Assembly: GCF_037975245.1 (NCBI RefSeq) | Contig: NC_092570.1 | Location: 1,679,501 to 1,743,500 of the forward strand | Source of the DNA: Apostichopus japonicus | Lineage: Eukaryota > Echinodermata > Holothuroidea > Aspidochirotida > Stichopodidae | Length of the DNA: 64,000 nucleotides | Reading direction: 5' to 3' | In this document: in pieces, positions 1-64,000 of the stretch | Layout of the letters: the number at the start of each line of letters is the position of its first letter | Position numbering within the stretch: position 1 is the first letter of the stretch | Program-made: the position numbers and the translations under genes | The notes under the pieces: generated by a model | What the model was told of the DNA's origin: nothing | Databases searched by the model: none | What the model saw: only the letters and a program-made list of their open reading frames with translations

Positions 1-2
1 AA

Positions 3-1562
3 AACGTAAAGAAACTATTCAACTTTGCTGATAAACTCAACAGAGTGAATAATGATGTTCTGTCCATAGTCGCTGAAACTAAAGAAAAATGGAAATCACA
101 GTACGAAGATCAGACCAGGAAGTTACAGAATAAGAAAGAGGAAGAAAAGAGAGAATTCAACAGATTCAAAACAGTTCTTGAAGAAAGTATTCAACAGATC
201 ATGAAAGAATTGGAAACAGAAATGGAAGAGAAAATTAGAAAAATAAGAGACGAGTACGACAGAATGATTAAAATAAAAATAAGGGAATCAAAAGAGAAAG
301 AGGACACCAAAAGAAATGAAATCGAAAACAGAGAATTAAAGATTGACGAAACAATTAACCGACTTGATGCAGTCACGAATGAGAGCAATAAAACAATAGA
401 CGAACAACAGCAACGCAAGCTTAGAGAAACACAAAACTTATCAGATCTCTGTAATCAATGGGTCAATAAATTTGAAAATGTGTCTACTATATCTTCGAGT
501 GTCCTTGAATCATATAACCACTGGACAGACGCACAGTGCATTCCTGATATAAGAGCAGCGAGTGAACCTCTTGTTGAGGATATAACGAAAGATTTTCCTG
601 AAATAGAATCTTTATCTGATATAACAATGGATGATTTACCAATATTGCATATTGATAGAGTACATATGTCGGATCATGTAGACACTGTTGTGGATGTTGA
701 TGTGATCACAGCTGATCGTTTTTTTTTAACTGGTATAACAAGTACTGGCTCTGGTAATATTGTCATCTCTGGGAGATTATCACGTGACTATTCATTTATC
801 ACAGTCATAAACAGACAAGGACGTCAGATTCGTCATCACAAGATAGATAAAGGCAAAGGGAGCTCTTTTCAACACTTTCGCCACTGTGCTGCTTTATCAC
901 ATGATACGATAGCTTCGGTTTGTGAATCCAATCAGGTTGGTGTTTATAATATTCAAGATGGGTCCTTTACTCAAAATAACATCACGTCCCTCTTTGATGA
1001 CATCAAAACGGTGGATAGGAAGTATGCGACTTGTATAACTACTGATACTTTACGTGGCCACATCATTGTAGGTACACGGATTACTGGATTGCTATTTATA
1101 TTTGATGAAGAATTGAATTTCATTCGAGCTCTGAAGCTGCCAGAGGTTATAAAATTGTCAAGAGATATCCTTTATCATGAAGGAGTTCTGCTGATATGCG
1201 ATTTAGAGAGTGGATGTGCATGCGCTGTAACCTTGGATACATCTAAAACAGAAGCAGAGTTACTATACGAGCTTCCGAAACCAGATATTGACGGACGGAC
1301 TTGGTATCCTTCGAGTATATGTAAAGACAGGGCAGGTTTTGTATACATCTTGTGGTATGGTACTAACAGACGTATCATCACACAGTACAGTCAAGATGGT
1401 CAGCAGTTGTTGACAACCAAACGGACAGAATATCCAGCAGTATGTATGACAACATTGATGACAGAGAAGGGAGAGAAGCTACTTGTAGTTACAGCTACAC
1501 CATATCCAGGAAGGATGCTTTGTTATGGTCTGGTGAGTATATCTCAGTGTTTCTTATTTTAA
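3..1562 (+). CDS. TRIM-like paralogue 1, 5'-partial, probably frameshifted
   Basis: The visible frame encodes the coiled coil and the whole C-terminal beta-propeller of the tandem TRIM family, ending at the same stop as its paralogues. RING and B-boxes would lie to the left of the window. Near bases 11-18 this copy is 2 nt shorter than copies 2-6. If the upstream sequence follows the paralogues' frame, translation meets a TGA at 29-31 and the propeller is lost. The gene may therefore be a pseudogene, or have a compensating change upstream that cannot be seen. Its coiled coil shares the QNKKEEEKREF segment with copy 5, and its propeller loops differ from all other copies. The family role inferred from domains is E3 ubiquitin ligase or scaffold; no substrate can be named. 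Confidence 0.7.
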   Translation, partial: NVKKLFNFADKLNRVNNDVLSIVAETKEKWKSQYEDQTRKLQNKKEEEKREFNRFKTVLEESIQQIMKELETEMEEKIRKIRDEYDRMIKIKIRESKEKEDTKRNEIENRELKIDETINRLDAVTNESNKTIDEQQQRKLRETQNLSDLCNQWVNKFENVSTISSSVLESYNHWTDAQCIPDIRAASEPLVEDITKDFPEIESLSDITMDDLPILHIDRVHMSDHVDTVVDVDVITADRFFLTGITSTGSGNIVISGRLSRDYSFITVINRQGRQIRHHKIDKGKGSSFQHFRHCAALSHDTIASVCESNQVGVYNIQDGSFTQNNITSLFDDIKTVDRKYATCITTDTLRGHIIVGTRITGLLFIFDEELNFIRALKLPEVIKLSRDILYHEGVLLICDLESGCACAVTLDTSKTEAELLYELPKPDIDGRTWYPSSICKDRAGFVYILWYGTNRRIITQYSQDGQQLLTTKRTEYPAVCMTTLMTEKGEKLLVVTATPYPGRMLCYGLVSISQCFLF

Positions 1563-2684
1563 TATTACTAGATATGACAGGATTCTCTGATGTTACGACA
1601 TTGAAAGGGTACATTAAACTGGGACAATAATATCGCCAAGGATATTATCTGCTTGTATTGACTTTATGTATGACCAAATAGTGTGCTATATTAATAACTT
1701 TAAAGATAGTTTTCGATTGACTTTAGCTCAAGTAATAGTAGATGTTATTTCCCAAACCAATATACATGAAACTAAAGTGCACAACTTGTTCACTATTTCC
1801 TATACGGAATCGTAAAAGAATTCTTACGAGATCATGGTATTGTTGTTGACAAGACATCGCAATGCCAACTTAAGTTGATTTAAAAGAAGTAAAACAACAA
1901 CAAAAACAGAAATGTGAACAGAAAATATAGGCAAAAAGAATAGAAGAAAAGACAAGAAAAGACAAGAAAAGAAGGGATTTGTTTGCTGAAAAACGTAACA
2001 CAAACGGTCTACATCTAACATGACTTGTTTTAGCATTCTAAATGTACTTCAAACGTTTAGAGAACTGGATCAACGCAGGTAACTTTATAAATGTTCTTTC
2101 CAACAGATGCCAGAATAAAGTCAACCGCGAAAACATACATGAAAGAAACTAATATCCAGAGCATATACCACACTGAATCGAATATCAAGGGCAGCCGATG
2201 AGGAGAGAATAAGCAATATTTGAAGAAAACAACTAGAAACTTTAAGATGAAACGGATCCTTAATCTTTATCTTATGAGATGAAGATACAGTTCCTGATGA
2301 TTATCAACAGCTCCGACGAACAATAGTAAAAAGAAACAAGACTGTTTATATAAGATGGTGGTTATATTGTGAGTTTCTGATGTCATAATTCCACTATAAC
2401 CAATGTGTGATGTCACAATGCCATCAAAACGTGACGTCTTTCATGTTATTTTATTTTTATTTATTAAATAAATGTATATGTAAATATAAGGACTGTAGTA
2501 CTCGCGTCGGAGATCAAATTCCATGAAACTTAAAAATTCTATCATAGGTGGTAAAATGAATTCATTGAAAGTAACACAACTATTTGTTCTATTGTTAGAC
2601 CATGTTTAGTTTGTGTGTATGCGTGTGATGCCTTACTTGTTTACACGATATCTAAGGAGGGAAGCTTGGACAATCTCAACTTTC
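1563..2684 (+). repeat. 3' flank of copy 1, shared unit sequence
   Basis: This is the homologue of the downstream flank in every unit. It contains a purine-rich stretch near 1890-1980, a short TGACGTC-containing segment near 2430 and an AATAAA-like signal near 2465 that could end the TRIM transcript. One truncated copy of the ~145-bp spacer repeat follows at about 2640. Homology to the other units breaks off at about 2685. No gene is seen. Confidence 0.7.
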
Positions 2685-4884
2685 TTTTTGCGCGAGTCTT
2701 CACACCCTTTAATCAGTACTGTTTGCTGTAGCAAGTTCCTAGGTTGTTGTACTGTGTGTTTTACCTTTTCGCATTGGTCATAACGACTGTTTTTGATGTA
2801 ATTAGTACGTTGTTTGTTACGATTCCGTGTATAAAGTGTATTGGTTGTAATCAGTGCGTTATGTTGTAACGTCAGCTGTTGTAATGCGTGTGCTTGTCTA
2901 GAATTGATGGGTTTCATTAGATAAATGTACTTGGATCTGCCATGCAATTATTACGGCGCTACAGTGATTCTCTCTAGCGATTAGGCAGTGGATGTACTTA
3001 TAGACAATAAATAGAGAGTTAATAACGTCCGCCACCAATGTAACAATAGCTACGTTTCATGTAACTCGATGTGTTTTTTTTTTTTAAATTAAAATTGTGT
3101 AATAACTTATATCAATTACACTGTTAAATTCTTTCGTTAGTTGCATAACGTCTGTTTTAAAATTAATTACTGGACAAATTGACACTCAGGTGCGTTGATG
3201 ATCCAGTACATTGTATATCCAGCCCGCTAGTATTCAAACTGGGCGTCGCGACCAAAATATTTTGGGGGGGGGGGTCGCCAAAACAACTGGGAGGATAAAA
3301 TGACGAAATATTGGCAAATAAAAATACATATCTTAAAGATGAAAGATAATAACAACTTTTTGCAACTATACACGCTTAATCGAATGAAAAAATTCGCTTC
3401 CTCCTCGTGACCCCCCCCCCCCCTCACGGGTCAAAACATCTGCCACTAGATGGTTGCCAAGATAAAGAAGGTGAAACTAGGGGTCACCATGGAAAAAGCT
3501 TGAATAATGGGGATGCAGAGTATTAGGCTGTTTCACCCCCCCCCCCCACCCCACCTCATTTTTCGAGAAGAATAGTATCTCTGTTTTGAAAGCAAGCAAA
3601 ATAAATTCATGTGCAACATTATTGTATAACAAAATGAAATAGATTGGATGGAGGACTAAAAAAACTTCATGAAATTGTAATAACGAAGACTCATTTTTTC
3701 AAGTTGGCGTTCTATTAGGGTTGTACAGCGCTATTGAATAGTTTGTAGATTTTAGCGCTTTATAAGTTCATTTATTATTCATTTATTATTAATGATTTTA
3801 ATACAGGACCACCGCATGCTGAAGCCATCGTAAGAATCCAATGCTCCGTAACGCTAGATCAATGCTTAGATATGTAATAAACAGAAAAGATGAGTACATC
3901 GTTCTTTTCTTAATAAACGAGTTAAAATCAAAGTCATATTCAATTTGATAAGTGAAGCACCCTTCGGGTGAGGATACGTTAACAGACGAAAGTATGTCAT
4001 ATGAGACCGTTGAATTCTTCGACATTTCGACATAATCCAATAGTTTCAGCGAATTTCGGACGATAAAATGTGCTAGCTCCATTAAGTGTAAAAATGCGGA
4101 CAGATTTCTACTTTGTTCGTTAAGAGACCGTTATACGTTACGCACAGATGTCCTAGTTTATAAAGCCGCCCACTCGAAATATAGACATGTGTCCCGTCAT
4201 ATCAATATAGAATTCATATAGGCGTTATTTCACATATGAAAAGAAAAGGTGTGCTTTTAATCCTACGTGCGAGCATATGGTTAACTACAAGCTACTTCGG
4301 AAAATAATATATTATCACTTTTGAAGAACGAGTTGAGAAATAATTTTCTGCAAATCCTGAATTTCTTTTCTTCTATTAACTTATCATATAGACGCATAAA
4401 TGTATCTGACTGTTGTGCGCTCTCTTAATTTACATTCATTTATGTATTACAAAACGGATATAGTTTGTTGTCTTAAAATTACATAATTTCATTTTATCAA
4501 AAAAACCCGAAGAATATAGGCTATGATACTGCAGAAGGATCTTTTGTTGTGTGTTGTAAAGAAACATAGTTTCGTTTTTTTTTTCTGGTGTATTGATCGT
4601 TTTTAATTTAATATATATATATCTGTCGAACCACTAGCTTCACATTTCTTATTTACGGCGTGGATTGCCTATAAACGAAAATATGTGTAAATTGTCAGAT
4701 TCAAAGCACCAGGGTGCACTCTGTACAATCATAACACTCTATGGTAATACGCCCATATTGACAGTTATACAAAGCCAGTTATGCACACTCACATACCAGG
4801 AGCATCACTGTCATCGAGTGGTACGGAATTCGGTCTGTGACACAAGGTTCGGGGTTCGATTCCTATCTTCGCCTGGGGATGATA
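2685..4884. other. 2.2-kb segment not shared with other units
   Basis: This block interrupts the duplicated spacer between copies 1 and 2; homology resumes at about 4885. It contains homopolymer tracts (G-run near 3265, C-runs near 3411 and 3535), AT-rich DNA and a tRNA-like fragment near its right end. No open reading frame with recognisable protein features was found. It could be a composite of old insertions or a piece of the ancestral spacer retained only here. Confidence 0.6.
4811..4875 (+). mobile_element. tRNA-derived SINE-like fragment
   Basis: An A-box-like stretch (TCGAGTGGTACGG) is followed about 40 nt later by a good B-box (GGTTCGATTCC), the spacing of an internal RNA polymerase III promoter. 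The segment does not fold into a convincing cloverleaf, so a decayed tRNA-derived SINE head is more likely than a functional tRNA gene. Confidence 0.4.
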
Positions 4885-4889
4885 GTAAT

Positions 4890-5702
4890 GGTAGTTTTCG
4901 CAATGTTTACTTTTGATATAATATACCAGCCATATCAGTTCAGCGTGGGTGTTCTCGTGATATCAAAGTCCAAACTCAATTGTACAAAAGTTCCGTGCGT
5001 TATATCCATTGTACATATCCATTGTATACATATACGTACAACGTACTGCGCATATTCTCATGTATTTCGTTCTTGGCCCGATTTGTAACAACGTAAGAAA
5101 GATAAAATCCAGCTAGGTTGATACAAGACTAAGGGAAAGGGTAAACATTAATATAAGGTAAGTCTTGAATGTAAAACGGTAATAAACAAACATGTTTCTT
5201 TAGTTCGCTTTTAAGTTCCCCTATTGGCATCGATTAAATAGTCCTGTAGAGACTCAACGTGTGCTTTCTCTCTTACGATTTCAATTATATGTATGTATGT
5301 ATGTATGCTTATATATATATATATATATATATATACTCCTTATATGTACCTTAGGTCGACAGTTTATGGTATATATATTCATATATATAAAGTTTTCGCA
5401 ATGTGACTTTTGATATAATGTACCAACCATATCAGTTCAGCGTGGGTGTTCTCGTGATATCAAAGTCCAAACTCAATTGTACAAAAGTTCCGTGCGTTAT
5501 ATCCATTGTACATATACGTACAACGTACTGCGTATATTCTCATGAATTTCCTTCTTGGCCCGATTTGTAACAACGTAAGAAAGTTAAAATCCAACTAGGT
5601 TGATACAAGACTAAGGGAAAAGGTAAACATTACAATAAGGTAAGTCTTGAATGTAAAACGGTGATAATTTCAAACATGTTTCCTTAGTTCATCTGTACTT
5701 TG
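4890..5702 (+). repeat. Duplicated upstream region of copy 2
   Basis: A segment of about 310 bp occurs twice, at roughly 4890-5210 and 5391-5702. Both copies include the block beginning TTTTCGCAATG, the TCTCGTGATATCAAAG block and the putative 5'-exon donor AAG|GTAAGT. A GTAT/TA microsatellite (5291-5334) lies between them. Other units have this segment once, so copy 2 may have two alternative first exons. Confidence 0.75.
5291..5334. repeat. (GTAT)n-(TA)n microsatellite
   Basis: A short GTAT run passes directly into alternating TA. It separates the two copies of the duplicated upstream segment. Confidence 0.95.
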
Positions 5703-6243
5703 TTATATCATAAAGTGGGAAGTAATATAACCAACTTACATTGGTGATCAGTATTATCGTTAATTTTGTGTATGTATTGCCATAGGTAGTACTAGGGCTA
5801 AAAAAGTCCTAACAGAACAGATATCGAGATCATTGCCATGATACCGAAGTCACTAAACTCCAGTATTACTGACTGTTTGAGTGAACTTCAAATCATCATG
5901 TATTGTCATTACAGGTCAACTATAGTCCTTGTATCAAGGTAAAGTGCACTAAGGGCATGGTGCGCTGTTGGTGGTATCGTTCCAGCACTATTAACGTCTG
6001 TCAGGTCGTATTTGTCATCCATCAGCTACGCCCGAACAGTTCCATTATGCCAGTGATCGAGTTGCACCAATATCTCGACTTCTGTGTTCATATGGGGCAA
6101 TAATACCCGTCATACCGTAGGTTACAAAGAACAGTTTTTGAATTCAGTTATTAAAGGTCTTTCTAAATTAAATTTCTTACACTCAATTTGTTACTCCAGA
6201 TTATGATATTCATAAACACTGATCTTAATAACTTTCCTCACAG
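5640..6243 (+). other. Putative 5'-UTR intron of copy 2
   Basis: A consensus donor (AATAAG|GTAAGT) and a pyrimidine-containing acceptor (TTTCCTCACAG|ATTAAA) bound about 604 bp immediately before the start codon, leaving a 20-nt leader in the coding exon. The same arrangement recurs in units 3-6. A non-coding first exon upstream is inferred. A second potential donor (AAAG|GTAAAC) lies slightly upstream. Confidence 0.5.
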
Positions 6244-6263
6244 ATTAAATTTCCGAGACAAAA

Positions 6264-8492
6264 ATGGCATGCCCATCGCCTTGGAAAGACATCGCAGATA
6301 CATTCTTCGAATGTTCAATTTGTTTGGATCTGTTTAAAGAACCGAAACTATTACCATGTCTGCATAGATTCTGTAAACAATGCCTGAAACCTATATTAGA
6401 AGGACAGGCTGGGACATTTGAATGTCCTCTTTGTAAAGATGTCTGTAAAATACCAAACGATAGAATCGATGGATTCAAGACTGACTTCCATATGAAAAGT
6501 ATGCTGCAGTTTATTCAGCTACAGAAAACATTTGAAAACAAAGAAGAGAGAGAATGTATTGGTTGTGAAGAGAAGTTAAAGGTTACAGCGTACTGTTTTA
6601 TATGTAAAGGATTTCTTTGTGTTCAGTGTTATCAATTTCATTTGACCAAGAAGATGTTTGTCACACATCAGAAACACTTATTAGCCTTGAATGATCTTGA
6701 GGGGAAAAGTCTCACGCAAGAAAAACTTGCATCATTGATGGAAGCTCCTAGGTGCCATATTCACCCGGAATATATGGCTCAGTTGTGCTGTTGTACATGC
6801 GGAAACCTCCCAGTTTGTGTGACATGTACGTATGATGAACACAAAGGTCATGAACTTCGTGACGTCAGGAAAGTGGCGAACGACGAAAGGGAACACTTGA
6901 AGGAGATATTGGAAGAACTTGTAAAACGTAAAGATACTGTATTCAACATTGCTGATAAAATCAACAGAGTGAATAATGACATTCTGTCCATTGTCGCTGA
7001 AACTAAAGCAAAATGGAAAAAGCAGTACAAAGATCAGACCAGGGAGTTACAGAATGAAAAAGAGAAAGAAAAGAGAGAATTCAACACATTCAAAACAGGT
7101 CTCGAAGAAAGTACTCGGCACAAAATGAAAGAATTAGAAACAGAAATGGAAGAGAAAATTAGAAAAATAAGAGACGAGTACGACAGATTGATTAAAATTA
7201 AAATTAGGGAATCAAAAGAGAAAGAGGACACCAAAAGAAATGAAATAGGAAAAAGAGAATTGAAGATTGACGAAACAATGAACCGACTTGATGCGGTAAT
7301 GAATGAGAGAAATAAAACAATAGACGAACAACAGCAACGCAAGCTTAGAGAAACACAAAACTTATCAGATCTCTGTAATCAATGGGTCAATAAATTTGAA
7401 AATGTGTCTACTATATCTTCGAGTGTCCTTGCATCATGTAACCACTGGACAGACGCACAGTGTATTCCTGATATAAGAGCAGCCAGTGAACCTCTTGTTG
7501 AGGATATAATGAAAGATTTTCCTGAAATAGAATCTTTATCTGATATAACAATGGATGATTTACCAATATTGTGTATTGATAGAGTACATATATCGGTTAA
7601 TGCAGAATCTGTTGTTGATGTTGATGTGATCAAATCTCGTTGGTTTTGGTTAACTGGTATAACAAGTACTGGCTCTGGTAACATCGTCATCTCTGGGAGA
7701 TTATCACATGCCCATTCATTTATCACAGTCATAAACAGACAAGGACGTCAGATTCGTCATAACAAGATAGATAAAGGCAAAGGGAGCTCTTTTCAAACCT
7801 TTCGTCACTGTGCTGCTTTATCACGTGATAATATAGCTTCGGTTTGTGAATCCAATCAGGTTGTTGTTTATAATATTCAAAATGGGTCCTTTACTCAAAA
7901 TAACATCACGTCCCTCTTTGATGACATCAATGCGGGGGATGCGAAGTATGCGACTTGTATAACTACTGATACTAAACGTGGCCACATCATTGTAGGTACA
8001 TCACGAAAGATTGGATTGCTATTTATATTTGATGAAGAATTTAATTTCATTCGAGCTCTGAAGCTACCAGAGGTTATAAAATGGTCAAGAGATATCCTTT
8101 ATCATGAAGGCGTTCTGCTGATATGCGATGAAGAGAGTAGATGTGCATACGCTGTAACCATGGATACATCTAAAACAGAAGCAGAGTTACTTTACAAGCT
8201 TCCGAAACCAGATATTGACGGACTAACTTGGTATCCTTCGAGTATATGTAAAGACAGGGCAGGTTTTGTATACATCTTGTGGTCACAAACACAGTTTAGT
8301 ACTGGAAAATGTATAATCACACAGTACAGTCAAGATGGTCAGCAGTTGTTGACAACCAAACGGACAGAAGATAGAGTACATTGTATGACAACATTGATGA
8401 CAGAGGAGGGAGAGAAGCTACTTGTAGCATCATGGTCAGGAAAGATGCTTTGTTATGGTCTGGTGAGTATATCTCAGTGTTTCTTATTTTAA
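6264..8492 (+). CDS. TRIM-like RING/B-box/coiled-coil/propeller protein, copy 2
   Basis: The 742-residue protein is intact. The RING is a textbook C3HC4 with zinc ligands C17, C20, C32, H34, C37, C40, C54 and C57. B-box 1 spans about 98-135 (C98, C101, C111, C114, C119, C122, H126, H135), and B-box 2 spans about 164-196 (C164, H167, C176, C179, C185, C188, H193, H196). A charged coiled coil runs from about 204 to 385. A six-bladed beta-propeller with about 48 residues per blade fills 450-735. The family consists of E3 ubiquitin ligases that dimerise through the coiled coil and recognise targets through the C-terminal domain; here the target is unknown. No signal peptide or membrane segment is seen, so a cytosolic site is inferred. 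The start is fixed by conservation in five paralogues and by a splice acceptor 20 nt upstream. TRIM2/3/56/71-like database names are likely but would not imply orthology. Confidence 0.93.
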   Translation: MACPSPWKDIADTFFECSICLDLFKEPKLLPCLHRFCKQCLKPILEGQAGTFECPLCKDVCKIPNDRIDGFKTDFHMKSMLQFIQLQKTFENKEERECIGCEEKLKVTAYCFICKGFLCVQCYQFHLTKKMFVTHQKHLLALNDLEGKSLTQEKLASLMEAPRCHIHPEYMAQLCCCTCGNLPVCVTCTYDEHKGHELRDVRKVANDEREHLKEILEELVKRKDTVFNIADKINRVNNDILSIVAETKAKWKKQYKDQTRELQNEKEKEKREFNTFKTGLEESTRHKMKELETEMEEKIRKIRDEYDRLIKIKIRESKEKEDTKRNEIGKRELKIDETMNRLDAVMNERNKTIDEQQQRKLRETQNLSDLCNQWVNKFENVSTISSSVLASCNHWTDAQCIPDIRAASEPLVEDIMKDFPEIESLSDITMDDLPILCIDRVHISVNAESVVDVDVIKSRWFWLTGITSTGSGNIVISGRLSHAHSFITVINRQGRQIRHNKIDKGKGSSFQTFRHCAALSRDNIASVCESNQVVVYNIQNGSFTQNNITSLFDDINAGDAKYATCITTDTKRGHIIVGTSRKIGLLFIFDEEFNFIRALKLPEVIKWSRDILYHEGVLLICDEESRCAYAVTMDTSKTEAELLYKLPKPDIDGLTWYPSSICKDRAGFVYILWSQTQFSTGKCIITQYSQDGQQLLTTKRTEDRVHCMTTLMTEEGEKLLVASWSGKMLCYGLVSISQCFLF

Positions 8493-11400
8493 TACTACTA
8501 GATATCACAGGATACTCTGATGTAACGACATTGAAAGGGTACATTAAACTGGGACAATATCGCCAAGGATATTATCTTCATGTATTGACTTTATGTATGA
8601 CTAAATAGTGTGTTATATTAACAACTTTAAAGATAGTTTTCGATTGACTTTAGCTCAAGTAATAGTAGAAGTTATTTCCCAAACCCAATATACATGAAAC
8701 TGAAGTGCACACCTTGTTCACTATTTCCTATACGGAATCCTTAAAACGAAGATTAAAGAATTCTAAGGAGATCATGGTATTGTTTTTGACAAGACATCGC
8801 AATGTCTACTGAAGTTGATGTAAAAGAAATAAAACAACAACAAAAACAGAAATGTGAACAGAATATAGGCAAAAAGGAAAGAAGAAAAGAAAAGACAAGA
8901 AAAGAGCAGAAAAGAAGGGATTTGTTTGCTGAAAAACGTAACACAAACAGTCTACATCTAACATGACTTTTTTTTTAGGCCGCATTCTAAATGTACTTCA
9001 AACGTATAGAGAACTGGGTCAACGTTTGTAACTTTATAAATGTTGTTTCCAACAGATGCCAGAATAAAGTCAACCGCGAAAACATACATGAAAGAAAAAA
9101 ATATCCAGAGCATACACCAAACTGAATCGAATATCAAAGGCAGCCGATGAGGAGAGAATAATCAATATTTGAAGAAACAACTAGAAACTTTAAGATGAAA
9201 CAGATCCATTACCTTTATCTGATGAAATGAAGATACAGTTCCTGATGATTATCAACAGCCCCAACGAATAATAGTAAAGAGAAAAAGGTCTGTTTATATA
9301 AGATGGTGGTGATATTGTGAATTTCCGATGTCATAATTCCACTATAACCAATGTGTGATGTCACAATGCCACTAAAAAGTGACGTCTTTCATGTTATATT
9401 TATTTATTAAATAAAAGTATATGTAAATATAAGCCTATTGGTTGTTGTGAACGTCAAAGGTCATTTTGGGTCAATAGGGGTCAAATAGTGAAACCATGTA
9501 AACACGATATCTCAAGAAGAAAAGCTTGTACCAATCTCATATATAGTGATTAGAAGCAGCCTATTGTTTAGAGTGGTGGTCAAAGTTCGTTTGGGTTCAC
9601 TAGGGGTACAATTGTGAAAACCCGGGTAAACACGATATCTCAAGAAGGAGAGCTGGGACCAATCACATATTTCGTGTGAAGTACAACATTGAGTTGAAGA
9701 AGCCAATTAGTTTTTGTGGCGGTCAAAGGAAATTTGGAGTCACCAGAGGTCAAATTGTTGAAACCGTGTTTCATAATCTACCGTATCTCCAACCGACCAG
9801 CCTGTTACATAACATGTGCGTCACGCCTCATAATAATAGTAGAGGTTGTATGCAATTGGAAATTAGCAGATGGGCATCCGTAGATAGTACCAGAGAAAGT
9901 CGAACCAATCGCCATTTACTTAACCGTGTCGCTAACTGCATACGTCATTGCATTACAAAGGTGTCATGTTTATACATACAACTTTCATTGGAATCAACTA
10001 TACCGTTGTGAAACATACCTGTATTAAATATTAGTTCACGTTGTTGAGGTTTTCCTGTCGTATTTCGCAATTGTCGAGATTCAGTGCCAAACAAAAACTT
10101 CAAGTTGGGATGTAGTTACGTTGAAAAAAACGACCAGGCGCCGTTTATGGTTCGCTAGCTGCACGTGCATTATGTACGGGAAGTTTTCATGTGCGGAGAT
10201 TGATCACAAACTTCACGGAGCATTTAAAAACATACAGCGAAATCATCATTTAAAGTCTAAAATAACAATTAATTACAGGGAACAGTTTAAGCTTAAGAAG
10301 TACGTAACATGTTTCAAAGGCATTAATAAATATGCTGGGTTCATATGTTAAATTTTCAACCAATTAGAAAATGTTATTAAACATCACCACGGCTTGGTTA
10401 TGCACAGGCAACCCTTACACAGAAGAGTATAGTACTAGCCGCCCCGGTATAGACTATAAATATTGGTCATCCTCATCTGAGTAGGGTAAAATTGGGTTCG
10501 TTAACACAAACACGTGAAGAAAAAATGCTTCATGTCAGAATACCAATTCACTTGAGGCGGCCAAACATCTCCTACATTATTTCTTCAGGCATTACCCACA
10601 TGCCATCAGTCATAATTCGCCAAATATAAAATTAAAGGAGATTTCAGACAAGACAGTTTGCTGTTACCACTGCCATGATTTTTTGCAAAGATTTTCAGTT
10701 GCGATTGAAAGATAGATGCTCTTTCAACCTTAGATTTTCATTGCGTAAAAGATCGCTTTGATATAGGCAGTGTAATGGAGTAATATCAATGTGTTCGCAC
10801 ACCAATATGCAGCTTAAGCCAAGATAAATAATTGGGAAAATCTCCGAAGTCGCGCCAATCGAAGAAGCGGTTCATAGCAGGAGTGAGGTACTATATAGGC
10901 TAAGGACTTGCGCACACCTATAGCTACTGTATATAGCGTATGTTTAGTACTAGAGGATCCCTAATGTAACAGAAGCCAAGCTATCGTCGTAGGTACTTTT
11001 GAAAATGAATTATTTTTAATTGTTTGAGACACTATACAGTAGCCCAAGCTGCATATGTATGATTCTGCCACATGTTTAACTTTGTTCAACACTTACTTTG
11101 GTGGAAAAATGTTTAAAGTTCACACTGCATAGACACATAATTTTCAAATGTGCGAGTACGTAACACCATATATATGCCAATAGTGCCTGCTCTGTAGTTC
11201 ATAGAAGTATTAATGTTGTAGATCTGTACTATGGAGACTTGAACAGCAGTCATAGTGGCGAGTGAATTGTTCGTTTTGGCGAGAAGAGTTTTAGTCACGT
11301 TCGCCAAATAACTAGTACTTTAAGAAATATTTCAGTATCGAGGCCTGACAAAACTTTAAACATGATTTCTTATAATATAAATCATGGATAATTTTCATAC

Positions 11401-11761
11401 ATGGTAATGGATTTGCCATATTGAGTACAAGAATCTTGTTGCCTGTGAGGTCAAATCTCAATTGCGGTCACCAGACGTCAAACTTTGAAAAACATTTTAC
11501 ATGATATCTAACGATGGGAATCTTGGATACTTCTCATGCTATGGTGTGTGGATGCATCACATTGAGCACAAGACCACTATTGGTTTTGGTGGAGGTGTGT
11601 ATTGCCACGTAGAGTAGACTTATCTGTGTTTGCCTTGTCATAGTGTAAATTGTTCATCAAAGAAGTGGTTCGGACTATTTATATTGTGATAGCTATTTCT
11701 GGTTAACACATAGAAGTCTAGTGCAATGAAGTCATCGTAACCTCAATGCATGTTGCATTCC

Positions 11762-11875
11762 GGTTATTATTATTTTTATTTTTATAGTAATAATAGTTAT
11801 TATTATTGTTACTATTATTATTATTTTTATTTTTATTTTTATTTTTATTTTTATTATTATTATTATTATTATTAA
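11762..11875. repeat. (ATT)n-rich microsatellite
   Basis: Imperfect ATT/ATTTTT repeats. Shorter versions sit at the same place in units 4 (about 19584-19640) and 6 (about 33640-33710). Unit 5 lacks the block. Confidence 0.9.
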
Positions 11876-12362
11876 CCTCGGCTTATCAAATACCTTACTG
11901 TTACATTTATGTAGTACCATAGACAATATCTGATGTTTTTCGCTGTTTTTTTCCTCACTGTGCTTTGTTTTACTTGTGTGTGGGTGTTTATGTTCGTACA
12001 TAAGTGTGTGTATGCGTGTGTGTCTCTGTATTTGTTCGTTGGTAGGTGTGTGTGTGGGTCTTTGTATGTGTATGTACTTTTTTTTTGCGCGTGTGTAAGG
12101 GTGAGTCTTGTATTCATTGAAGGTTGTTTTTTCTGGATGTGTATACATATATTTCGGTATAAGAGGAGAAGAAGAAATACTCAATTCAGAATCAATTTTC
12201 GCATCATGTAAATAATTCCTTTGTATCATTCAGATGACATACCTATGTTGTTATCAGAACTCTAATTATAATCGATGTACCATATACATGTTTACTAATC
12301 GTGAATAAATGAGATGGAAGAAAAATTATTTTTTTTAATTTATTTTTTAATATTATTTTTTA

Positions 12363-12470
12363 TCATGATTATTATTATATATTTTTTATTATTATTATTA
12401 TTAGTAGTATTATTATTGTTATTATTATTAGTAGTATTATTATTGTTATTATTATTAGTAGTAGTATTGA
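12363..12470. repeat. (ATT)n microsatellite with AGTAGT interruptions
   Basis: ATT repeats punctuated by AGTAGT motifs. Homologous AT-rich blocks lie near 20110-20205, 26970-27045 and 34165-34275. Confidence 0.9.
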
Positions 12471-12802
12471 ATTGTGTGTATAGTTTGGGTGCGTGTACGC
12501 ACGGAATGTAGAAATAGGGCACTGCACTAATGCACCATTAAACAAGTTACGGGAGGGTGTAAGGTAATTGCTCAATACATTGACACCCAAATCAGCAACT
12601 GGGGATTTCCATTGTTATCGCGTGGTTTTGGAATTGCATCGGTACTTTGCGTCTCGTCTGTTGTATTTTCAACAACTGGAGAAAGTAGGATTCAAGTAAT
12701 TCTGATATTTCAACTTGAATTACAATAAGGCCTCAATACTCCATCGACTGAAAGCAAATAGCACAAGGTTAGTAACTATTCTGTTCTGCGATCGGTCTCT
12801 GT

Positions 12803-12850
12803 GTGCAATGCACTGATCTGTACACTAGTGTACAGATCAGTGGTTCAATG
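12803..12850. mobile_element. 32-bp perfect palindrome with 8-bp flanking repeat
   Basis: A perfect palindrome (12811-12842; half-site CACTGATCTGTACACT) is flanked by GTGCAATG on the left and GTTCAATG on the right. The unit 6 copy has GTTCAATG on both sides and unit 5 has a single GTTCAATG with no palindrome. This is the pattern of a tiny insertion with an 8-bp target-site duplication. An 8-bp duplication suits hAT or P-type elements, but the family is not determinable. Confidence 0.7.
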
Positions 12851-13250
12851 TATGAAGGAAGGTGCACGGCCATTTTAACCCGGAAGTATTGAATTGTGCA
12901 TGATTGGTTATAGCACTGAAGTACAGTGGATAAGTACGGTATTAACCACGAGCTTTTCTGCTCGTAGCAAATACATGGCATTAAGGACTTGTTAAGGACT
13001 ATAATGGTAGTTTTCGCAATGTTTATTTTTGATATAATGTACCAACCATATCAGTTCTGCTTGGGTGTTCTCGTGAAATCAAAGTCCAAAGTCAATTGTG
13101 TAAGTTCCGTGCGTTATATCCATTGTACATATACGTACAACGTACTGCGTATATTCTCATGTATTTCTTTCTTGGTCCGATTCGTAACAACTTAAGAAAG
13201 ATCAAATGCAGCTAGGTTGATACAAGGGAAAAGGTAAACATTAAAATAAG

Positions 13251-13850
13251 GTGGGTCTTGAAATGTAAAACGGTGATAATTTCAAACATGTTACCTTAGT
13301 TCATTTGTATTTTGTTATATCATTAAGTGGGAAATAATATAACCAACTTACATTGGTGATTAGTGTTATCGTTAAGCTTGTATATCTATAGCCATCGGTA
13401 GTACTAGGGCTAAAAAAAGTCCTAACAGAACAGATATCGAGATCATTGTCATGATACCGAATTCACTAAACCCCAGAGTTACTGACTGTTTGAGTAAACT
13501 TCAAACCATCATGTATTGTCATTACAGGTCAACTAGTTCTTGTATCAAGGTAAAGTGCACTAAGGCTATGGTGCGCTGTTGGTGGTATTGTTCCAGCACT
13601 ATAAACGTCTATAAGGTCATATTTGTCATCAGCTACGCACGAGCAGTTCCATTATGCCAGTGATCGAGTTACACCAATATTTCGACTTCTGTGTTTATAT
13701 GGGGCAATAATACCCGTCACACCGTAGGTTACAAAGAACAGTTTTTGAATTCAGTTCATTAAAGGTTTTTCTACTTAAATTTCTTACACTCAATTTGTTA
13801 CTCCAGACTATTATATTCATGAACACTGATCTTAATAACTTTCTTCACAG
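13251..13850 (+). other. Putative 5'-UTR intron of copy 3
   Basis: Same position as in the other units, but the donor reads AAG|GTGGGT, weaker than the GTAAGT of units 2 and 4-6. The acceptor is TTCTTCACAG|ATTAAA. If GTGGGT is inefficient, a different upstream donor may be used. Confidence 0.4.
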
Positions 13851-13870
13851 ATTAAATTTCCGAGACAAAA

Positions 13871-16096
13871 ATGGCCTGCCCATCGCCTTGGAAAGACATC
13901 GCAGATACATTCTTTGAATGTTCAATTTGTTTGGATCTGTTTAAAGAACCGAAACTATTACCATGTCTGCATAGATTCTGTAAACAATGTCTGGAACCTA
14001 TACTAGAAGGACAGACTGGGACATTTGAATGTCCTCTTTGTAAAGATGTCTGTAAAATACCAAACGATAGAATCGATGGATTCAAGACTGACTTCCATAT
14101 GAAAAGTATGCTGCAGTTTATTCAGCTACAGAAAACATTTGAAAACAAAGAAGAGAGAGAATGTATTGGCTGTGAAGAGAAGTTAAAGGTTACAGCGTAC
14201 TGTTTTATCTGTAACGAATGTCTTTGTGTTCAGTGTTATCAATTTCATTTGACCAAGAAGATATTTGTCAAACATCAGAAACACGTATTAGCTCTGAATG
14301 ATCTTGAGGGGAAAAGTCTCACGCAAGAAAAACTTGCATCATTGATGGAAGCTCCTAGGTGCCATATTCACCCGGAATATATGGCTCAGTTGTGTTGTTG
14401 TACATGCGGAAACCTCCCAGTTTGTGTGACATGTACTTATGATGAACACAAAGGTCATGAACTTCGTGACGTCAGGAAAGTGGCGAACGACGAAAGGGAA
14501 CACTTGAAAGAGATATTGGAAGAACTTGAAAAACGTAAAAATACTGTATTCAACATTGCTGATAAAATCAACAGAGTGAATACTGACGTTCTGTCCATTG
14601 TCGCTGAAACTAAAGCAAAATGGAAATCACAGTACGAAGATCAGACCAGGAAGTTACAGAATGAGAAAGAGAAAGAAAAGAGAGAATTCGACAGATTCAA
14701 AACAGTTCTTGAAGAAAGTACTCGACACAAAATGAGAGAATTAGAAACAGAAATGGAAGAGAAAATTAGAAAAATAAGAGACGAGTACGACAGATTGAGG
14801 AAAATCAAAATTAGGGAATTCAAACAGAAAGAGGACATCAAAAGAATTCAAATTGAAAACAGAGAATTAAAGATAAACGAAACAATGAGCCGACTTGATG
14901 CAGAAATGAATGAGAGAAATAAAACAATAGACGAAAAACAGCAACGCAAGCTTAGAGAAACACAAAACTTATCAGATCTCTGTAATCAATGGGTCAATAA
15001 ATTTGAAAATGTGTCTACTATATCTTCGAGTGTCCTTGAATCATATAACCACTGGACAGACGCACAGTGTATTCCTGATATAAGAGCAGCCAGTGAACCT
15101 CTTGTTGAGGATATAATGAAAGATTTTCCTGAAATAGAATCTTTATCTGATATAACAATGGATGATTTACCAATATTGTGTATTGATAGAGTAAGTACAT
15201 CGGATAATGTAGAATCTGTTGTTTATGTTAATGTGATCAAAACTGAATGGTTTTGGTTAACTGGTATAACAAGTACTGGCTCTGGTAACATCGTCGTCTC
15301 TGGGAGATTATCATCGGACCATTCATTTATCACAGTCATAAACAGACAAGGACGTCAGATTCGTCATAACAAGATAGATAAAGGCAAAGGGGGCTCTTTT
15401 CAACACTTTCGCCACTGTGCTGCTTTATCACATGATACGATAGCTTCGGTTTGTGAATCCAATCAGGTTGTTGTTTATAATATTCAAGATGGTTCCTTTA
15501 CTCAAAATAACATCACGTCCCTACTTGATGACATCAAAACGGTGGATAGGAAGTATGCGACTTGTATAACTACTGATACTAAACGTGGCCACATCATTGT
15601 AGGTACATCTATTGGATCGCTACTCATATTTGATGAAGAATTGAATTTCATTCGAGCTCTGCAGTTGCCAGAGGTTATAAACTGGCAAAGAGATATCCTT
15701 TATCATGAAGGTGTTCTGCTGATATGCGATTTAGTTAGTGGATGTGCATGCGCTGTAACCATGGATACATCTAAAACAGAAGCAGAGTTATTATACAAGC
15801 TTCCAAAACCAGATATTGACGGACTGACTTGGAAGCCTTCGAGTATATGTAAAGACAGGGCAGGTTTTGTATACATCTTGTGGTCACAAACACAGTATGG
15901 TACTGGAAAATGTTTTATCACACAGTACAGTCAAGATGGTCAGCATTTGTTGACAACCAAACGGACAGACAATGCAGCAGGGTGTATGACAACATTGATG
16001 ACAGAGGAGGGAGAGAAGCTACTTGTAGCTACAAAACGGTCGGGAAGGATGCTTTGTTATTGTCTGGTGAGTATATCTCAGTGTTCCTTACTTTAG
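13871..16096 (+). CDS. TRIM-like RING/B-box/coiled-coil/propeller protein, copy 3
   Basis: This intact 741-residue paralogue has the same architecture and the same zinc ligands as copy 2. B-box 1 differs at two residues near position 115 (CNECLC instead of CKGFLC), which adds a cysteine. The coiled coil carries private changes (REFKQKEDIKRIQIENREL). The propeller differs from the others at loop positions, including YVNVIKTEWFW, GTSIGSLLI and LTWKPSS. The C-terminus ends SQCSLL rather than SQCFLF. The acceptor-like CAG found downstream of the stop in the other copies is changed to CTG here, so any use of the conserved GTGAGT near the stop would differ in this gene. E3 ligase function is inferred from domains only. 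Confidence 0.93.
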   Translation: MACPSPWKDIADTFFECSICLDLFKEPKLLPCLHRFCKQCLEPILEGQTGTFECPLCKDVCKIPNDRIDGFKTDFHMKSMLQFIQLQKTFENKEERECIGCEEKLKVTAYCFICNECLCVQCYQFHLTKKIFVKHQKHVLALNDLEGKSLTQEKLASLMEAPRCHIHPEYMAQLCCCTCGNLPVCVTCTYDEHKGHELRDVRKVANDEREHLKEILEELEKRKNTVFNIADKINRVNTDVLSIVAETKAKWKSQYEDQTRKLQNEKEKEKREFDRFKTVLEESTRHKMRELETEMEEKIRKIRDEYDRLRKIKIREFKQKEDIKRIQIENRELKINETMSRLDAEMNERNKTIDEKQQRKLRETQNLSDLCNQWVNKFENVSTISSSVLESYNHWTDAQCIPDIRAASEPLVEDIMKDFPEIESLSDITMDDLPILCIDRVSTSDNVESVVYVNVIKTEWFWLTGITSTGSGNIVVSGRLSSDHSFITVINRQGRQIRHNKIDKGKGGSFQHFRHCAALSHDTIASVCESNQVVVYNIQDGSFTQNNITSLLDDIKTVDRKYATCITTDTKRGHIIVGTSIGSLLIFDEELNFIRALQLPEVINWQRDILYHEGVLLICDLVSGCACAVTMDTSKTEAELLYKLPKPDIDGLTWKPSSICKDRAGFVYILWSQTQYGTGKCFITQYSQDGQHLLTTKRTDNAAGCMTTLMTEEGEKLLVATKRSGRMLCYCLVSISQCSLL

Positions 16097-19000
16097 TGTT
16101 GCTAGATATTACTGGATACTCTGACGTAACTACGATGAAAGGGTACATTAAACTGGGACAATATCGCCAATATCTTAATGTATTGACTTTATATATGACC
16201 AAATAGTGTGCTATATTAATAACTTTAAAGATAGTTTTCGATTGACTTTAGCTGAAGTGATAGTAGAAGTTATTTCTCAAACCCAATATACATGAAACTA
16301 AAGTGAACAACTTGTTCACTATTACCTAAATGGAATCGTAAAACAAAGATTAAAGAATTCTAACGAGATCATGGTATTATTGTTGACAAGACATCGCAAT
16401 GCTAACTTAAGTTGATTTAATCGAATGAAAAACAACAAAAACAGAAAATTTCACAGAATAGGCAAAAAGAGAAAAGAAAAGACAAGAAAATAACAGAAAA
16501 GAAGGGATTTGTATGCTGAAAAACTTAACACAAACGGTCTACATCTAACATGACTTGTTTGAGCATTTTAAGTGTGCTTCAAAAATATAGAGAACTTGAT
16601 CAACGTTTGTAACTTTATAAATGTTCTTGCCAACAGATGCCAGAATAAAGTCAACTACGAAAACACACATGAAAGAAACGAATATCCAGAGCATACACCA
16701 CACTGAATCGAATATCAAGGGCAGCCGATGAGGAGAGAATGATCAATATTTGCCAGAAACAACCAGAAACTTTAAGGTGAAACGGATCCATTATCTTTAT
16801 CTGATGAAATAATGATACAGTTCCTGATGACTATCAACAGCCCCGACGAACAATAGTAAAAGAAATAAGTCTGTAATTTAAGATGGTGTGATATTGTGAT
16901 TTTCTGATGTCATAATTCCACTTTAACCAATGTGTGATGTCACAATGCCGGTAAAAAGGGACGTCTTTCATGTTATTTTATTTTTATTTATTAAATAAAT
17001 GTATATGTAAATATAAGGACTGTAGTACTCGCGTCGGAGATCAAATTCCATGACATTTTAAAATTCTATCCAAGATTGTAAAATGAATTTATTGAAAGTA
17101 TCACAACTATTTGTTTTATTGCAAGACCGTGGTTATTTTGCGTGTGCGTGTGACGCCTTGCTTGTAAACACGATATCTCAAGAAGTGACGCTTGGACAAT
17201 CTCAAATTTCGTGTGTAGGAGAACCTCATTTAGGAGTAAGAGCCAGTTATTTTTGGTGGAGGTCATATGTCATTTGAGGTCATCACGGGTCAACTTGTGA
17301 AACCTTGAAAACACGACGTCCCAAGAAAAGAAGCTTTGACCAATATCATATTTCGTGTGTTGGAGTAACACATTCAGTAGAATAAGCCTATTGGTTGTTG
17401 TGAACGTCAAAGGTCACTAGGGGTCACTAGGGGTCAAATAGTGAAACCCTGTAAACACGATATCTCAAGAAGGAGAGCTTGAACCAATCACATATTTCGT
17501 GTGAAGTACAACATTGAGTAGAAGAAGCCTATCGGTTTTTGTGGCGGTCAAAGGTAATTTGGAGTCACCAGAGGTTAAATTGTTGAAATCGTGTTTCATA
17601 ATCTACCGTATCTCCAACCGACCAGCCTATAATATAACATGTGCGTTACGCCTCATAAAATAAAAGAGGTTGTTTGCAAATGAAAATTTGCTAATGGGCA
17701 TCTGTAGTTAGTACCAGAGAAAGTCGAACCAATCGCCATTTACTTAACCGTGTCGCTATAACTGCATACGTCATTGCATTACAAAGGTGTCATATTTGTA
17801 CATACAAGGTTCATTGGAATCAACTATACCGTTGTGAATCACATACCTGTATTAAATATTAGCTCCCGTTGTTGAGGTTTTCCCGTCGTATTTCGCAATT
17901 GTCGAGATTCAGTGCCAAATAAAAACTTCAAGTTGGGATGTAGTTACGCTGAAGAAACGCCCAGGCGCCGTTTATGGTTCGCTAGCTGCACGTGCATTAT
18001 GTACAGGAAGTTTTCATGTGCGGAGATTGATCACAAACTTCCGGAGCATTTAAAAACATACAGCCAAATCATCATTTAAAGTCTAAAATAACAATTCATT
18101 ACAGGGAACAGTTTAAGCTTAAGAAGTACGTAACATGTTTCAAAGGCATTAATAAATATGCTGGGTTCATATGTTAAATTTTCAACCAATTAGAAAATGT
18201 TATTTAACATCACCACGGCTTGGTTATGCACAGGTAACCCCTACACAGAAGAGTAAAGTACTAGCCGCCCCGGTATAGACTATAAACATTGGTCATCCTC
18301 ATCTGAGTAGGGTAAAATTGGGTTCGTTAACACAAACACGTGAAGAAAAAAATGCTTCATGTCAGAATACCAATTCACTTGAGGCGGCCAAACATCTCCT
18401 ACATTATTTCTTCAGGCATTTCCTACATGCCATCAGTCATAATTCGCCAATTATAAAATTAAAAGAGATTTCAGACAAGACAGTTTGCTGTTACCACTGC
18501 CATGATTTTTGCAAAGATTTTCAGTTGCGATTGAAAGATAGATTCTCTTTCAACCTTAGATTTTCATTGTGTAAAAGATCGCTTTGATTTAGGCATTGTA
18601 ATGGAGTAATATCAATATTTTTGCACACCAATATGCATCTTAATCCAAGATAAATAATTGGGAAAATTTTCGAAGTCGCGCCAATCGAAGATGTGCATGG
18701 TTCATAGTAGGAGTGAGGTACTGTATAGGCTTAGGACTCGCGCACACCTATAGCTACTGTATATAGTGTACTAGAGGATCCCTTATGCAACAGAAGCCAA
18801 GCTATCGTCGTAGGTATTTTTATAAATGAATTATTTTTAATTGTTTGAGACACTACAGTAGGCCAAGCTGCATATTTATGATTTTGCGACATGTTTAACT
18901 TTGTTCAACACTTACTTTGGTGGAAAAAATGTTTAAAGTTCACACTGCATAGAAACATAATTTTCCAATGTGCGAGTACGTAACACCATATATCTGCCTA

Positions 19001-20769
19001 GGTGCCTAATCTGTAGTTCATAGAAAGTATTAATGTTGTAGATCTGTACTATGGAGACTTGAACAACAGTCATAGTGGCGAGTGAATTTTTCGTTTTGGC
19101 GAGAAGAGTTTTAGTCACGTTCGCCAAATAACTAGTACTTTAAAAAACATTTCAGTATCGAAGCCTGACAAACCTTTAAAACATGATTTCTCATAATATA
19201 AATCATGGATAATTTTCACACATGGTATACGGATTTGGCATATTGAGTACAAGAATCTTGTTGCCTATGTGGTCAAATCTCAATTGCGGTCACCAGACGT
19301 CAAACTTTGAAAACCATATTACATGATATCTAACGATGTGAATCTTGGATACTTCTTAAACATGGTGTGTGGATGCATCACATTGAGTGCAAGACCACTA
19401 TTGGTTTTGGTGGAGGTGTGTATTGCCACGTACAGTAGACTGATCTGTGTTTGCCTTGCCATAGTGGAAATTGTTCATCAAAGAAGTGGTTTGGACTATT
19501 TATATTGTGATAGCTATTTCTGGTTAACAAGTAGAAGTCTAGTGCAATGAAGTCATCGTAACCTCAATGCAATTTGCATTCCGGTTATTATTATTATTTT
19601 TATAATAATTATAATAATACTTATTATTATTATTATTAACCTCTGCTTATCAAATACCTTACTGTTACATTTATGTAGTAGCATAGACAATCTCTGATTA
19701 TTTTCGCTGTTTTATTCCGCACTGTGCTTTGTTTTACTTGTGTGTTGGTGTTTATGTTCGTACATACGTGTTTGCATGCATGTGTGTCCCTGTATTTGTA
19801 AGTTTTGTAGGTGTGTGTGTGTGTGTGGGTATTTGTATGTGTATGTATATGTATATGTACTTGTTTTGCGCGTGTGTAAGCGTGAGTTTTGTATTCACTG
19901 AAGGTTTGTTTTTCTGGATGTGTATACATATATTTCGGTATAAGAGGAGAAGAAGAAATACTCAATTCAGAATCAGTTTACGCATCATGTAAATAATTCC
20001 TTTGTATCATTCAGATGACATACCTATGCTGTTATCAGAACTCTAAATATAATCAATGTACCATATACATGTTTAATAATCGTGAATAAATGAGATGGAA
20101 AAAATATTATTATTAATTTTTTTTTAAATATTATTTTTTATCATGATTATTATTTTTATTTATATGATTTCTATTATTATCATTGTTATTATTATTATCA
20201 GTATTGAATTGTGTGTATATTTTGGGTGCGTGTTTGCAAGGAATGTAGAAATATGGCTCTGCACTAATGCACCATTAAACAAGTTACGGGAGGGTGTAAG
20301 GTAATTGCTCAATACATTGACACCCAAATCAGCAACTGGGGATTTCCATTATTATCGCGTGGCTTTGGACTTGCATCGGTGATTTGCGTCTCGTCTGTTG
20401 TATTTTCAACAACTGGGTAAGGTAGGATGAAGTACAGTGGATAATTACGGTATTAACCACGAGCTTTTCTGCTCGTAGCAAAAAATGGCATTAAGAACTT
20501 GTTAAGGACTTTAGTAATCATAGTTTTCGCAATGTTTACTTTTGATATAATATACCAACCATATCAGTTCTGCGTGGGTGTTCTCGTGATATCAAAGTCT
20601 AAACTCAATTGTATAAGTTCTGTGCGTTATATCCATTGTACATATACGTACAACGTACTGCGTATATTCTCATGTATTTCCTTCTTGGTCCGATTCGTAA
20701 CAACGTAAGAAAGATAAAATTAAACTAGATTGATACAAGACTAAGGGAAAAGGTTAACATTAAAACAAG
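16097..20769 (+). repeat. Spacer of unit 4
   Basis: Duplicated spacer with three copies of the ~145-bp repeat (near 17165, 17310 and 17455), the conserved non-coding block and the TG/ATT microsatellite region (19580-20205). The region holding the palindrome in units 3 and 6 is missing: sequence passes from near 20425 directly to the AGTACAGTGGAT block. An 89-codon frame at 18318-18587 is broken by a 1-nt difference in unit 3 and shortened in unit 5, so it is not supported as a gene. Confidence 0.75.
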
Positions 20770-21372
20770 GTAAGTCTTAAAATGTAAAACGGTGATAATT
20801 TCAAACATGTTTCTTTAGTTCATCTGTATTTTGTTATATCATTAAGTGGGAAATAATATAATCAACTTACATTGGTGATCACTATTATCGTTAATTTTGT
20901 GAATGTATTGCCATCGGTAATACTAGGGCTAAAAATTCTTAACAGAACTGATATCGAGATCATTGCCATGATACCGAATTCACTAAACCTTTGAAGTTAC
21001 TGACTTATTGAGTGAACTTCAAATCATCATGTATTGTCATTACAAATCAACTAGTTCTTGTATCAAGGTTAAGTGCACTAAAGGCATGGTGCGCTGTTGG
21101 TGGTATCGTTCCAGCACCATAAACGTCTATAAGGTCGTATTTGTCATCCATCAGCTACGCCCGAACAGTTCCATTATGCCTGTGATCGAGTTGCACCAAT
21201 ATCTCGACTTCTGTGTTTATATGGGGCAATAATACCGTCATACCGTAGGTTACAAAGAACATTTTTTTCATTCACTTCATAAAAGGTCTTTCTAAATAAA
21301 TTTTCTTACTCTCAATTTGTTACTGCAGATTATGATATTCATAAACACTGATATTAATAACTTGCTTTACAG
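20770..21372 (+). other. Putative 5'-UTR intron of copy 4
   Basis: Donor AACAAG|GTAAGT and acceptor TTGCTTTACAG|CTTAAA. Units 4, 5 and 6 share this acceptor form, whereas units 2 and 3 share another. Confidence 0.5.
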
Positions 21373-21392
21373 CTTAAATTTCCGAGACAAAA

Positions 21393-23625
21393 ATGGCATG
21401 CCCATCGCCATGGAAGGACATCGCAGATACATTCTTCGAATGTTCAATTTGTTTGGATCTGTTTAAAGAACCGAAACTATTACCATGTCTGCATAGATTC
21501 TGTAAACAATGTCTGGAACCTATACTAGAAGGACAGGCTGGGACATTTGAATGTCCTCTTTGTAAAGATGTCTGTAAAATACCAAACGATAGAATCGATG
21601 GATTCAAGACTGACTTCCATATGAAAAGTATGCTGCAGTTTATTCAGCTACAGAAAACATTTGAAAACAAAGAAGAGAGAGAATGTATTGGCTGTGAAGA
21701 GAAGTTAAAGGTTACAGCGTACTGTTTTATGTGTAAAGAATTTCTTTGTGTTCAGTGTTATCAATTTCATTTGACCAAGAAGATGTTTGTCACACATCGG
21801 TTACACTTATTAGCCTTGAATGATCTTGAGGGCAAAAGTCTCACACAAGAAAAACTTGCATCATTGATGGAAGCTCCTAGGTGCCATATTCACCCGGAAC
21901 ATATGGCTCAGTTGTGTTGTTGTACATGCGGAAACCTCCCAGTTTGTGTGACATGTACGTATGATGAACACAAAGGTCATGAACTTCGTGACGTCAGGAA
22001 AGTGGCGAACGACGAAAGGGAACAGTTGAAGGAGATATTGGAAGAACTTGTAAAACGTAAAGATACCGTATTCAACTTTGCTGATAAAATCAAAAGAGTG
22101 AATAATGATGTTCTGTCCAGTGTCGCTGAAACTAAAGCAAAATGGAAATCACAGTACGAAGATCAGACCAGGGAGTTACAGAATGAGAAAGAGAAAGAAA
22201 AGAGAGAATTCAACAGATTCAAAGCAGTTCTTGAAGAAAGGACTCGAAAAGAGTTGAAAGAATTAGAAACAGAAATGGAAGAGAAAATTAGAAAAATAAG
22301 AGACGAGTACGACAGAATGAAGAAAATCAAAATTAGGGAATCAAAAGAGAAAGAGGACACCAAAAGAAATGAAACAGGAAAAAGAGAATTCAAGATTAAC
22401 GAAACAATGAACCGACTTGATGCGGTAATGAATCAGAGAAATAAAACAATAGACGAACAACAGCAACGCAAGCTTAGAGAAACACAAAACTTATCAGATC
22501 TCTGTAAACAATGGGTCAATAAATTTGAAAATTTGTCTACTATATCTTCGAGTGTCCTTGAATCATATAACCACTGGACAGACGCACAGTGTATTCCTGA
22601 TATAAGAGCAGCGAGTGAACCTCTGGTTGAGGATATAATGAAAGATTTTCCTGAAATAGAATCTTTATCTGATATAACAATGGATGATTTACCAATATTG
22701 TGTATTGATAGAGTACATATATCGGATAATGTAGAATCTGTTGTTGATGTTGATGTGATCAAAATCTGTTTGGTGTTCGTTAACTGGTATAACAAGTACT
22801 GGCTCTGGTAACATCGTCATCTCTGGGAGATTATCATTGGACCAATCATTTATCACAGTCACAAACAGACAAGGACGTCAGATTCGTCATAACAAGATAC
22901 ATAAAGGCAAAGGGAGGGATCTTCAACCCTCTCGTCACTGTGCTGCTTTATCACGTGATAAGATAGCTTCGGTTTGTGAATCAAATCAGGTTGTTGTTTA
23001 TAATATTCAAGATGGGTCCTTTACTCAAAATAACATCACGTCCCTCTTTGATGACATCAAAACTGTGGATAGAAAGTATGCGACTTGTATAACTACTGAT
23101 ACTTTACGTGGCCACATCATTGTAGGTACATCAAGAAATTCTGGATTGCTATTTATATTTGATGAAGAATTTCATTTCATTCGAGCTCTGAAGCTGCCAG
23201 AGGTTATAAAATGGTCGAGAGATATCCTTTATCATAAAGGCATTCTGCTGATATGCGATGAAAAGAGTAGATGTGCATACGCTGTAACCCTGGATACATC
23301 TAAAACAGAAGCAGAGTTACTATACGAGCTTCCGAAACCAGATATTGACGGACTGACTTGGTATCCTTCGAGTATATGTAAAGACAGGGCAGGTTTTGTA
23401 TACATCTTGTGGTCAGATAGACAGTTAGGTAGTGGAAACGATATGATCACACAGTACAGTCAAGATGGTCAGCAGTTGTTGACAACCAAACGGACAGAAG
23501 ATAGAGCAGGGTGTATGACAACATTGATGACAGAGGAGGGAGAGAAGCTACTTGTAGCTACATCATATGCAGGAAAGATGTTTTGTTATGGTCTGGTGAG
23601 TATATCTCAGTGTTTCTTATTTTAA
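21393..23625 (+). pseudogene. TRIM-like copy 4 with a 1-nt frameshift
   Basis: The first 472 codons give RING, both B-boxes, coiled coil and linker, intact and in frame with the paralogues. Near 22761-22764 an AAAA run replaces AAA. The extra base shifts the frame at the first propeller strand and a stop follows at 22811. The remaining propeller is uninterrupted in the next frame down to 23625 and ends with the usual SQCFLF. A single homopolymer-associated insertion is therefore the only visible lesion. It may be a true pseudogene allele, a sequencing error, or a gene now making a propeller-less TRIM, which could still dimerise with intact paralogues. The shifted half keeps the family's conserved strands, so the lesion is recent if real. 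Confidence 0.8.
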
Positions 23626-26600
23626 TATTACTATATATTACAGGATACTCTGATGTAACGACATTGAAAGGGTACATTAAACTGGGACAATATCGCCAAG
23701 GATATTATCTTAATGTATTGGCTTTATGTATGACCAAATAGTGTGCTATTTTAATAACTTTAAAGATAGTTTTCGATTAATTTTAGCTCAAGTAATAGTA
23801 GAAGTTATTTCCCAAAGCCAATATACATGAAACTAAAGTGAACAACTTGTTCACTATTACCTAAACGGATTCTTAAAACAGATTAAAGAATTCTAACGAG
23901 ATCATGGTATTGTTGTTGACAAGACTTCGCAATGCCAACTTAAGTTGATTTAAAAAATAAAACAGAAATAAATAAACAACAACAAAAACAGAAAAGTGAA
24001 CAGAATAGGCAAAAAGGAAAGAAGAAAAAACAAGAAAAGAACAGAAAAGAAGTGATTTGTTTGCTGAAAAACGTAACACAAATAATCTACAACTAACATG
24101 ACTTGTTTGAGCATTCTAAATGTACTTCAAACGTATCTAGAACTGGATCAACGTTTGTAACTTCATAAATGTTCTTTCCAACAGATGCCAGAATAAAGTC
24201 ATCCGCGAAAACATACATGAAAGAAACGAATATGCAGAGCATACACCACACTGAATCGAATATCAAGGGCAGCCGATGAGGAGAGAATAATAAATATTTG
24301 CAGAAACAACTAGAAACTTTGAGATGAAACGGATCCAATATCTTTATCTGATTAAATGAAGATACAGTTCCTGATTATTATCAACAGCCCCGACGAACAA
24401 TAGTAAAAAGAGATAAGTCTGCTTATGTCAGATGGTGGTCATATTGTGATTTTCTGATGTCATAATTCCACTATAACCACTTGTGATGTCACAATGCCAC
24501 TAAAAAGTGACGTCTTTCATGTTATATTTATTTATTAAATAAATGTATATGTAAATATAAGGACTGTAGTACTCGCGTCGGAGATCAAATTCCGTGAAAC
24601 TTAAAAATTCTATCCAAGGTGGTAAAATGAATTTATTGAAAGTATCACAACTATTTGTTTTATTGCAAGACCGTGTTAATTTTGTGTGTGTGCGTGTGAC
24701 GCCTTGCTAGTAAACACGATATCTCAAGAAGTGAAGCTTGGACAATCTAAAATTTCGTGTGTAGAAGAACCTCATGTAGGAGTAAGAGCCAATTATTTTG
24801 GTGAAGATCATATGTCATTTGAGGTCACCAGTGGTCAAATTTTGAACCCTTGTAAACACAATGTCCCAAGAAAAGAAACTTTGACCAATATCATATTTTC
24901 GTGTGTAGAAAGTAACACATTCAGTAGAATAAGCCTATTGGTTGTTGTGTACGTCAATGTCATTTGGGGTCACTAGGGGTCAAATAGTGAAACCATGTCA
25001 ACACGATATCTCTAGAAGAAAAGCTGGTACCAATCTCATATATAGTGTGAATGAGTAACACATTTATTAGAAGCAGCCTATTGTTTAGAGTGACGGTCAA
25101 AGTTCGTCTGGGTTCACTAGGGGTACAATTGTGAAAACCCCCATTAATTAACACGATATCTCAAGAAGTAGAGCTGGGACCAATCACATATTTTGTGTGA
25201 AGTACAACATTGAGTAGAAAAAGCCAATTGGTTTTTGTGGCGGTCAACGGTAATATGGAGTCACCAGAGGTCAAATTGTTGAAACCGTGTTTCATAATCT
25301 ACCGTATCTCCAACCGACCAGCCTATTAGATAACATGTGCGTTACGCCTCATAATAAAAGAGGTTGTTTGCAATTGAAAATTAGCAGATGGGCATCCGTA
25401 GATAGTACCAGAGAAAGTCGAACCAATCGCCATTTACTTAAACGTGTCGCTAACTGCATACGTCATTGCATTACAAAGGTGGGATGTTTGTTCATACAAC
25501 GTTCATTGGAATGAACTATACCGTTGTGAATTACATACCTGTATTAAATATTTGTTTCCGTTGTTGAAGTTTTCCCGTCGTGTTTCGCAATTGTTGAGAT
25601 TAAGTGCCAAATAAAAACTGAGTTGGAATGTAGTTACGTTGAGGAAACGACCAGGCGCCGTTTAGGAACTTAACTGTCGCCTAGTGTAAAATGGTTCGCT
25701 AGCTGCACGTGCATTATGTACGGGAAGTTTTCATGTTCGGAGATTGATCACAAACTTCACAGGACATTTATAAACATAAAGCGAAATCATCATTTAAAAT
25801 GTAAAATAACAATTCATTACAGGGAACAGTTTAAGCTTACGCAGTACGTAACGTGTTTCAAAGGCATTGATAAATACGCTGGGTTCATATGTTAAATCAT
25901 CAACCAATTAAAATATGTTATTAAACATCACCACGGCTAGGTTATGCACAGGCAACACCTACACAGAAGATTATAGTACTAGCCGCCCCGGTATAGACTA
26001 TAAACATTGGTCATCCTCACCTGAGTAGGGTAAAATTGTGTTCGTTAACACAAACACGTGAAGAAAAAAATGCTTCATGTCAGAATACCAATTCACTTGA
26101 GGCGGCCAAACATCTCCTACACTATTTCTTCAGGCATTTCCTACATGCCATCAGTCATAATTCGCCAAATATAAAATTAAAGGAGATTTCAGACAAGACA
26201 GTTTGCTGTTACCATTGCCATGATTTTTTGTAAAGATTTTCAGTTGCGATTGAAAGATAGATTCTCTTTCAACCTTAGATTTTCATTGTGAAAAAGATCG
26301 CTTTGATTTAGGCAGTGTAATGGAGTAATATCAATGTTTTCGAACACCAATAAGCAGTTTAAGCCAAGATAAATAATTGGGAAAATCACCGAAGTCGCGC
26401 GAATCGAAGAAGCGGTTTATAGTAGGAGTGGGGTACTGTATAGGCTTAGGACTCGTGCACACCTTTATAGCTACTGTATATGGTATATGTTTAGTACTAG
26501 AGGATTCCTAATGTTGCAGAAGCCAAGCTATCGTCGTAGGTATTTTTGAAAATGATTTATTTTTAATTGTTTGAGACACTTTACAGTAGGCCAAGCTGTA

Positions 26601-27745
26601 TATTTATGATTCTGCGACATGTTTAACTTTGTTCAGCACTTACTTTTGGTGGAAAAAATATTTAAAGTTCACACTGCATAGAAACATAATATTTCAATGT
26701 GCGCGTACGTAACACCATATATCTGCCTACGTGCCTAATCTGTAGTTCATAGAAAGTATCAATGTTGTAGATCTGTACTATGGAGACTTGAACAACAGTC
26801 ATAGTGGCGAGTGGAATTTGCGTTTTGGCGAGGAGAGTTTTAGTCACTTTCGCCAAATAACTAGTACTTTAAAAAGCATTTCAGTATCGAGGCCTGACAA
26901 AACTTTAAAACATGATTTCTCATAATATAAATCATGGATATTTTTCATACATGGTATATGGATTTGCCATATTATTTTTTATTTATATTATTATTTTTTA
27001 TTTTTATTATTATTATTATTATCATCGTTATTATCAGTAGTAGCTTTGAATTGTGTGTAAAGTTTGGGCACGTGTACGCACGGAATGTAGAAATAGGGCT
27101 CTGCACTAATGCACCGTTAAACAAGTTACGGGAGGGTGTAAGGTAATTGCTCAATACATTGACACCCAAATCAGCAACTGGGGATTTCCATTATTATCGC
27201 GTGGTTTTGGAATTGCATCGGTCCTTTGTGTCTCGTCTATTGTATTTTCAACAACTGGATAAAGTAGGATTCAAGTAGTTATGATATTTCAACTTGTGTT
27301 GTAAATATTCTGTTCTGCGATTGGTCTCTGTGTTCAATGTATGAAGGAAGGTGCACGGCCATTTTAACCCGGAAGTATTGAATGGTGCATGATTGGTTAT
27401 AAAACTGAAGTACAGTGGATTATTACGAGATTACCGGAGCTTTCCTGCTCGTAGCAAATGCATGGCATTAAGGACTTGTTAAGGACTTTAGAAATGGAAG
27501 TTTTCGCAATGTTTACTTTTGATATAATATACCAACCATATCAGTTCTGCGTGGATGTTCTCGTGATATCAAATGTCAAACTCAATTGTATAAGTTCTGT
27601 GCGTTATATCTATTGTACATATACGTACAACGTACTGCGCATATTCTCATGTATTTCCTTCTTGGTCCGATTCGTAACAGATTCGTAACCATTCGTGCTG
27701 CTAGGCTGATACACGACTAAGGGAAAAGGTAAACATTAAAATAAG
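23626..27745 (+). repeat. Spacer of unit 5
   Basis: Four copies of the ~145-bp repeat occur near 24712, 24855, 25000 and 25150. The conserved block follows, but the segment corresponding to about 19235-20110 of unit 4 (TG-rich and first ATT block) is deleted near 26970, which explains the short 6960-bp period. An unoccupied GTTCAATG site (27332-27339) marks where units 3 and 6 carry the palindrome. Confidence 0.75.
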
Positions 27746-28332
27746 GTAAGTCTTGAAATGTAAAACGGTGATAATTTCAAACATGTTTCCTTAGTTCATT
27801 TGTATTTTGTTATATCATTAAGTGGGAAATAATATAACCAACTTAGTACATTGGTGATTAGTATTATCGTTAAGCTTGTATATCAATTGCCATCGGTAGT
27901 ACTAGGGCTAAAAAGTCCTAACAGAACAGATATTGAGATCATTGACATGATACCGAATTCACTAAACCCCAGAGTTACTGACTGTTTGTGTAAACTTCAA
28001 ATCATCATGTATTGTCATTACAGGTCAACTAGTTCTTTTATCAAGGTAAAGTGCACTTAGGGCATGGTGCGCTGCTGGTGGTATCGTTCCAGCACTATAA
28101 ACGTCTATAAGGTCGTATTTGTCATCAGCTACGCCCGAACGTTTCCTTTATGCCAGTGATCGAGTTGCACCAATATCTCGATTTCTGTGTTTATATGGGA
28201 CAATAATACCCGTCATACAGTAGGTTACAATGAACAGTTTTTGAATTCAGTTCATTAAAGGTTTTTCTAAATTAATTTTCTTACACTTAATTTGTTACTC
28301 CAGATTATGATATTCATAAACTTGCTTTACAG
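27746..28332 (+). other. Putative 5'-UTR intron of copy 5
   Basis: Donor AATAAG|GTAAGT and acceptor TTGCTTTACAG|CTTAAA, 20 nt before the start codon. Confidence 0.5.
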
Positions 28333-28352
28333 CTTAAATTTCCGAAACAAAA

Positions 28353-30575
28353 ATGGCATGCCCTTCTCCTTGGAAAGACATCGCAGATACATTCTTCGAA
28401 TGTTCAATTTGTTTGGATCTGTTTAAAGAACCGAAACTCTTACCATGTCTGCATAGATTCTGTAAACAATGTCTGGAACCTATACTAGAAGAACAGGCTG
28501 ATGGGACATTTGAATGTCCTCTTTGTAAAGATGTCTGTAAAATACCAAACGATAGAATCGATGGATTCAAGACTGACTTCCATATGAAAAGTATGCTGCA
28601 GTTTATTCAGCTACAGAAAACATTTGAAAACAAAGAAGAGAGAGAATGTATTGGCTGTGAAGAGAAGTTAAAGGTTACAGCGTACTGTTTTATGTGTAAA
28701 GAATTCCTTTGTGTTCAGTGTTATCAATTTCATTTGACCAAGAAGATATTTGTCAAACATCAGAAACACGTATTAGCTCTGAATGATCTTGAGGGGAAAA
28801 GTCTCACAAAAGAAAAACTTGCATCATTGATGGAAGCTCCTAGGTGCCATATTCACCCCGAACACAAGGCTAAGTTGTGTTGTTGTACTTGTGGAAACCT
28901 CCCAGTCTGTTTGACATGTACGTATGATGAACACAAAGGTCATGAACTTCGTGACGTCAGAAAAGTGGCGAACGACGAAAGAGAACACTTGAAGGAGATA
29001 TTGGAAGAACTTGTAAAACGTAAAGATGCTGTATTCAATTTTGCTGATAAAATCAAAAGAGTGAATAATGACGTTCTGTCCATTGTCGCTGAAACTAAAG
29101 CAAAATGGAAATCACAGTACGAAGATCAGACCAGGAAGTTACAGAATAAGAAAGAGGAAGAAAAGAGAGAATTCGACAGATTCAAAACAGGTCTTGAAGA
29201 AAGTACTCAACAGATCATGAAAGAATTAGAAACAGAAATGGAAGAGAAAATTAGAAAAATAAGAGACGAGTACGACAGATTGAAGAAAATCAAAATAAGG
29301 GAATCAAAAGAGGAAGAGGACAACAAAAGAAATGAAATAGAAAATAGAGAATTAAAGATTGACGAAACAATTAACCGACTTGATGCAGAAATGAATGAGA
29401 GAAATAAAACAATAGACGAACAACAGCAACGCAAGCTTAGAGAAACACAAAACTTATCAAATCTCTGTAATCAATGGGTCAATAAATTTGAAAATGTGTC
29501 TACTTTATCTTCGAGTGTCCTTGAATCATATAACCACTGGACAGACGCACAGTGTATTCCTGATATAAGAGCAGCGAGTGAACTTTTGGTTGAGGATATA
29601 ATGAAAGATTTTCCTGAAAAAGAATCTTTCTCTGATATAACAATTGATGATTTACCAATATTGTGTATTGATAGAGTACATATATCGGATAATGTAGAAT
29701 CTGTTGTTCATGTTGATGTGATCAAAGCTAAATGGTTTTGGTTAACTGGTATAACAAGTACTGGCTCTGGTAACATCGTCATCTCTGGAAGATTATCATC
29801 TGACCATTCATTTATCACAGTCATAAACAAACAAGGACGTCAGATTCGTCATAACAAGATAGATAAAGTTAAAGGGCGCTCTCTTCAACACTTTCGTCAC
29901 TGTGCTGCTTTATCACGTGATAAGATAGCTTCGGTTTGTGAATCCAACCAGGTTGTTGTTTATAATACTCAAGATGGGTCCTTCACTCAAAATAACATCA
30001 CGTCCCTCTTTGATGACATCAAAACAGTGGATAGAAAGTATGCGACTTGTATAACTACTGATACTTTACGTGGCCACATCATTGTAGGTACAAATAGAAA
30101 TACTGGATTGGTATTTATATTTGATGAAGAATTGAATTTCATTCGAGGTCTGAAGCTACCAGAGGTTATAAAATGGTCAAGAGATATCCTTTATCATAAA
30201 GGCGTTCTGCTGATATGCGATTCAGAGAGTAGATGTGCATGCGCTGTAACCATGGATACATCTAAAACAGAAGCAGAGTTACTATACGAGCTTCCGGAAC
30301 CAGATATTGACGGACTGACTTGGTGTCCTTACAGTATATGTGCAGACAGGGCAGGATATGTCTACATCTTGTGGCATAGTGCTGGAACAAAGTGTATCAT
30401 CACACAGTACAGTCAAGATGGTCAGCAGTTGTTGACAACCAAACGGACAGAATGTACAGCACGGTGTATGACAACATTGATGACAGAGGAGGGAGAGAAG
30501 CTACTTGTAGCATCATGGTCAGGAAAGATGCTTTGTTATGGTCTGGTGAGTTTATCTCAGTGTTTCTTATTTTAA
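28353..30575 (+). CDS. TRIM-like RING/B-box/coiled-coil/propeller protein, copy 5
   Basis: Intact 740-residue paralogue. A 3-nt insertion in the RING loop (EEQADGTFEC instead of EGQAGTFEC) moves the last two RING cysteines to 55 and 58 but keeps all ligands. B-box 2 has HKAKLCC where others have HMAQLCC or YMAQLCC. The coiled coil carries the QNKKEEEKREF variant also seen in copy 1. The propeller has private loop residues (KVKGRSLQ, GTNRNTGLV, WCPYSICADRAGYV, LWHSAGTK) and is two residues shorter in the fifth-blade loop than copies 2 and 6. Same inferred E3 ligase role; target unknown. Confidence 0.93.
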   Translation: MACPSPWKDIADTFFECSICLDLFKEPKLLPCLHRFCKQCLEPILEEQADGTFECPLCKDVCKIPNDRIDGFKTDFHMKSMLQFIQLQKTFENKEERECIGCEEKLKVTAYCFMCKEFLCVQCYQFHLTKKIFVKHQKHVLALNDLEGKSLTKEKLASLMEAPRCHIHPEHKAKLCCCTCGNLPVCLTCTYDEHKGHELRDVRKVANDEREHLKEILEELVKRKDAVFNFADKIKRVNNDVLSIVAETKAKWKSQYEDQTRKLQNKKEEEKREFDRFKTGLEESTQQIMKELETEMEEKIRKIRDEYDRLKKIKIRESKEEEDNKRNEIENRELKIDETINRLDAEMNERNKTIDEQQQRKLRETQNLSNLCNQWVNKFENVSTLSSSVLESYNHWTDAQCIPDIRAASELLVEDIMKDFPEKESFSDITIDDLPILCIDRVHISDNVESVVHVDVIKAKWFWLTGITSTGSGNIVISGRLSSDHSFITVINKQGRQIRHNKIDKVKGRSLQHFRHCAALSRDKIASVCESNQVVVYNTQDGSFTQNNITSLFDDIKTVDRKYATCITTDTLRGHIIVGTNRNTGLVFIFDEELNFIRGLKLPEVIKWSRDILYHKGVLLICDSESRCACAVTMDTSKTEAELLYELPEPDIDGLTWCPYSICADRAGYVYILWHSAGTKCIITQYSQDGQQLLTTKRTECTARCMTTLMTEEGEKLLVASWSGKMLCYGLVSLSQCFLF

Positions 30576-33500
30576 TATTACTAGATATTACAGGATAATC
30601 TGGTGTAACGAAATTGAAAGGGTACATTATACTGGGACAATATCGCCAATATCTTAATGTATTGACTTTATGTATGACCAAATAGTGTGCTATATTAATA
30701 ACTTTAAAGATAGTTTGCGATTGACTTTAGCTCAAGTAATAGTAGAAGTTAATTCCTAAACCCAATATACATGAAACTAAAGTGCACATCTTGTTCACTA
30801 TTTCCTATACGGAATCGCAAAAGAATTCTAACGAGATCATGGTATTGTTGTTGACAAGACATCGCAATGCCAACTTAAGTTGATTTAAAAGAAATAAAAC
30901 AACAACAAAAACAGAAATGTGAACAGAATATAGGCAAAAGGGAAAAAGAAAAGCCAAGAAAAGAACAGAAAAGAACTTAAAGAAGGGATTTGTTTGCTGA
31001 AAAACGTAACAAAAACAATCTACATCCAACATAACCTTTTTTAGCATTCTCAATGTACTTCAAACGTGTAGAGAATTGGATCAACGTTTGTAACTTTATA
31101 AATGTTCTTTCCAACAGATGCCAGAATAAAGTCAACCGCGAAAACATACATGGAAGAAACGAACATCCAGAGCATACATTACACTGAATCGAATATCAAG
31201 GGCAGCCGATGAGGAGAGAATAAGCAATATTTGCAGAAACAACTAGAAACTTTAAGATGAAACGGATCCAGTATCTTATGAAATGAAGATACAGTTCCTG
31301 ATGATTATCAACAGCCCCGACGAACAATAGTAATAAGAAATAAGACTGTTTATATAAGATGGTGGTTATATTGTGATTCTCTGATGTCATAATCCCACTA
31401 TAACCAATGTGTGATGTCACAATGCTACTAAAGAGTGACGTCTTTCATGTTATTGTAATTATATTTATTGAATAAATGTATATGTAAATATTAGGACTGT
31501 AGTACTCGCGTCGGAGATCAAATTCCATAAAACTAAAAAATTCTATCCAAGATGTAAAAATGAATTAATTGAAAGTATCACAACTATTTGTTTTATTGCA
31601 AGACCGTGTTTATTTTGTGTGTGCGTGTGACGCCTTGCTTATAAACACGATATCTCAAGAATTGAAGCTTGGACTATCTCAAATTTCGTGTGTAGGAGAA
31701 CCTCCATTTAGGAGTAAGAGCCAATTATTTTTGGTGGAGGTCATATGTCATTTGAGGTCACCGGTGGTCAAATTGTGAATCCTTGTAAACACGATATCCC
31801 AAGAAAAGAAGCTTTGATCAATATCATATTTCGTGTGTATAGAGTAACACATGCAGTAGAATAAGCCTATTGGTTGTTGTGAACGTCAAATGTCATTTGG
31901 GGTCAATAAGGGTCAAATAGTGAAACCCTTTAGACACGATATCTCAAGAAGAAAAGCTTGTACCAATCTCATATATAGTGTGAATGAGAACAACATTGAT
32001 TAAAAGCAGCCTATTGTTTAGAGTGGCGGTCAAAGTTCGTTTGGGTTCACTATAGGGGTACAATTGTGAAAACCCGGGTAAACACGATATCTCAAGACGG
32101 AGAGCTGGGACCAATCACATATTTCGTGTGAAGTACAAAATTGAGTAGAAGAAGCCAATTAGTTTTGTGGCGGTCAAAGGAAATTTGGAGTCACCAGATG
32201 TCAAATTTTTGAAACCGTGTTTCATAATCTACCGTATCTCCAACCGACCAGCCTATTAGATAACATATGCGTTACGTCTCATCATAAAAGAGGTTGTTTG
32301 TAATTGAAAAATAGCTAATGAGAAAGTCGAACCAATCGCCATTTACTTAACCGTGTCGCTAACTGCATACGTCTTGCATTACAAAGGTGTGAAAGGGAAA
32401 AAATGCTTCATGTCAGAATACCAATTCACCTGAGGTGGCCAAACATCTCCTACATTATTTCTTCAGGCATTTGCATTTGCCATCAGTCATAATTCGCCAA
32501 ATATACAATTAAAGGAGTTTTGAGACAAGTTTGCTGTATACCACTGCCATGATTTTTTGCAAAGATTTTCAGTTGCGATTGAAAGATAGATGCTCTTTCA
32601 ACCTTAGATTTTCATTGTGTAAAAGATCGCTTTGATTTAGGCAGTGTAATGGAGTAATATCAATATTTTTGCACACCAATATGCAGCTTAATCCATCATA
32701 AATAATTGGGAAAATCTTCGAAGTCGCGCCAATCGAAGATGTGGTTCATAGTAAGAGTGAGGTACTGTATAGGCTTAGGACTTGCGCACACCTATAACTA
32801 CTGTATATAGCGTATGTTTAGTACTAGACGATCCCTAATGTAACAGAAGCCAAGCTATCGTCGTAGGTACTTTTGAAAATGGTTTATTTTTAATTGTTTG
32901 AGACACTACAGTAGCCAAGCTGCGTGTTTATGATTCTCCGACATTTTTAACTTTGTTCAACACTTACTTTTGGCGAAAAAAAATATTTAAAGTTCACACT
33001 GCATAGAAACATAATTTTCCAATGTGCGAGTACGTAACACCATATATCTGCCTAGGTGCCTAATCTGTAGTTCATAGAAAGTATTAATGTTGTAGATCTG
33101 TACTATGGAGACTTGAACAACAGTCATAGTGGCGAGTGAATTTTTCGTTTTGGCGAGAAGAGTTTTAGTCACGTTCGCCAAATAACTAGTACTTTAAAAA
33201 ACATTTCAGTATCGAAGCCTGACAAACCTTTAAAACATGATTTCTCATAATATAAATCATGGATAATTTTCATACATGGTATATGGATTTGGCATATTGA
33301 GTACAAGAATCTTGTTGCCAAATCATAATTGTCAAATCTCAATTGCGGTCACCAGACGTCAAACTTTGAAAACCATTCACATGATATCTAACGATGGGAA
33401 TCGTGGATATTTCTCATACTTAGCGTGTGGATGCATCACATTGAGTACCACTATTTGTCTTGGTGGACGAGTGTAATGCCACGTACAGAAAACTGGTCTG

Positions 33501-35026
33501 TGTTTTGCCTTGCCATAGTGTAAATTGTTCATCAAAGAAGTGGTTCGGACTATTTATATTGTGATAGCTATTTCTGTTTAACAAGTAGAAGTCTAGTGCA
33601 ATGAAGTCATCGAAACCTCAATGCATTTTGAATTCCGGTTATTATTATTTTTATTTTTATAATAATAATAAGCATAATTATGATTATGATTATTATTATT
33701 TTTAATATGAATAACCTCTGCTTATCAAATACCTTACTGTTACATTTATGTAGTAGCATAGACAATCTCTGATGTTTTACGCTGTTTTATTCCTCACTGT
33801 GCTTTGTTTTACTTGTGTGGGGGTGTTTATGTTCGTACTAACGTGTTTGTATGCGTGTGTGTCTCTGTATTTGTATGTGTGTAGGTGTGTGTGTGGGTCT
33901 TTGTATGTGTATGTATATGTACTATTTTGCGCGTGTGCAAGCGTGGGTTTTGTATTCACTGAGGGTTTGTTTTTCTGGATGTGTATCAAATATTTCGGTA
34001 TAAGAGGAGAAGAAGAAATACTCAATTCAGAATCAATTTTCGCATCATGTAAATAATTCCTTTGTATCATTCAGATGCATACCTATGTTGTTATCGGAAC
34101 TCTAAATATAATCAATGTACCATATACATGTTTAATAATCGTGAATAAATCAGATGGAAAAAATATTATTATTATTATTTTTTTTGAATACTATTTTTTA
34201 TCATGATTATTATTTCATTTTTATGATTATTATTATATATTTTTATTATTATTATTATTAGAAGTAGTAGTATTGTCGGAATGTAGAAAAATAGCTCTGC
34301 ACTAAAGCACCATTAAACAAGTTACGGGAGGGTGTAAGGTAATTGCTCAATACATTGACACCCAAATCAGCAACTGGGGATTTCCATTACTATCGCGACT
34401 TGCATCGGTACTTTGCGTCTCGTCTGTTGTATTTCAACAACTGGATAAAGTAGGATTGAAGTTATTCTGATATTTCAACTTGAATTACAATAAGGCCTCA
34501 ATACTCCATCGACTGGAAGCAAATAGCACAAGGTTAGAACTATTCTGTTCTGCGATCGGTCTCTGTGTTCAATGCACTGATCTGTACACTAGTGTACAGA
34601 TCAGTGGTTCAATGTATGAAGGAAGGTGCACGGCCATTTTAACCCGGAAGTATTGAATGGTGCATGATTGGTTATAACACTGAAGTACAGTGGATAATTA
34701 CGGTATTAACCACCAGCTTTTCTGCTCGTAGCAAATACATGGACTTGTTAAGGAATTGTTAAGGACTTTAGTAATGGTAGTTTTCGCAATGTTTACTTGT
34801 GATATAATATACCAACCATATCAGTTCTGCGTGGGTGTTCTCGTGATATCAAAGTCCAAACTCAATTGTATAAGTTCCGTGCATTATATCCATTGTACAT
34901 ATACGTACAACTTACTGCGTATATTCTCATGTTGTTCCTTCTTGGTCCGATTTGTAACAACTTAAGAAAGATCAAATGCAGCTAGGCTGATACAAGACTA
35001 AGGGAAAAGGTAAACATTAAAATAAG
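30576..35026 (+). repeat. Spacer of unit 6
   Basis: Four copies of the ~145-bp repeat lie near 31645, 31788, 31934 and 32082. About 550 bp of the conserved block is missing at 32385, where the homologue of unit 3 position 9975 joins that of 10525. TG/ATT microsatellites (33640-34275) and the palindrome insertion (34567-34614) follow, then the upstream region of copy 6. No supported gene. Confidence 0.75.
34567..34614. mobile_element. 32-bp perfect palindrome with perfect 8-bp TSD
   Basis: The palindrome at 34575-34606 is identical to that at 12811-12842. It is flanked on both sides by GTTCAATG, the exact sequence present once at the empty site in unit 5 (27332-27339). Confidence 0.75.
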
Positions 35027-35626
35027 GTAAGTCTTGGAATGTAAAACGGTGATAATTGCAAACATGTTTCCTTAGTTCATCTGTATTTTGTTATATCATT
35101 AAGTGGGAAATAATATAACCAACTTACATTGGTGATTAGTATCATCGTTAAGCTTGTATATCAATTGCCATTGGTAGTGCTAGGGCTCAAAAAGTCCTAA
35201 CAGAACAGATATCGAGATCATTGCCATGATATCGAATTCATTAAACCCCAGAGTTACTGACTGTTTGAGTAAACTTCAAATGATCATGTATTGTCATTTC
35301 AGGTCAACTAGTTCTTGTATCAAGGTAAAGTTCACTAAGGGCATGGTGTGCTGTTGGTGGTATCGTTCCAGCACTATAAACGTCTATCAGGTAGTATTTG
35401 TCATCAGCTACGCCCGAACAGTTCCATTATGCCAGTGATCGAGTTGCACCAATATCTCGGCTTCTGTGTTTGTATGGAGCAATAATACCCGTCGTACCGT
35501 AGGTTACAAAGAACAGTTCTTGAATTCAGTTCAATAAAGGTCTTTCTAAATTAATTTTCTTATCCTCAATTTGTTACTCCAGATTATGATATTCATAAAC
35601 ACTGATCTTAATAACTTGCTTTACAG
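35027..35626 (+). other. Putative 5'-UTR intron of copy 6
   Basis: Donor AATAAG|GTAAGT and acceptor TTGCTTTACAG|CTTAAA, 20 nt before the start codon. Confidence 0.5.
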
Positions 35627-35646
35627 CTTAAATTTCCGAGACAAAA

Positions 35647-37875
35647 ATGGCCTGCCCGTCGCCTTGGAAAGACATGGCAGATACATTCTTCGAATGTTCA
35701 ATTTGTTTGGATCTGTTTAAAGAACCGAAACTATTACCATGTCTGCATAGATTCTGTAAACAATGTCTGGAACCTATATTAGAAGGACAGGCTGGAACAT
35801 TTGAATGTCCTCTTTGTAAAGATGTCTGTAAAATACCAAACGATAGAATCGATGGATTCAAGACTGACTTCCATATGAAAAGTATGCTGCAGTTTGTTCA
35901 GCTACAGAAAACATTTGAAAACAATGAAGAGAGAGAATGTATTGGCTGTGAAGAGGAGTTAAAGGTTACAGCGTACTGTTTTATGTGTAAAGAATTTCTT
36001 TGTGTTCAGTGTTATCAATTTCATTTGACCAAGAAGATATTTGTCAAACATCAGAAACACGTATTAGCTCTGAATGATCTTGAGGGGAAAAGTCTCACAC
36101 AAGAAAAACTTGCATCATTGATGGAAGCTCCTAGGTGCCATATTCACCCGGAACACATGGCTCAGTTGTGTTGTTGTACATGCGGAAACCTCCCAGTTTG
36201 TGTGACATGTACGTATGAGGAACACAAAGGTCATGAACTTCGTGACGTCAGGAAAGTGGCGAACGACGAAAGGGAACACTTGAAGGAGATATTGGAAGAA
36301 CTTGTAAAACGTAAAGATACTGTATACAACATTGCTGATAAACTCAACAGAGTTAATAATGACGTTCTGTCCATTGTCGCTGAAACTAAAGTAAAATGGA
36401 AATCACAGTACGAAGATCAGACCAGGAAGTTACAGAATGAGAAAGAGAAAGAAAAGAGAGAATTCAACAGATTCAAAACAGGTCTTGAAGAAAGTACTCG
36501 AAACAAAATGAAAGAATTAGAAACAGAAATGGAAGAGAAAATTAGAAAAATAAGAGACGAGTACGACAGAATGAAGAAAATCAAAGTTAGGGAATCTAAA
36601 GAGAAAGAGGACACCAAACGAAATGAAATAGAAAATAGAGAATTAAAGATTGACGAAACAATGAAAAAACTTGATGCGGTAATGAATGAGAGAAATAAAT
36701 CAATAGACGAGCAACAGCAACGCAAGCTTAGAGAAACACAAAACTTATCAGATCTTTGTAATCAATGGGTCAATAAATTTGAAAATTTGTCTACTATATC
36801 TTCGAGTGTCCTTGAATCATATAACCACTGGACAGACGCACAGTGTATTCCTGATATAAGAGCAGCGAGTGAACCTCTTGTTGAGGATATAATGAAAGAT
36901 TTTCCAGAAATAGAATCTTTATCTGATATAACAATGGATGATTTACCAATATTGTCTATTGATAAAGTACATATATCGGATAATGTAGAATCTGTTGTTG
37001 ATGCTGATGTGATCAGAGATAAATGGTTTTGGTTATCTGGTATAACAAGTACTGGCTCTGGTAACATCGTCATTTCTGGGAGATTATCATTTGACCATTC
37101 ATTCATCACAGTCATAAACAAACAAGGACGTCAGATTAGTCATAACAAGATAGATGAAGGCAAACGGATTCGTCTTCCCTTTCGTCACTGTGCTGCTTTA
37201 TCACGTGATAAGATAGCTTCGGTTTGTGAATCCAATCAGCTTGGTGTTTATGATATTCGTGATGGGTCCTTTACTCAAAATAACATCACGTCCCTCTTTG
37301 ATGACTTCGAAACGGTGGATGGGAAGTATGCGACTTGTATAACTACTGATCCAATAAGTGGCAACATCATTGTAGGTACATCACGAAAGATTGGATTGCT
37401 ATTTACATTTGATGAAGACTTGAATTTCATTCGAGCTCTGAAGCTGCCAGAGGTTATAAAATGGTCAAGAGATATCCTTTACCATGAAGGCGTTCTGCTG
37501 ATATGCGATACAGAGAGTAGATGTGCATACGCTGTTACCATTGATATATCTAAAACAGAAGTAGAGTTACTATACGAGCTTCCGAAACCAGATATTGACG
37601 GACTGACTTGGTATCCTTGGAGTATATGTAAAGACAGGGCAGGCTTTGTATACATCTTGTGGTCAGAAGAACAGGGTAGTACTACTAAACGTATCATCAC
37701 ACAGTACAGTCAAGATGGTCAGCAGTTGTTGACAACCAAACGGACAGAAGACAGAGTAAGGTGTATGACAACATTGATGACAAAGGAGGGAGAGAAGCTA
37801 CTTGTAGCTACATCGTGGTCAGGAAAGATGTTTTGTTATGGTCTGGTGAGTATATCTCAGTGTTTCTTATTTTAA
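35647..37875 (+). CDS. TRIM-like RING/B-box/coiled-coil/propeller protein, copy 6
   Basis: Intact 742-residue paralogue, the last gene of the array. RING and B-box ligands match copy 2. The propeller is the most divergent of the set in its loops (VDADVIRDKWFW, DEGKRIRLPFRHC, LGVYDIRDGSF, DPISGNIIVG, WYPWSICK, SEEQGSTTK), while the strands between them are unchanged. The coiled coil has its own variant (ETMKKLDAV). Cytosolic E3 ligase activity is inferred from the C3HC4 RING; nothing in the sequence identifies the partner. Confidence 0.93.
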   Translation: MACPSPWKDMADTFFECSICLDLFKEPKLLPCLHRFCKQCLEPILEGQAGTFECPLCKDVCKIPNDRIDGFKTDFHMKSMLQFVQLQKTFENNEERECIGCEEELKVTAYCFMCKEFLCVQCYQFHLTKKIFVKHQKHVLALNDLEGKSLTQEKLASLMEAPRCHIHPEHMAQLCCCTCGNLPVCVTCTYEEHKGHELRDVRKVANDEREHLKEILEELVKRKDTVYNIADKLNRVNNDVLSIVAETKVKWKSQYEDQTRKLQNEKEKEKREFNRFKTGLEESTRNKMKELETEMEEKIRKIRDEYDRMKKIKVRESKEKEDTKRNEIENRELKIDETMKKLDAVMNERNKSIDEQQQRKLRETQNLSDLCNQWVNKFENLSTISSSVLESYNHWTDAQCIPDIRAASEPLVEDIMKDFPEIESLSDITMDDLPILSIDKVHISDNVESVVDADVIRDKWFWLSGITSTGSGNIVISGRLSFDHSFITVINKQGRQISHNKIDEGKRIRLPFRHCAALSRDKIASVCESNQLGVYDIRDGSFTQNNITSLFDDFETVDGKYATCITTDPISGNIIVGTSRKIGLLFTFDEDLNFIRALKLPEVIKWSRDILYHEGVLLICDTESRCAYAVTIDISKTEVELLYELPKPDIDGLTWYPWSICKDRAGFVYILWSEEQGSTTKRIITQYSQDGQQLLTTKRTEDRVRCMTTLMTKEGEKLLVATSWSGKMFCYGLVSISQCFLF

Positions 37876-39690
37876 TATTACTATATATTACAGGATACAC
37901 TGATGTAATGACATTAAAAGGGTATATTAAACTGGAACAATATCGCCAAGGATGTTATCTTAATGTATGACTTTATGTATGACCAAATAATGTGCTATTT
38001 TAATAACTTTAAAGATAGTTTTCGATTAAATTTAGCTCAAGTAATAGTAGAAGTTATTTCCCAAAGCCAATATACATGAAACTAAAGTGAACAACTTGTT
38101 CACTATTACCTAAACGGATTCGTAAAACAAAGATTAAAGAATTCTAACGAGATCATGGTATTGTTGTTGACAAGACATCGCAATGCCAACTTAAGTTGAT
38201 TTAAAAGAAATAAAACAACAACAAAAACAGAAAAGTGAACAGAAAATAGGCAAAAAGGAAAGAAGAAAAGACAAGAAAAGAACAGAAAAGAAAGGATTTG
38301 TTTGCTGAAAAACGTAACAAAAACAATCTACATCCAACATGACTTTTTTTAGCATTCTCAATGTACTTCAAACGTATCGAGAACTGGAACAACGTTTGTA
38401 ACTTTATTAATGTTCTTTCCAACAGATGCAAGAATAAAGTCAACCGCGAAAACATACATGAAAGAAAAAACTATCCAGAGTATACACCAAACTGAATCGA
38501 ATATCAAAGGCAGCCGATGAGGAGAGAATAATCAATATTTGAAGAAACAACTAGAAACTTTAAGATGAAACGGATCCCTTATCTTAATCCGATGAAATGA
38601 AGATACAGTTCCTGATGATTATCAACAGCCCCGACGAACAATAGTAAGAAGAAATAAGTCTGTTTATATAAGATGGTGGTGATATTGTGATTTTCTGATG
38701 TCATAATTCCACTATAACCGATGTGTGGTGTCACAATGCCACCAAAAAGTGACGTCTTTCATGTTATTTTATTTTTATTTATTAAATAAATGTATATGTA
38801 AATATAAGGACTGTACTCGCGTCGGAGATCCAATTCCATGACATTTTAAAATTCTATCCAAGATTGTAAAATGAATTTATTGAAAGCATCAGAACTATTT
38901 GTTTTATTGCAAGACCATGTTTATTTTGTGTGTGTGCATGTGACGCCTTGCTTGTACACACGATATCTCAAGAAGTGAAGCTTGGACAATATAAAATTCG
39001 TGTGTAGGAGAACCTCATTTAGGAGTAAGAGCCAATTATTTTGGTGGAGGTCATATGTCATTTGAGGTCACCAAAGGTCAACTTGTGAAACCTTGTAAAC
39101 ACGATATCCCAAGAAAAGAAGCTTTGACCAATATCATATTTCGTGGGTATAGTAGAATAAGCCTATTGGTTGTTGTGAACGACAAAGGTCATTTGGGGTC
39201 ACTAGGGGTCAAATAGTGAAACCCTGTGAACACGATATCTCAAGAAGAAAAGCTTGTACCAATCTCATAATGAGTACCACATTGGTTAGAAGCAGCCTAT
39301 TGTTTAGAGTGATGGTCAAAGTTCGTTTGGGTTCACTATGGGTACAATTGTGAAAACCCGGGTAAACACGATATCTCAAGAAGGAGAGCTTGGACCATCA
39401 CATATTTCGTGTGAAGTACAACATTGGTTAGAAGAAGCCAATAGGTTTTGGTGGCGGTCAACGGTAATATGAAGTCACCAGAGCTCAAATTGTTGAAACC
39501 GTGTTTCATAATCTACCGTATCTCCAACCGACCAGCCTGTTAGATAACATATGCGTTACGCCTCATAATAAAAGAGGTTGTTTGCAATTGAAAATTAGCT
39601 AACGAGAAAGTCGAACCAATCGCCATTTACTTAACCGTGTCGCTAAGTGCATACGTCTTGCGTTACAAAGGTGTGATGTTTGTACATAGT
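37876..39690 (+). repeat. Terminal partial unit after copy 6
   Basis: 3' flank of copy 6 with AATAAA near 38785, then four copies of the ~145-bp repeat near 38955, 39098, 39232 and 39365, then the start of the conserved block. Homology ends near 39,687, within about 15 nt of the place where unit 6 has its deletion. Confidence 0.75.
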
Positions 39691-39872
39691 CATGGTTTAT
39701 TTGGTTCTTATTTCATCATTGCAACTTACATTTATCTAGCGTCATACTTTCATTGTGTTACATTTTGTACTTTTCATTCGACTGCCAAGTATTGCTGACG
39801 AAGGTCCCAGATAACATATGCGTTATCTCCTTATTTGTCAATTATGAGTCATATCTTATTTCTCTGGTTTTC

Positions 39873-39876
<4 letters not shown>

Positions 39877-39911
<35 letters not shown>
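39877..39911. repeat. (AT)n microsatellite
   Basis: Uninterrupted alternating AT. Confidence 0.95.
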
Positions 39912-39914
<3 letters not shown>

Positions 39915-41385
39915 ATACTTGCGCAGAAAATTACTATGATCATTTTTTTTCATAATGGAGTTATAAGGAAGGCAACGAAATCACAAGAAACCAGACACGA
40001 TTTATATAGGGATTAGTTTGGAGTTAGTGCCAAGAGACTGGTGTTTCTAACGAGATGTATATGATTAAGACCTAATGAATGATGATTCCTTTTGGGATAT
40101 TCCAGGAATAAACTATCGTCCTTACACGGAAAAAAAGAAGAAAAGCAAAACAGATACAGTATGGCTTCCTTTCAGTAACAATTACTCTCTGTATTACTGG
40201 ATTTGAAATAGCAATTTCTTAATGAACGCATCAAACTACTTCAAACATCTGCGAACGTAACACTATTTGCACTAAAAGTCATGATACATGTAAACATTTG
40301 GTTGAGACAAATTCCAGCCTCCTATTTACCAAAGATAAACCCCCCCCCCCCCATTTCCATTTTTATCCATTTGCAGGCAAGACGACCAAGGGTAGGATAT
40401 AAATTTAAACAACCATTCGCAACCGCCAGATTTAGTGGCACTGGTGACGATATTGTTCTCGTCACAAAGAAAGTTCTGAAATTGAATTAGAAATAAAAGG
40501 ACAAATGGAATTAAATAAAAGAGAATAAATACGCTAAAAGTCTGTTTAGTTTAGAAATCAAGGATAGACCTGAAAAATAAAAGCGAAATTTGAGATATAA
40601 CTGAAGATGCGCAAAAGCTTTTTTATTTCGTTTTTGGTGGGTTGGAGGGGGTGGGGTGGGGAGGGGAATGGGGAATAACTGTATTTCGCATTTTGATCAT
40701 TTTGTGTTGATTAAAGTAATAGAGATAATATCAGTTTATTCTTACCCATCATTCTCCTAATTATTTACTTAATCGCAATTCGGGTTTTCGATGTAGAGCT
40801 TTTACCACGCTGATTTAGGTTGGTTTTACTGATCTCTATTGATACACGACGGTACACCATCATGTGACGTATGACCGTGTGGCTGCATAATCAACACACA
40901 TGGCAACAATTTGTAGCAAAAGGTAAACCTAAAACTTCAGCAACAGTGTTTGTTATAGGTATCAATCAGTTCTCTGTTTTCAGCAAGCAAACCTGCAACA
41001 AGCATGATGAAAATCATAGAAATTACTGTGTTGACAGATATTTTGTGAAGTGTTGTTTTCTTTGGTTAAACGTTTGATTTTGAGGTAAACCAAAGGGAGT
41101 CCTTTTAATAACCTATACATTTGTTCACATTTACTTGCTTCTCACGCAATGTTTGCGTAGTCAATTACTATATTTGTGTATGTCATTTATTGCTCCACTG
41201 GAATTATGTGCTGCTTTTTTTTCTGCAAGAAAATGTAGGTGCATTGAAAACGTGAAACATTAGAAGGTTGGTCTATAGTGTCAACATTGGATTGAGATGG
41301 GTTTTTTTTATAAAGAGAGCAAAAACTGCTAAAATAGGAGGCGGAGTATAGGCTCTGAGAGTGGAGGTGTGCTGGTGGGGGGGAG

Positions 41386-41388
<3 letters not shown>

Positions 41389-41441
<53 letters not shown>
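41389..41441. repeat. (AT)n microsatellite
   Basis: Alternating AT of about 52 bp, directly preceded by a G-rich stretch. Confidence 0.95.
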
Positions 41442-41444
<3 letters not shown>

Positions 41445-43552
41445 TTAATAAAACAGAAACGGAAGACAAATAATTACAATAAACATTTGTAACATATTTG
41501 ACCTCTTGTATTTTTTCTTAAATCTCAAAATACGATTGTTCTACATCGTATTTTTAGAACAAACAATCATTTTGTTACTTTCCCTTTCCAATCCTGAAAG
41601 AAAATATAACATATTTAATGGTAACATTTAAAACCCTTGTAATGATATTAAAGCACCATTGGAAATTGTTTTCATCATTTCTGTTTTCGAAAACTGCCTT
41701 TTGAAGAAACTGTTGATGATCTTTTAGCGATGACCGACGAATTTAGCAGTTGAGTTAGAACGATGTCATGATCACAAGATGACAACAAATCTCGTTATCT
41801 GGAAAAAAATTTACAATAAGTTGACATACTATATGTTCTTGCTGTATAGGCTAACGGTAGGCTTTCTCTCCATACATGAACGTCTGGTATCATAACGCTA
41901 AATGTCATAAGAGTAAAATGGACACACGTTTGGTAGACTTTGATAAACCTTCACGTTTCAATGACATGACAAGAAGTTTAACTCTCTTTAAGTAATGTTT
42001 ATAAGTACATGGGAAAGGTAATATGTTTAGGCCAATAAATGACAAATTGTGTGAAAGGTTTTGAAAGATTAAGGTTTTTTATTTTTAAAGGATGCATCCC
42101 CTCCCCCTCCCCCTTTGAGCACACACAGACTCACACCTACTATTTGCATCTCCTCGTTTTAGCTCAAGAGGTAGCTTGCCAATGCAGTCACTCTCTGGCG
42201 GTTTTATGTTTGATAAATATGTTTTCTACTTGAACAATAAATAAACGTTATCTTTGAGGCCTCGAATTTCATGTGCAGATGGAGCTTGATGGTTTCGCAT
42301 TGATCTCTCAAGTGCACCTCTTCAACTTAATATATCTACTATGGTTTCTAACTCACGTAACACCACTTAATTTCAAATGAAATAACATAAAACAATTGGT
42401 ACAGTATTAACCGGCATAAAATTGCCAGCGCATTTAAAAAAAAAAAAGCATCCTGCCAAGCGTATCTCTCATTGGACCATTTGTTCCTAGGTTTCGACAC
42501 TTTTCAGCCGTAATGGCTTACATAAGTTAGTTAAATTCATTGTACTTATATTGTGAAGAAACAAATAAATGAATGAATGAAAATATGATTTAATCAATAC
42601 ACTCGAACAATTGACATATTTGACCTTTGGATAACTTCTATCTATATGTTCAAAGAAATAACTTTATGTATAAGTTACAAGGTAAGAGTTTACTTCAAAA
42701 AGAACGAAATTCTTTGCCCCACTTAATTTCCATCTTCACCTCCTTTACCTCAAATTTGATATAACAAAACTATTATTCAGTCTATGATCGAAAAAAGTTG
42801 ACAGTCCTAGACAAGGAAAAGGTGAATCATTCACTATGAGGCAATCTGTCTTCCAATGAGAACTTTATATATTATCATGTCGCCGACCTTTTCACAGTAG
42901 TAAATTATAAATAATTGGGCAATAGTCCAAAACTTAACCGAATCTGACGTTTGAATTTATAATTTCAAATTTATCATCATGATGAATAAATGCATGAATT
43001 TAGATATATTATCCTAGAGTCTTAAGATATCAAGAACGTGTTAGGTTTAAAGATATCAGTCAGAATTGGATGGGAAATAGGAGAGGAATTAGGGGAGATT
43101 AATTCAATACCATGAGATAAAAAGGTTCTCCCCGAGAAAAACAAAACATCTAATCAATTTAGTCATCCAATGTTTAAATAAAAATAAAAGTGCTAATACA
43201 AAGAAACCCAAACAAATAGGCAAGGCAGAGAGATGGGATGGAGACAAGAGAACAATGAGGATTATCACGATTTACTTCAGTGTCAACTAAGGGTCAATGA
43301 TTGATCGTTTTTCTTTCCAAAGAGACCAAGAGAGTCCAATGTTTCTCAAAATCACATTCAATTCTCTTCATTATCTATATTACCTTACCCATAACTTCAA
43401 CAAGTACACATTTTTCCTTCAGCTGAACGTCATAAAACTTCTCTGTCTTGGGATTTAAAATTCCATTTTGACATTTTTTTCTCACTTTTACTTCATTTTC
43501 ATTTTTATTTTTTTTTAATTTGAATTTTTTTAAACTTTTTCCTGGAAATATT

Positions 43553-46500
43553 TTAAACGTCCTGCAGATCCTCCATGTCTTCATTTTCTGCTACATAATT
43601 TCTCTTTCCAAGGTAAAACGAGGACTTGAATCGTTTGTTTTGTGTTATAGCATCCTTCTTCTCAAATTTCTGTTCCATTTCATCGTCTTCATTAGCATCC
43701 ATGCCCAATGCGCCATCTTCCCTCTTTCCAAACTTGAACTGGCTAAATTGACCTCCACGGTGTCCCCTTTTGCCAAAATATAGCTTACTTTGGCCTCCAT
43801 CACTTTCGTCTAATTCTGGGACACGTTTGCCGAAATATAAGGCACTGTATCCTCCTCGTTTGACCTCCTCTAAATTCTCGTCCTCGTCATCTGCACCGTC
43901 TCTTTTACCGAACATAAAAGGGCTGTACCTAGCTCGCTTTTCGCTCAAATGTGGCTGCGCCATTTCTCTTTTACCAAACATGAAAGGACTGTAACCACGC
44001 TTGTCTAAACCATTGAGGTCTTCTCGCTTACCAAACATGAAAGGACTGTAACCACGCTTGTCTAAACCATTGAGGTCTTCTCGCTTACCAAACATGAAAG
44101 GACTGTAACCGCGCTTGTCTAAACCATTGAGGTCTTCTCGCTTACCAAACATGAAAGGGGATTTGAACCTTTTGTCGTCTGATCTTTTACCATAGGTTAC
44201 CTTAACGACATATGGTGGGACACCGCGTCTAACGAAGGGCTCATACATCGTATCTTTGTTATTGGTAGTACTACTTCTGCCGGGCTCACGTTTGGCTATG
44301 TTTGAGAAAGTGTCGTCATCGTCACTTCTTTCATTTAAGTAGTCCAAAGCCAACTCATCTGCCAGGTCACGCAACTGTAAGAAACAACAAAAAAGCGATA
44401 CTTTATGATGACATATGAAAGTATGTGCCAAGAAATATGATATACATTCACAATTATTAGGCATGAAGCCCCCCAAAAAACAAGCAGTATCTCTTAATAT
44501 TTTTAACACTGACTTTATAGAACAAAAAGTCGTCAGTGTTATTTCAGGGAGTAGTATTTAATGCTTTAGAACCCTTGGATAACTAGATCTGGTTTCAACC
44601 CCAAGAGCAACTAGGGTGTGTAATGTTTTTGTTGTTGTGGATATTCGACGCTTTAAACTTGTTTCGAATGTGATCCGACTAAGATGTAACGACGTCTGTT
44701 GCCCATGATCATTGCTTGGCTAATTTATGAATTGTCATGTTATCTACAAACTATGGAGCCAGCCGATACTTAAAGCTGGTACAGCAACTATACTGTTCAT
44801 GTCCTACAACCGTGCATCAGTCATTACTATACATTACTGTACCAGCTGTGAGTATCAGGTGATGGAGCACAATCCAAGGGTGGGTCCCGCACAATCTCCG
44901 ACAGGTAGCTGATTTGTTTCTCCCAGAAGTATACTTTTTGAGAAAAAGTCGCCCAGACAAGAACCTGGGCACGAAAACCAAACTACCGAACGACTGATCC
45001 GCTCTCAACCCCAGCCCCCCTTGCATCGGGCTGTGACTATGTGATAATCGTCGGGTGTGCATCACCATTCCCTTCGAAATGGAACAGATACTACACATGA
45101 TCTTAGCCAAAAAGCCGAGAAGTTGGAAGTTTGGAGCATGTTGCGACCGAGATCGACTAAGTTATTATATAAAACATCAAACCATAGTTCAAGTTAGCTA
45201 ACTTTCATGCATACTGAACAGCGTTTCGGAGGGATGCATGGGGGTCTGATGGGTGTCGTAGATCGATCTGTATTGAAGATCTAGGATAGTGGGCCTATAA
45301 CCTTGGACGGACATGAAGTTGAACGTTTGTAATGAAGTCCCAAGTATTGAGCCCTGGAAACCTCTGACAAGTAAACAGAGCTCTGAAAGATTCGACATTG
45401 AGTTCTGACTCAACTTCTTATACGGGTAACTTTGATTCAGGGGGAAGTTGACGACATCATAACCACTACTGAGGCTCGAGTTACATTTGTTAAAGTGTAT
45501 GTATACTCTCCGAGTCGACCCAATGTGCTTGCGTATCAAAATCATATTAGTTAAGGCGATATTTTACGCGGTGTAGGATTGTAAGAATTACTCATCTTGA
45601 TTCAAAAGAAAGTACTATTTGCAGTCATATTAGATTATATGATCTATAAATGACGTTTTGAGTCTTTTATCCACCTTACCTAACAAATGTCAACATTCAA
45701 CATTCAATTCGAAGTGTATCAATTGGTATTCATGACAGTCCATTATCACTTTTAAACACTTCTAAAGTTGTGAATGTCGTGAATTTAGATGTAATTTTTT
45801 TTATCATATCATAGTAAATTATCAGTATTCCGAACCTTTTAAGAGTAACTGTGGAATAGGTATCAATATACGAACAGGGATGTGTTAGAGATGGAGAAAA
45901 CTAAGTCGGATATTCAACCTTTGAACGTATGTGCGTTGACGCCTGTAACTTTGATAGTGTTTCGACCCAGTGATACAATATAGCAATCTATAATTTATGA
46001 GAACTCTCTGTCTCATCGTCTGCTACAGCTAAATTCTACTTTGAAGAAGGTGCCACGGTGTGCCAACCTGAATGCCATCGATTAATGGACTTTTCATGAT
46101 ATTTCTTCTTTTCAAAACCCTTTCGTCGATGGCAAGAAATTGTAGAAAATTGGTTAAAGATTGGTAGAAAGTTATATACATATTGAAAGGTACTTTTGAT
46201 AATGATCAAAGCTAAGTCTCGTAAAAAGCTTTGATATAAGATACTGTAGATTTGACTTTTCAGTCGTTTTTAAATAAAAAATAAGCCAGAAAGTTAATGA
46301 GGGTTGTCGGTAATAAACATGTCACTTCGAAGTATTGCTTGTCGTTGTCTGAGAATCTCCTAGACTGGGAAAGAGTATCAACTTCCGTTGGGAACGGTAA
46401 TCATACTTAGTTGGGCAATGAATCGGCTCGCCTGCCAATCAAACGACTTGACAAACATGAACATTATCAAACGACTTGAAAATCATGAAAATGATTACAC

Positions 46501-47091
46501 AGTACTCAAGTACACCCTATGAAGTGTGCAAATATTTAAAAGATTACGACGGTTTAACCAATTGAATTGGCAAAAAGTGAAAAGTTAGTCAAACTTGTCT
46601 GCATGTTACTGGTCTTGGGGCAAAATGTGACCCATCATTTATTAGATACATACCACGTGGTGGGTAGAAAGATTTGTCCAACATTTTTAGTGTGTTTATA
46701 GAGAAAAACATGGAAAGTGCGTTGTTAATCCGTTTCTAAAGCCTCCCTATTGCGACCATGTTGCTACAGAGCAATTACGCGACCCTGTTGCTATGGAGAA
46801 ATTATACCTCACTACTTCATTGCATTTTGAAGGGTTCTCTTAGGGGAAGCGTCAAAATGATTTGCAGATAAAGTTATCACGATCGTAATAGAAATACATA
46901 ACAATAATCGAAAGGTTGTGGTTTACCTCTTGACCTTGAAGTAAAAGCTGAGCTGTTTCCATGTCGTGCGGTAACTCCATTTGTATCTCTTTAACGATAG
47001 CCCCTGTATGATCCAATGTCTCCGTATGGCTGGGATGGAGCACAGCTAGGAAAGACACCGAAATAAGAAGGAAAATGGACGGTGGAGCCAT
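43553..47091 (-). CDS. SALMFamide neuropeptide precursor (two coding exons)
   Basis: Exon 47091-46927 starts MAPPSIFLLISVSFLAVLHP, a clear signal peptide, and ends in phase 0 at GAG|GTAAAC. Exon 44374-43553 follows a TTTCTTACAG acceptor; together they give 328 residues. Dibasic sites release amidated peptides (each followed by GKR): GVPPYVVKVTY, FKSPFMF, three GYSPFMF, ARYSPFMF, GGYSALYF, VPELDESDGGQSKLYF, GHRGGQFSQFKF and FKSSFYL. SxLxF (L-type) and SxFxF (F-type) SALMFamides occur together. In echinoderms these secreted peptides relax muscle and act as neuromodulators; a mixed L/F precursor is typical of holothurians. Acidic spacers separate the peptides. A CAG directly before the ATG looks like a splice acceptor, so an upstream non-coding exon is likely. 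The 2.55-kb intron holds a U2-headed element. Confidence 0.92.
43967..44137 (-). repeat. Three 57-bp coding repeats in the SALMFamide exon
   Basis: The 19-residue module EDLNGLDKRGYSPFMFGKR is repeated three times in succession, nearly identical at nucleotide level. This suggests recent slippage or unequal exchange and possible copy-number polymorphism. Confidence 0.95.
44930..45124 (-). ncRNA. U2 snRNA-headed element, copy A
   Basis: Read on the minus strand, about 40 nt match the 5' end of U2 snRNA (TTCTCGGC, TTTTGGCTAAGATCA, then GTGTAGTATCTGTTC, which includes the branch-point-pairing GTAGTA). The rest does not resemble U2. It carries a small hairpin, a GTGAT...ATCAC pair, a (GCCCAGG) terminal hairpin and an ACTTTTT...AAAAAGT end. 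A second copy at 60645 is very similar throughout, so this is a repeat family, either a SINE-like element with an snRNA head or an unusual snRNA-like gene. It lies in the SALMFamide intron in the same orientation. Confidence 0.65.
45125..46926 (-). other. Remainder of SALMFamide intron
   Basis: No repeats, RNA genes or open frames with protein character were recognised in this part of the intron. Confidence 0.5.
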
Positions 47092-47331
47092 CTGTTGAAA
47101 ACAAAGCAATACCAACTTACTGATCGATTGATCAACTTACTGATCGATACACGTGCGCATGCTTAATGTCAAAAAGTTATAGGTGAAAATAAGAGAAAAT
47201 CCACGGTTAACTATATATTGATTTCGAAACTCGCCTCTGCAGTCTTCGACGACCACTTATCTGCCTGGATGTGTCTTCGTCATTTTGGGGTCGCATATCA
47301 AGGAACTGAGTATTACAAAGATAATGATGAT

Positions 47332-47392
47332 GATGATATATATATATATATATATATATATAAATGAATCTATATATAAATCTATATATAAA

Positions 47393-47429
<37 letters not shown>
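47332..47429. repeat. GAT/TA/CT/TA compound microsatellite
   Basis: GATGATGAT passes into (TA)n at about 47337-47362, degenerate TATAAATC, (CT)n at about 47394-47409 and a second (TA)n. Confidence 0.9.
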
Positions 47430-47663
47430 CATGGGCGAGGACCCCTTCATCGGAATAGGCTGCAACGAAATCAGGACCAATCTCCCTTCATCTTAAACAT
47501 GTTATTTGAATACTAAACATCACATATATGATATACGTTAAGTTCACACTTTAAATTGGTTAAGCAGTGCCCACTTAAAGGTACTCATTTATGTCAAGCG
47601 AGTTAACGCATCACTGAGTCTATTGAAATTTTGGTTATTCACACGCTGCGGTTGCATACATAT

Positions 47664-47666
<3 letters not shown>

Positions 47667-47722
<56 letters not shown>
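47667..47722. repeat. (TA)n microsatellite
   Basis: About 55 bp of alternating TA. It abuts the left arm of the inverted repeat. Confidence 0.95.
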
Positions 47723-47725
<3 letters not shown>

Positions 47726-47850
47726 ATAATATACTTAACTAAACTATCATCATACTGCTACTCGGAGTTTCACGTGTGCGGTGCGCGAGCCGCACACGTG
47801 AAACACCGAGTAGCAGTATGATGATAGTTTAGTTAAGTATATTATGTGAT
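47721..47850. repeat. Long inverted repeat, 61-bp arms, 8-nt loop
   Basis: Left arm 47721-47781 and right arm 47790-47850 are reverse complements with a single mismatch; the loop is TGCGCGAG. The stem tip contains CACGTG. The near-perfect pairing implies recent origin, selection or an assembly/cloning artefact. It sits between (TA)n tracts beside a Penelope-like fragment, so it may be a retroelement terminus. Confidence 0.9.
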
Positions 47851-47907
47851 ATTCTAGCTCTGCCTTGGCATAGAGCACCCTTTGTGAATATTGACCAACA
47901 TTCTATG

Positions 47908-47918
47908 TGATATATATA

Positions 47919-47958
<40 letters not shown>
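47908..47958. repeat. (TA)n microsatellite
   Basis: Alternating TA, lightly interrupted, adjoining the end of the Penelope-like fragment. Confidence 0.95.
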
Positions 47959-47959
<1 letters not shown>

Positions 47960-48097
47960 GATGATCTGGAAATGGAGCGGACTCTCTGAATGGCTTCACG
48001 CACCCTTCTGGCACTATGGCCCTTGGCAGTAAGGTGTTTTTCTAAAGCATCTGTATGGCGAATGAAAGAGTTATTGTTAGAGCAAATGCGACTGTCC
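47959..48097 (-). mobile_element. Penelope-like element fragment
   Basis: The minus-strand translation contains SRICSNNNSFIRHTDALEK followed by HLTAKGHSARRVREAIQRV. This matches the RICS...F..R...L...L..RG...V..AI.R.R pattern found downstream of the reverse transcriptase core in Penelope-like elements, and it aligns with ICSTEVDFDSRTKELSQHLL in the larger element at 50-51.7 kb. Only about 45 codons survive; one end is a (TA)n tract. The sequence differs enough to be another subfamily. Confidence 0.6.
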
Positions 48098-48410
48098 CCC
48101 ACTCCTTCTCCCCTTGTTCCCTCCCCCACCCCCTTTCACTCATCCTCCCACATCTCTCTTCCCTTCCTTTTTCTCCACACCTTTCTGTCTTCGTCCTTCT
48201 CCAGTGTATTCCCTACCCTGTTCCTTTAATCCTCTCTTTGTCCCTCCACTGTTTATCTCCTACCTCTCCTCTTTCCCTGCTGCTTTCTTTTCACCATCCA
48301 TTGTCCACTTATAATCCCCTTTCATCTATCTCATTGTGTTCACCGTGCTCATTAACCTGTCTGTTTTTTGTGCGTGATTTTGTCCCTTCTGTTACTGTAC
48401 TTGTCATTTA
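48098..48410. repeat. Pyrimidine-rich low-complexity stretch
   Basis: CT-rich on the plus strand with many CCC and TTCC runs. Open frames across it are compositional, not genes. Confidence 0.8.
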
Positions 48411-48411
48411 G

Positions 48412-48448
48412 CCTCTGAAGAAGATCCTGCTAGGATCGAAACGTCAGG
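48412..48448 (+). ncRNA. Hammerhead-like motif
   Basis: CTGAAGA, then a GATCC/GGATC stem with a TGCTA loop, then GAAA and CGTC, with CCT/AGG able to pair as a short stem I. This has the CUGANGA...GAAA core of hammerhead ribozymes, which Penelope-like elements are known to carry in their terminal repeats. Stem III is minimal, so activity is uncertain. Confidence 0.5.
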
Positions 48449-48532
48449 TCTACTTACTTTTACACATTCTCTTACACAGGCTCTCTAGTGGATAAGCAGT
48501 TTGCTAACAGTTTTATTTTCTTTTTCTTTTTT

Positions 48533-48830
48533 ATTGTCAATAGAAATGAAACCAAAATATCATGTTTTATCACCTTTGCCTTTTACGGTATGAAGCATTT
48601 AACAATTATGCAATTATGCATTAAGCCGAACGAATCTACTTTTCATTTTATATTGTCTTTAGATATTAAACCAAAATATCATGTTTTTTTCACTTTCGTC
48701 TTTTAAAGTATCAAGCATTTAACAATTATGCATTAAGCCGAACGAATCTCCTTTCCTTTTTAATTGTCTATAGATATGAAACGAAAGGATTATGTTTTGT
48801 CACATTTGTCTTTACCGTATTGTTATTGCC
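48533..48830. repeat. Three degenerate ~115-bp tandem repeats
   Basis: Copies begin ATTGTC at 48533, 48652 and 48763. Each includes AACAATTATGCATTAAGCCG or a close variant where complete; the third is partial. Confidence 0.8.
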
Positions 48831-48996
48831 TTTGGCAAAGAGCCGGAATAACATCACACTTAGACCATTGCAGTAATTAGGTCACATCAGTTCTATTAGC
48901 CTAACACTTTCCCAGCTTAAAAGAATTGCGCATATTGAAGACTCTGTGACGAATAGCAAAATCAAACTACCGACAAAACTACGAAAAGAGTGCAGC

Positions 48997-49623
48997 ATGT
49001 GTAATCGAAAGGGATGTTTAGAACTCTTTCTCCAGTGGATGACTATCCTAGAATTGTGCATTTCCATGGTTCCAGGTAAACCTATTGTATAAGTTAAGTT
49101 TAAGGGTTAGAATATTCACTAAGTATTGTAAAATACGACCATGGTTTAACAGGTTGCAGTGGTTACGTCGTTTTATATTGGCACCATTACTTGTGGCAAT
49201 TACACAAACACTGCTCTTATTGTTAAATAAACGGATGCATTAAGGTTCACTTAGGATCAAATACGTGACCAGCTAATTCTCATTTTGTTTTCCAACCTTT
49301 CTCAAACACGGTAGCCCAAAGTCAGAAAGAGAAATTTGTTGCTCTTGGGGAAGTCGCTGAAATGAATTGTGTGTTCGAGTTCGTCTATTCGGACTTCCTT
49401 ATTTTATGGAAATGGAACAATTCTGAGATGTTGAGTCACCGATATGATGAATCCGTCATAAAAACAGATGGCAAGCGTATCTTTACAATATGGTCAAATG
49501 GAAGAACTGCTCGTTTGAAAGTCACGAATTTTACCCTCCAAGATGTTGGACAATATTCTTGCTACAAGAGATATCTTTTCTCAGGAAAACCAGAAATGTG
49601 TGAATGGTTGATCAATGCTCAAG
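48997..49623 (+). CDS. Ig V-type domain protein, spliced gene model
   Basis: Predicted exon 1 (48997-49075) encodes MCNRKGCLELFLQWMTILEL and six more residues, a plausible signal peptide, and ends in phase 1 at CCAG|GTAAAC. Exon 2 (49315-49623) follows an ACGGTAG acceptor and ends at CAAG|GTATGT. It is a symmetric phase 1-1 exon of 309 nt, as expected for Ig domains. It shows Ig V-set hallmarks: a B-strand Cys (AEMNCVF), Trp in the core (ILWKWNN), and LKVTNFTLQDVGQYSC with the F-strand Cys. A possible third exon (49735-49769, TTTCCTTTAAG acceptor) adds about ten residues and a stop, giving a secreted single-domain protein. Alternatively more domains lie downstream and were disrupted by the retroelement. 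Function unknown; recognition or adhesion is typical of the fold. Confidence 0.6.
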
Positions 49624-49840
49624 GTATGTTACAAACTGTCACAAGTAGCTCAGTTTGATAATTACGACATCCGAGGACTTTTTCAATGTAATTTAAGCTC
49701 TTAACCTTATGCCTCATGTGTTATTTCCTTTAAGGTGGTCCGCAAATTGTTCATGTCTCATCCGAATGACAAAACGAAATCGCATCAGCAGAGTGCTGCC
49801 TTCAATCGACAGATGCTCATATCGCTTCTTAATTAATTTC

Positions 49841-49848
<8 letters not shown>

Positions 49849-49936
<88 letters not shown>
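49849..49936. repeat. (TA)n microsatellite, ~88 bp
   Basis: Long uninterrupted alternating TA, immediately adjoining the 3' end of the Penelope-like element. Confidence 0.95.
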
Positions 49937-49939
<3 letters not shown>

Positions 49940-50060
49940 ATAACGGAAAAACTGTTAAACAACTATGCTGCATTTAAAGAAAGGCTGGATCTCGAGTGAG
50001 ATACAATAATTGAATTAGGTAAGTGATTGGAAGTAAAACGGCCAATGTTTGGTTTCTGCA

Positions 50061-50095
50061 GAGCTTTCGAGCAAAACTTGCTCTTCTTCAGTGTA
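50061..50095 (-). ncRNA. Degenerate hammerhead-like motif in PLE 3' region
   Basis: On the minus strand CTGAAGA is followed by a GAGCAA/TTGCTC stem and GAAA, then GCTC instead of CGTC. Position in the 3' untranslated part of the element agrees with known Penelope-like hammerhead motifs. Confidence 0.45.
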
Positions 50096-50284
50096 TGATC
50101 ACCGAAAGTGACAAGGAGTAGCAGGAATTGAAACTACTTTATAGAGAAGATGTCGGCATGGTTGTAAAGGCAAAGCGACTTACTGATTTCTGCTGAATTG
50201 AGCAGAAGTTTTAGAAATTCGGATTATTTTAATCCGCGTCGGATTATTTTAATCCGATTCCGTCGTAATTGTGAAGGAATTGTT

Positions 50285-51703
50285 TTAGTTTATCTGGGAC
50301 GGCAAATCGTTTCTGATGTTTAAACCGAATGGTGCCGTGGTCTTTAGGTTTAGTTCCCAGAAATTTTCTTTCGCTTTCCTAGATTTATCTGTCCAAGAAT
50401 CGTTCTGGTCAATGGCAATAACACGCAAATTCTCAATTGAATGATTTTGGAGATTGAAGTGATTTGCAACAGGTTGGTAGATCTTTTTTGTTTTGATCGC
50501 CGATCTATGTTGTGTCATTCTCATTCTAAGAGTGCTTCTTGACTCTCCAATGTATTGTAAGTTACAAATATTGCAGTAGATGAGGTAAATGACATTTTTG
50601 GATAGGCAGTTAATTTTGTGCCGAATTTGGAACGTGCGTTTGGTTTGGTTGCTCTGAAAGGCCCCGGTCGAATCGACAAGTAAGCACGTTTTGCAATTTT
50701 GTGTACAGGGCGATGATCCTGTAGTTTCTGTTTTGCTTTCCCCTAATGGGGTGTCATCCCGAAAGGATGCCCGAACTAAGATATCCCGTAGGTTGCTGGG
50801 TCTTTTAAAAGCGATGACAGGTAATTCTGGGAAAACTGATTTCAGGCGTTCGGTGCCTTGAAGTAGGTGAAAATTCTTCTGAATGATATTAGCCAGTGGT
50901 GGGAGACCAGGGTGGTATTCAGTAACCAGTGGTACCCTTTTGGAACTGGTTTGACGAATTTTGCACGTTAATGTTTCGGTACGGGGTTTGCTTTTAGCCT
51001 TTTTGATTGCATTTTCAATAGTACCCCGAAAATACTGTCTGTTTAGGAGGTGTTGTGACAGTTCTTTAGTGCGTGAATCAAAATCGACTTCAGTGGAGCA
51101 AATGCGTCGAATGCGCAACGCTTGACTGTACGGAATATTTCTGGTACAGTGACGTGGATGGCAACTGCTTGGTAAGAGGTAGTTGTGCTTGTTCGTGGGT
51201 TTCTTGAACAAGTCTGTTTTGAGTGAACCATTTTGTAGGGTCACAGTGGTGTCCAGGAAGTGAACGCCATGTCCAGAAAAATCAGCAGTGAATTTGATAG
51301 TGTGATGAAACGAGTTTATGTCATCAATGAGGAGTTTTAGATTTGCCTCACCATGGGTCCATATCATAAAGATATCGTCAATGTAACGTAACCACGTGTG
51401 TGGTTTCAAGTTTTGTCGAGATAGAAATTCTTTCTCGAGGTTTCCCATAAAGATGTTGGCAAAAGACGGTGCCATTTTGGTACCCATTGCAATGCCATGA
51501 ATTTGGAAGTAGTGTTTGTTGCCAAATACCAGATTATTGTTAGTCAAGATTAGTTGCATTAATTCGGCCAATTCTTTTTTCGTGGGAGGTTTGCCACGTT
51601 TCAGTTTGAATGCTTTTGTGCAGGCCGAAATGCCCTCTTCGTTAGGGATATTTTTGTATAACGAAGACACATCCAAGGTAACTAACAAAGTTGATAAGGG
51701 AAG

Positions 51704-51706
<3 letters not shown>
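50285..51706 (-). pseudogene. PLE reverse transcriptase / GIY-YIG endonuclease, partial
   Basis: The frame is open for more than 470 codons but has lost its N-terminus. Palm motif A is present (TLDVSSLYKNIPNEEG, catalytic Asp), then motif B (GIAMGTKMAPSFANIF), motif C (YIDDIF, catalytic DD) and a downstream HFLDTTV. A Cys-rich linker (CTQNCKTC) precedes a GIY-YIG nuclease (VIYLIYCNICNLQYIGES, then an Arg-rich helix RMRMTQHRSAI). RT plus C-terminal GIY-YIG identifies an endonuclease-bearing Penelope-like element, perhaps of the Poseidon/Neptune type. The frame has no internal stops, so insertion was probably recent. Confidence 0.9.

Positions 51707-51735
<29 letters not shown>
51707..51735. 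repeat. (TA)n microsatellite
   Basis: Alternating TA at the truncated 5' end of the Penelope-like element. Confidence 0.95.
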
Positions 51736-51737
<2 letters not shown>

Positions 51738-53918
51738 CAACTTTAGCAGTCAAAGTCACGTCCTATGTAGTATGTATCGTAAAGACAGGGACTATGAAAC
51801 TCTGTTCATATACTTTGTGAATGTATCTGGCAACAACAGCGTGAATCACGACATCTTGACAATTGCTCTGAACATGTCTTTGTTACTCTTAATAATTTAA
51901 TCATATATTTACAGAGGGAAGTATTATTTCTGCGTAATTCTGACCAAATCTCCCTCCAGGCTCTATCGTCTAGAGCAATACACTATAATAACGATACCTG
52001 AAATCCTTAGCAAATCATGTAGATATAGATCGCGATCCTTGTATCTCGTTATTTTACATCATTTCTTTTACCATAATAAAGCAATAAAGTTCGAAGTTTT
52101 CAAGTCAATATTTTATTTAATGGGATACAATATAAATTTAGGACTTAATAAGTGCATATATGTTCACGACCGTTAGCTGTTCTACTTTGTCAAATGAAAA
52201 CGCCCAAACTGACTACATTTATTCTCATTATCAATAGCGAAATGGGTTCTTTTAGGCACTTTTTGTAGCTGGGAGAAATAATTACACAAATCATTTTGTC
52301 GAGAAATAAAAGAAAACCGGGTTAAAAATCCATTATCAATTCTTTTAGTTCTTCAATGATTATTAAGCTCTTTTTTAGATCATAGTCTCTTTTGTTTTTA
52401 ATTCCTCGCAGGAGTCTTAAAAAAGTTAACTTAGCAGTACCGAGGAAATGTTAAACATCGATCAAACTGTATTATTATATTTTATTCTTTAAACTTTGTT
52501 TTTTGCAATTAAGCTATGAGAAACATTTCTGTGTAGCTTCAATTACTTAAAGAGCCAAGGAGAGTATCTCATGATCTACTGGAATTAGAGAAGAAGAAAT
52601 CAATTCCTCTGGGTATCTTTAAAAGCAAGAGGAAGAGGTAATTGTTTTTTTACCCAGGTGATTCACAAAGGAGGTTATTCAACTTGTTAGGTAAGGCATA
52701 AGTAGCCAGTGAGACAAAAGTGTGCAAGGAGAATTTATTTATAAGCTAACCTTATCATCCTGTTCGATGATAGTCTGTGTGTTGAAAAATCCATGGGATA
52801 TACAAATTAAGTTAGATATTCGCATATATATATATATTTATATATATATATTTTTTATATATATATTATATATATATAATATATATAATATAAAATATAT
52901 ATATATGTATCTATATTTATATATTCACTAGGTGTTTCCCTTTCGAAACCGTTTCATTACGTGAGTATTTTGTGTGACGTTAAAGAGGTCCATGAGTGTA
53001 CTAGGGGGAACAGACAAACGTTGATCAATATTTCTTTGCAGCAGTAAAATATATTTCCCGTCACTCTTTTCGATACATTTCAAGTGACAGCAATCTATGA
53101 AGTAGCTTCGTCTTGAATTTTATGACAATTCATGACAACGCAAGCACAGTTAAAGGAAGCAAGTTTCTTCGAATGAGAAACCAATATTAGGAACTTACAA
53201 CAAGAATGGTTTACTAGCAGGAAATCCCCCGCCCCAACCCTACCCCCCCCCCCCCGCCCCACTACCAACAGCCATACTCTTCAATCTTGATAGGTAGATT
53301 TAATATCCAATGTTTAAAATTTCTTTTCCTTTTTTTAACAAACGTTATTGCAAAATAAAACGCCTAAGTCCATTAATCAATGGAACCACAAGATGAGTCT
53401 TTTTCCCCAAAGTAAGTCGTGAATTATTTTCCAATGAGTTTTAAATTTTTACAGCCACTAATAAAAAATAGTTTAGGAAGTGGCTTCGTGTTTGAGGGCA
53501 TTAATAAAATTTCCTATACAACGATGTTTTCCTGAAATAAGATCCTTCCAGTATAACCGCAAAATTGTTCATAAAACAGCTGCTTAATTTCAATTTTTTT
53601 CATAACCATCTCTTCAGCACTTACCATGTTTCAGAGTTAATTTCATTGTCTCGCCGTAAATTATAACACCCAACATGTTTGATTTTTATAGACTCCATGC
53701 AGTCGTTCATCATAATGTACATAATCGTCTACTGTAACTTGGTTTTAGCACTCACATATAAACACTCACAAATTAAAAAAAAAAAGAAACATTTCTTGTA
53801 TTCCAAATATTTCATCGGCAAATATTACACCCCCCCCCCCTTTCTTGTAAATGAATGGTAACAAGGCAGTGAGTTATTTTCGTTCGTGTATGTTTGTGCA
53901 TGTATGCGTGGGTGTATC
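51736..53918. other. Gene-free AT-rich region
   Basis: No supported gene. It contains an imperfect (TA)n block at 52823-52923 and C-runs near 53245 and 53830. Confidence 0.6.
52823..52923. repeat. Imperfect (TA)n-rich block
   Basis: TA repeats interrupted by T-rich and ATAAAATA segments. Confidence 0.9.
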
Positions 53919-53926
53919 TGCGGTTG

Positions 53927-54290
53927 CAGTGGCGTAGGAAGTTATTTTTGAGTGGGGGGGGAGCTGAAGGCTGATGGCCGGCCTGGGGGAGGGGTCTAAG
54001 GGGAGGGGGTGTCCTCCTGAATTTTTTTGCATTTCCAGGTGGCCTCAGATGCAATTTGGTGCAATATAGCACACTTCAACTCCCACTCCATTTTGTAAAG
54101 AATTTTGCATTTTCACCTGGCCTTAAATGCAATTTGGTGCTCCAAATGAGATTTTTTTCTCATTTGGAAATGAAAAAGGGGTTTTCTGACTTGCGGAGCG
54201 GGGGGGGGGGGCGGAATGATACTTCCGCCCCCCATATTATTCACTGGGGGGCTGGCGCCCCCCCCAGCCCCCCCGGTTCCTACGCCCTTG
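53927..54290. mobile_element. hAT-type MITE, 364 bp, with 8-bp TSD
   Basis: Left end CAGTGGCGTAGGAAG and right end TTCCTACGCCCTTG form short terminal inverted repeats. The flanks are TGCGGTTG on both sides (53919-53926 and 54291-54298), an exact 8-bp target-site duplication as made by hAT transposases. The interior is non-coding, with G-rich and C-rich tracts that can pair near the right end. Confidence 0.85.
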
Positions 54291-54542
54291 TGCGGTTGTA
54301 TTTTATCCATATCGTTGTTATTGCGAGGCAATCTTTTGAAGTATACCCGTTAAAGGTTCCCTTTACAATAATGAACTCGAAAACTGTGAAGTATTCGGAA
54401 AATTTCATGACACTGGTGTTCATCTTCCGGTTTCAGTATAAGGCACCACAATCGTCAAACTCTTAATACATATCTCCGTCGCAACTGCTCTAAGATCGAT
54501 CAGGGTCGAGGGGAGGGAGGGGGTGGTGTGTAGGTGTAGCGG

Positions 54543-54829
54543 CAGTGACGTACACAGAATTTCAAATGGCATTGACCTTTATGCTAAATGACAGAGGCGG
54601 AGACAAGATTTTATAAACGTGTGGCTCGTATGGCTCATATAAGATCTAGGGTTCACCCTTCCCATAGGGAAGCAAATCAAGTTAAAGTTTTGACGTAAAT
54701 GATGCATTCTTAGATTATAAATTAGGTCACTAAACGTAATGTTGTGGTAATAAATACTTTTAAGTTTTGACGAACGAAATCACCCGACTGAGCGTTGCAC
54801 CCTCCCCCTTTTGCGTACGTACACCACTG
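54543..54829. mobile_element. hAT-type MITE, 287 bp, with near-perfect TSD
   Basis: Left end CAGTGACGTACAC and right end GTACGTACACCACTG are imperfect inverted repeats starting CAGTG. Flanks are TGTAGCGG (54535-54542) and GGTAGCGG (54830-54837), matching at 7 of 8 bases. No coding capacity. Confidence 0.75.
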
Positions 54830-54837
54830 GGTAGCGG

Positions 54838-57800
54838 CATTCTGTATCTGTGTTAATTACAAACTATTTTAATTCATGTTTCCAATTAGATAATATGGAC
54901 TAGACCTACTTCTCAAATGCCTTGCCTTGCAATTAAGGGGTTATTCTAAACCACTTTTACAGGTAATCTATCATATGTAGCCATCAAATCTGTACCGTTC
55001 AACATCTTACGTTCATTCACAATTCACTGACGTCCTCCACTTTCATAGCCGATATAGGCTCTAACCGAGTGTGCTCTAAGAAATTTATTAAACGACCGAG
55101 GTGCAAGCCTACTGTTATACTACCTCATACGCCTAGACATTATACGGCGCTGTTCTTTACGGTATAGCCCCCCCCCCCCCTTTGTGGCGCAGTACCAACA
55201 TAGGAGAGTTATACACGTAATAAAGCGAGGAATGCACGCAGCTCATTAATATTTTGTACATCTTCGGATAGATTCAAAGGTATAAAACCAAGTTTGCTGA
55301 CGGTAACTTTTTATTTTTAATCCAAGTTTATAAAATCTCGATGTCGTTCAAGAATATCATTCCGTGTCCACACAACGTGACTAATCACGTTTCATTTCCA
55401 AAGAAGAAAACAAAATGGACGTTTTTTTTTTTTCTCTTAAGGTTTACAATCTGCTATTTGCATGTTTATTATGCCTTATATTATGTGACAAATATTTAAC
55501 TGACGGAATGTTGAGAATTTAATCAAATTCATTCATTCTTTCGTTCATTATCCTTACTCGCTGAACAATTTCTAGGCTGGTGTATCGGGTTTGATCAAGT
55601 ATACACTCGTATATAGTAATATAGCAACAGTGTATAATGTTTAATCATTTAGACTTGTCTCAATTTACCATCTTTTTAATATAGACCCTTCAGAAGATCT
55701 CATCATTTGATGGTTTATTTCTCACCTTGAACTCCCGCTGGATTTAGTCTAGCAACAAATCTTGGTAATATCACTGCCCTCTCTACGTGAACGAACCTAC
55801 GGAGAAAATGTAAGAAAACAAAGGGAAAAAATGAACTTTATTATTAATTTACAAGATTATACAAGAATTGCCATGTTTATATTCATATATATATTTAAGG
55901 ACCGTAAAATGAGAAAACAACAGTATTACATATATATATATATTCTGATCATTCTTGTGAACTGTTACCATCGTAACGTCATCTCAAACCGACCACATAC
56001 TTTTTTTTTATTCACAAATTTCACTCTCTCAAACACTTTGGATAATAACGGTCGAGCGATACCACCCGATTAAAGTTTTTTTTCTTTTCATCTTTATTTT
56101 TGTATACATAATATTTTACGTATTGCAAGGTGGAAAAGTACATGTGAATTTCACACTTGCATATTTATGTACATGTGAGAGGCGTTGATCTATACCAGAT
56201 ACGTTTTCAGTGTTTTACAGTCTTACAATTAAACATATGGTTAATTGAGATGTCTGGTTGGGTAGTACCACTTTGTAAAAGGGACGAGTGTGATATTTAT
56301 TTTGGTAACACTTTGAAGCACGATAATAAACAAACAGGTTATAAGGGAGGATGAGGGGTGGGGGGGCAAAGTGCTCCCACGGAAATGTCGAGGGACGAAA
56401 AGGGATCGCTAAAACTCCGTACGCAAAGTCGTAAACACTGGTAAAAATGATTAATATGATGATATATGATGGAAATGATGTCACCATTGTGGATATAAGC
56501 CTCCTTAACGAAACAAAATATTCCAAGAGGAGAGGGTCCCTCCCCCTTAGACACCCATGGGCAAAATGTTGTACCCCTCCCCTTCAAAATTCGAATTCGT
56601 AACTGTATAACCAGGGTCTATATGATGCCATGAAAATGCATATCCAGGTAAGCGTTAATTAAACTCGGACTCTTAAAATGGGAGGGGAAGGGCAGAAACA
56701 TTGGTTTTACCCCCTTGTACTACAGAGGGCTAGCTATACGCATGCCTGCATTGACAGTTAGTCCTAGACAGAGTGGTTATTTTGAACAGTCCAAGTCTCT
56801 TGAATATCTTCATATCAAAACAATTTGGTGGTGGAGGAGGGAGGGGGTGGCGTATAATGGGAGGTGGGTGAGGGTTAGTTGTAGTGGTGGGGAGGGTGAG
56901 AGATGGCGTGTAAGTGGTGGGAGAGGGTTAACCAGCGTGAAACACAATCTCATGAACTAATTAGTTTAATTCACCTCACAGTTTAACGTACCTCCATTGT
57001 TATTCATCAAAGATTTATATTCATTGAAGAATTGATCTGTTGTTATAGTTTTGTGCATTTTAAACTTTATTTTTTTCGTTACAAATGAAAATATTTGTTT
57101 AAGCGAAATTTTGCATCTTAACCCCCCCCCCCTACCCCTCCTACCCCTCCCCCTATTTATCTTTCTCTGTAATTGAATTCTACATTAAGAGATCAATGTA
57201 CAGATTGACGATCATTACATTTGAAGTATAATCCTCTTCAAGAAACGACACCTTGGAGACTACGTTTATATTTTTCTTCATTACTAACGTTTATCCGATC
57301 ATTTCCTTACAATATCAAACGGTGATATACATAGCTATGAATCTTTATTGTCTCATGTCACGGCGATGGAAGGAATAAAATGAAACAAAAACAAACCAAA
57401 AGAAGAAGAAGAAAAACATTCCATCGGAAGCTAAATTCCCACAGCACCATCAGCAAATAAAACTGTTTGGACAAAATCAGCAAATTCCACTCCACTCTGA
57501 TCAGTTTATAAACCAAACCATTATATACATATGCAATGATGACGTCATGTTTTATTACAAAGATATATCTTATACTTTTTGACCAAGAACCTATTGTATA
57601 TTTCGAATTCTATTGGGAATCACCAAGGTCTCTCTTGAATCCCCACCCCCCCCCCCCCTCAAAAAAAAAATTGTCTAAATATTGACTATATAGGCATTGT
57701 TTGAATATAGACACAAACACGAAACCCTCAAGATATACGTAAACATAAATTTTCAATTTGACAACACAAGACATACGTTTATGAGTGTATATACTGAAGA

Positions 57801-60557
57801 TTTTCAAGCAACGTTTGTCACCTTCACTAATTCTATGCCATAAAACAAATACGTTTCGATTGTTACGAGTTTATAAAGACAAAGCAGAAACAAACAAGCA
57901 ATTTGCTAAAGTAGTTTTGTTGATCATGAGCAATCAATGTAGCATTTGCACGAGGAGAATGGGATACGACGGTTGTTTATTTAACTCATAATGTATATGT
58001 TTATGTACTCAAAGAAAGTGTTTTTTGGGCTTCTCCAATATTGTATATAAAAGGCATTGCCATTACTTTGGGTATATTACATTGGTAAGATATTCCTTTT
58101 ATGACATCATAAATCCTTTCTTTTACGTTCGGAATGCGCCGCCTCGCTAAAGAAAATATTAGTAAATAACAATTTCTACTAAATCGTGGGAACAACATGA
58201 AGTAATGTAGTGTTAGGTAAATAAAGTTGTTATCCTTGTAGTTTTTGAAAATGTCAAACCGAAACAGGAAAGATTGGTCTCGAATTAACTTGATTCAGTT
58301 TCTCCTACTCCCGGTGTTTGACGAGGGCAAGGTTTGTTATCATTTAGGTACATTCCGAATAATCAGGACAAAAGGCGCTGAAAACCATTATCGTAACCAC
58401 GGTAGCGAAGATAAACAATAAAAGTTATTCATGAATCACTTTAATCTAAATTTTAAGTTTACGTTGTAATGACGGTGGATGGGGGGGGGGGGGGGGTTAA
58501 CGTTGTAATGAAAGAACATGCTGAACGCATACAGTTCATTTGTATATATATATATTATATATATTACTTTTATATATTATTTTTATATATTATATTTATA
58601 TATTATATATATTTATATTATATACCCGTATCACTTTCATCAAGATGACTGTATAAGTTTTTGGAGATTAAACAGACAATTTTTGGAAAAGGTAACAGAA
58701 AGTGAGACGTAATTGTTGTTTTTAGCTATAAATCTTCCCTGGTAAAGGCAAAATTATTGATGGAGTCGTTTTAGTTGAATTATTTAACGTGCAGTTAGAA
58801 AAGTCTTCCTAAACCCAGTTTTCTTCGCTTTTGTGTAGTTTTATTAAGAATTTCTGCGTGCGTTTTTATTTGGCGAGGGGAGGGAGGTGGGGGGCAATTG
58901 AAAAGTTGACATTTAAGTATGTAGTGACCTTTAAAATGCTGGTGATTATCTAGATGTGGACCGGGACAGAAGTGACATTTCAAGAAACAGACATAAAGTC
59001 GACAGGAACGCCAACGTGCTATGCCATGAATAACATTCACATCAAGACTATTTTATAGGTTAGGAAATGGCTTCATAAATAACCAAGAGAAAAATAAAAA
59101 GGTTGAAAAAGTCATCCTTTCGTAGCTGGGTCAATCTGTCTGTTCCTATTTATGTATCTGTATTCCTACGTAAAAAGGAAAAAAAAAACATGGAAAAATG
59201 TCTGTAATAAATACAAAAGTATATCAAACACGGAAATATGCCACTACCCCTAATGAAATTGTCTACAAAGGCGACGTAACTTGATTTGAAAGTCAACTGC
59301 AGGAGACATATATAGCAATGCTTGTAAAATATATCTCTTGACTCTGTGAAGGATGGCCAGTCATAGCTTAAAGAGGCATTCCGGTGGCAGATAATGTGAG
59401 ACCTAAATGTCGGGGGAATATTCGTTGTTAAAATTGTTAAAAACACAACCTCAACATCTTTCTTCTAACTTGAGATATGGATATTAGAATCCAAAACGTG
59501 TTTTTTCCCTGTTTTATAGATAAAGCCGTCCCATACTCATCCGGAAGTAAATCACAGTAGATGGTCTGTGACGTCATTGTGGGGGCTGGTCTTCAAAGGT
59601 TCATTTTCGTAATGTACAATATTGTTGTTCATTTGTCCTTGAAAGGGATATATTTTGAATGGTTATTTATATGTCAATCTTCTCTGTAGGTATTTATAAC
59701 TTTCTCATTATGCAAGTATATTATTTTCCTTAGTGCATATATGATTTGGTCAATTAAAACGAAGAACCAAACTTTTCTAGCTAAACTTCCCATGATGAAT
59801 TCAGCGCTCACTCAATGCCTAACCGTAAGCCATTAATAACATTGTCACTACAATTTCAACTTTTGTATCTCCAAAAGAGAAAATGCTCCCAGGATATCGT
59901 TTTGGGACTTTAAAAGATGCAGAAAATCTAGAGCAATATTCTTAAATGATGAAATTCGGTCACCGGGAATATCCCTTCAACGTTATCAAGAGCTTCCGAT
60001 CATATTACGGATCCCGTAGTAGCAATGCACTGCTTTGAAACGGCCGGGGGCTTTATGGAAAGCGTCAATTACTTTGGACGACTCGAGAACAACTCAAGTG
60101 TTTTTATGCGACGCTGAACAACTTGGAATTAGCTAATCCAGTCACTACTTTAATCAGTAACACGAGGTATAATTTATTAGTTTTCGGTATGTTAATATTT
60201 CATATTAGATTGGTATTTTCTTCCAACCCCCGCCCCCACTCCCCCACTCTCTCCCGGCTCCTAAACCTCAAGTATAAAACAGTGATGAAAACACAGAGAG
60301 CTATGCTACTTTTTTTTTTTACCTGAACATGATTATCAAATTTTACAAAATGTTATGTCGTTTCATCCCACGGACGAATGTACTCTCAACGTTCCAAGAA
60401 ATGGATGAAATATTGAAGTGACTTAATGAGATAGAGACATACGGAAGATTAAAGTAATTACATTTTGACATTTTGAAATCCATCATGACTTCACGGCGAC
60501 AGGAATGTTTTCGTCCCCTGTAAAGTGCAGGAGAACTGAAGTTGAGGCAACCAATTA
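54838..60557. other. Gene-free region
   Basis: No coding region with recognisable features on either strand. It holds C-runs (near 55170 and 57123), G-rich segments (near 56835), a 17-nt G-run near 58481 and a TA-rich block (58540-58625). Short open frames here lack protein-like composition or splice context. Confidence 0.6.
58540..58625. repeat. Imperfect TA-rich repeat
   Basis: TATATA runs alternating with TATTTTTATA and TATTATAT. Confidence 0.9.
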
Positions 60558-60640
60558 GGATCAGTCGGGTAAAATTATGACGTAGTTTGGTTTTCGTGCC
60601 CAGGTTCTTTCCTGGGCGACTTTTTCTTAAAAAGTATTAC
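60558..60640 (+). repeat. Partial tail of a U2-headed element
   Basis: Begins GGATCAGTCGGG and contains the same GTAGTTTGGTTTTCGTGCCC segment, terminal hairpin and AAAAAGTA end as the full copy that follows four bases later. The two form a partial tandem dimer. Confidence 0.75.
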
Positions 60641-60644
60641 ATGT

Positions 60645-60845
60645 ATCGCTTCTCGGCCTTTTGGCTAAGATCATGTGTAGTATATGTTCCCTTTCGAGGG
60701 AATGGTGATACACATCCGACGATGATCACACAGTCACAGTCTCGATGCAAGGGGACTGGGGTTGAGAGCGGATCAGTCGTTCGGTAGTTTGGTTTTCGTG
60801 CCCAGGTTCTTTCCTGGGTGACTTTTCTTAAAAAGTAATTTCATG
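60645..60845 (+). ncRNA. U2 snRNA-headed element, copy B
   Basis: Starts ATCGCTTCTCGGCCTTTTGG, the exact 5' end of metazoan U2 snRNA, and matches U2 through GTGTAGTAT with two differences. One difference (GATCATGTG) is shared with copy A. After about 45 nt it leaves U2 and follows the same body as copy A, with hairpins including TTCCC/GGGAA and GCCCAGG/CCTGGG. Too short and too different downstream to be a normal U2 gene (no U2 stem-loops IIb, III or IV). Confidence 0.65.
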
Positions 60846-61950
60846 TTTACAAGTTTGTCTCTTTGAATATTTTGTTTGTTTTTTTTTCTATAGGAAGCGA
60901 TGGTGTAACCAAATGTATTGTATTTTCCCTTAAGACGTCTAATTAACTCTTCTTGATAGTTAAGCTACCACACACCCAAACTACGTATTTCTATTTGACT
61001 GACATGGTAATGGTATATATACTTTGAACATATTTTCTTACAAACATATTTTATTACAAACCGATTTGATTATTCCTCTCGTAGATGCGCTCTCATGTCT
61101 TTTATTAACATCATTATCTCTAATTTTTAAGATGGTAGGAACAAGGCCAAATTAGAAAAAAAAAATTAAATGGTAAAACGAAGAATTGTCAAAGATTTGC
61201 GGTACTGTGCGTGTGAAGCTTATGTGGCCTACTTAAATGTTCCCAATATAATTAGCTTTGGCTTTTAGTGACGACAAAACCCATCTATATATCTTTTGAT
61301 TTAATTTTAGTTTCTTTGAGATTTTTTTCGCCCGTTTCTTCGGAGAGCACTCAGAGATGAATCGTGTCTGTTATAATTTTCGCAAATTACCGTTTCTTAT
61401 CTTCCCCTTTTTTCAACCCTTTGAATATCCTCTTTTTTTTTGTGGCTTAGATATGTTTTTATTTTCATTTCTGTTGTTAACAGAAGAATAGTGGCATAAT
61501 GAGTAAACTATGCTTGAGTCGAGCTATGTTTAATTAGCTTGACTCTGGTAGACTGACATAATCGTTTTCTATGCGAGATGAAGAAAATGACTTGCTCGAG
61601 TTCGTCCATTACAAAAAAAAAATACACACATTCAAGGCATGTGAGTTAAGTTTACCGAATGGTGCTCTTCTTGTATCATAAAAAAAATGAAAGTATTAAA
61701 TGATTAAACACGGTCAAATCTATCAACTCAAAGGAACACGACCCTTTAATATAAGATAATGGAGACAGAAAGTCGCAGAACATTAATTAATGAAGGGTGA
61801 AACTTAAGTCCAATGTATTTTGGTCTTTTAATTATTCAAATTAAGAAAAGGCAATTCAAGGTTAGAAAACACAGGTTTCATGAGGTTTCTTATATTCGTA
61901 TAGATTCAATTCCGTTATAACATATATGTATATATTTATTTTTCCCTTCT
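60846..61950. other. Gene-free region
   Basis: AT-rich with T-runs; nothing recognised. Confidence 0.5.
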
Positions 61951-62274
61951 GTTTCGAGAACATGAAACTTTATATCCGAGATGGAAAAAAAAACAAATTC
62001 AAATTTGATCAGAATAAAACCGAAAGTTCCTTTTTCGGAAATGTTTAATTTCAGGATAGACAGGGACCTATCAAAGACAGACATATTAAAGAGGATAAAA
62101 CATCTCTCGTTCGTTTCGTGAATATGAAACTTTATATCCCATATAAAATAAAATAAATTCAAATTTGATCGGAATATAACCGAATTTTCCTTTTCGGAAA
62201 TGTTTAATTTCAGGATAGACAGGGACCTAACGTAGACGGGCATTTTAAAGAGGGGAAAAAATATCTCTCATTAA
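61951..62274. repeat. 162-bp direct tandem duplication
   Basis: Copies at 61951-62112 and 62113-62274 share the ATGAAACTTTATATCC, TCGGAAATGTTTAATTTCAG and ATAGACAGGGACCTA blocks with scattered differences. The antisense 117-codon frame across it reflects the repeat and has no recognised domain. Confidence 0.85.
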
Positions 62275-64000
62275 TAACGAACCATCAGTCAACATTGTCC
62301 AATTTGTACGAAATAGAAGTATACATAAATTTATATATACATATATATATATATGTCTAAACGAGTTTGAACATTGATACCTTTCACTTGGGTCTCTTTC
62401 AAAGATAAAGAAAGATTTGGATACTATTTTCTGCTATCCCAAAATAAATGACCTAAATGTTATTTATATGTAGGGTAACCAGTTCTGAAAGGTATCTATT
62501 GTGAAATGAATGAATTGGTAAAGGAATCATATCATATATGTATATGAGTCTGGAACCCTGTCTCTGCTTAAATTTCATCCTACTAATATGAAAGAGAATA
62601 GTTAAAGGTTACTTTTGTTACTCGTCATGAAGAGGAATGAGGGGTGAAAATAAGAAGTGTGGGAGGGGAGGTTGGGAGGAGGGGAGGCGGAGGGGAGAGT
62701 GGGTGGGTGGGCATAAGGAGAGAAGGAGGTTATACGTATGAATATTTATGTATATTTATAAACGTAAGTATAACGTATAAGATATAAAGGTAACTTACAA
62801 CCGAAATTCATGAGTTACACAAAGCAAAAGGGAGGGAGGGGGGGGGGAGGGGGGGTAGGGGTGCTTAAGAACATGATCGATATACTTTACCTATGAATAT
62901 GTTTGCAACTACTGTCGGTATAATACTTGACCCTCACTGTAATAATGCGAAGGTAATGACTGTCTATTGTGTTTTAAATGTTGTAAGCCTTTTTAACTTA
63001 TTTCCTTTTGCTAATAAATAAGCCTTTCTTCGTGTAATTGAGATATTAATTACGCCTGGAGGAGTGCGGATCAATAATTATACTGTAAATCACACTCAAA
63101 ATGGCGAAGACGGCATTTTCTCCTCTCTTTTGTTTTTACTCTTGCCTTTTTTTTTCACGAGAGGTTTAAATCTGTACAGTAGTAGCCGCAGATATACAAA
63201 CGTATGACGCTTACTAATTGTACAATGTTATATTCCAGACTTCCCACTCCGGAGTGTCTAAATAATGTAATTTGGAAAGAAATTGTCAGCGAATTAGACA
63301 CCAAACGTGATGGAATTAGCACCCAGCTTTAGACGCTGTTCGCAGTTCTTGTGAACAGTTGCAGAACGAATGAAAGAACAGTAATGTGATAAAATGTAAG
63401 CGAAGGTTTTGCGTGGGCGACCTATTAAATAATGGCAGGATCAAGGAATGAACAAATTTGAATCATGTATCTGCTTTTCTAGCTAGAAGATCTGGAAAGT
63501 TCGTAAACCAGGAGAAATGAAGGAAGGAGATAGAGAGAGAGAGAGAGAGAGGTGGAGACAGAGAGAGTTTAGAAACAAAAACATAAGTGAAAAGTAACTG
63601 AACTTTAAAAAAAAAAAAAAAAGCATTATGGTATGCATTTTGTGATCGACATACAGAGCCATCTATGGACAATCATTGACAATATTGCCTATACAATAAG
63701 AACTATCCGCTGTTCTTTGAGTTGTACTCACTCCACTTGCATAAAATACCCGAAACACGGACATCTACGAAGCAGGATAAACAGCCAGCGGGAAGGTTTA
63801 CATGAATCGTTATAGTATAGGCTTATATGAGTTTGGTGGAGGACAATTTTGGCCAAAAACCGACTTGGCAAAGTCTACACATCCATTGACCTCATTCAAA
63901 AGCCAGGAAGACACGTTCTTGTTAATATAATGTACCAAGAGGTATACGTTGCTGTAATATAGATTAATGAGTTTCTTTTCTGTCCGAGGTTGCGACATTT
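62275..64000. other. Gene-free region with G-rich and GA tracts
   Basis: G-rich stretches at 62661-62712 and 62830-62863 (several GGG runs close together, able to form G-quadruplexes), and (GA)n at 63530-63552. No gene recognised. Confidence 0.6.

Follow-up and report, generated by a model that had tools for sequence, protein, structure and literature searches.

Animals are, to our knowledge, known to have built large recognition repertoires on few scaffolds. The window analysed here, a stretch of 64 kb of the sea cucumber Apostichopus japonicus (C10:1679501-1743500 of a 671.6-Mb assembly), carries a tandem array of TRIM-like genes. The original prediction, made from its letters, was that these genes form a recognition repertoire on a common ubiquitin-ligase chassis, with variation confined to loops on one face of a C-terminal propeller. 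The locus therefore poses three connected questions: whether selection lies behind the differences between the copies, where on the protein the selected sites fall, and what such a surface might recognise.

The array and its relatives in the genome

All six of the predicted tandem paralogues are present in the window, arranged head to tail, one being cut by the window edge and one frameshifted (Table 1). Starts are visible for five copies, at intervals of 7.0 to 7.6 kb, and every intact copy consists of one uninterrupted frame of about 740 codons. The 5' part of copy 1, with its RING and B-boxes, lies outside the window, and this copy also falls outside the interval covered by the original prediction; over residues 225 to 742 it is 85% identical to copy 2. 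Copy 4 has its frameshift in a variable loop, the propeller's first D-A loop, and is either a pseudogene or an assembly error. Long gene-bearing stretches of the array share about 89.5 to 93% DNA identity, and the flanking noncoding DNA of the copies differs by about 0.08. Near the array, on the minus strand at 43553-44509, is a gene for a SALMFamide neuropeptide precursor; of eight published A. japonicus SALMFamide peptides (PMC3432112), six are identical in this gene and two differ at one residue each, which supports an echinoderm source and points to A. japonicus or a close relative as the host.

Table 1. Gene copies in the window, and the loops of the top (D-A and B-C) face of the propeller located on copy 2
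Feature	Position	Strand	Remarks
Copy 1, 3' part (end of coiled coil region and propeller)	1..1562	+	Open frame from base 3; ORF 45-1562
Copy 2, intact TRIM-like protein, 742 aa	6264..8492	+	RING Pfam E 1.4e-10
D-A loop into blade 1, residues 457-460	7632..7643	+	459 selected in clades I, II
B-C loop, blade 1, residues 479-484	7698..7715	+	482 selected in all three clades
D-A loop, blades 1/2, residues 503-513	7770..7802	+	511, 513 selected in all three clades
B-C loop, blade 2, residues 530-532	7851..7859	+	No selected site in three clades
D-A loop, blades 2/3, residues 553-561	7920..7946	+	560 selected in clades I, II
B-C loop, blade 3, residues 580-584	8001..8015	+	580 selected in clade II
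D-A loop, blades 3/4, residues 603-608	8070..8087	+	607 selected in clades II, III
B-C loop, blade 4, residues 623-627	8130..8144	+	623 selected in clades I, II; 624, 626 in III
D-A loop, blades 4/5, residues 650-658	8211..8237	+	657 selected in clade I, 654 in II
B-C loop, blade 5, residues 675-682	8286..8309	+	679 selected in all three clades
D-A loop, blades 5/6, residues 702-706	8367..8381	+	706 selected in all three clades
B-C loop, blade 6, residues 724-726	8433..8441	+	724 selected in all three clades
Copy 3, intact, 741 aa	13871..16096	+	ORF, Pfam RING/B-box
Copy 4, two ORF parts, 21393-22811 and 22837-23625	21393..23625	+	One-base frameshift
Copy 5, intact, 740 aa	28353..30575	+	ORF, Pfam RING/B-box
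Copy 6, intact, 742 aa	35647..37875	+	ORF, Pfam RING/B-box

The window samples a larger family. Two C-terminal domains used as genome queries had 126 and 128 scored places, and when those with starts no more than 800 bases apart were merged, at least 163 related places remained, a lower bound because the best candidates alone were scored, and one that includes broken copies. With an array defined as three or more places separated by gaps under 120 kb, 149 of these places lie in 15 arrays on C1, C2, C10, C17 and C20, the window's own array comprising 14 places between 1.62 and 1.72 Mb. Pairs that are nearly identical could be artefacts of an assembly in which one locus was duplicated. A RING-containing open frame of 600 aa or longer was found in 80 of the 93 places examined (89 fetched loci, including copy 1, and the four intact window copies; copy 4 was uncounted and loci L001-L008 and L058 were unused), which is not a genome-wide rate because the fetched set favoured the best matches. 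The other 13 places, with no such frame in the fetched stretch, were left out of further comparisons.

A TRIM-type chassis and its C-terminal domain

All four complete copies have an N-terminal C3HC4 RING (Pfam zf-C3HC4, E 1.4e-10 to 2.3e-10) and, at about residues 161-200, a match to zf-B_box that exceeds the curated cut-off in two of the four. Among solved structures, the RING of copy 2 is nearest to those of TRIM2, TRIM3 and TRIM56 (E 5e-15 for TRIM56), and the RING ligand pattern is kept in every one of the 80 open family members. A home-made B-box pattern that fitted 14 of the 80 was set aside, having missed copy 2, which Pfam matches. Residues 201-380, which follow the B-boxes and were judged by eye to be long and charged, form a putative coiled coil. 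No B30.2 (PRY/SPRY) domain occurs among the Pfam matches of the four complete copies, nor is it one of the 25 families listed, out of 27 in Pfam matched by 29 C-terminal domains. The family would thus appear to consist of TRIM-type ubiquitin ligases, their activity being predicted from the intact RING ligands.

The fold of the C-terminal domain was approached with a profile of 29 family members, the most distant of them 32% identical to copy 2. Searched against solved structures, this profile matched the NHL propellers of Mei-P26 (E 4.5e-4, best stretch 57 residues) and Brat (E 8.2e-4, profile positions 144-310 of 312); only TRIM-NHL propellers fell below E 0.1, the next match being at 0.13. 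Taken singly, members match WD40 models as well as or better than NHL: 10 of the 29 match the WD40 CDC20/Fizzy model (best E 1.8e-5), nine the WD40 model and four Pfam NHL (best E 0.067). The window copies alone, as a six-copy profile and in scans, match neither NHL nor WD40, NCBIfam gave nothing notable for three of their C-terminal domains, and hhalign found no self-repeat in the C-terminal domain. Matches of the window copies to RNase A in the PDB (best E 0.015) were rejected as chance. From these comparisons, assignment of the C-terminal domain to the beta-propellers is well supported, and, short of proof, both the profile and the strand assignment favour an NHL-like domain with six blades.

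The four strands of a propeller blade, A to D, are antiparallel in NHL and WD40 domains alike, and because of this the D-A and B-C loops lie on one face, here called the top, and the A-B and C-D loops on the other. The number of blades and the identity of the selected face were assigned by homology to Brat and Mei-P26 and are to be read as predictions. Strand boundaries were drawn after the window copies had been viewed and before clades II and III (see below) were analysed, so that only these two clades constitute an independent test.

Positive selection on one predicted face of the propeller

Mean pairwise amino-acid variability among the six window copies is 0.051 over residues 1-200, 0.133 over 201-380, 0.064 over 381-430 and 0.175 over 431-742. 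Twelve variable patches, recurring about every 48 residues, had been predicted. The smoothed curve rises above 0.25 at 447, 459, 482-484, 510, 521-523, 538, 558, 572, 584, 624, 680, 704 and 725, which recovers most of the patches; there is no such peak at the predicted positions 606 and 657, and the one nearest to 533 is at 538. Variability recurs most strongly every 24.5 residues, half of about 49, corresponding to two patches per blade of about 49 residues, and this is significant as the best period anywhere (p=0.005-0.007 in shuffles of blocks of 4, 8 and 12 residues). A period of 47-51.5 taken alone is not significant (p 0.20-0.54), although the smoothed curve has an autocorrelation peak at 48-49 residues (0.27-0.28). 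The recurrence stands in its two-patch form. The description of the propeller strands as almost constant was too strong: they are conserved, but their omega is 0.72-0.89 in the three clades described below, in which the coiled coil, at 0.40-0.64, varies moderately.

Counting omega across the six copies increases from the RING (0.12) through the B-box (0.33) and the coiled coil (0.53) to the C-terminal propeller domain (1.13). In the twelve predicted patches dN ranges from 0.06 to 0.60, and counting omega exceeds 1 in nine of them and is below 1 at 533, 557 and 724. Codon models were fitted with our own program, which in one check gave an M0 lnL of -2648.5034 against -2648.5033 from IQ-TREE; site posteriors are naive empirical Bayes rather than BEB. 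Comparison of M2a with M1a gave 2dlnL of 91 for the C-terminal domain, with omega 9.8 on 9% of sites, 0 for residues 1-200 and a gain of 10 for residues 201-380. The propeller signal was retained when gap columns were removed (64), on a star tree (116) and when copy 4 was omitted (60), and four three-sequence sets, each with one possible topology, gave 28 to 49.

The distribution of selected sites was then examined in three clades of the wider family, I, II and III, with 18, 19 and 17 genes (54 of the 80 open members, the rest, mostly from C17, being left out), using IQ-TREE HKY+G branch lengths multiplied by one fitted scale factor. Five members of clade III that were compared with copy 2 are 36-39% identical to it. 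For the propeller, M2a against M1a gave 2dlnL of 253, 260 and 332 in clades I, II and III, with omega 6.0, 5.9 and 7.8 on 16, 14 and 10.5% of sites. As predicted, the sites cluster on one face. In the D-A and B-C loops of the three clades, P exceeds 0.95 at 24 of 74, 21 of 69 and 14 of 68 positions, against 0 of 31, 1 of 31 and 0 of 29 in the A-B and C-D loops of the opposite face and 6 of 181, 5 of 180 and 6 of 181 in strands (Fisher test of top loops against the rest, 6e-11, 1e-9 and 1e-5). Selected sites occur in 9, 11 and 7 of the 12 top loops. Counting omega over all pairs is 1.63, 1.87 and 1.63 on the top face and 0.80, 1.02 and 0.49 on the bottom; the closest disjoint pairs, which need no tree, give 1.69, 1.94 and 1.51 for the top and 0.63, 0.76 and 0.45 for the bottom. 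When the loop labels were slid along the alignment, the top-face count was highest at offset 0 in each clade (among the even offsets printed) and fell to near zero at about a quarter of a blade. One bottom-face site, 571, is selected in both the six copies and clade II.

Many of the same positions are selected in separate clades. All three share the selected residues 482, 511, 513, 679, 706 and 724, and over the whole propeller clades I and II have 16 selected sites in common (p=1e-12), II and III nine (p=5e-6) and I and III eight (p=2e-4). Within the top loops themselves the overlap is significant for I and II (p=3e-5) and for II and III (p=0.016) and not significant for I and III (p=0.20). 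The most variable stretch is the B-C loop of blade 5, which varies also in length. Neither the RING nor the B-boxes contain a selected site in clade I, II or III (2dlnL 3.6, 0.0 and 1.2), and the coiled coil gives a weaker signal (16.9, 22.7 and 14.1) with one to three sites.

Could the loops simply be free to change, with nothing holding them, through relaxed constraint or decay after duplication? Copy 4 is frameshifted, and 13 of the 93 places have no 600-aa open frame with a RING in the fetched stretch. This explanation is nevertheless extremely improbable: relaxation has an omega ceiling of 1, against the 5.9-7.8 observed on 10.5-16% of sites; 80 of the 93 places are open with their RING ligands kept; and in the blade 5 B-C loop seven 27-base windows lie above every flank window (up to 0.45 against 0.31), although none does so relative to all flanking noncoding windows in the other loops. 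A mutation hotspot, multi-base mutation or gene conversion might also produce loop differences in place of selection. Top loops exceed strands in raw dS by a factor of 1.6-1.9, and differences of two and three bases per codon reach 8.6% and 3.0% in the patches, against 2.6% and 0.3% for flank triplets; such changes may inflate omega, and the location of sites therefore carries more weight here than the size of omega. Over all same-residue pairs, fourfold divergence in two clades is slightly greater for top loops than for strands (0.100 vs 0.073 and 0.097 vs 0.074), and in the other it is about equal (0.081 vs 0.078). At invariant residues, however, fourfold divergence in top loops (0.056, 0.068 and 0.085) does not exceed that in strands (0.063, 0.068 and 0.098), on only 4, 3 and 5 columns per clade. 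Between 52 and 55% of informative site pairs are in conflict, and a PHI-type test gave p=0.61 for five copies over the whole gene and p=0.036 for six copies from the coiled coil onward. Yet simulations lacking positive selection reached 2dlnL of at most 2.3 in six replicates without recombination and 3.5-18.1 in six replicates with labels reshuffled every 15 codons, against 268 in the real data, and the single-topology three-sequence sets still give 28-49. An origin of the loop differences in mutation or conversion is accordingly very unlikely, and relaxed constraint, a hotspot and recombination artefact are not the main cause of the loop signal.

What the diversifying face may recognise

A diversifying D-A and B-C face on a chassis free of positive selection in its RING and B-boxes supports the prediction of a recognition repertoire. 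We consider it probable that this is a very large germline TRIM family in which the loop face of an NHL-like propeller serves as a diversifying surface for non-self recognition that directs ubiquitin. Each gene would join a conserved RING/B-box/coiled-coil chassis to a C-terminal NHL-like propeller whose D-A and B-C loops, up to twelve of them, would form a recognition surface under strong diversifying selection. Conservation of the one and diversification of the other would imply targets that differ from copy to copy and keep changing; a copy would bind its own target through the loop face and direct ubiquitin to it. The likeliest targets would be fast-evolving non-self molecules, for example proteins of viruses or other intracellular pathogens, and new members would come from tandem duplication, accompanied by a degree of exchange among the copies. 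By analogy with finTRIM, intracellular recognition of non-self leading to ubiquitination would be the simplest reading, its immune step being one that we infer; the system would then act as finTRIM or TRIM5 does, a propeller taking the place of B30.2. More specifically, and more tentatively, holothurians may possess an intracellular propeller-receptor repertoire of at least 163 gene places, in which an antibody-like face of twelve loops binds non-self proteins of many kinds and delivers ubiquitin to them; were this so, the content of the arrays would probably differ between individuals.

Selection on the face is silent about the target, and the copies could instead be E3 specificity variants concerned with self, in development, regeneration, gamete recognition or allorecognition, the selection reflecting new functions or conflict within the species. 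The known NHL proteins LIN41 and Brat are described as regulators (PMC5908797), and patterns for the immune-type motifs NF-kB, ISRE, IRF and AP-1 have no match in the 1 kb upstream of the five complete starts. We regard recognition of self as unlikely, however: the selection of the same loop sites in separate clades, together with the very large size of the family, suggests a continuing arms race with many targets. In sea urchin, TRIM45, 71, 33 and 56 are reported to be upregulated in UV-stressed phagocytes (PMC13043383), a response to stress rather than infection, in genes that are likened to ours by the TRIM name.

A further alternative is that the face reads nucleic acid, each copy sensing or restricting a different RNA. 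The profile homology is to Brat and Mei-P26, the NHL domains of Brat and LIN41 are reported to bind RNA in different ways (PMC5908797), and Arg is enriched at selected relative to other propeller sites in all three clades (0.085 vs 0.048, 0.100 vs 0.042 and 0.176 vs 0.026 in clades I, II and III), as is Trp, with Leu and Ile depleted and Tyr higher in clades I and II and lower in III. Asp and Glu are present at selected sites too, however, and the net charge of the top face varies between genes, from -5 to +4 in clade I, -7 to +6 in clade II and -15 to +6 in clade III, so that over the whole range of -15 to +6 no positive pocket is kept. We regard an RNA-reading repertoire as unlikely. The residue make-up of the selected sites, with a face charge that goes from strongly negative to positive between genes, fits binding of varied proteins better than a kept RNA pocket like that of LIN41.

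If recognition of non-self proteins is indeed the function, the NHL-like propeller would join B30.2 and leucine-rich repeats as a scaffold for large, diversifying recognition libraries, and recurrent selection on one face in three clades would suggest roles for many uncharacterised echinoderm TRIM genes. The proposal is directly testable, in that candidate contact residues are named singly and animals of this genus are kept in aquaculture, where they can be challenged. Among the matches listed in our literature search, none describes a propeller-type TRIM family with positively selected loops, or this sea cucumber family, which is weak evidence of absence, most subscription journals lying outside the search. 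The 2017 A. japonicus genome paper, in the excerpt cited here, mentions 74 tandem clusters and makes no mention of TRIM (PMC5638244). In the sea urchin Strongylocentrotus purpuratus 140 genes are annotated as TRIM, several of them raised in UV-treated coelomocytes (PMC13043383); the excerpt of that report contains neither propeller nor selection analysis, and its likeness to the sea cucumber family is one of annotation.

The closest parallel is with the finTRIM genes of teleosts, which are likewise described as many duplicated genes with a conserved RBCC chassis and positively selected loops in the C-terminal binding domain (PMC2657112). That domain is B30.2, whereas the sea cucumber family has an NHL-like propeller and an echinoderm host, and finTRIM is reported to have a few selected sites near the RING (PMC2657112), where the sea cucumber family has none. 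TRIM5alpha also sets hypervariable, selected regions of a target-binding domain on an E3 chassis (PMC2657112), but it varies between primate species and in B30.2; here the variation is between paralogues of one genome and in a propeller. The TRIM-NHL proteins, which constitute TRIM subfamily C (PMC3503706) and include TRIM2, TRIM3, TRIM71, Brat and Mei-P26, resemble the family in the RING, nearest to TRIM2, TRIM3 and TRIM56, and in the profile matches to Brat and Mei-P26. Human members are reported to be diverse at the loops connecting the blades and at the top opening (PMC9634614). The known TRIM-NHL genes are nonetheless few and differ between ancient genes, unlike the 163 or more places found here, with dN/dS above 1 on the face. 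TRIM56, for which antiviral roles are described, is similar in its RING (E 5e-15) and is reported to have an NHL-like domain (PMC9634614); no repertoire of it is described among the matches listed, and it was compared through its RING, its C-terminal domain being likened by description only. A TRIM recognition repertoire is therefore of a known kind, and it is the scaffold, the size of the family and the loop-by-loop mapping of selection to one face that are, as far as we have seen, new.

Coiled-coil selection signal and near-identical gene pairs

Codon models for the three clades of family genes also gave a signal of positive selection, though a weaker one, in the coiled coil (residues 201-400). 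The selected sites were 253 and 310 in clade I, 249, 304 and 305 in clade II, and 214 in clade III; the signal may mark a second interaction surface. Within the gene arrays on C10 and C1, distant yet near-identical gene pairs diverge by 0.4-0.8%: copy 5/L013, copy 6/L011, L034/L035 and L031/L033, the L-numbers denoting family loci of the genome. These pairs could reflect recent duplication, gene conversion or assembly duplicates.

Repeats and putative mobile sequences

A motif scan of the window revealed nuclear-receptor-like RGGTCA half-sites in the minisatellite; inside the minisatellite arrays they lie exclusively on one strand, and over the entire window 50 were counted, versus 12 in reverse. 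Sequence related to this minisatellite also occurs near 9417, after TRIM copy 2. The U2-like match is perhaps a U2-derived retro-sequence, and the reverse transcriptase frame is presumably a Penelope-like retroelement.

Additional features of the window
Feature	Position	Strand	Remarks
Minisatellite, unit ~131-145 bp	17161-17588, 24812-25290, 31642-32193, 39049-39465		3' of TRIM copies 3, 4, 5, 6
SALMFamide precursor gene	43553-44509	-	GYSPFMF repeats, 57-bp units
Inverted repeat, 91%	44932-45122, 60649-60837		~15.5 kb between arms
Reverse transcriptase + GIY-YIG ORF	50285-51688	-	domain matches
U2 snRNA-like match	60645-60731		overlaps inverted-repeat arm

SALMFamide precursor

Compared with the published A. 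japonicus peptides (PMC3432112), the precursor encoded in the window has M in place of T in ARYSPFMF, and D in place of A in VPELDESDGG.

What the first reader, a model, noticed from the sequence alone, without database searches (positions are those of the whole stretch)
6264..37875. Tandem TRIM-propeller array with variation confined to periodic loop patches
Across six paralogues the RING, B-boxes and propeller strands are almost constant, while short variable patches recur about every 48 residues, the blade length. In copy 2 numbering one series lies near 458, 508, 557, 606, 657 and 704. A second lies near 483, 533 (weak), 582, 624, 677 and 724. Two loops per blade at blade periodicity is what is expected if one face of a six-bladed propeller is diversifying. 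Together with a conserved RING this looks like a recognition repertoire on a common ubiquitin-ligase chassis, possibly an echinoderm innate-immune system. The variation and periodicity are read from the translations; the face assignment and immune role are inference.
Basis: partly seen in the sequence, partly recalled or inferred. Interest (0 to 1): 0.82.

Follow-up and report, generated by a model that had tools for sequence, protein, structure and literature searches.

The report
One-face-diversifying TRIM propeller gene array
The sea cucumber Apostichopus japonicus carries a large family of ubiquitin-ligase-type (TRIM) genes that conserve their RING end while codon tests show amino-acid change favoured mainly on loops of one face of a predicted propeller domain, so the family is likely an inherited set of sensors for many different, probably microbial, targets.

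Summary
The window (C10 of a 671.6-Mb genome that fits the Apostichopus japonicus assembly) has six tandem RING/B-box/coiled-coil/propeller copies. Four are intact; copies 1 and 4 carry frameshifts. Seven more family copies lie upstream. Of 80 genomic regions, chosen mostly for long open frames, 73 gave full-length family ORFs.

From the six window copies alone, dN/dS in those loops is about 1.1, not convincingly above 1. Binding, ligase activity and an immune role are untested. Verdict: real; a new variant of a known kind.

The parts
3..1562 (+). copy 1 (3' part; rest lies before the window; frameshifted just upstream)
6264..8492 (+). copy 2, intact 742-aa ORF, RING-B-box-B-box-coiled coil-propeller; identical to NCBI-listed protein P0001 except at the very C-terminal end
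6264..6548 (+). copy 2 RING region (residues 1-95), strongly conserved among the window copies
   Evidence: Pfam PF00097; dN/dS 0.11; ligands
6549..6863 (+). copy 2 B-boxes (residues 96-200)
   Evidence: Pfam PF00643 matches the second box only in copy 2, at 23.8 bits v cut-off 24.1; ligand pattern; boundaries approximate
6864..7553 (+). copy 2 coiled coil and helical linker (residues 201-430)
   Evidence: AlphaFold helices 201-298, 304-390, 394-416
7569..8489 (+). copy 2 six-bladed propeller (residues 436-742), NHL-type fold (predicted)
7635..7643 (+). blade 1 D-A loop patch (458-460), selected in A; 460 also in B1, B2
7707..7709 (+). blade 1 B-C loop site (482), selected in A and B1
7773..7802 (+). 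blade 2 D-A loop patch (504-513), selected in A, B1, B2
7848..7862 (+). blade 2 B-C loop patch (529-533): 529 in B1, B2; 533 in A
7929..7955 (+). blade 3 D-A loop patch (556-564), A and B1
8007..8018 (+). blade 3 B-C loop patch (582-585): 583, 585 in A; 582 in B2
8079..8090 (+). blade 4 D-A loop patch (606-609): 606, 607, 609 in B1; 609 in B2; none in A
8130..8144 (+). blade 4 B-C loop patch (623-627), A, B1, B2
8223..8240 (+). blade 5 D-A loop patch (654-659), A, B1, B2
8283..8312 (+). blade 5 B-C loop patch (674-683), A, B1, B2; indels; mosaic switch in upstream copy L009
8361..8381 (+). blade 6 D-A loop patch (700-706), A, B1, B2
8430..8438 (+). blade 6 B-C loop patch (723-725): 724 in A; 724, 725 and an inserted column in B1; inserted column in B2
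13871..16096 (+). copy 3, intact 741-aa ORF (NCBI-listed P0004)
21393..23625 (+). copy 4, frameshift in an A-run near 22755-22765, rest open in the next frame; best match among the 114 proteins fetched was P0001 at 101 of 184 words, so no protein of its own was seen
28353..30575 (+). copy 5, intact 740-aa ORF (NCBI-listed P0003); near-identical to upstream copy L010
35647..37875 (+). copy 6, intact 742-aa ORF (NCBI-listed P0005); near-identical to upstream copy L015

Best explanation
A tandem, genome-wide multiplied family of TRIM genes conserves its RING and B-boxes while codon tests show diversifying selection concentrated on the D-A and B-C loops of one face of a predicted six-bladed NHL-type propeller; this face is likely a binding surface for many different targets, and the RING would then ubiquitinate what is bound or signal. 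Shown: gene anatomy, selection at sites, recurrence of sites between group A and groups B1/B2 (about 39% identical) and between B1 and B2 (about 50%), mosaicism between copies. Predicted: the propeller and the face. Inferred: binding, ligase activity, and an innate-immune role against intracellular microbes or viruses. Tandem duplication, and exchange between copies, including frameshifted ones (direction unknown), would supply new loop combinations that selection keeps.
Against: No binding, expression or infection data. Six window copies alone: top loops dN 0.203, dS 0.179, w 1.14, dN>dS in 70% of bootstraps. C10-only array LRT is modest: 12.3 v null max 7.8 of 20. With per-blade trees the face bias is less clean: A 29 top/4 bottom, B1 50/10, B2 10/0, C10-only 36/8, and B1 and C10-only calls rise to 62 and 47 sites, probably from noisy short trees; no per-blade null was run for A. 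The youngest twins differ mainly outside the loops (c5/L010: 7 of 7 replacements in the coiled coil; c6/L015: 0 of 12 in top loops). The synonymous rate beside the patches is somewhat higher in A (1.07 v 0.85, p 0.02) and B1 (1.08 v 0.89, p 0.06) but not in B2. Exchange between copies breaks the single-tree assumption, and no standard package (PAML/HyPhy) was available. Sites outside the propeller also pass 0.9 (14 of 47 in A, 14 of 46 in B1, 4 of 21 in B2), and coiled-coil LRTs are 7.7, 11.6 and 8.9, one slightly above the highest propeller null; no coiled-coil null was run.
Confidence: 0.68

Rival explanations
1. Relaxed constraint plus exchange artefact: top loops are simply exposed and tolerant, and gene conversion between copies makes tree-based tests report false selection.
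For: Pooled dN/dS in the six copies is near 1 in top loops and dS is also higher there (0.179 v 0.080 in bottom loops), although path counting at multiply changed codons inflates that dS. The synonymous rate beside patches is somewhat raised in A (p 0.02). Copies are demonstrably mosaic.
Against: Bottom loops are equally loops but carry 1 of 51, 0 of 49 and 0 of 49 selected sites. LRTs stay above the null simulations with per-blade trees in B1, B2 and C10-only, and the same positions recur in groups 39-50% identical.
Confidence: 0.15
2. RNA-target repertoire: the face binds RNA, as in Brat, Lin41 and Mei-P26, and the loops diversify to read different endogenous or viral RNAs.
For: Best fold matches include Brat-RNA and Lin41-RNA complexes; NHL domains bind RNA on the top surface (PMC9070667 passages); the TRIM56 NHL-like domain binds viral RNA (PMC11768893 passages).
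Against: Top-loop net charge is not kept positive: means -2.1, -0.1, -0.4, -0.7 in A, B1, B2, B3 and a range of -13 to +7 in B1. Selected sites of A favour Y, W and R with fewer D and I, more typical of protein binding (recalled).
Confidence: 0.12
3. Non-immune recognition: self or allorecognition, gamete interaction, or control of genome parasites, using the same one-face diversification.
For: One-face propeller diversification is known for fungal allorecognition genes (PMC1805685 abstract). Nothing seen in the window ties the array to infection.
Against: Diversified TRIM families are linked to antiviral immunity (PMC2657112 abstract); sea urchin TRIM genes rise in coelomocytes under UVB stress alongside NLR genes (PMC13043383 passages). 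Neither is direct evidence here.
Confidence: 0.15
4. Assembly artefact: duplicated haplotypes or assembly errors create the copies.
For: Near-identical pairs exist on C17 (L018/L023, L022/L048, L024/L025), and two of six window copies are frameshifted.
Against: HiFi plus Hi-C assembly (PMC10344927 abstract); window copies differ by several per cent with diverged flanks; four of six match separate NCBI-listed proteins.
Confidence: 0.03

Closest known systems
finTRIMs of teleost fish (van der Aa et al. 2009, PMC2657112; abstract seen)
   Same: Large clustered TRIM family, near-identical RING/B-box, recognition end under positive selection, 84 zebrafish genes in clusters
   Different: Recognition end is B30.2, not a propeller; no B30.2/SPRY was matched in 4 of 4 copies tested
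TRIM56 and TRIM-NHL proteins TRIM2/3/71, Brat, Thin, Mei-P26
   Same: NHL-type or NHL-like six-bladed propeller at the C-terminal end; TRIM56 also lacks clear NHL repeats and acts in antiviral immunity (PMC11768893 passages); TRIM56 is placed with the NHL TRIMs in subfamily C (PMC3503706 passages)
   Different: Those are few conserved genes (recalled); here dozens of paralogues with uninterrupted long ORFs and one diversifying face; identity to solved NHL domains only 12-16%
Fungal HET-D/HET-E WD-repeat allorecognition genes (Paoletti et al. 2007, PMC1805685; abstract seen)
   Same: Propeller-type repeat domain with positively selected residues at the interaction surface of each repeat, and exchange between family members
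   Different: WD40 repeats exchanged also within a protein; fungal; no RING ligase (recalled)
TRIM5alpha (recalled; also named in the finTRIM abstract)
   Same: Antiviral TRIM with positively selected positions in its recognition domain
   Different: B30.2 domain; mostly selection between species rather than a large array (recalled)
Echinoderm TRIM expansion in general (PMC13043383 passages: 140 genes annotated as TRIM in sea urchin)
   Same: Echinoderm multiplication of TRIM genes, induced under UVB stress in coelomocytes
   Different: The passages seen name TRIM45, 71, 33 and 56 types; no one-face selection result seen there

Membership tests
TRIM (RBCC) ubiquitin ligases | N-terminal RING with C3HC4 ligands | tested here: met
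   Pfam zf-C3HC4 1.4e-10 to 2.3e-10 in 4 of 4 tested copies; ligands 73 of 73 aligned members, i.e. c2-c6, 14 A and 54 B loci
TRIM (RBCC) ubiquitin ligases | One or two B-boxes | tested here: met
   PF00643 above the cut-off in 2 of 4 copies and below it in 2 (23.8 and 20.2 v 24.1 bits); ligand pattern 70 of 73 (first box) and 73 of 73 (second box)
TRIM (RBCC) ubiquitin ligases | Coiled coil after the B-boxes | tested here: met
   Long helices 201-298 and 304-390 in the AlphaFold model; dimerisation not tested
TRIM (RBCC) ubiquitin ligases | E3 ligase activity | not testable with these tools
   none
TRIM-NHL (subfamily C, class VII) | Six-bladed NHL-type propeller fold | tested here: met
TRIM-NHL (subfamily C, class VII) | NHL repeats recognised by sequence (PF01436) | tested here: not met
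   No NHL match up to E 0.1 in 4 of 4 copies; so 'NHL-like', as described for TRIM56, not filed as a sequence-defined NHL member
TRIM56 orthologues | Orthology to vertebrate TRIM56 by tree | not tested
   18 of 19 Holothuria relatives and one A. japonicus protein (P0107) are named TRIM56 or TRIM56-like by the source; the five best PDB chains are TRIM2, TRIM3 and TRIM56 chains matched over the RING; no tree made
finTRIM | B30.2 (SPRY) domain in long forms | tested here: not met
   No SPRY match in 4 of 4 copies; propeller instead. Works like, is not a, finTRIM
finTRIM | Positive selection concentrated in the recognition domain | tested here: met
   (as a functional likeness only)

The most novel reading that the evidence does not exclude
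Sea cucumbers run a germline-encoded, antibody-like repertoire on a propeller: each gene is a ubiquitin ligase whose whole D-A/B-C loop face acts as a 'paratope', and the tandem arrays, broken copies included, work as a loop bank from which blades are swapped by gene conversion to make new specificities, a kind of intracellular immune receptor set not described before.
Probability: 0.35. Interest if true: 0.88.

Novelty: new variant of a known kind. Interest (0 to 1): 0.74.

Why it matters
Diversified TRIM recognition ends are known for B30.2 domains; here the same evolutionary pattern appears on an NHL-type propeller, in three groups of one genome and, at protein level, in a second genus. It would mean the TRIM chassis has been turned into a recognition repertoire more than once with different binding domains, and it gives a defined set of loops to test in an animal without adaptive immunity (recalled) and of aquaculture value (PMC10344927, abstract). 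Ten searches of the held paper library (one search was for the genome assembly, the other nine concerned TRIMs) showed no listing whose title or abstract start describes it; I saw only the listed top rows, and subscription journals and preprints are mostly not held.

Tried and rejected
Rejected: chance variation (null simulations); scatter over both faces; a strong hypermutation hotspot confined to the patches (synonymous rate beside patches slightly raised in A, p 0.02, and B1, p 0.06, unchanged in B2), though the pooled six-copy dS is higher in top loops and a mild local effect is not excluded; a constant electropositive RNA face.

Led nowhere: a whole-genome count with the copy-2 protein did not complete, so the family size rests on the RING scan (150 of 421 candidates scored) and on 80 fetched regions. 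Of these 80, 73 gave full-length family ORFs, 3 were broken family members (L011, L013, L016) and 4 had another C-terminal part (L078-L081). The regions were chosen mostly for long open frames, so 73 of 80 is not a rate of intactness. Most paper-search rows were unrelated; a search for the term found no TRIM gene passage in the Chiridota genome paper, and in the Vibrio-challenge transcriptome paper only words such as 'trimmed'.

Rows left out of the codon tests: five divergent members (L027, L028, L039, L047, L051), 14 deep B members (B3), three near-identical twins (L023, L025, L048), the broken L011, L013 and copy 1/L016, and the RING-scan loci L001-L008. Three selected sites of B1 and one of B2 could not be given a face. 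In the Holothuria comparison 17 of 19 proteins were in the alignment and 15 entered the pairs. The protein search scored only the 7991 candidates sharing most words.

Full report
What is there. The window is G000:C10:1679501-1743500 of a genome of 671,581,487 bases. That size fits the Apostichopus japonicus HiFi/Hi-C assembly of 671.60 Mb (PMC10344927, abstract), and the intact copies match NCBI-listed proteins of that species. Six tandem copies on the + strand repeat every 7-7.6 kb. Copies 2, 3, 5 and 6 are intact. Copy 4 shifts frame in an A-run near 22755-22765, and copy 1 shifts frame just before the window start. The listed proteins end differently from the open frame, so its last few residues are probably spliced away in the mRNA. 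Seven more family copies lie upstream on C10 (L009-L015), two of them broken (L011, L013).

Family. A RING scan scored 150 of 421 candidates and showed clusters on C1, C2, C9, C10, C17 and C20; the four C9 members fetched have another C-terminal part. I fetched 80 regions: 73 gave full-length family ORFs, 3 were broken members and 4 had the other C-terminal part. Two main subfamilies exist: A (77-92% identical to copy 2) and B (38-42%), plus five members at 30-34%. Within B, groups B1 and B2 are about 49-54% identical (P0036 against C17 proteins). A profile search found 112 proteins at E up to 1e-20: by my count of the list 79 named A. japonicus, 19 Holothuria leucospilota (18 of them named TRIM56 by the source) and 14 unnamed.

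Selection. Pairwise counts on the six copies give dN/dS 0.11 (RING), 0.26 (B-boxes), 0.55 (coiled coil), 0.62 (linker) and 1.05 (propeller). I wrote a FUBAR-like codon model with segment trees. The likelihood gain for a beta>alpha class in the propeller is 67.8 for A (19 sequences), 68.4 for B1 (24) and 24.6 for B2 (13). In the other regions it is RING 0.3, 6.0, 0.1; B-boxes 2.3, 4.9, 1.0; coiled coil 7.7, 11.6, 8.9. Sites above 0.9: A 47, of which 33 in the propeller; B1 46, 32; B2 21, 17. Null simulations on the A propeller gave at most 10.1 in 12 runs and 0-7 sites. With one tree per blade and gap-free columns the gains are 53.6, 58.9 and 18.8, and 12.3 for the C10 array alone, against null maxima of 8.9 of 10 (B1), 7.1 of 12 (B2) and 7.8 of 20 (C10); no per-blade null was run for A. 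Results against: in the six window copies alone, top loops have dN 0.203 and dS 0.179 (70% of bootstraps with dN>dS), and the youngest twin genes differ mostly outside the loops. In the same copies noncoding flanks differ by 0.155 (upstream 1.2 kb) and 0.148 (first 1.5 kb downstream) on average, so the top-loop dN is higher than the flanks, but its bootstrap range (0.147-0.277) touches them.

Recurrence. A and B1 share 12 exact sites of 30 each (p 5.1e-6; 0 of 283 circular shifts), A and B2 share 6 (p 0.0028; 3 of 280), B1 and B2 share 10 (p 2.8e-8; 0 of 278). The 49-residue period is clear in B1 and weaker in A and B2. In Holothuria proteins (36 pairs above 45% identity, 15 proteins) amino-acid difference is 0.46 and 0.65 in D-A and B-C loops, 0.24 and 0.34 in A-B and C-D loops, 0.30 in strands, 0.35 in the coiled coil and 0.18 in the RING region.

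Exchange. In ten C10 copies, incompatibility between sites rises with distance (PHI-like, 0 of 500 permutations as low). Upstream copy L009 matches copy 2 in blades 1-4 and copy 4/L014 in blade 5. L012 matches frameshifted copy 1 in blades 3-6 at 0.97-0.99 but other copies in blades 1-2. Direction cannot be told.

How it likely works. The RING zinc ligands are kept in 73 of 73 aligned members, which suggests a working ligase (untested). In group A, selected sites use Y and W 2.3-2.6 times more than the propeller as a whole, and top-loop charge varies from -13 to +7 in B1; both fit varied, probably protein, ligands better than one RNA surface. I infer a germline recognition repertoire, most likely innate-immune, by analogy with finTRIMs (PMC2657112, abstract), TRIM56 (PMC11768893, passages) and, for the one-face propeller principle, fungal HET-D/E (PMC1805685, abstract). 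Sea urchin TRIM genes are numerous and rise under UVB stress in coelomocytes (PMC13043383, passages).

Verdict. It is a new variant of a known kind.

Noticed in passing
window 43553-44464 (-): Neuropeptide precursor ORF with repeated GYSPFMFGKR, FKSPFMFGKR and related units; looks like the F-type SALMFamide precursor of sea cucumbers (identification recalled).
   Followed up: no
window 50285-51559 (-): ORF with a reverse transcriptase and a GIY-YIG domain, the make-up of a Penelope-like element (recalled).
   Followed up: no
window ~22755-22765: Copy 4 frameshift is one extra A in a short A-run with the rest of the gene open: either a very young pseudogene or a sequence error.
   Followed up: partly
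L018/L023, L022/L048, L024/L025 (G000 C17 11.1-11.6 Mb): Near-identical gene pairs far apart on C17, suggesting a recent large segmental duplication or a retained haplotype in the assembly.
   Followed up: no
c5/L010 and c6/L015: Nearly identical twins about 74 kb and 45 kb apart within the C10 array; in c5/L010 the propellers are identical while the coiled coil has 7 replacements.
   Followed up: partly
L078-L081 (G000 C9 21.7 and 31.6 Mb): Other open TRIM genes whose match to copy 2 ends between residues 222 and 273, so their C-terminal part is different; not identified.
   Followed up: no
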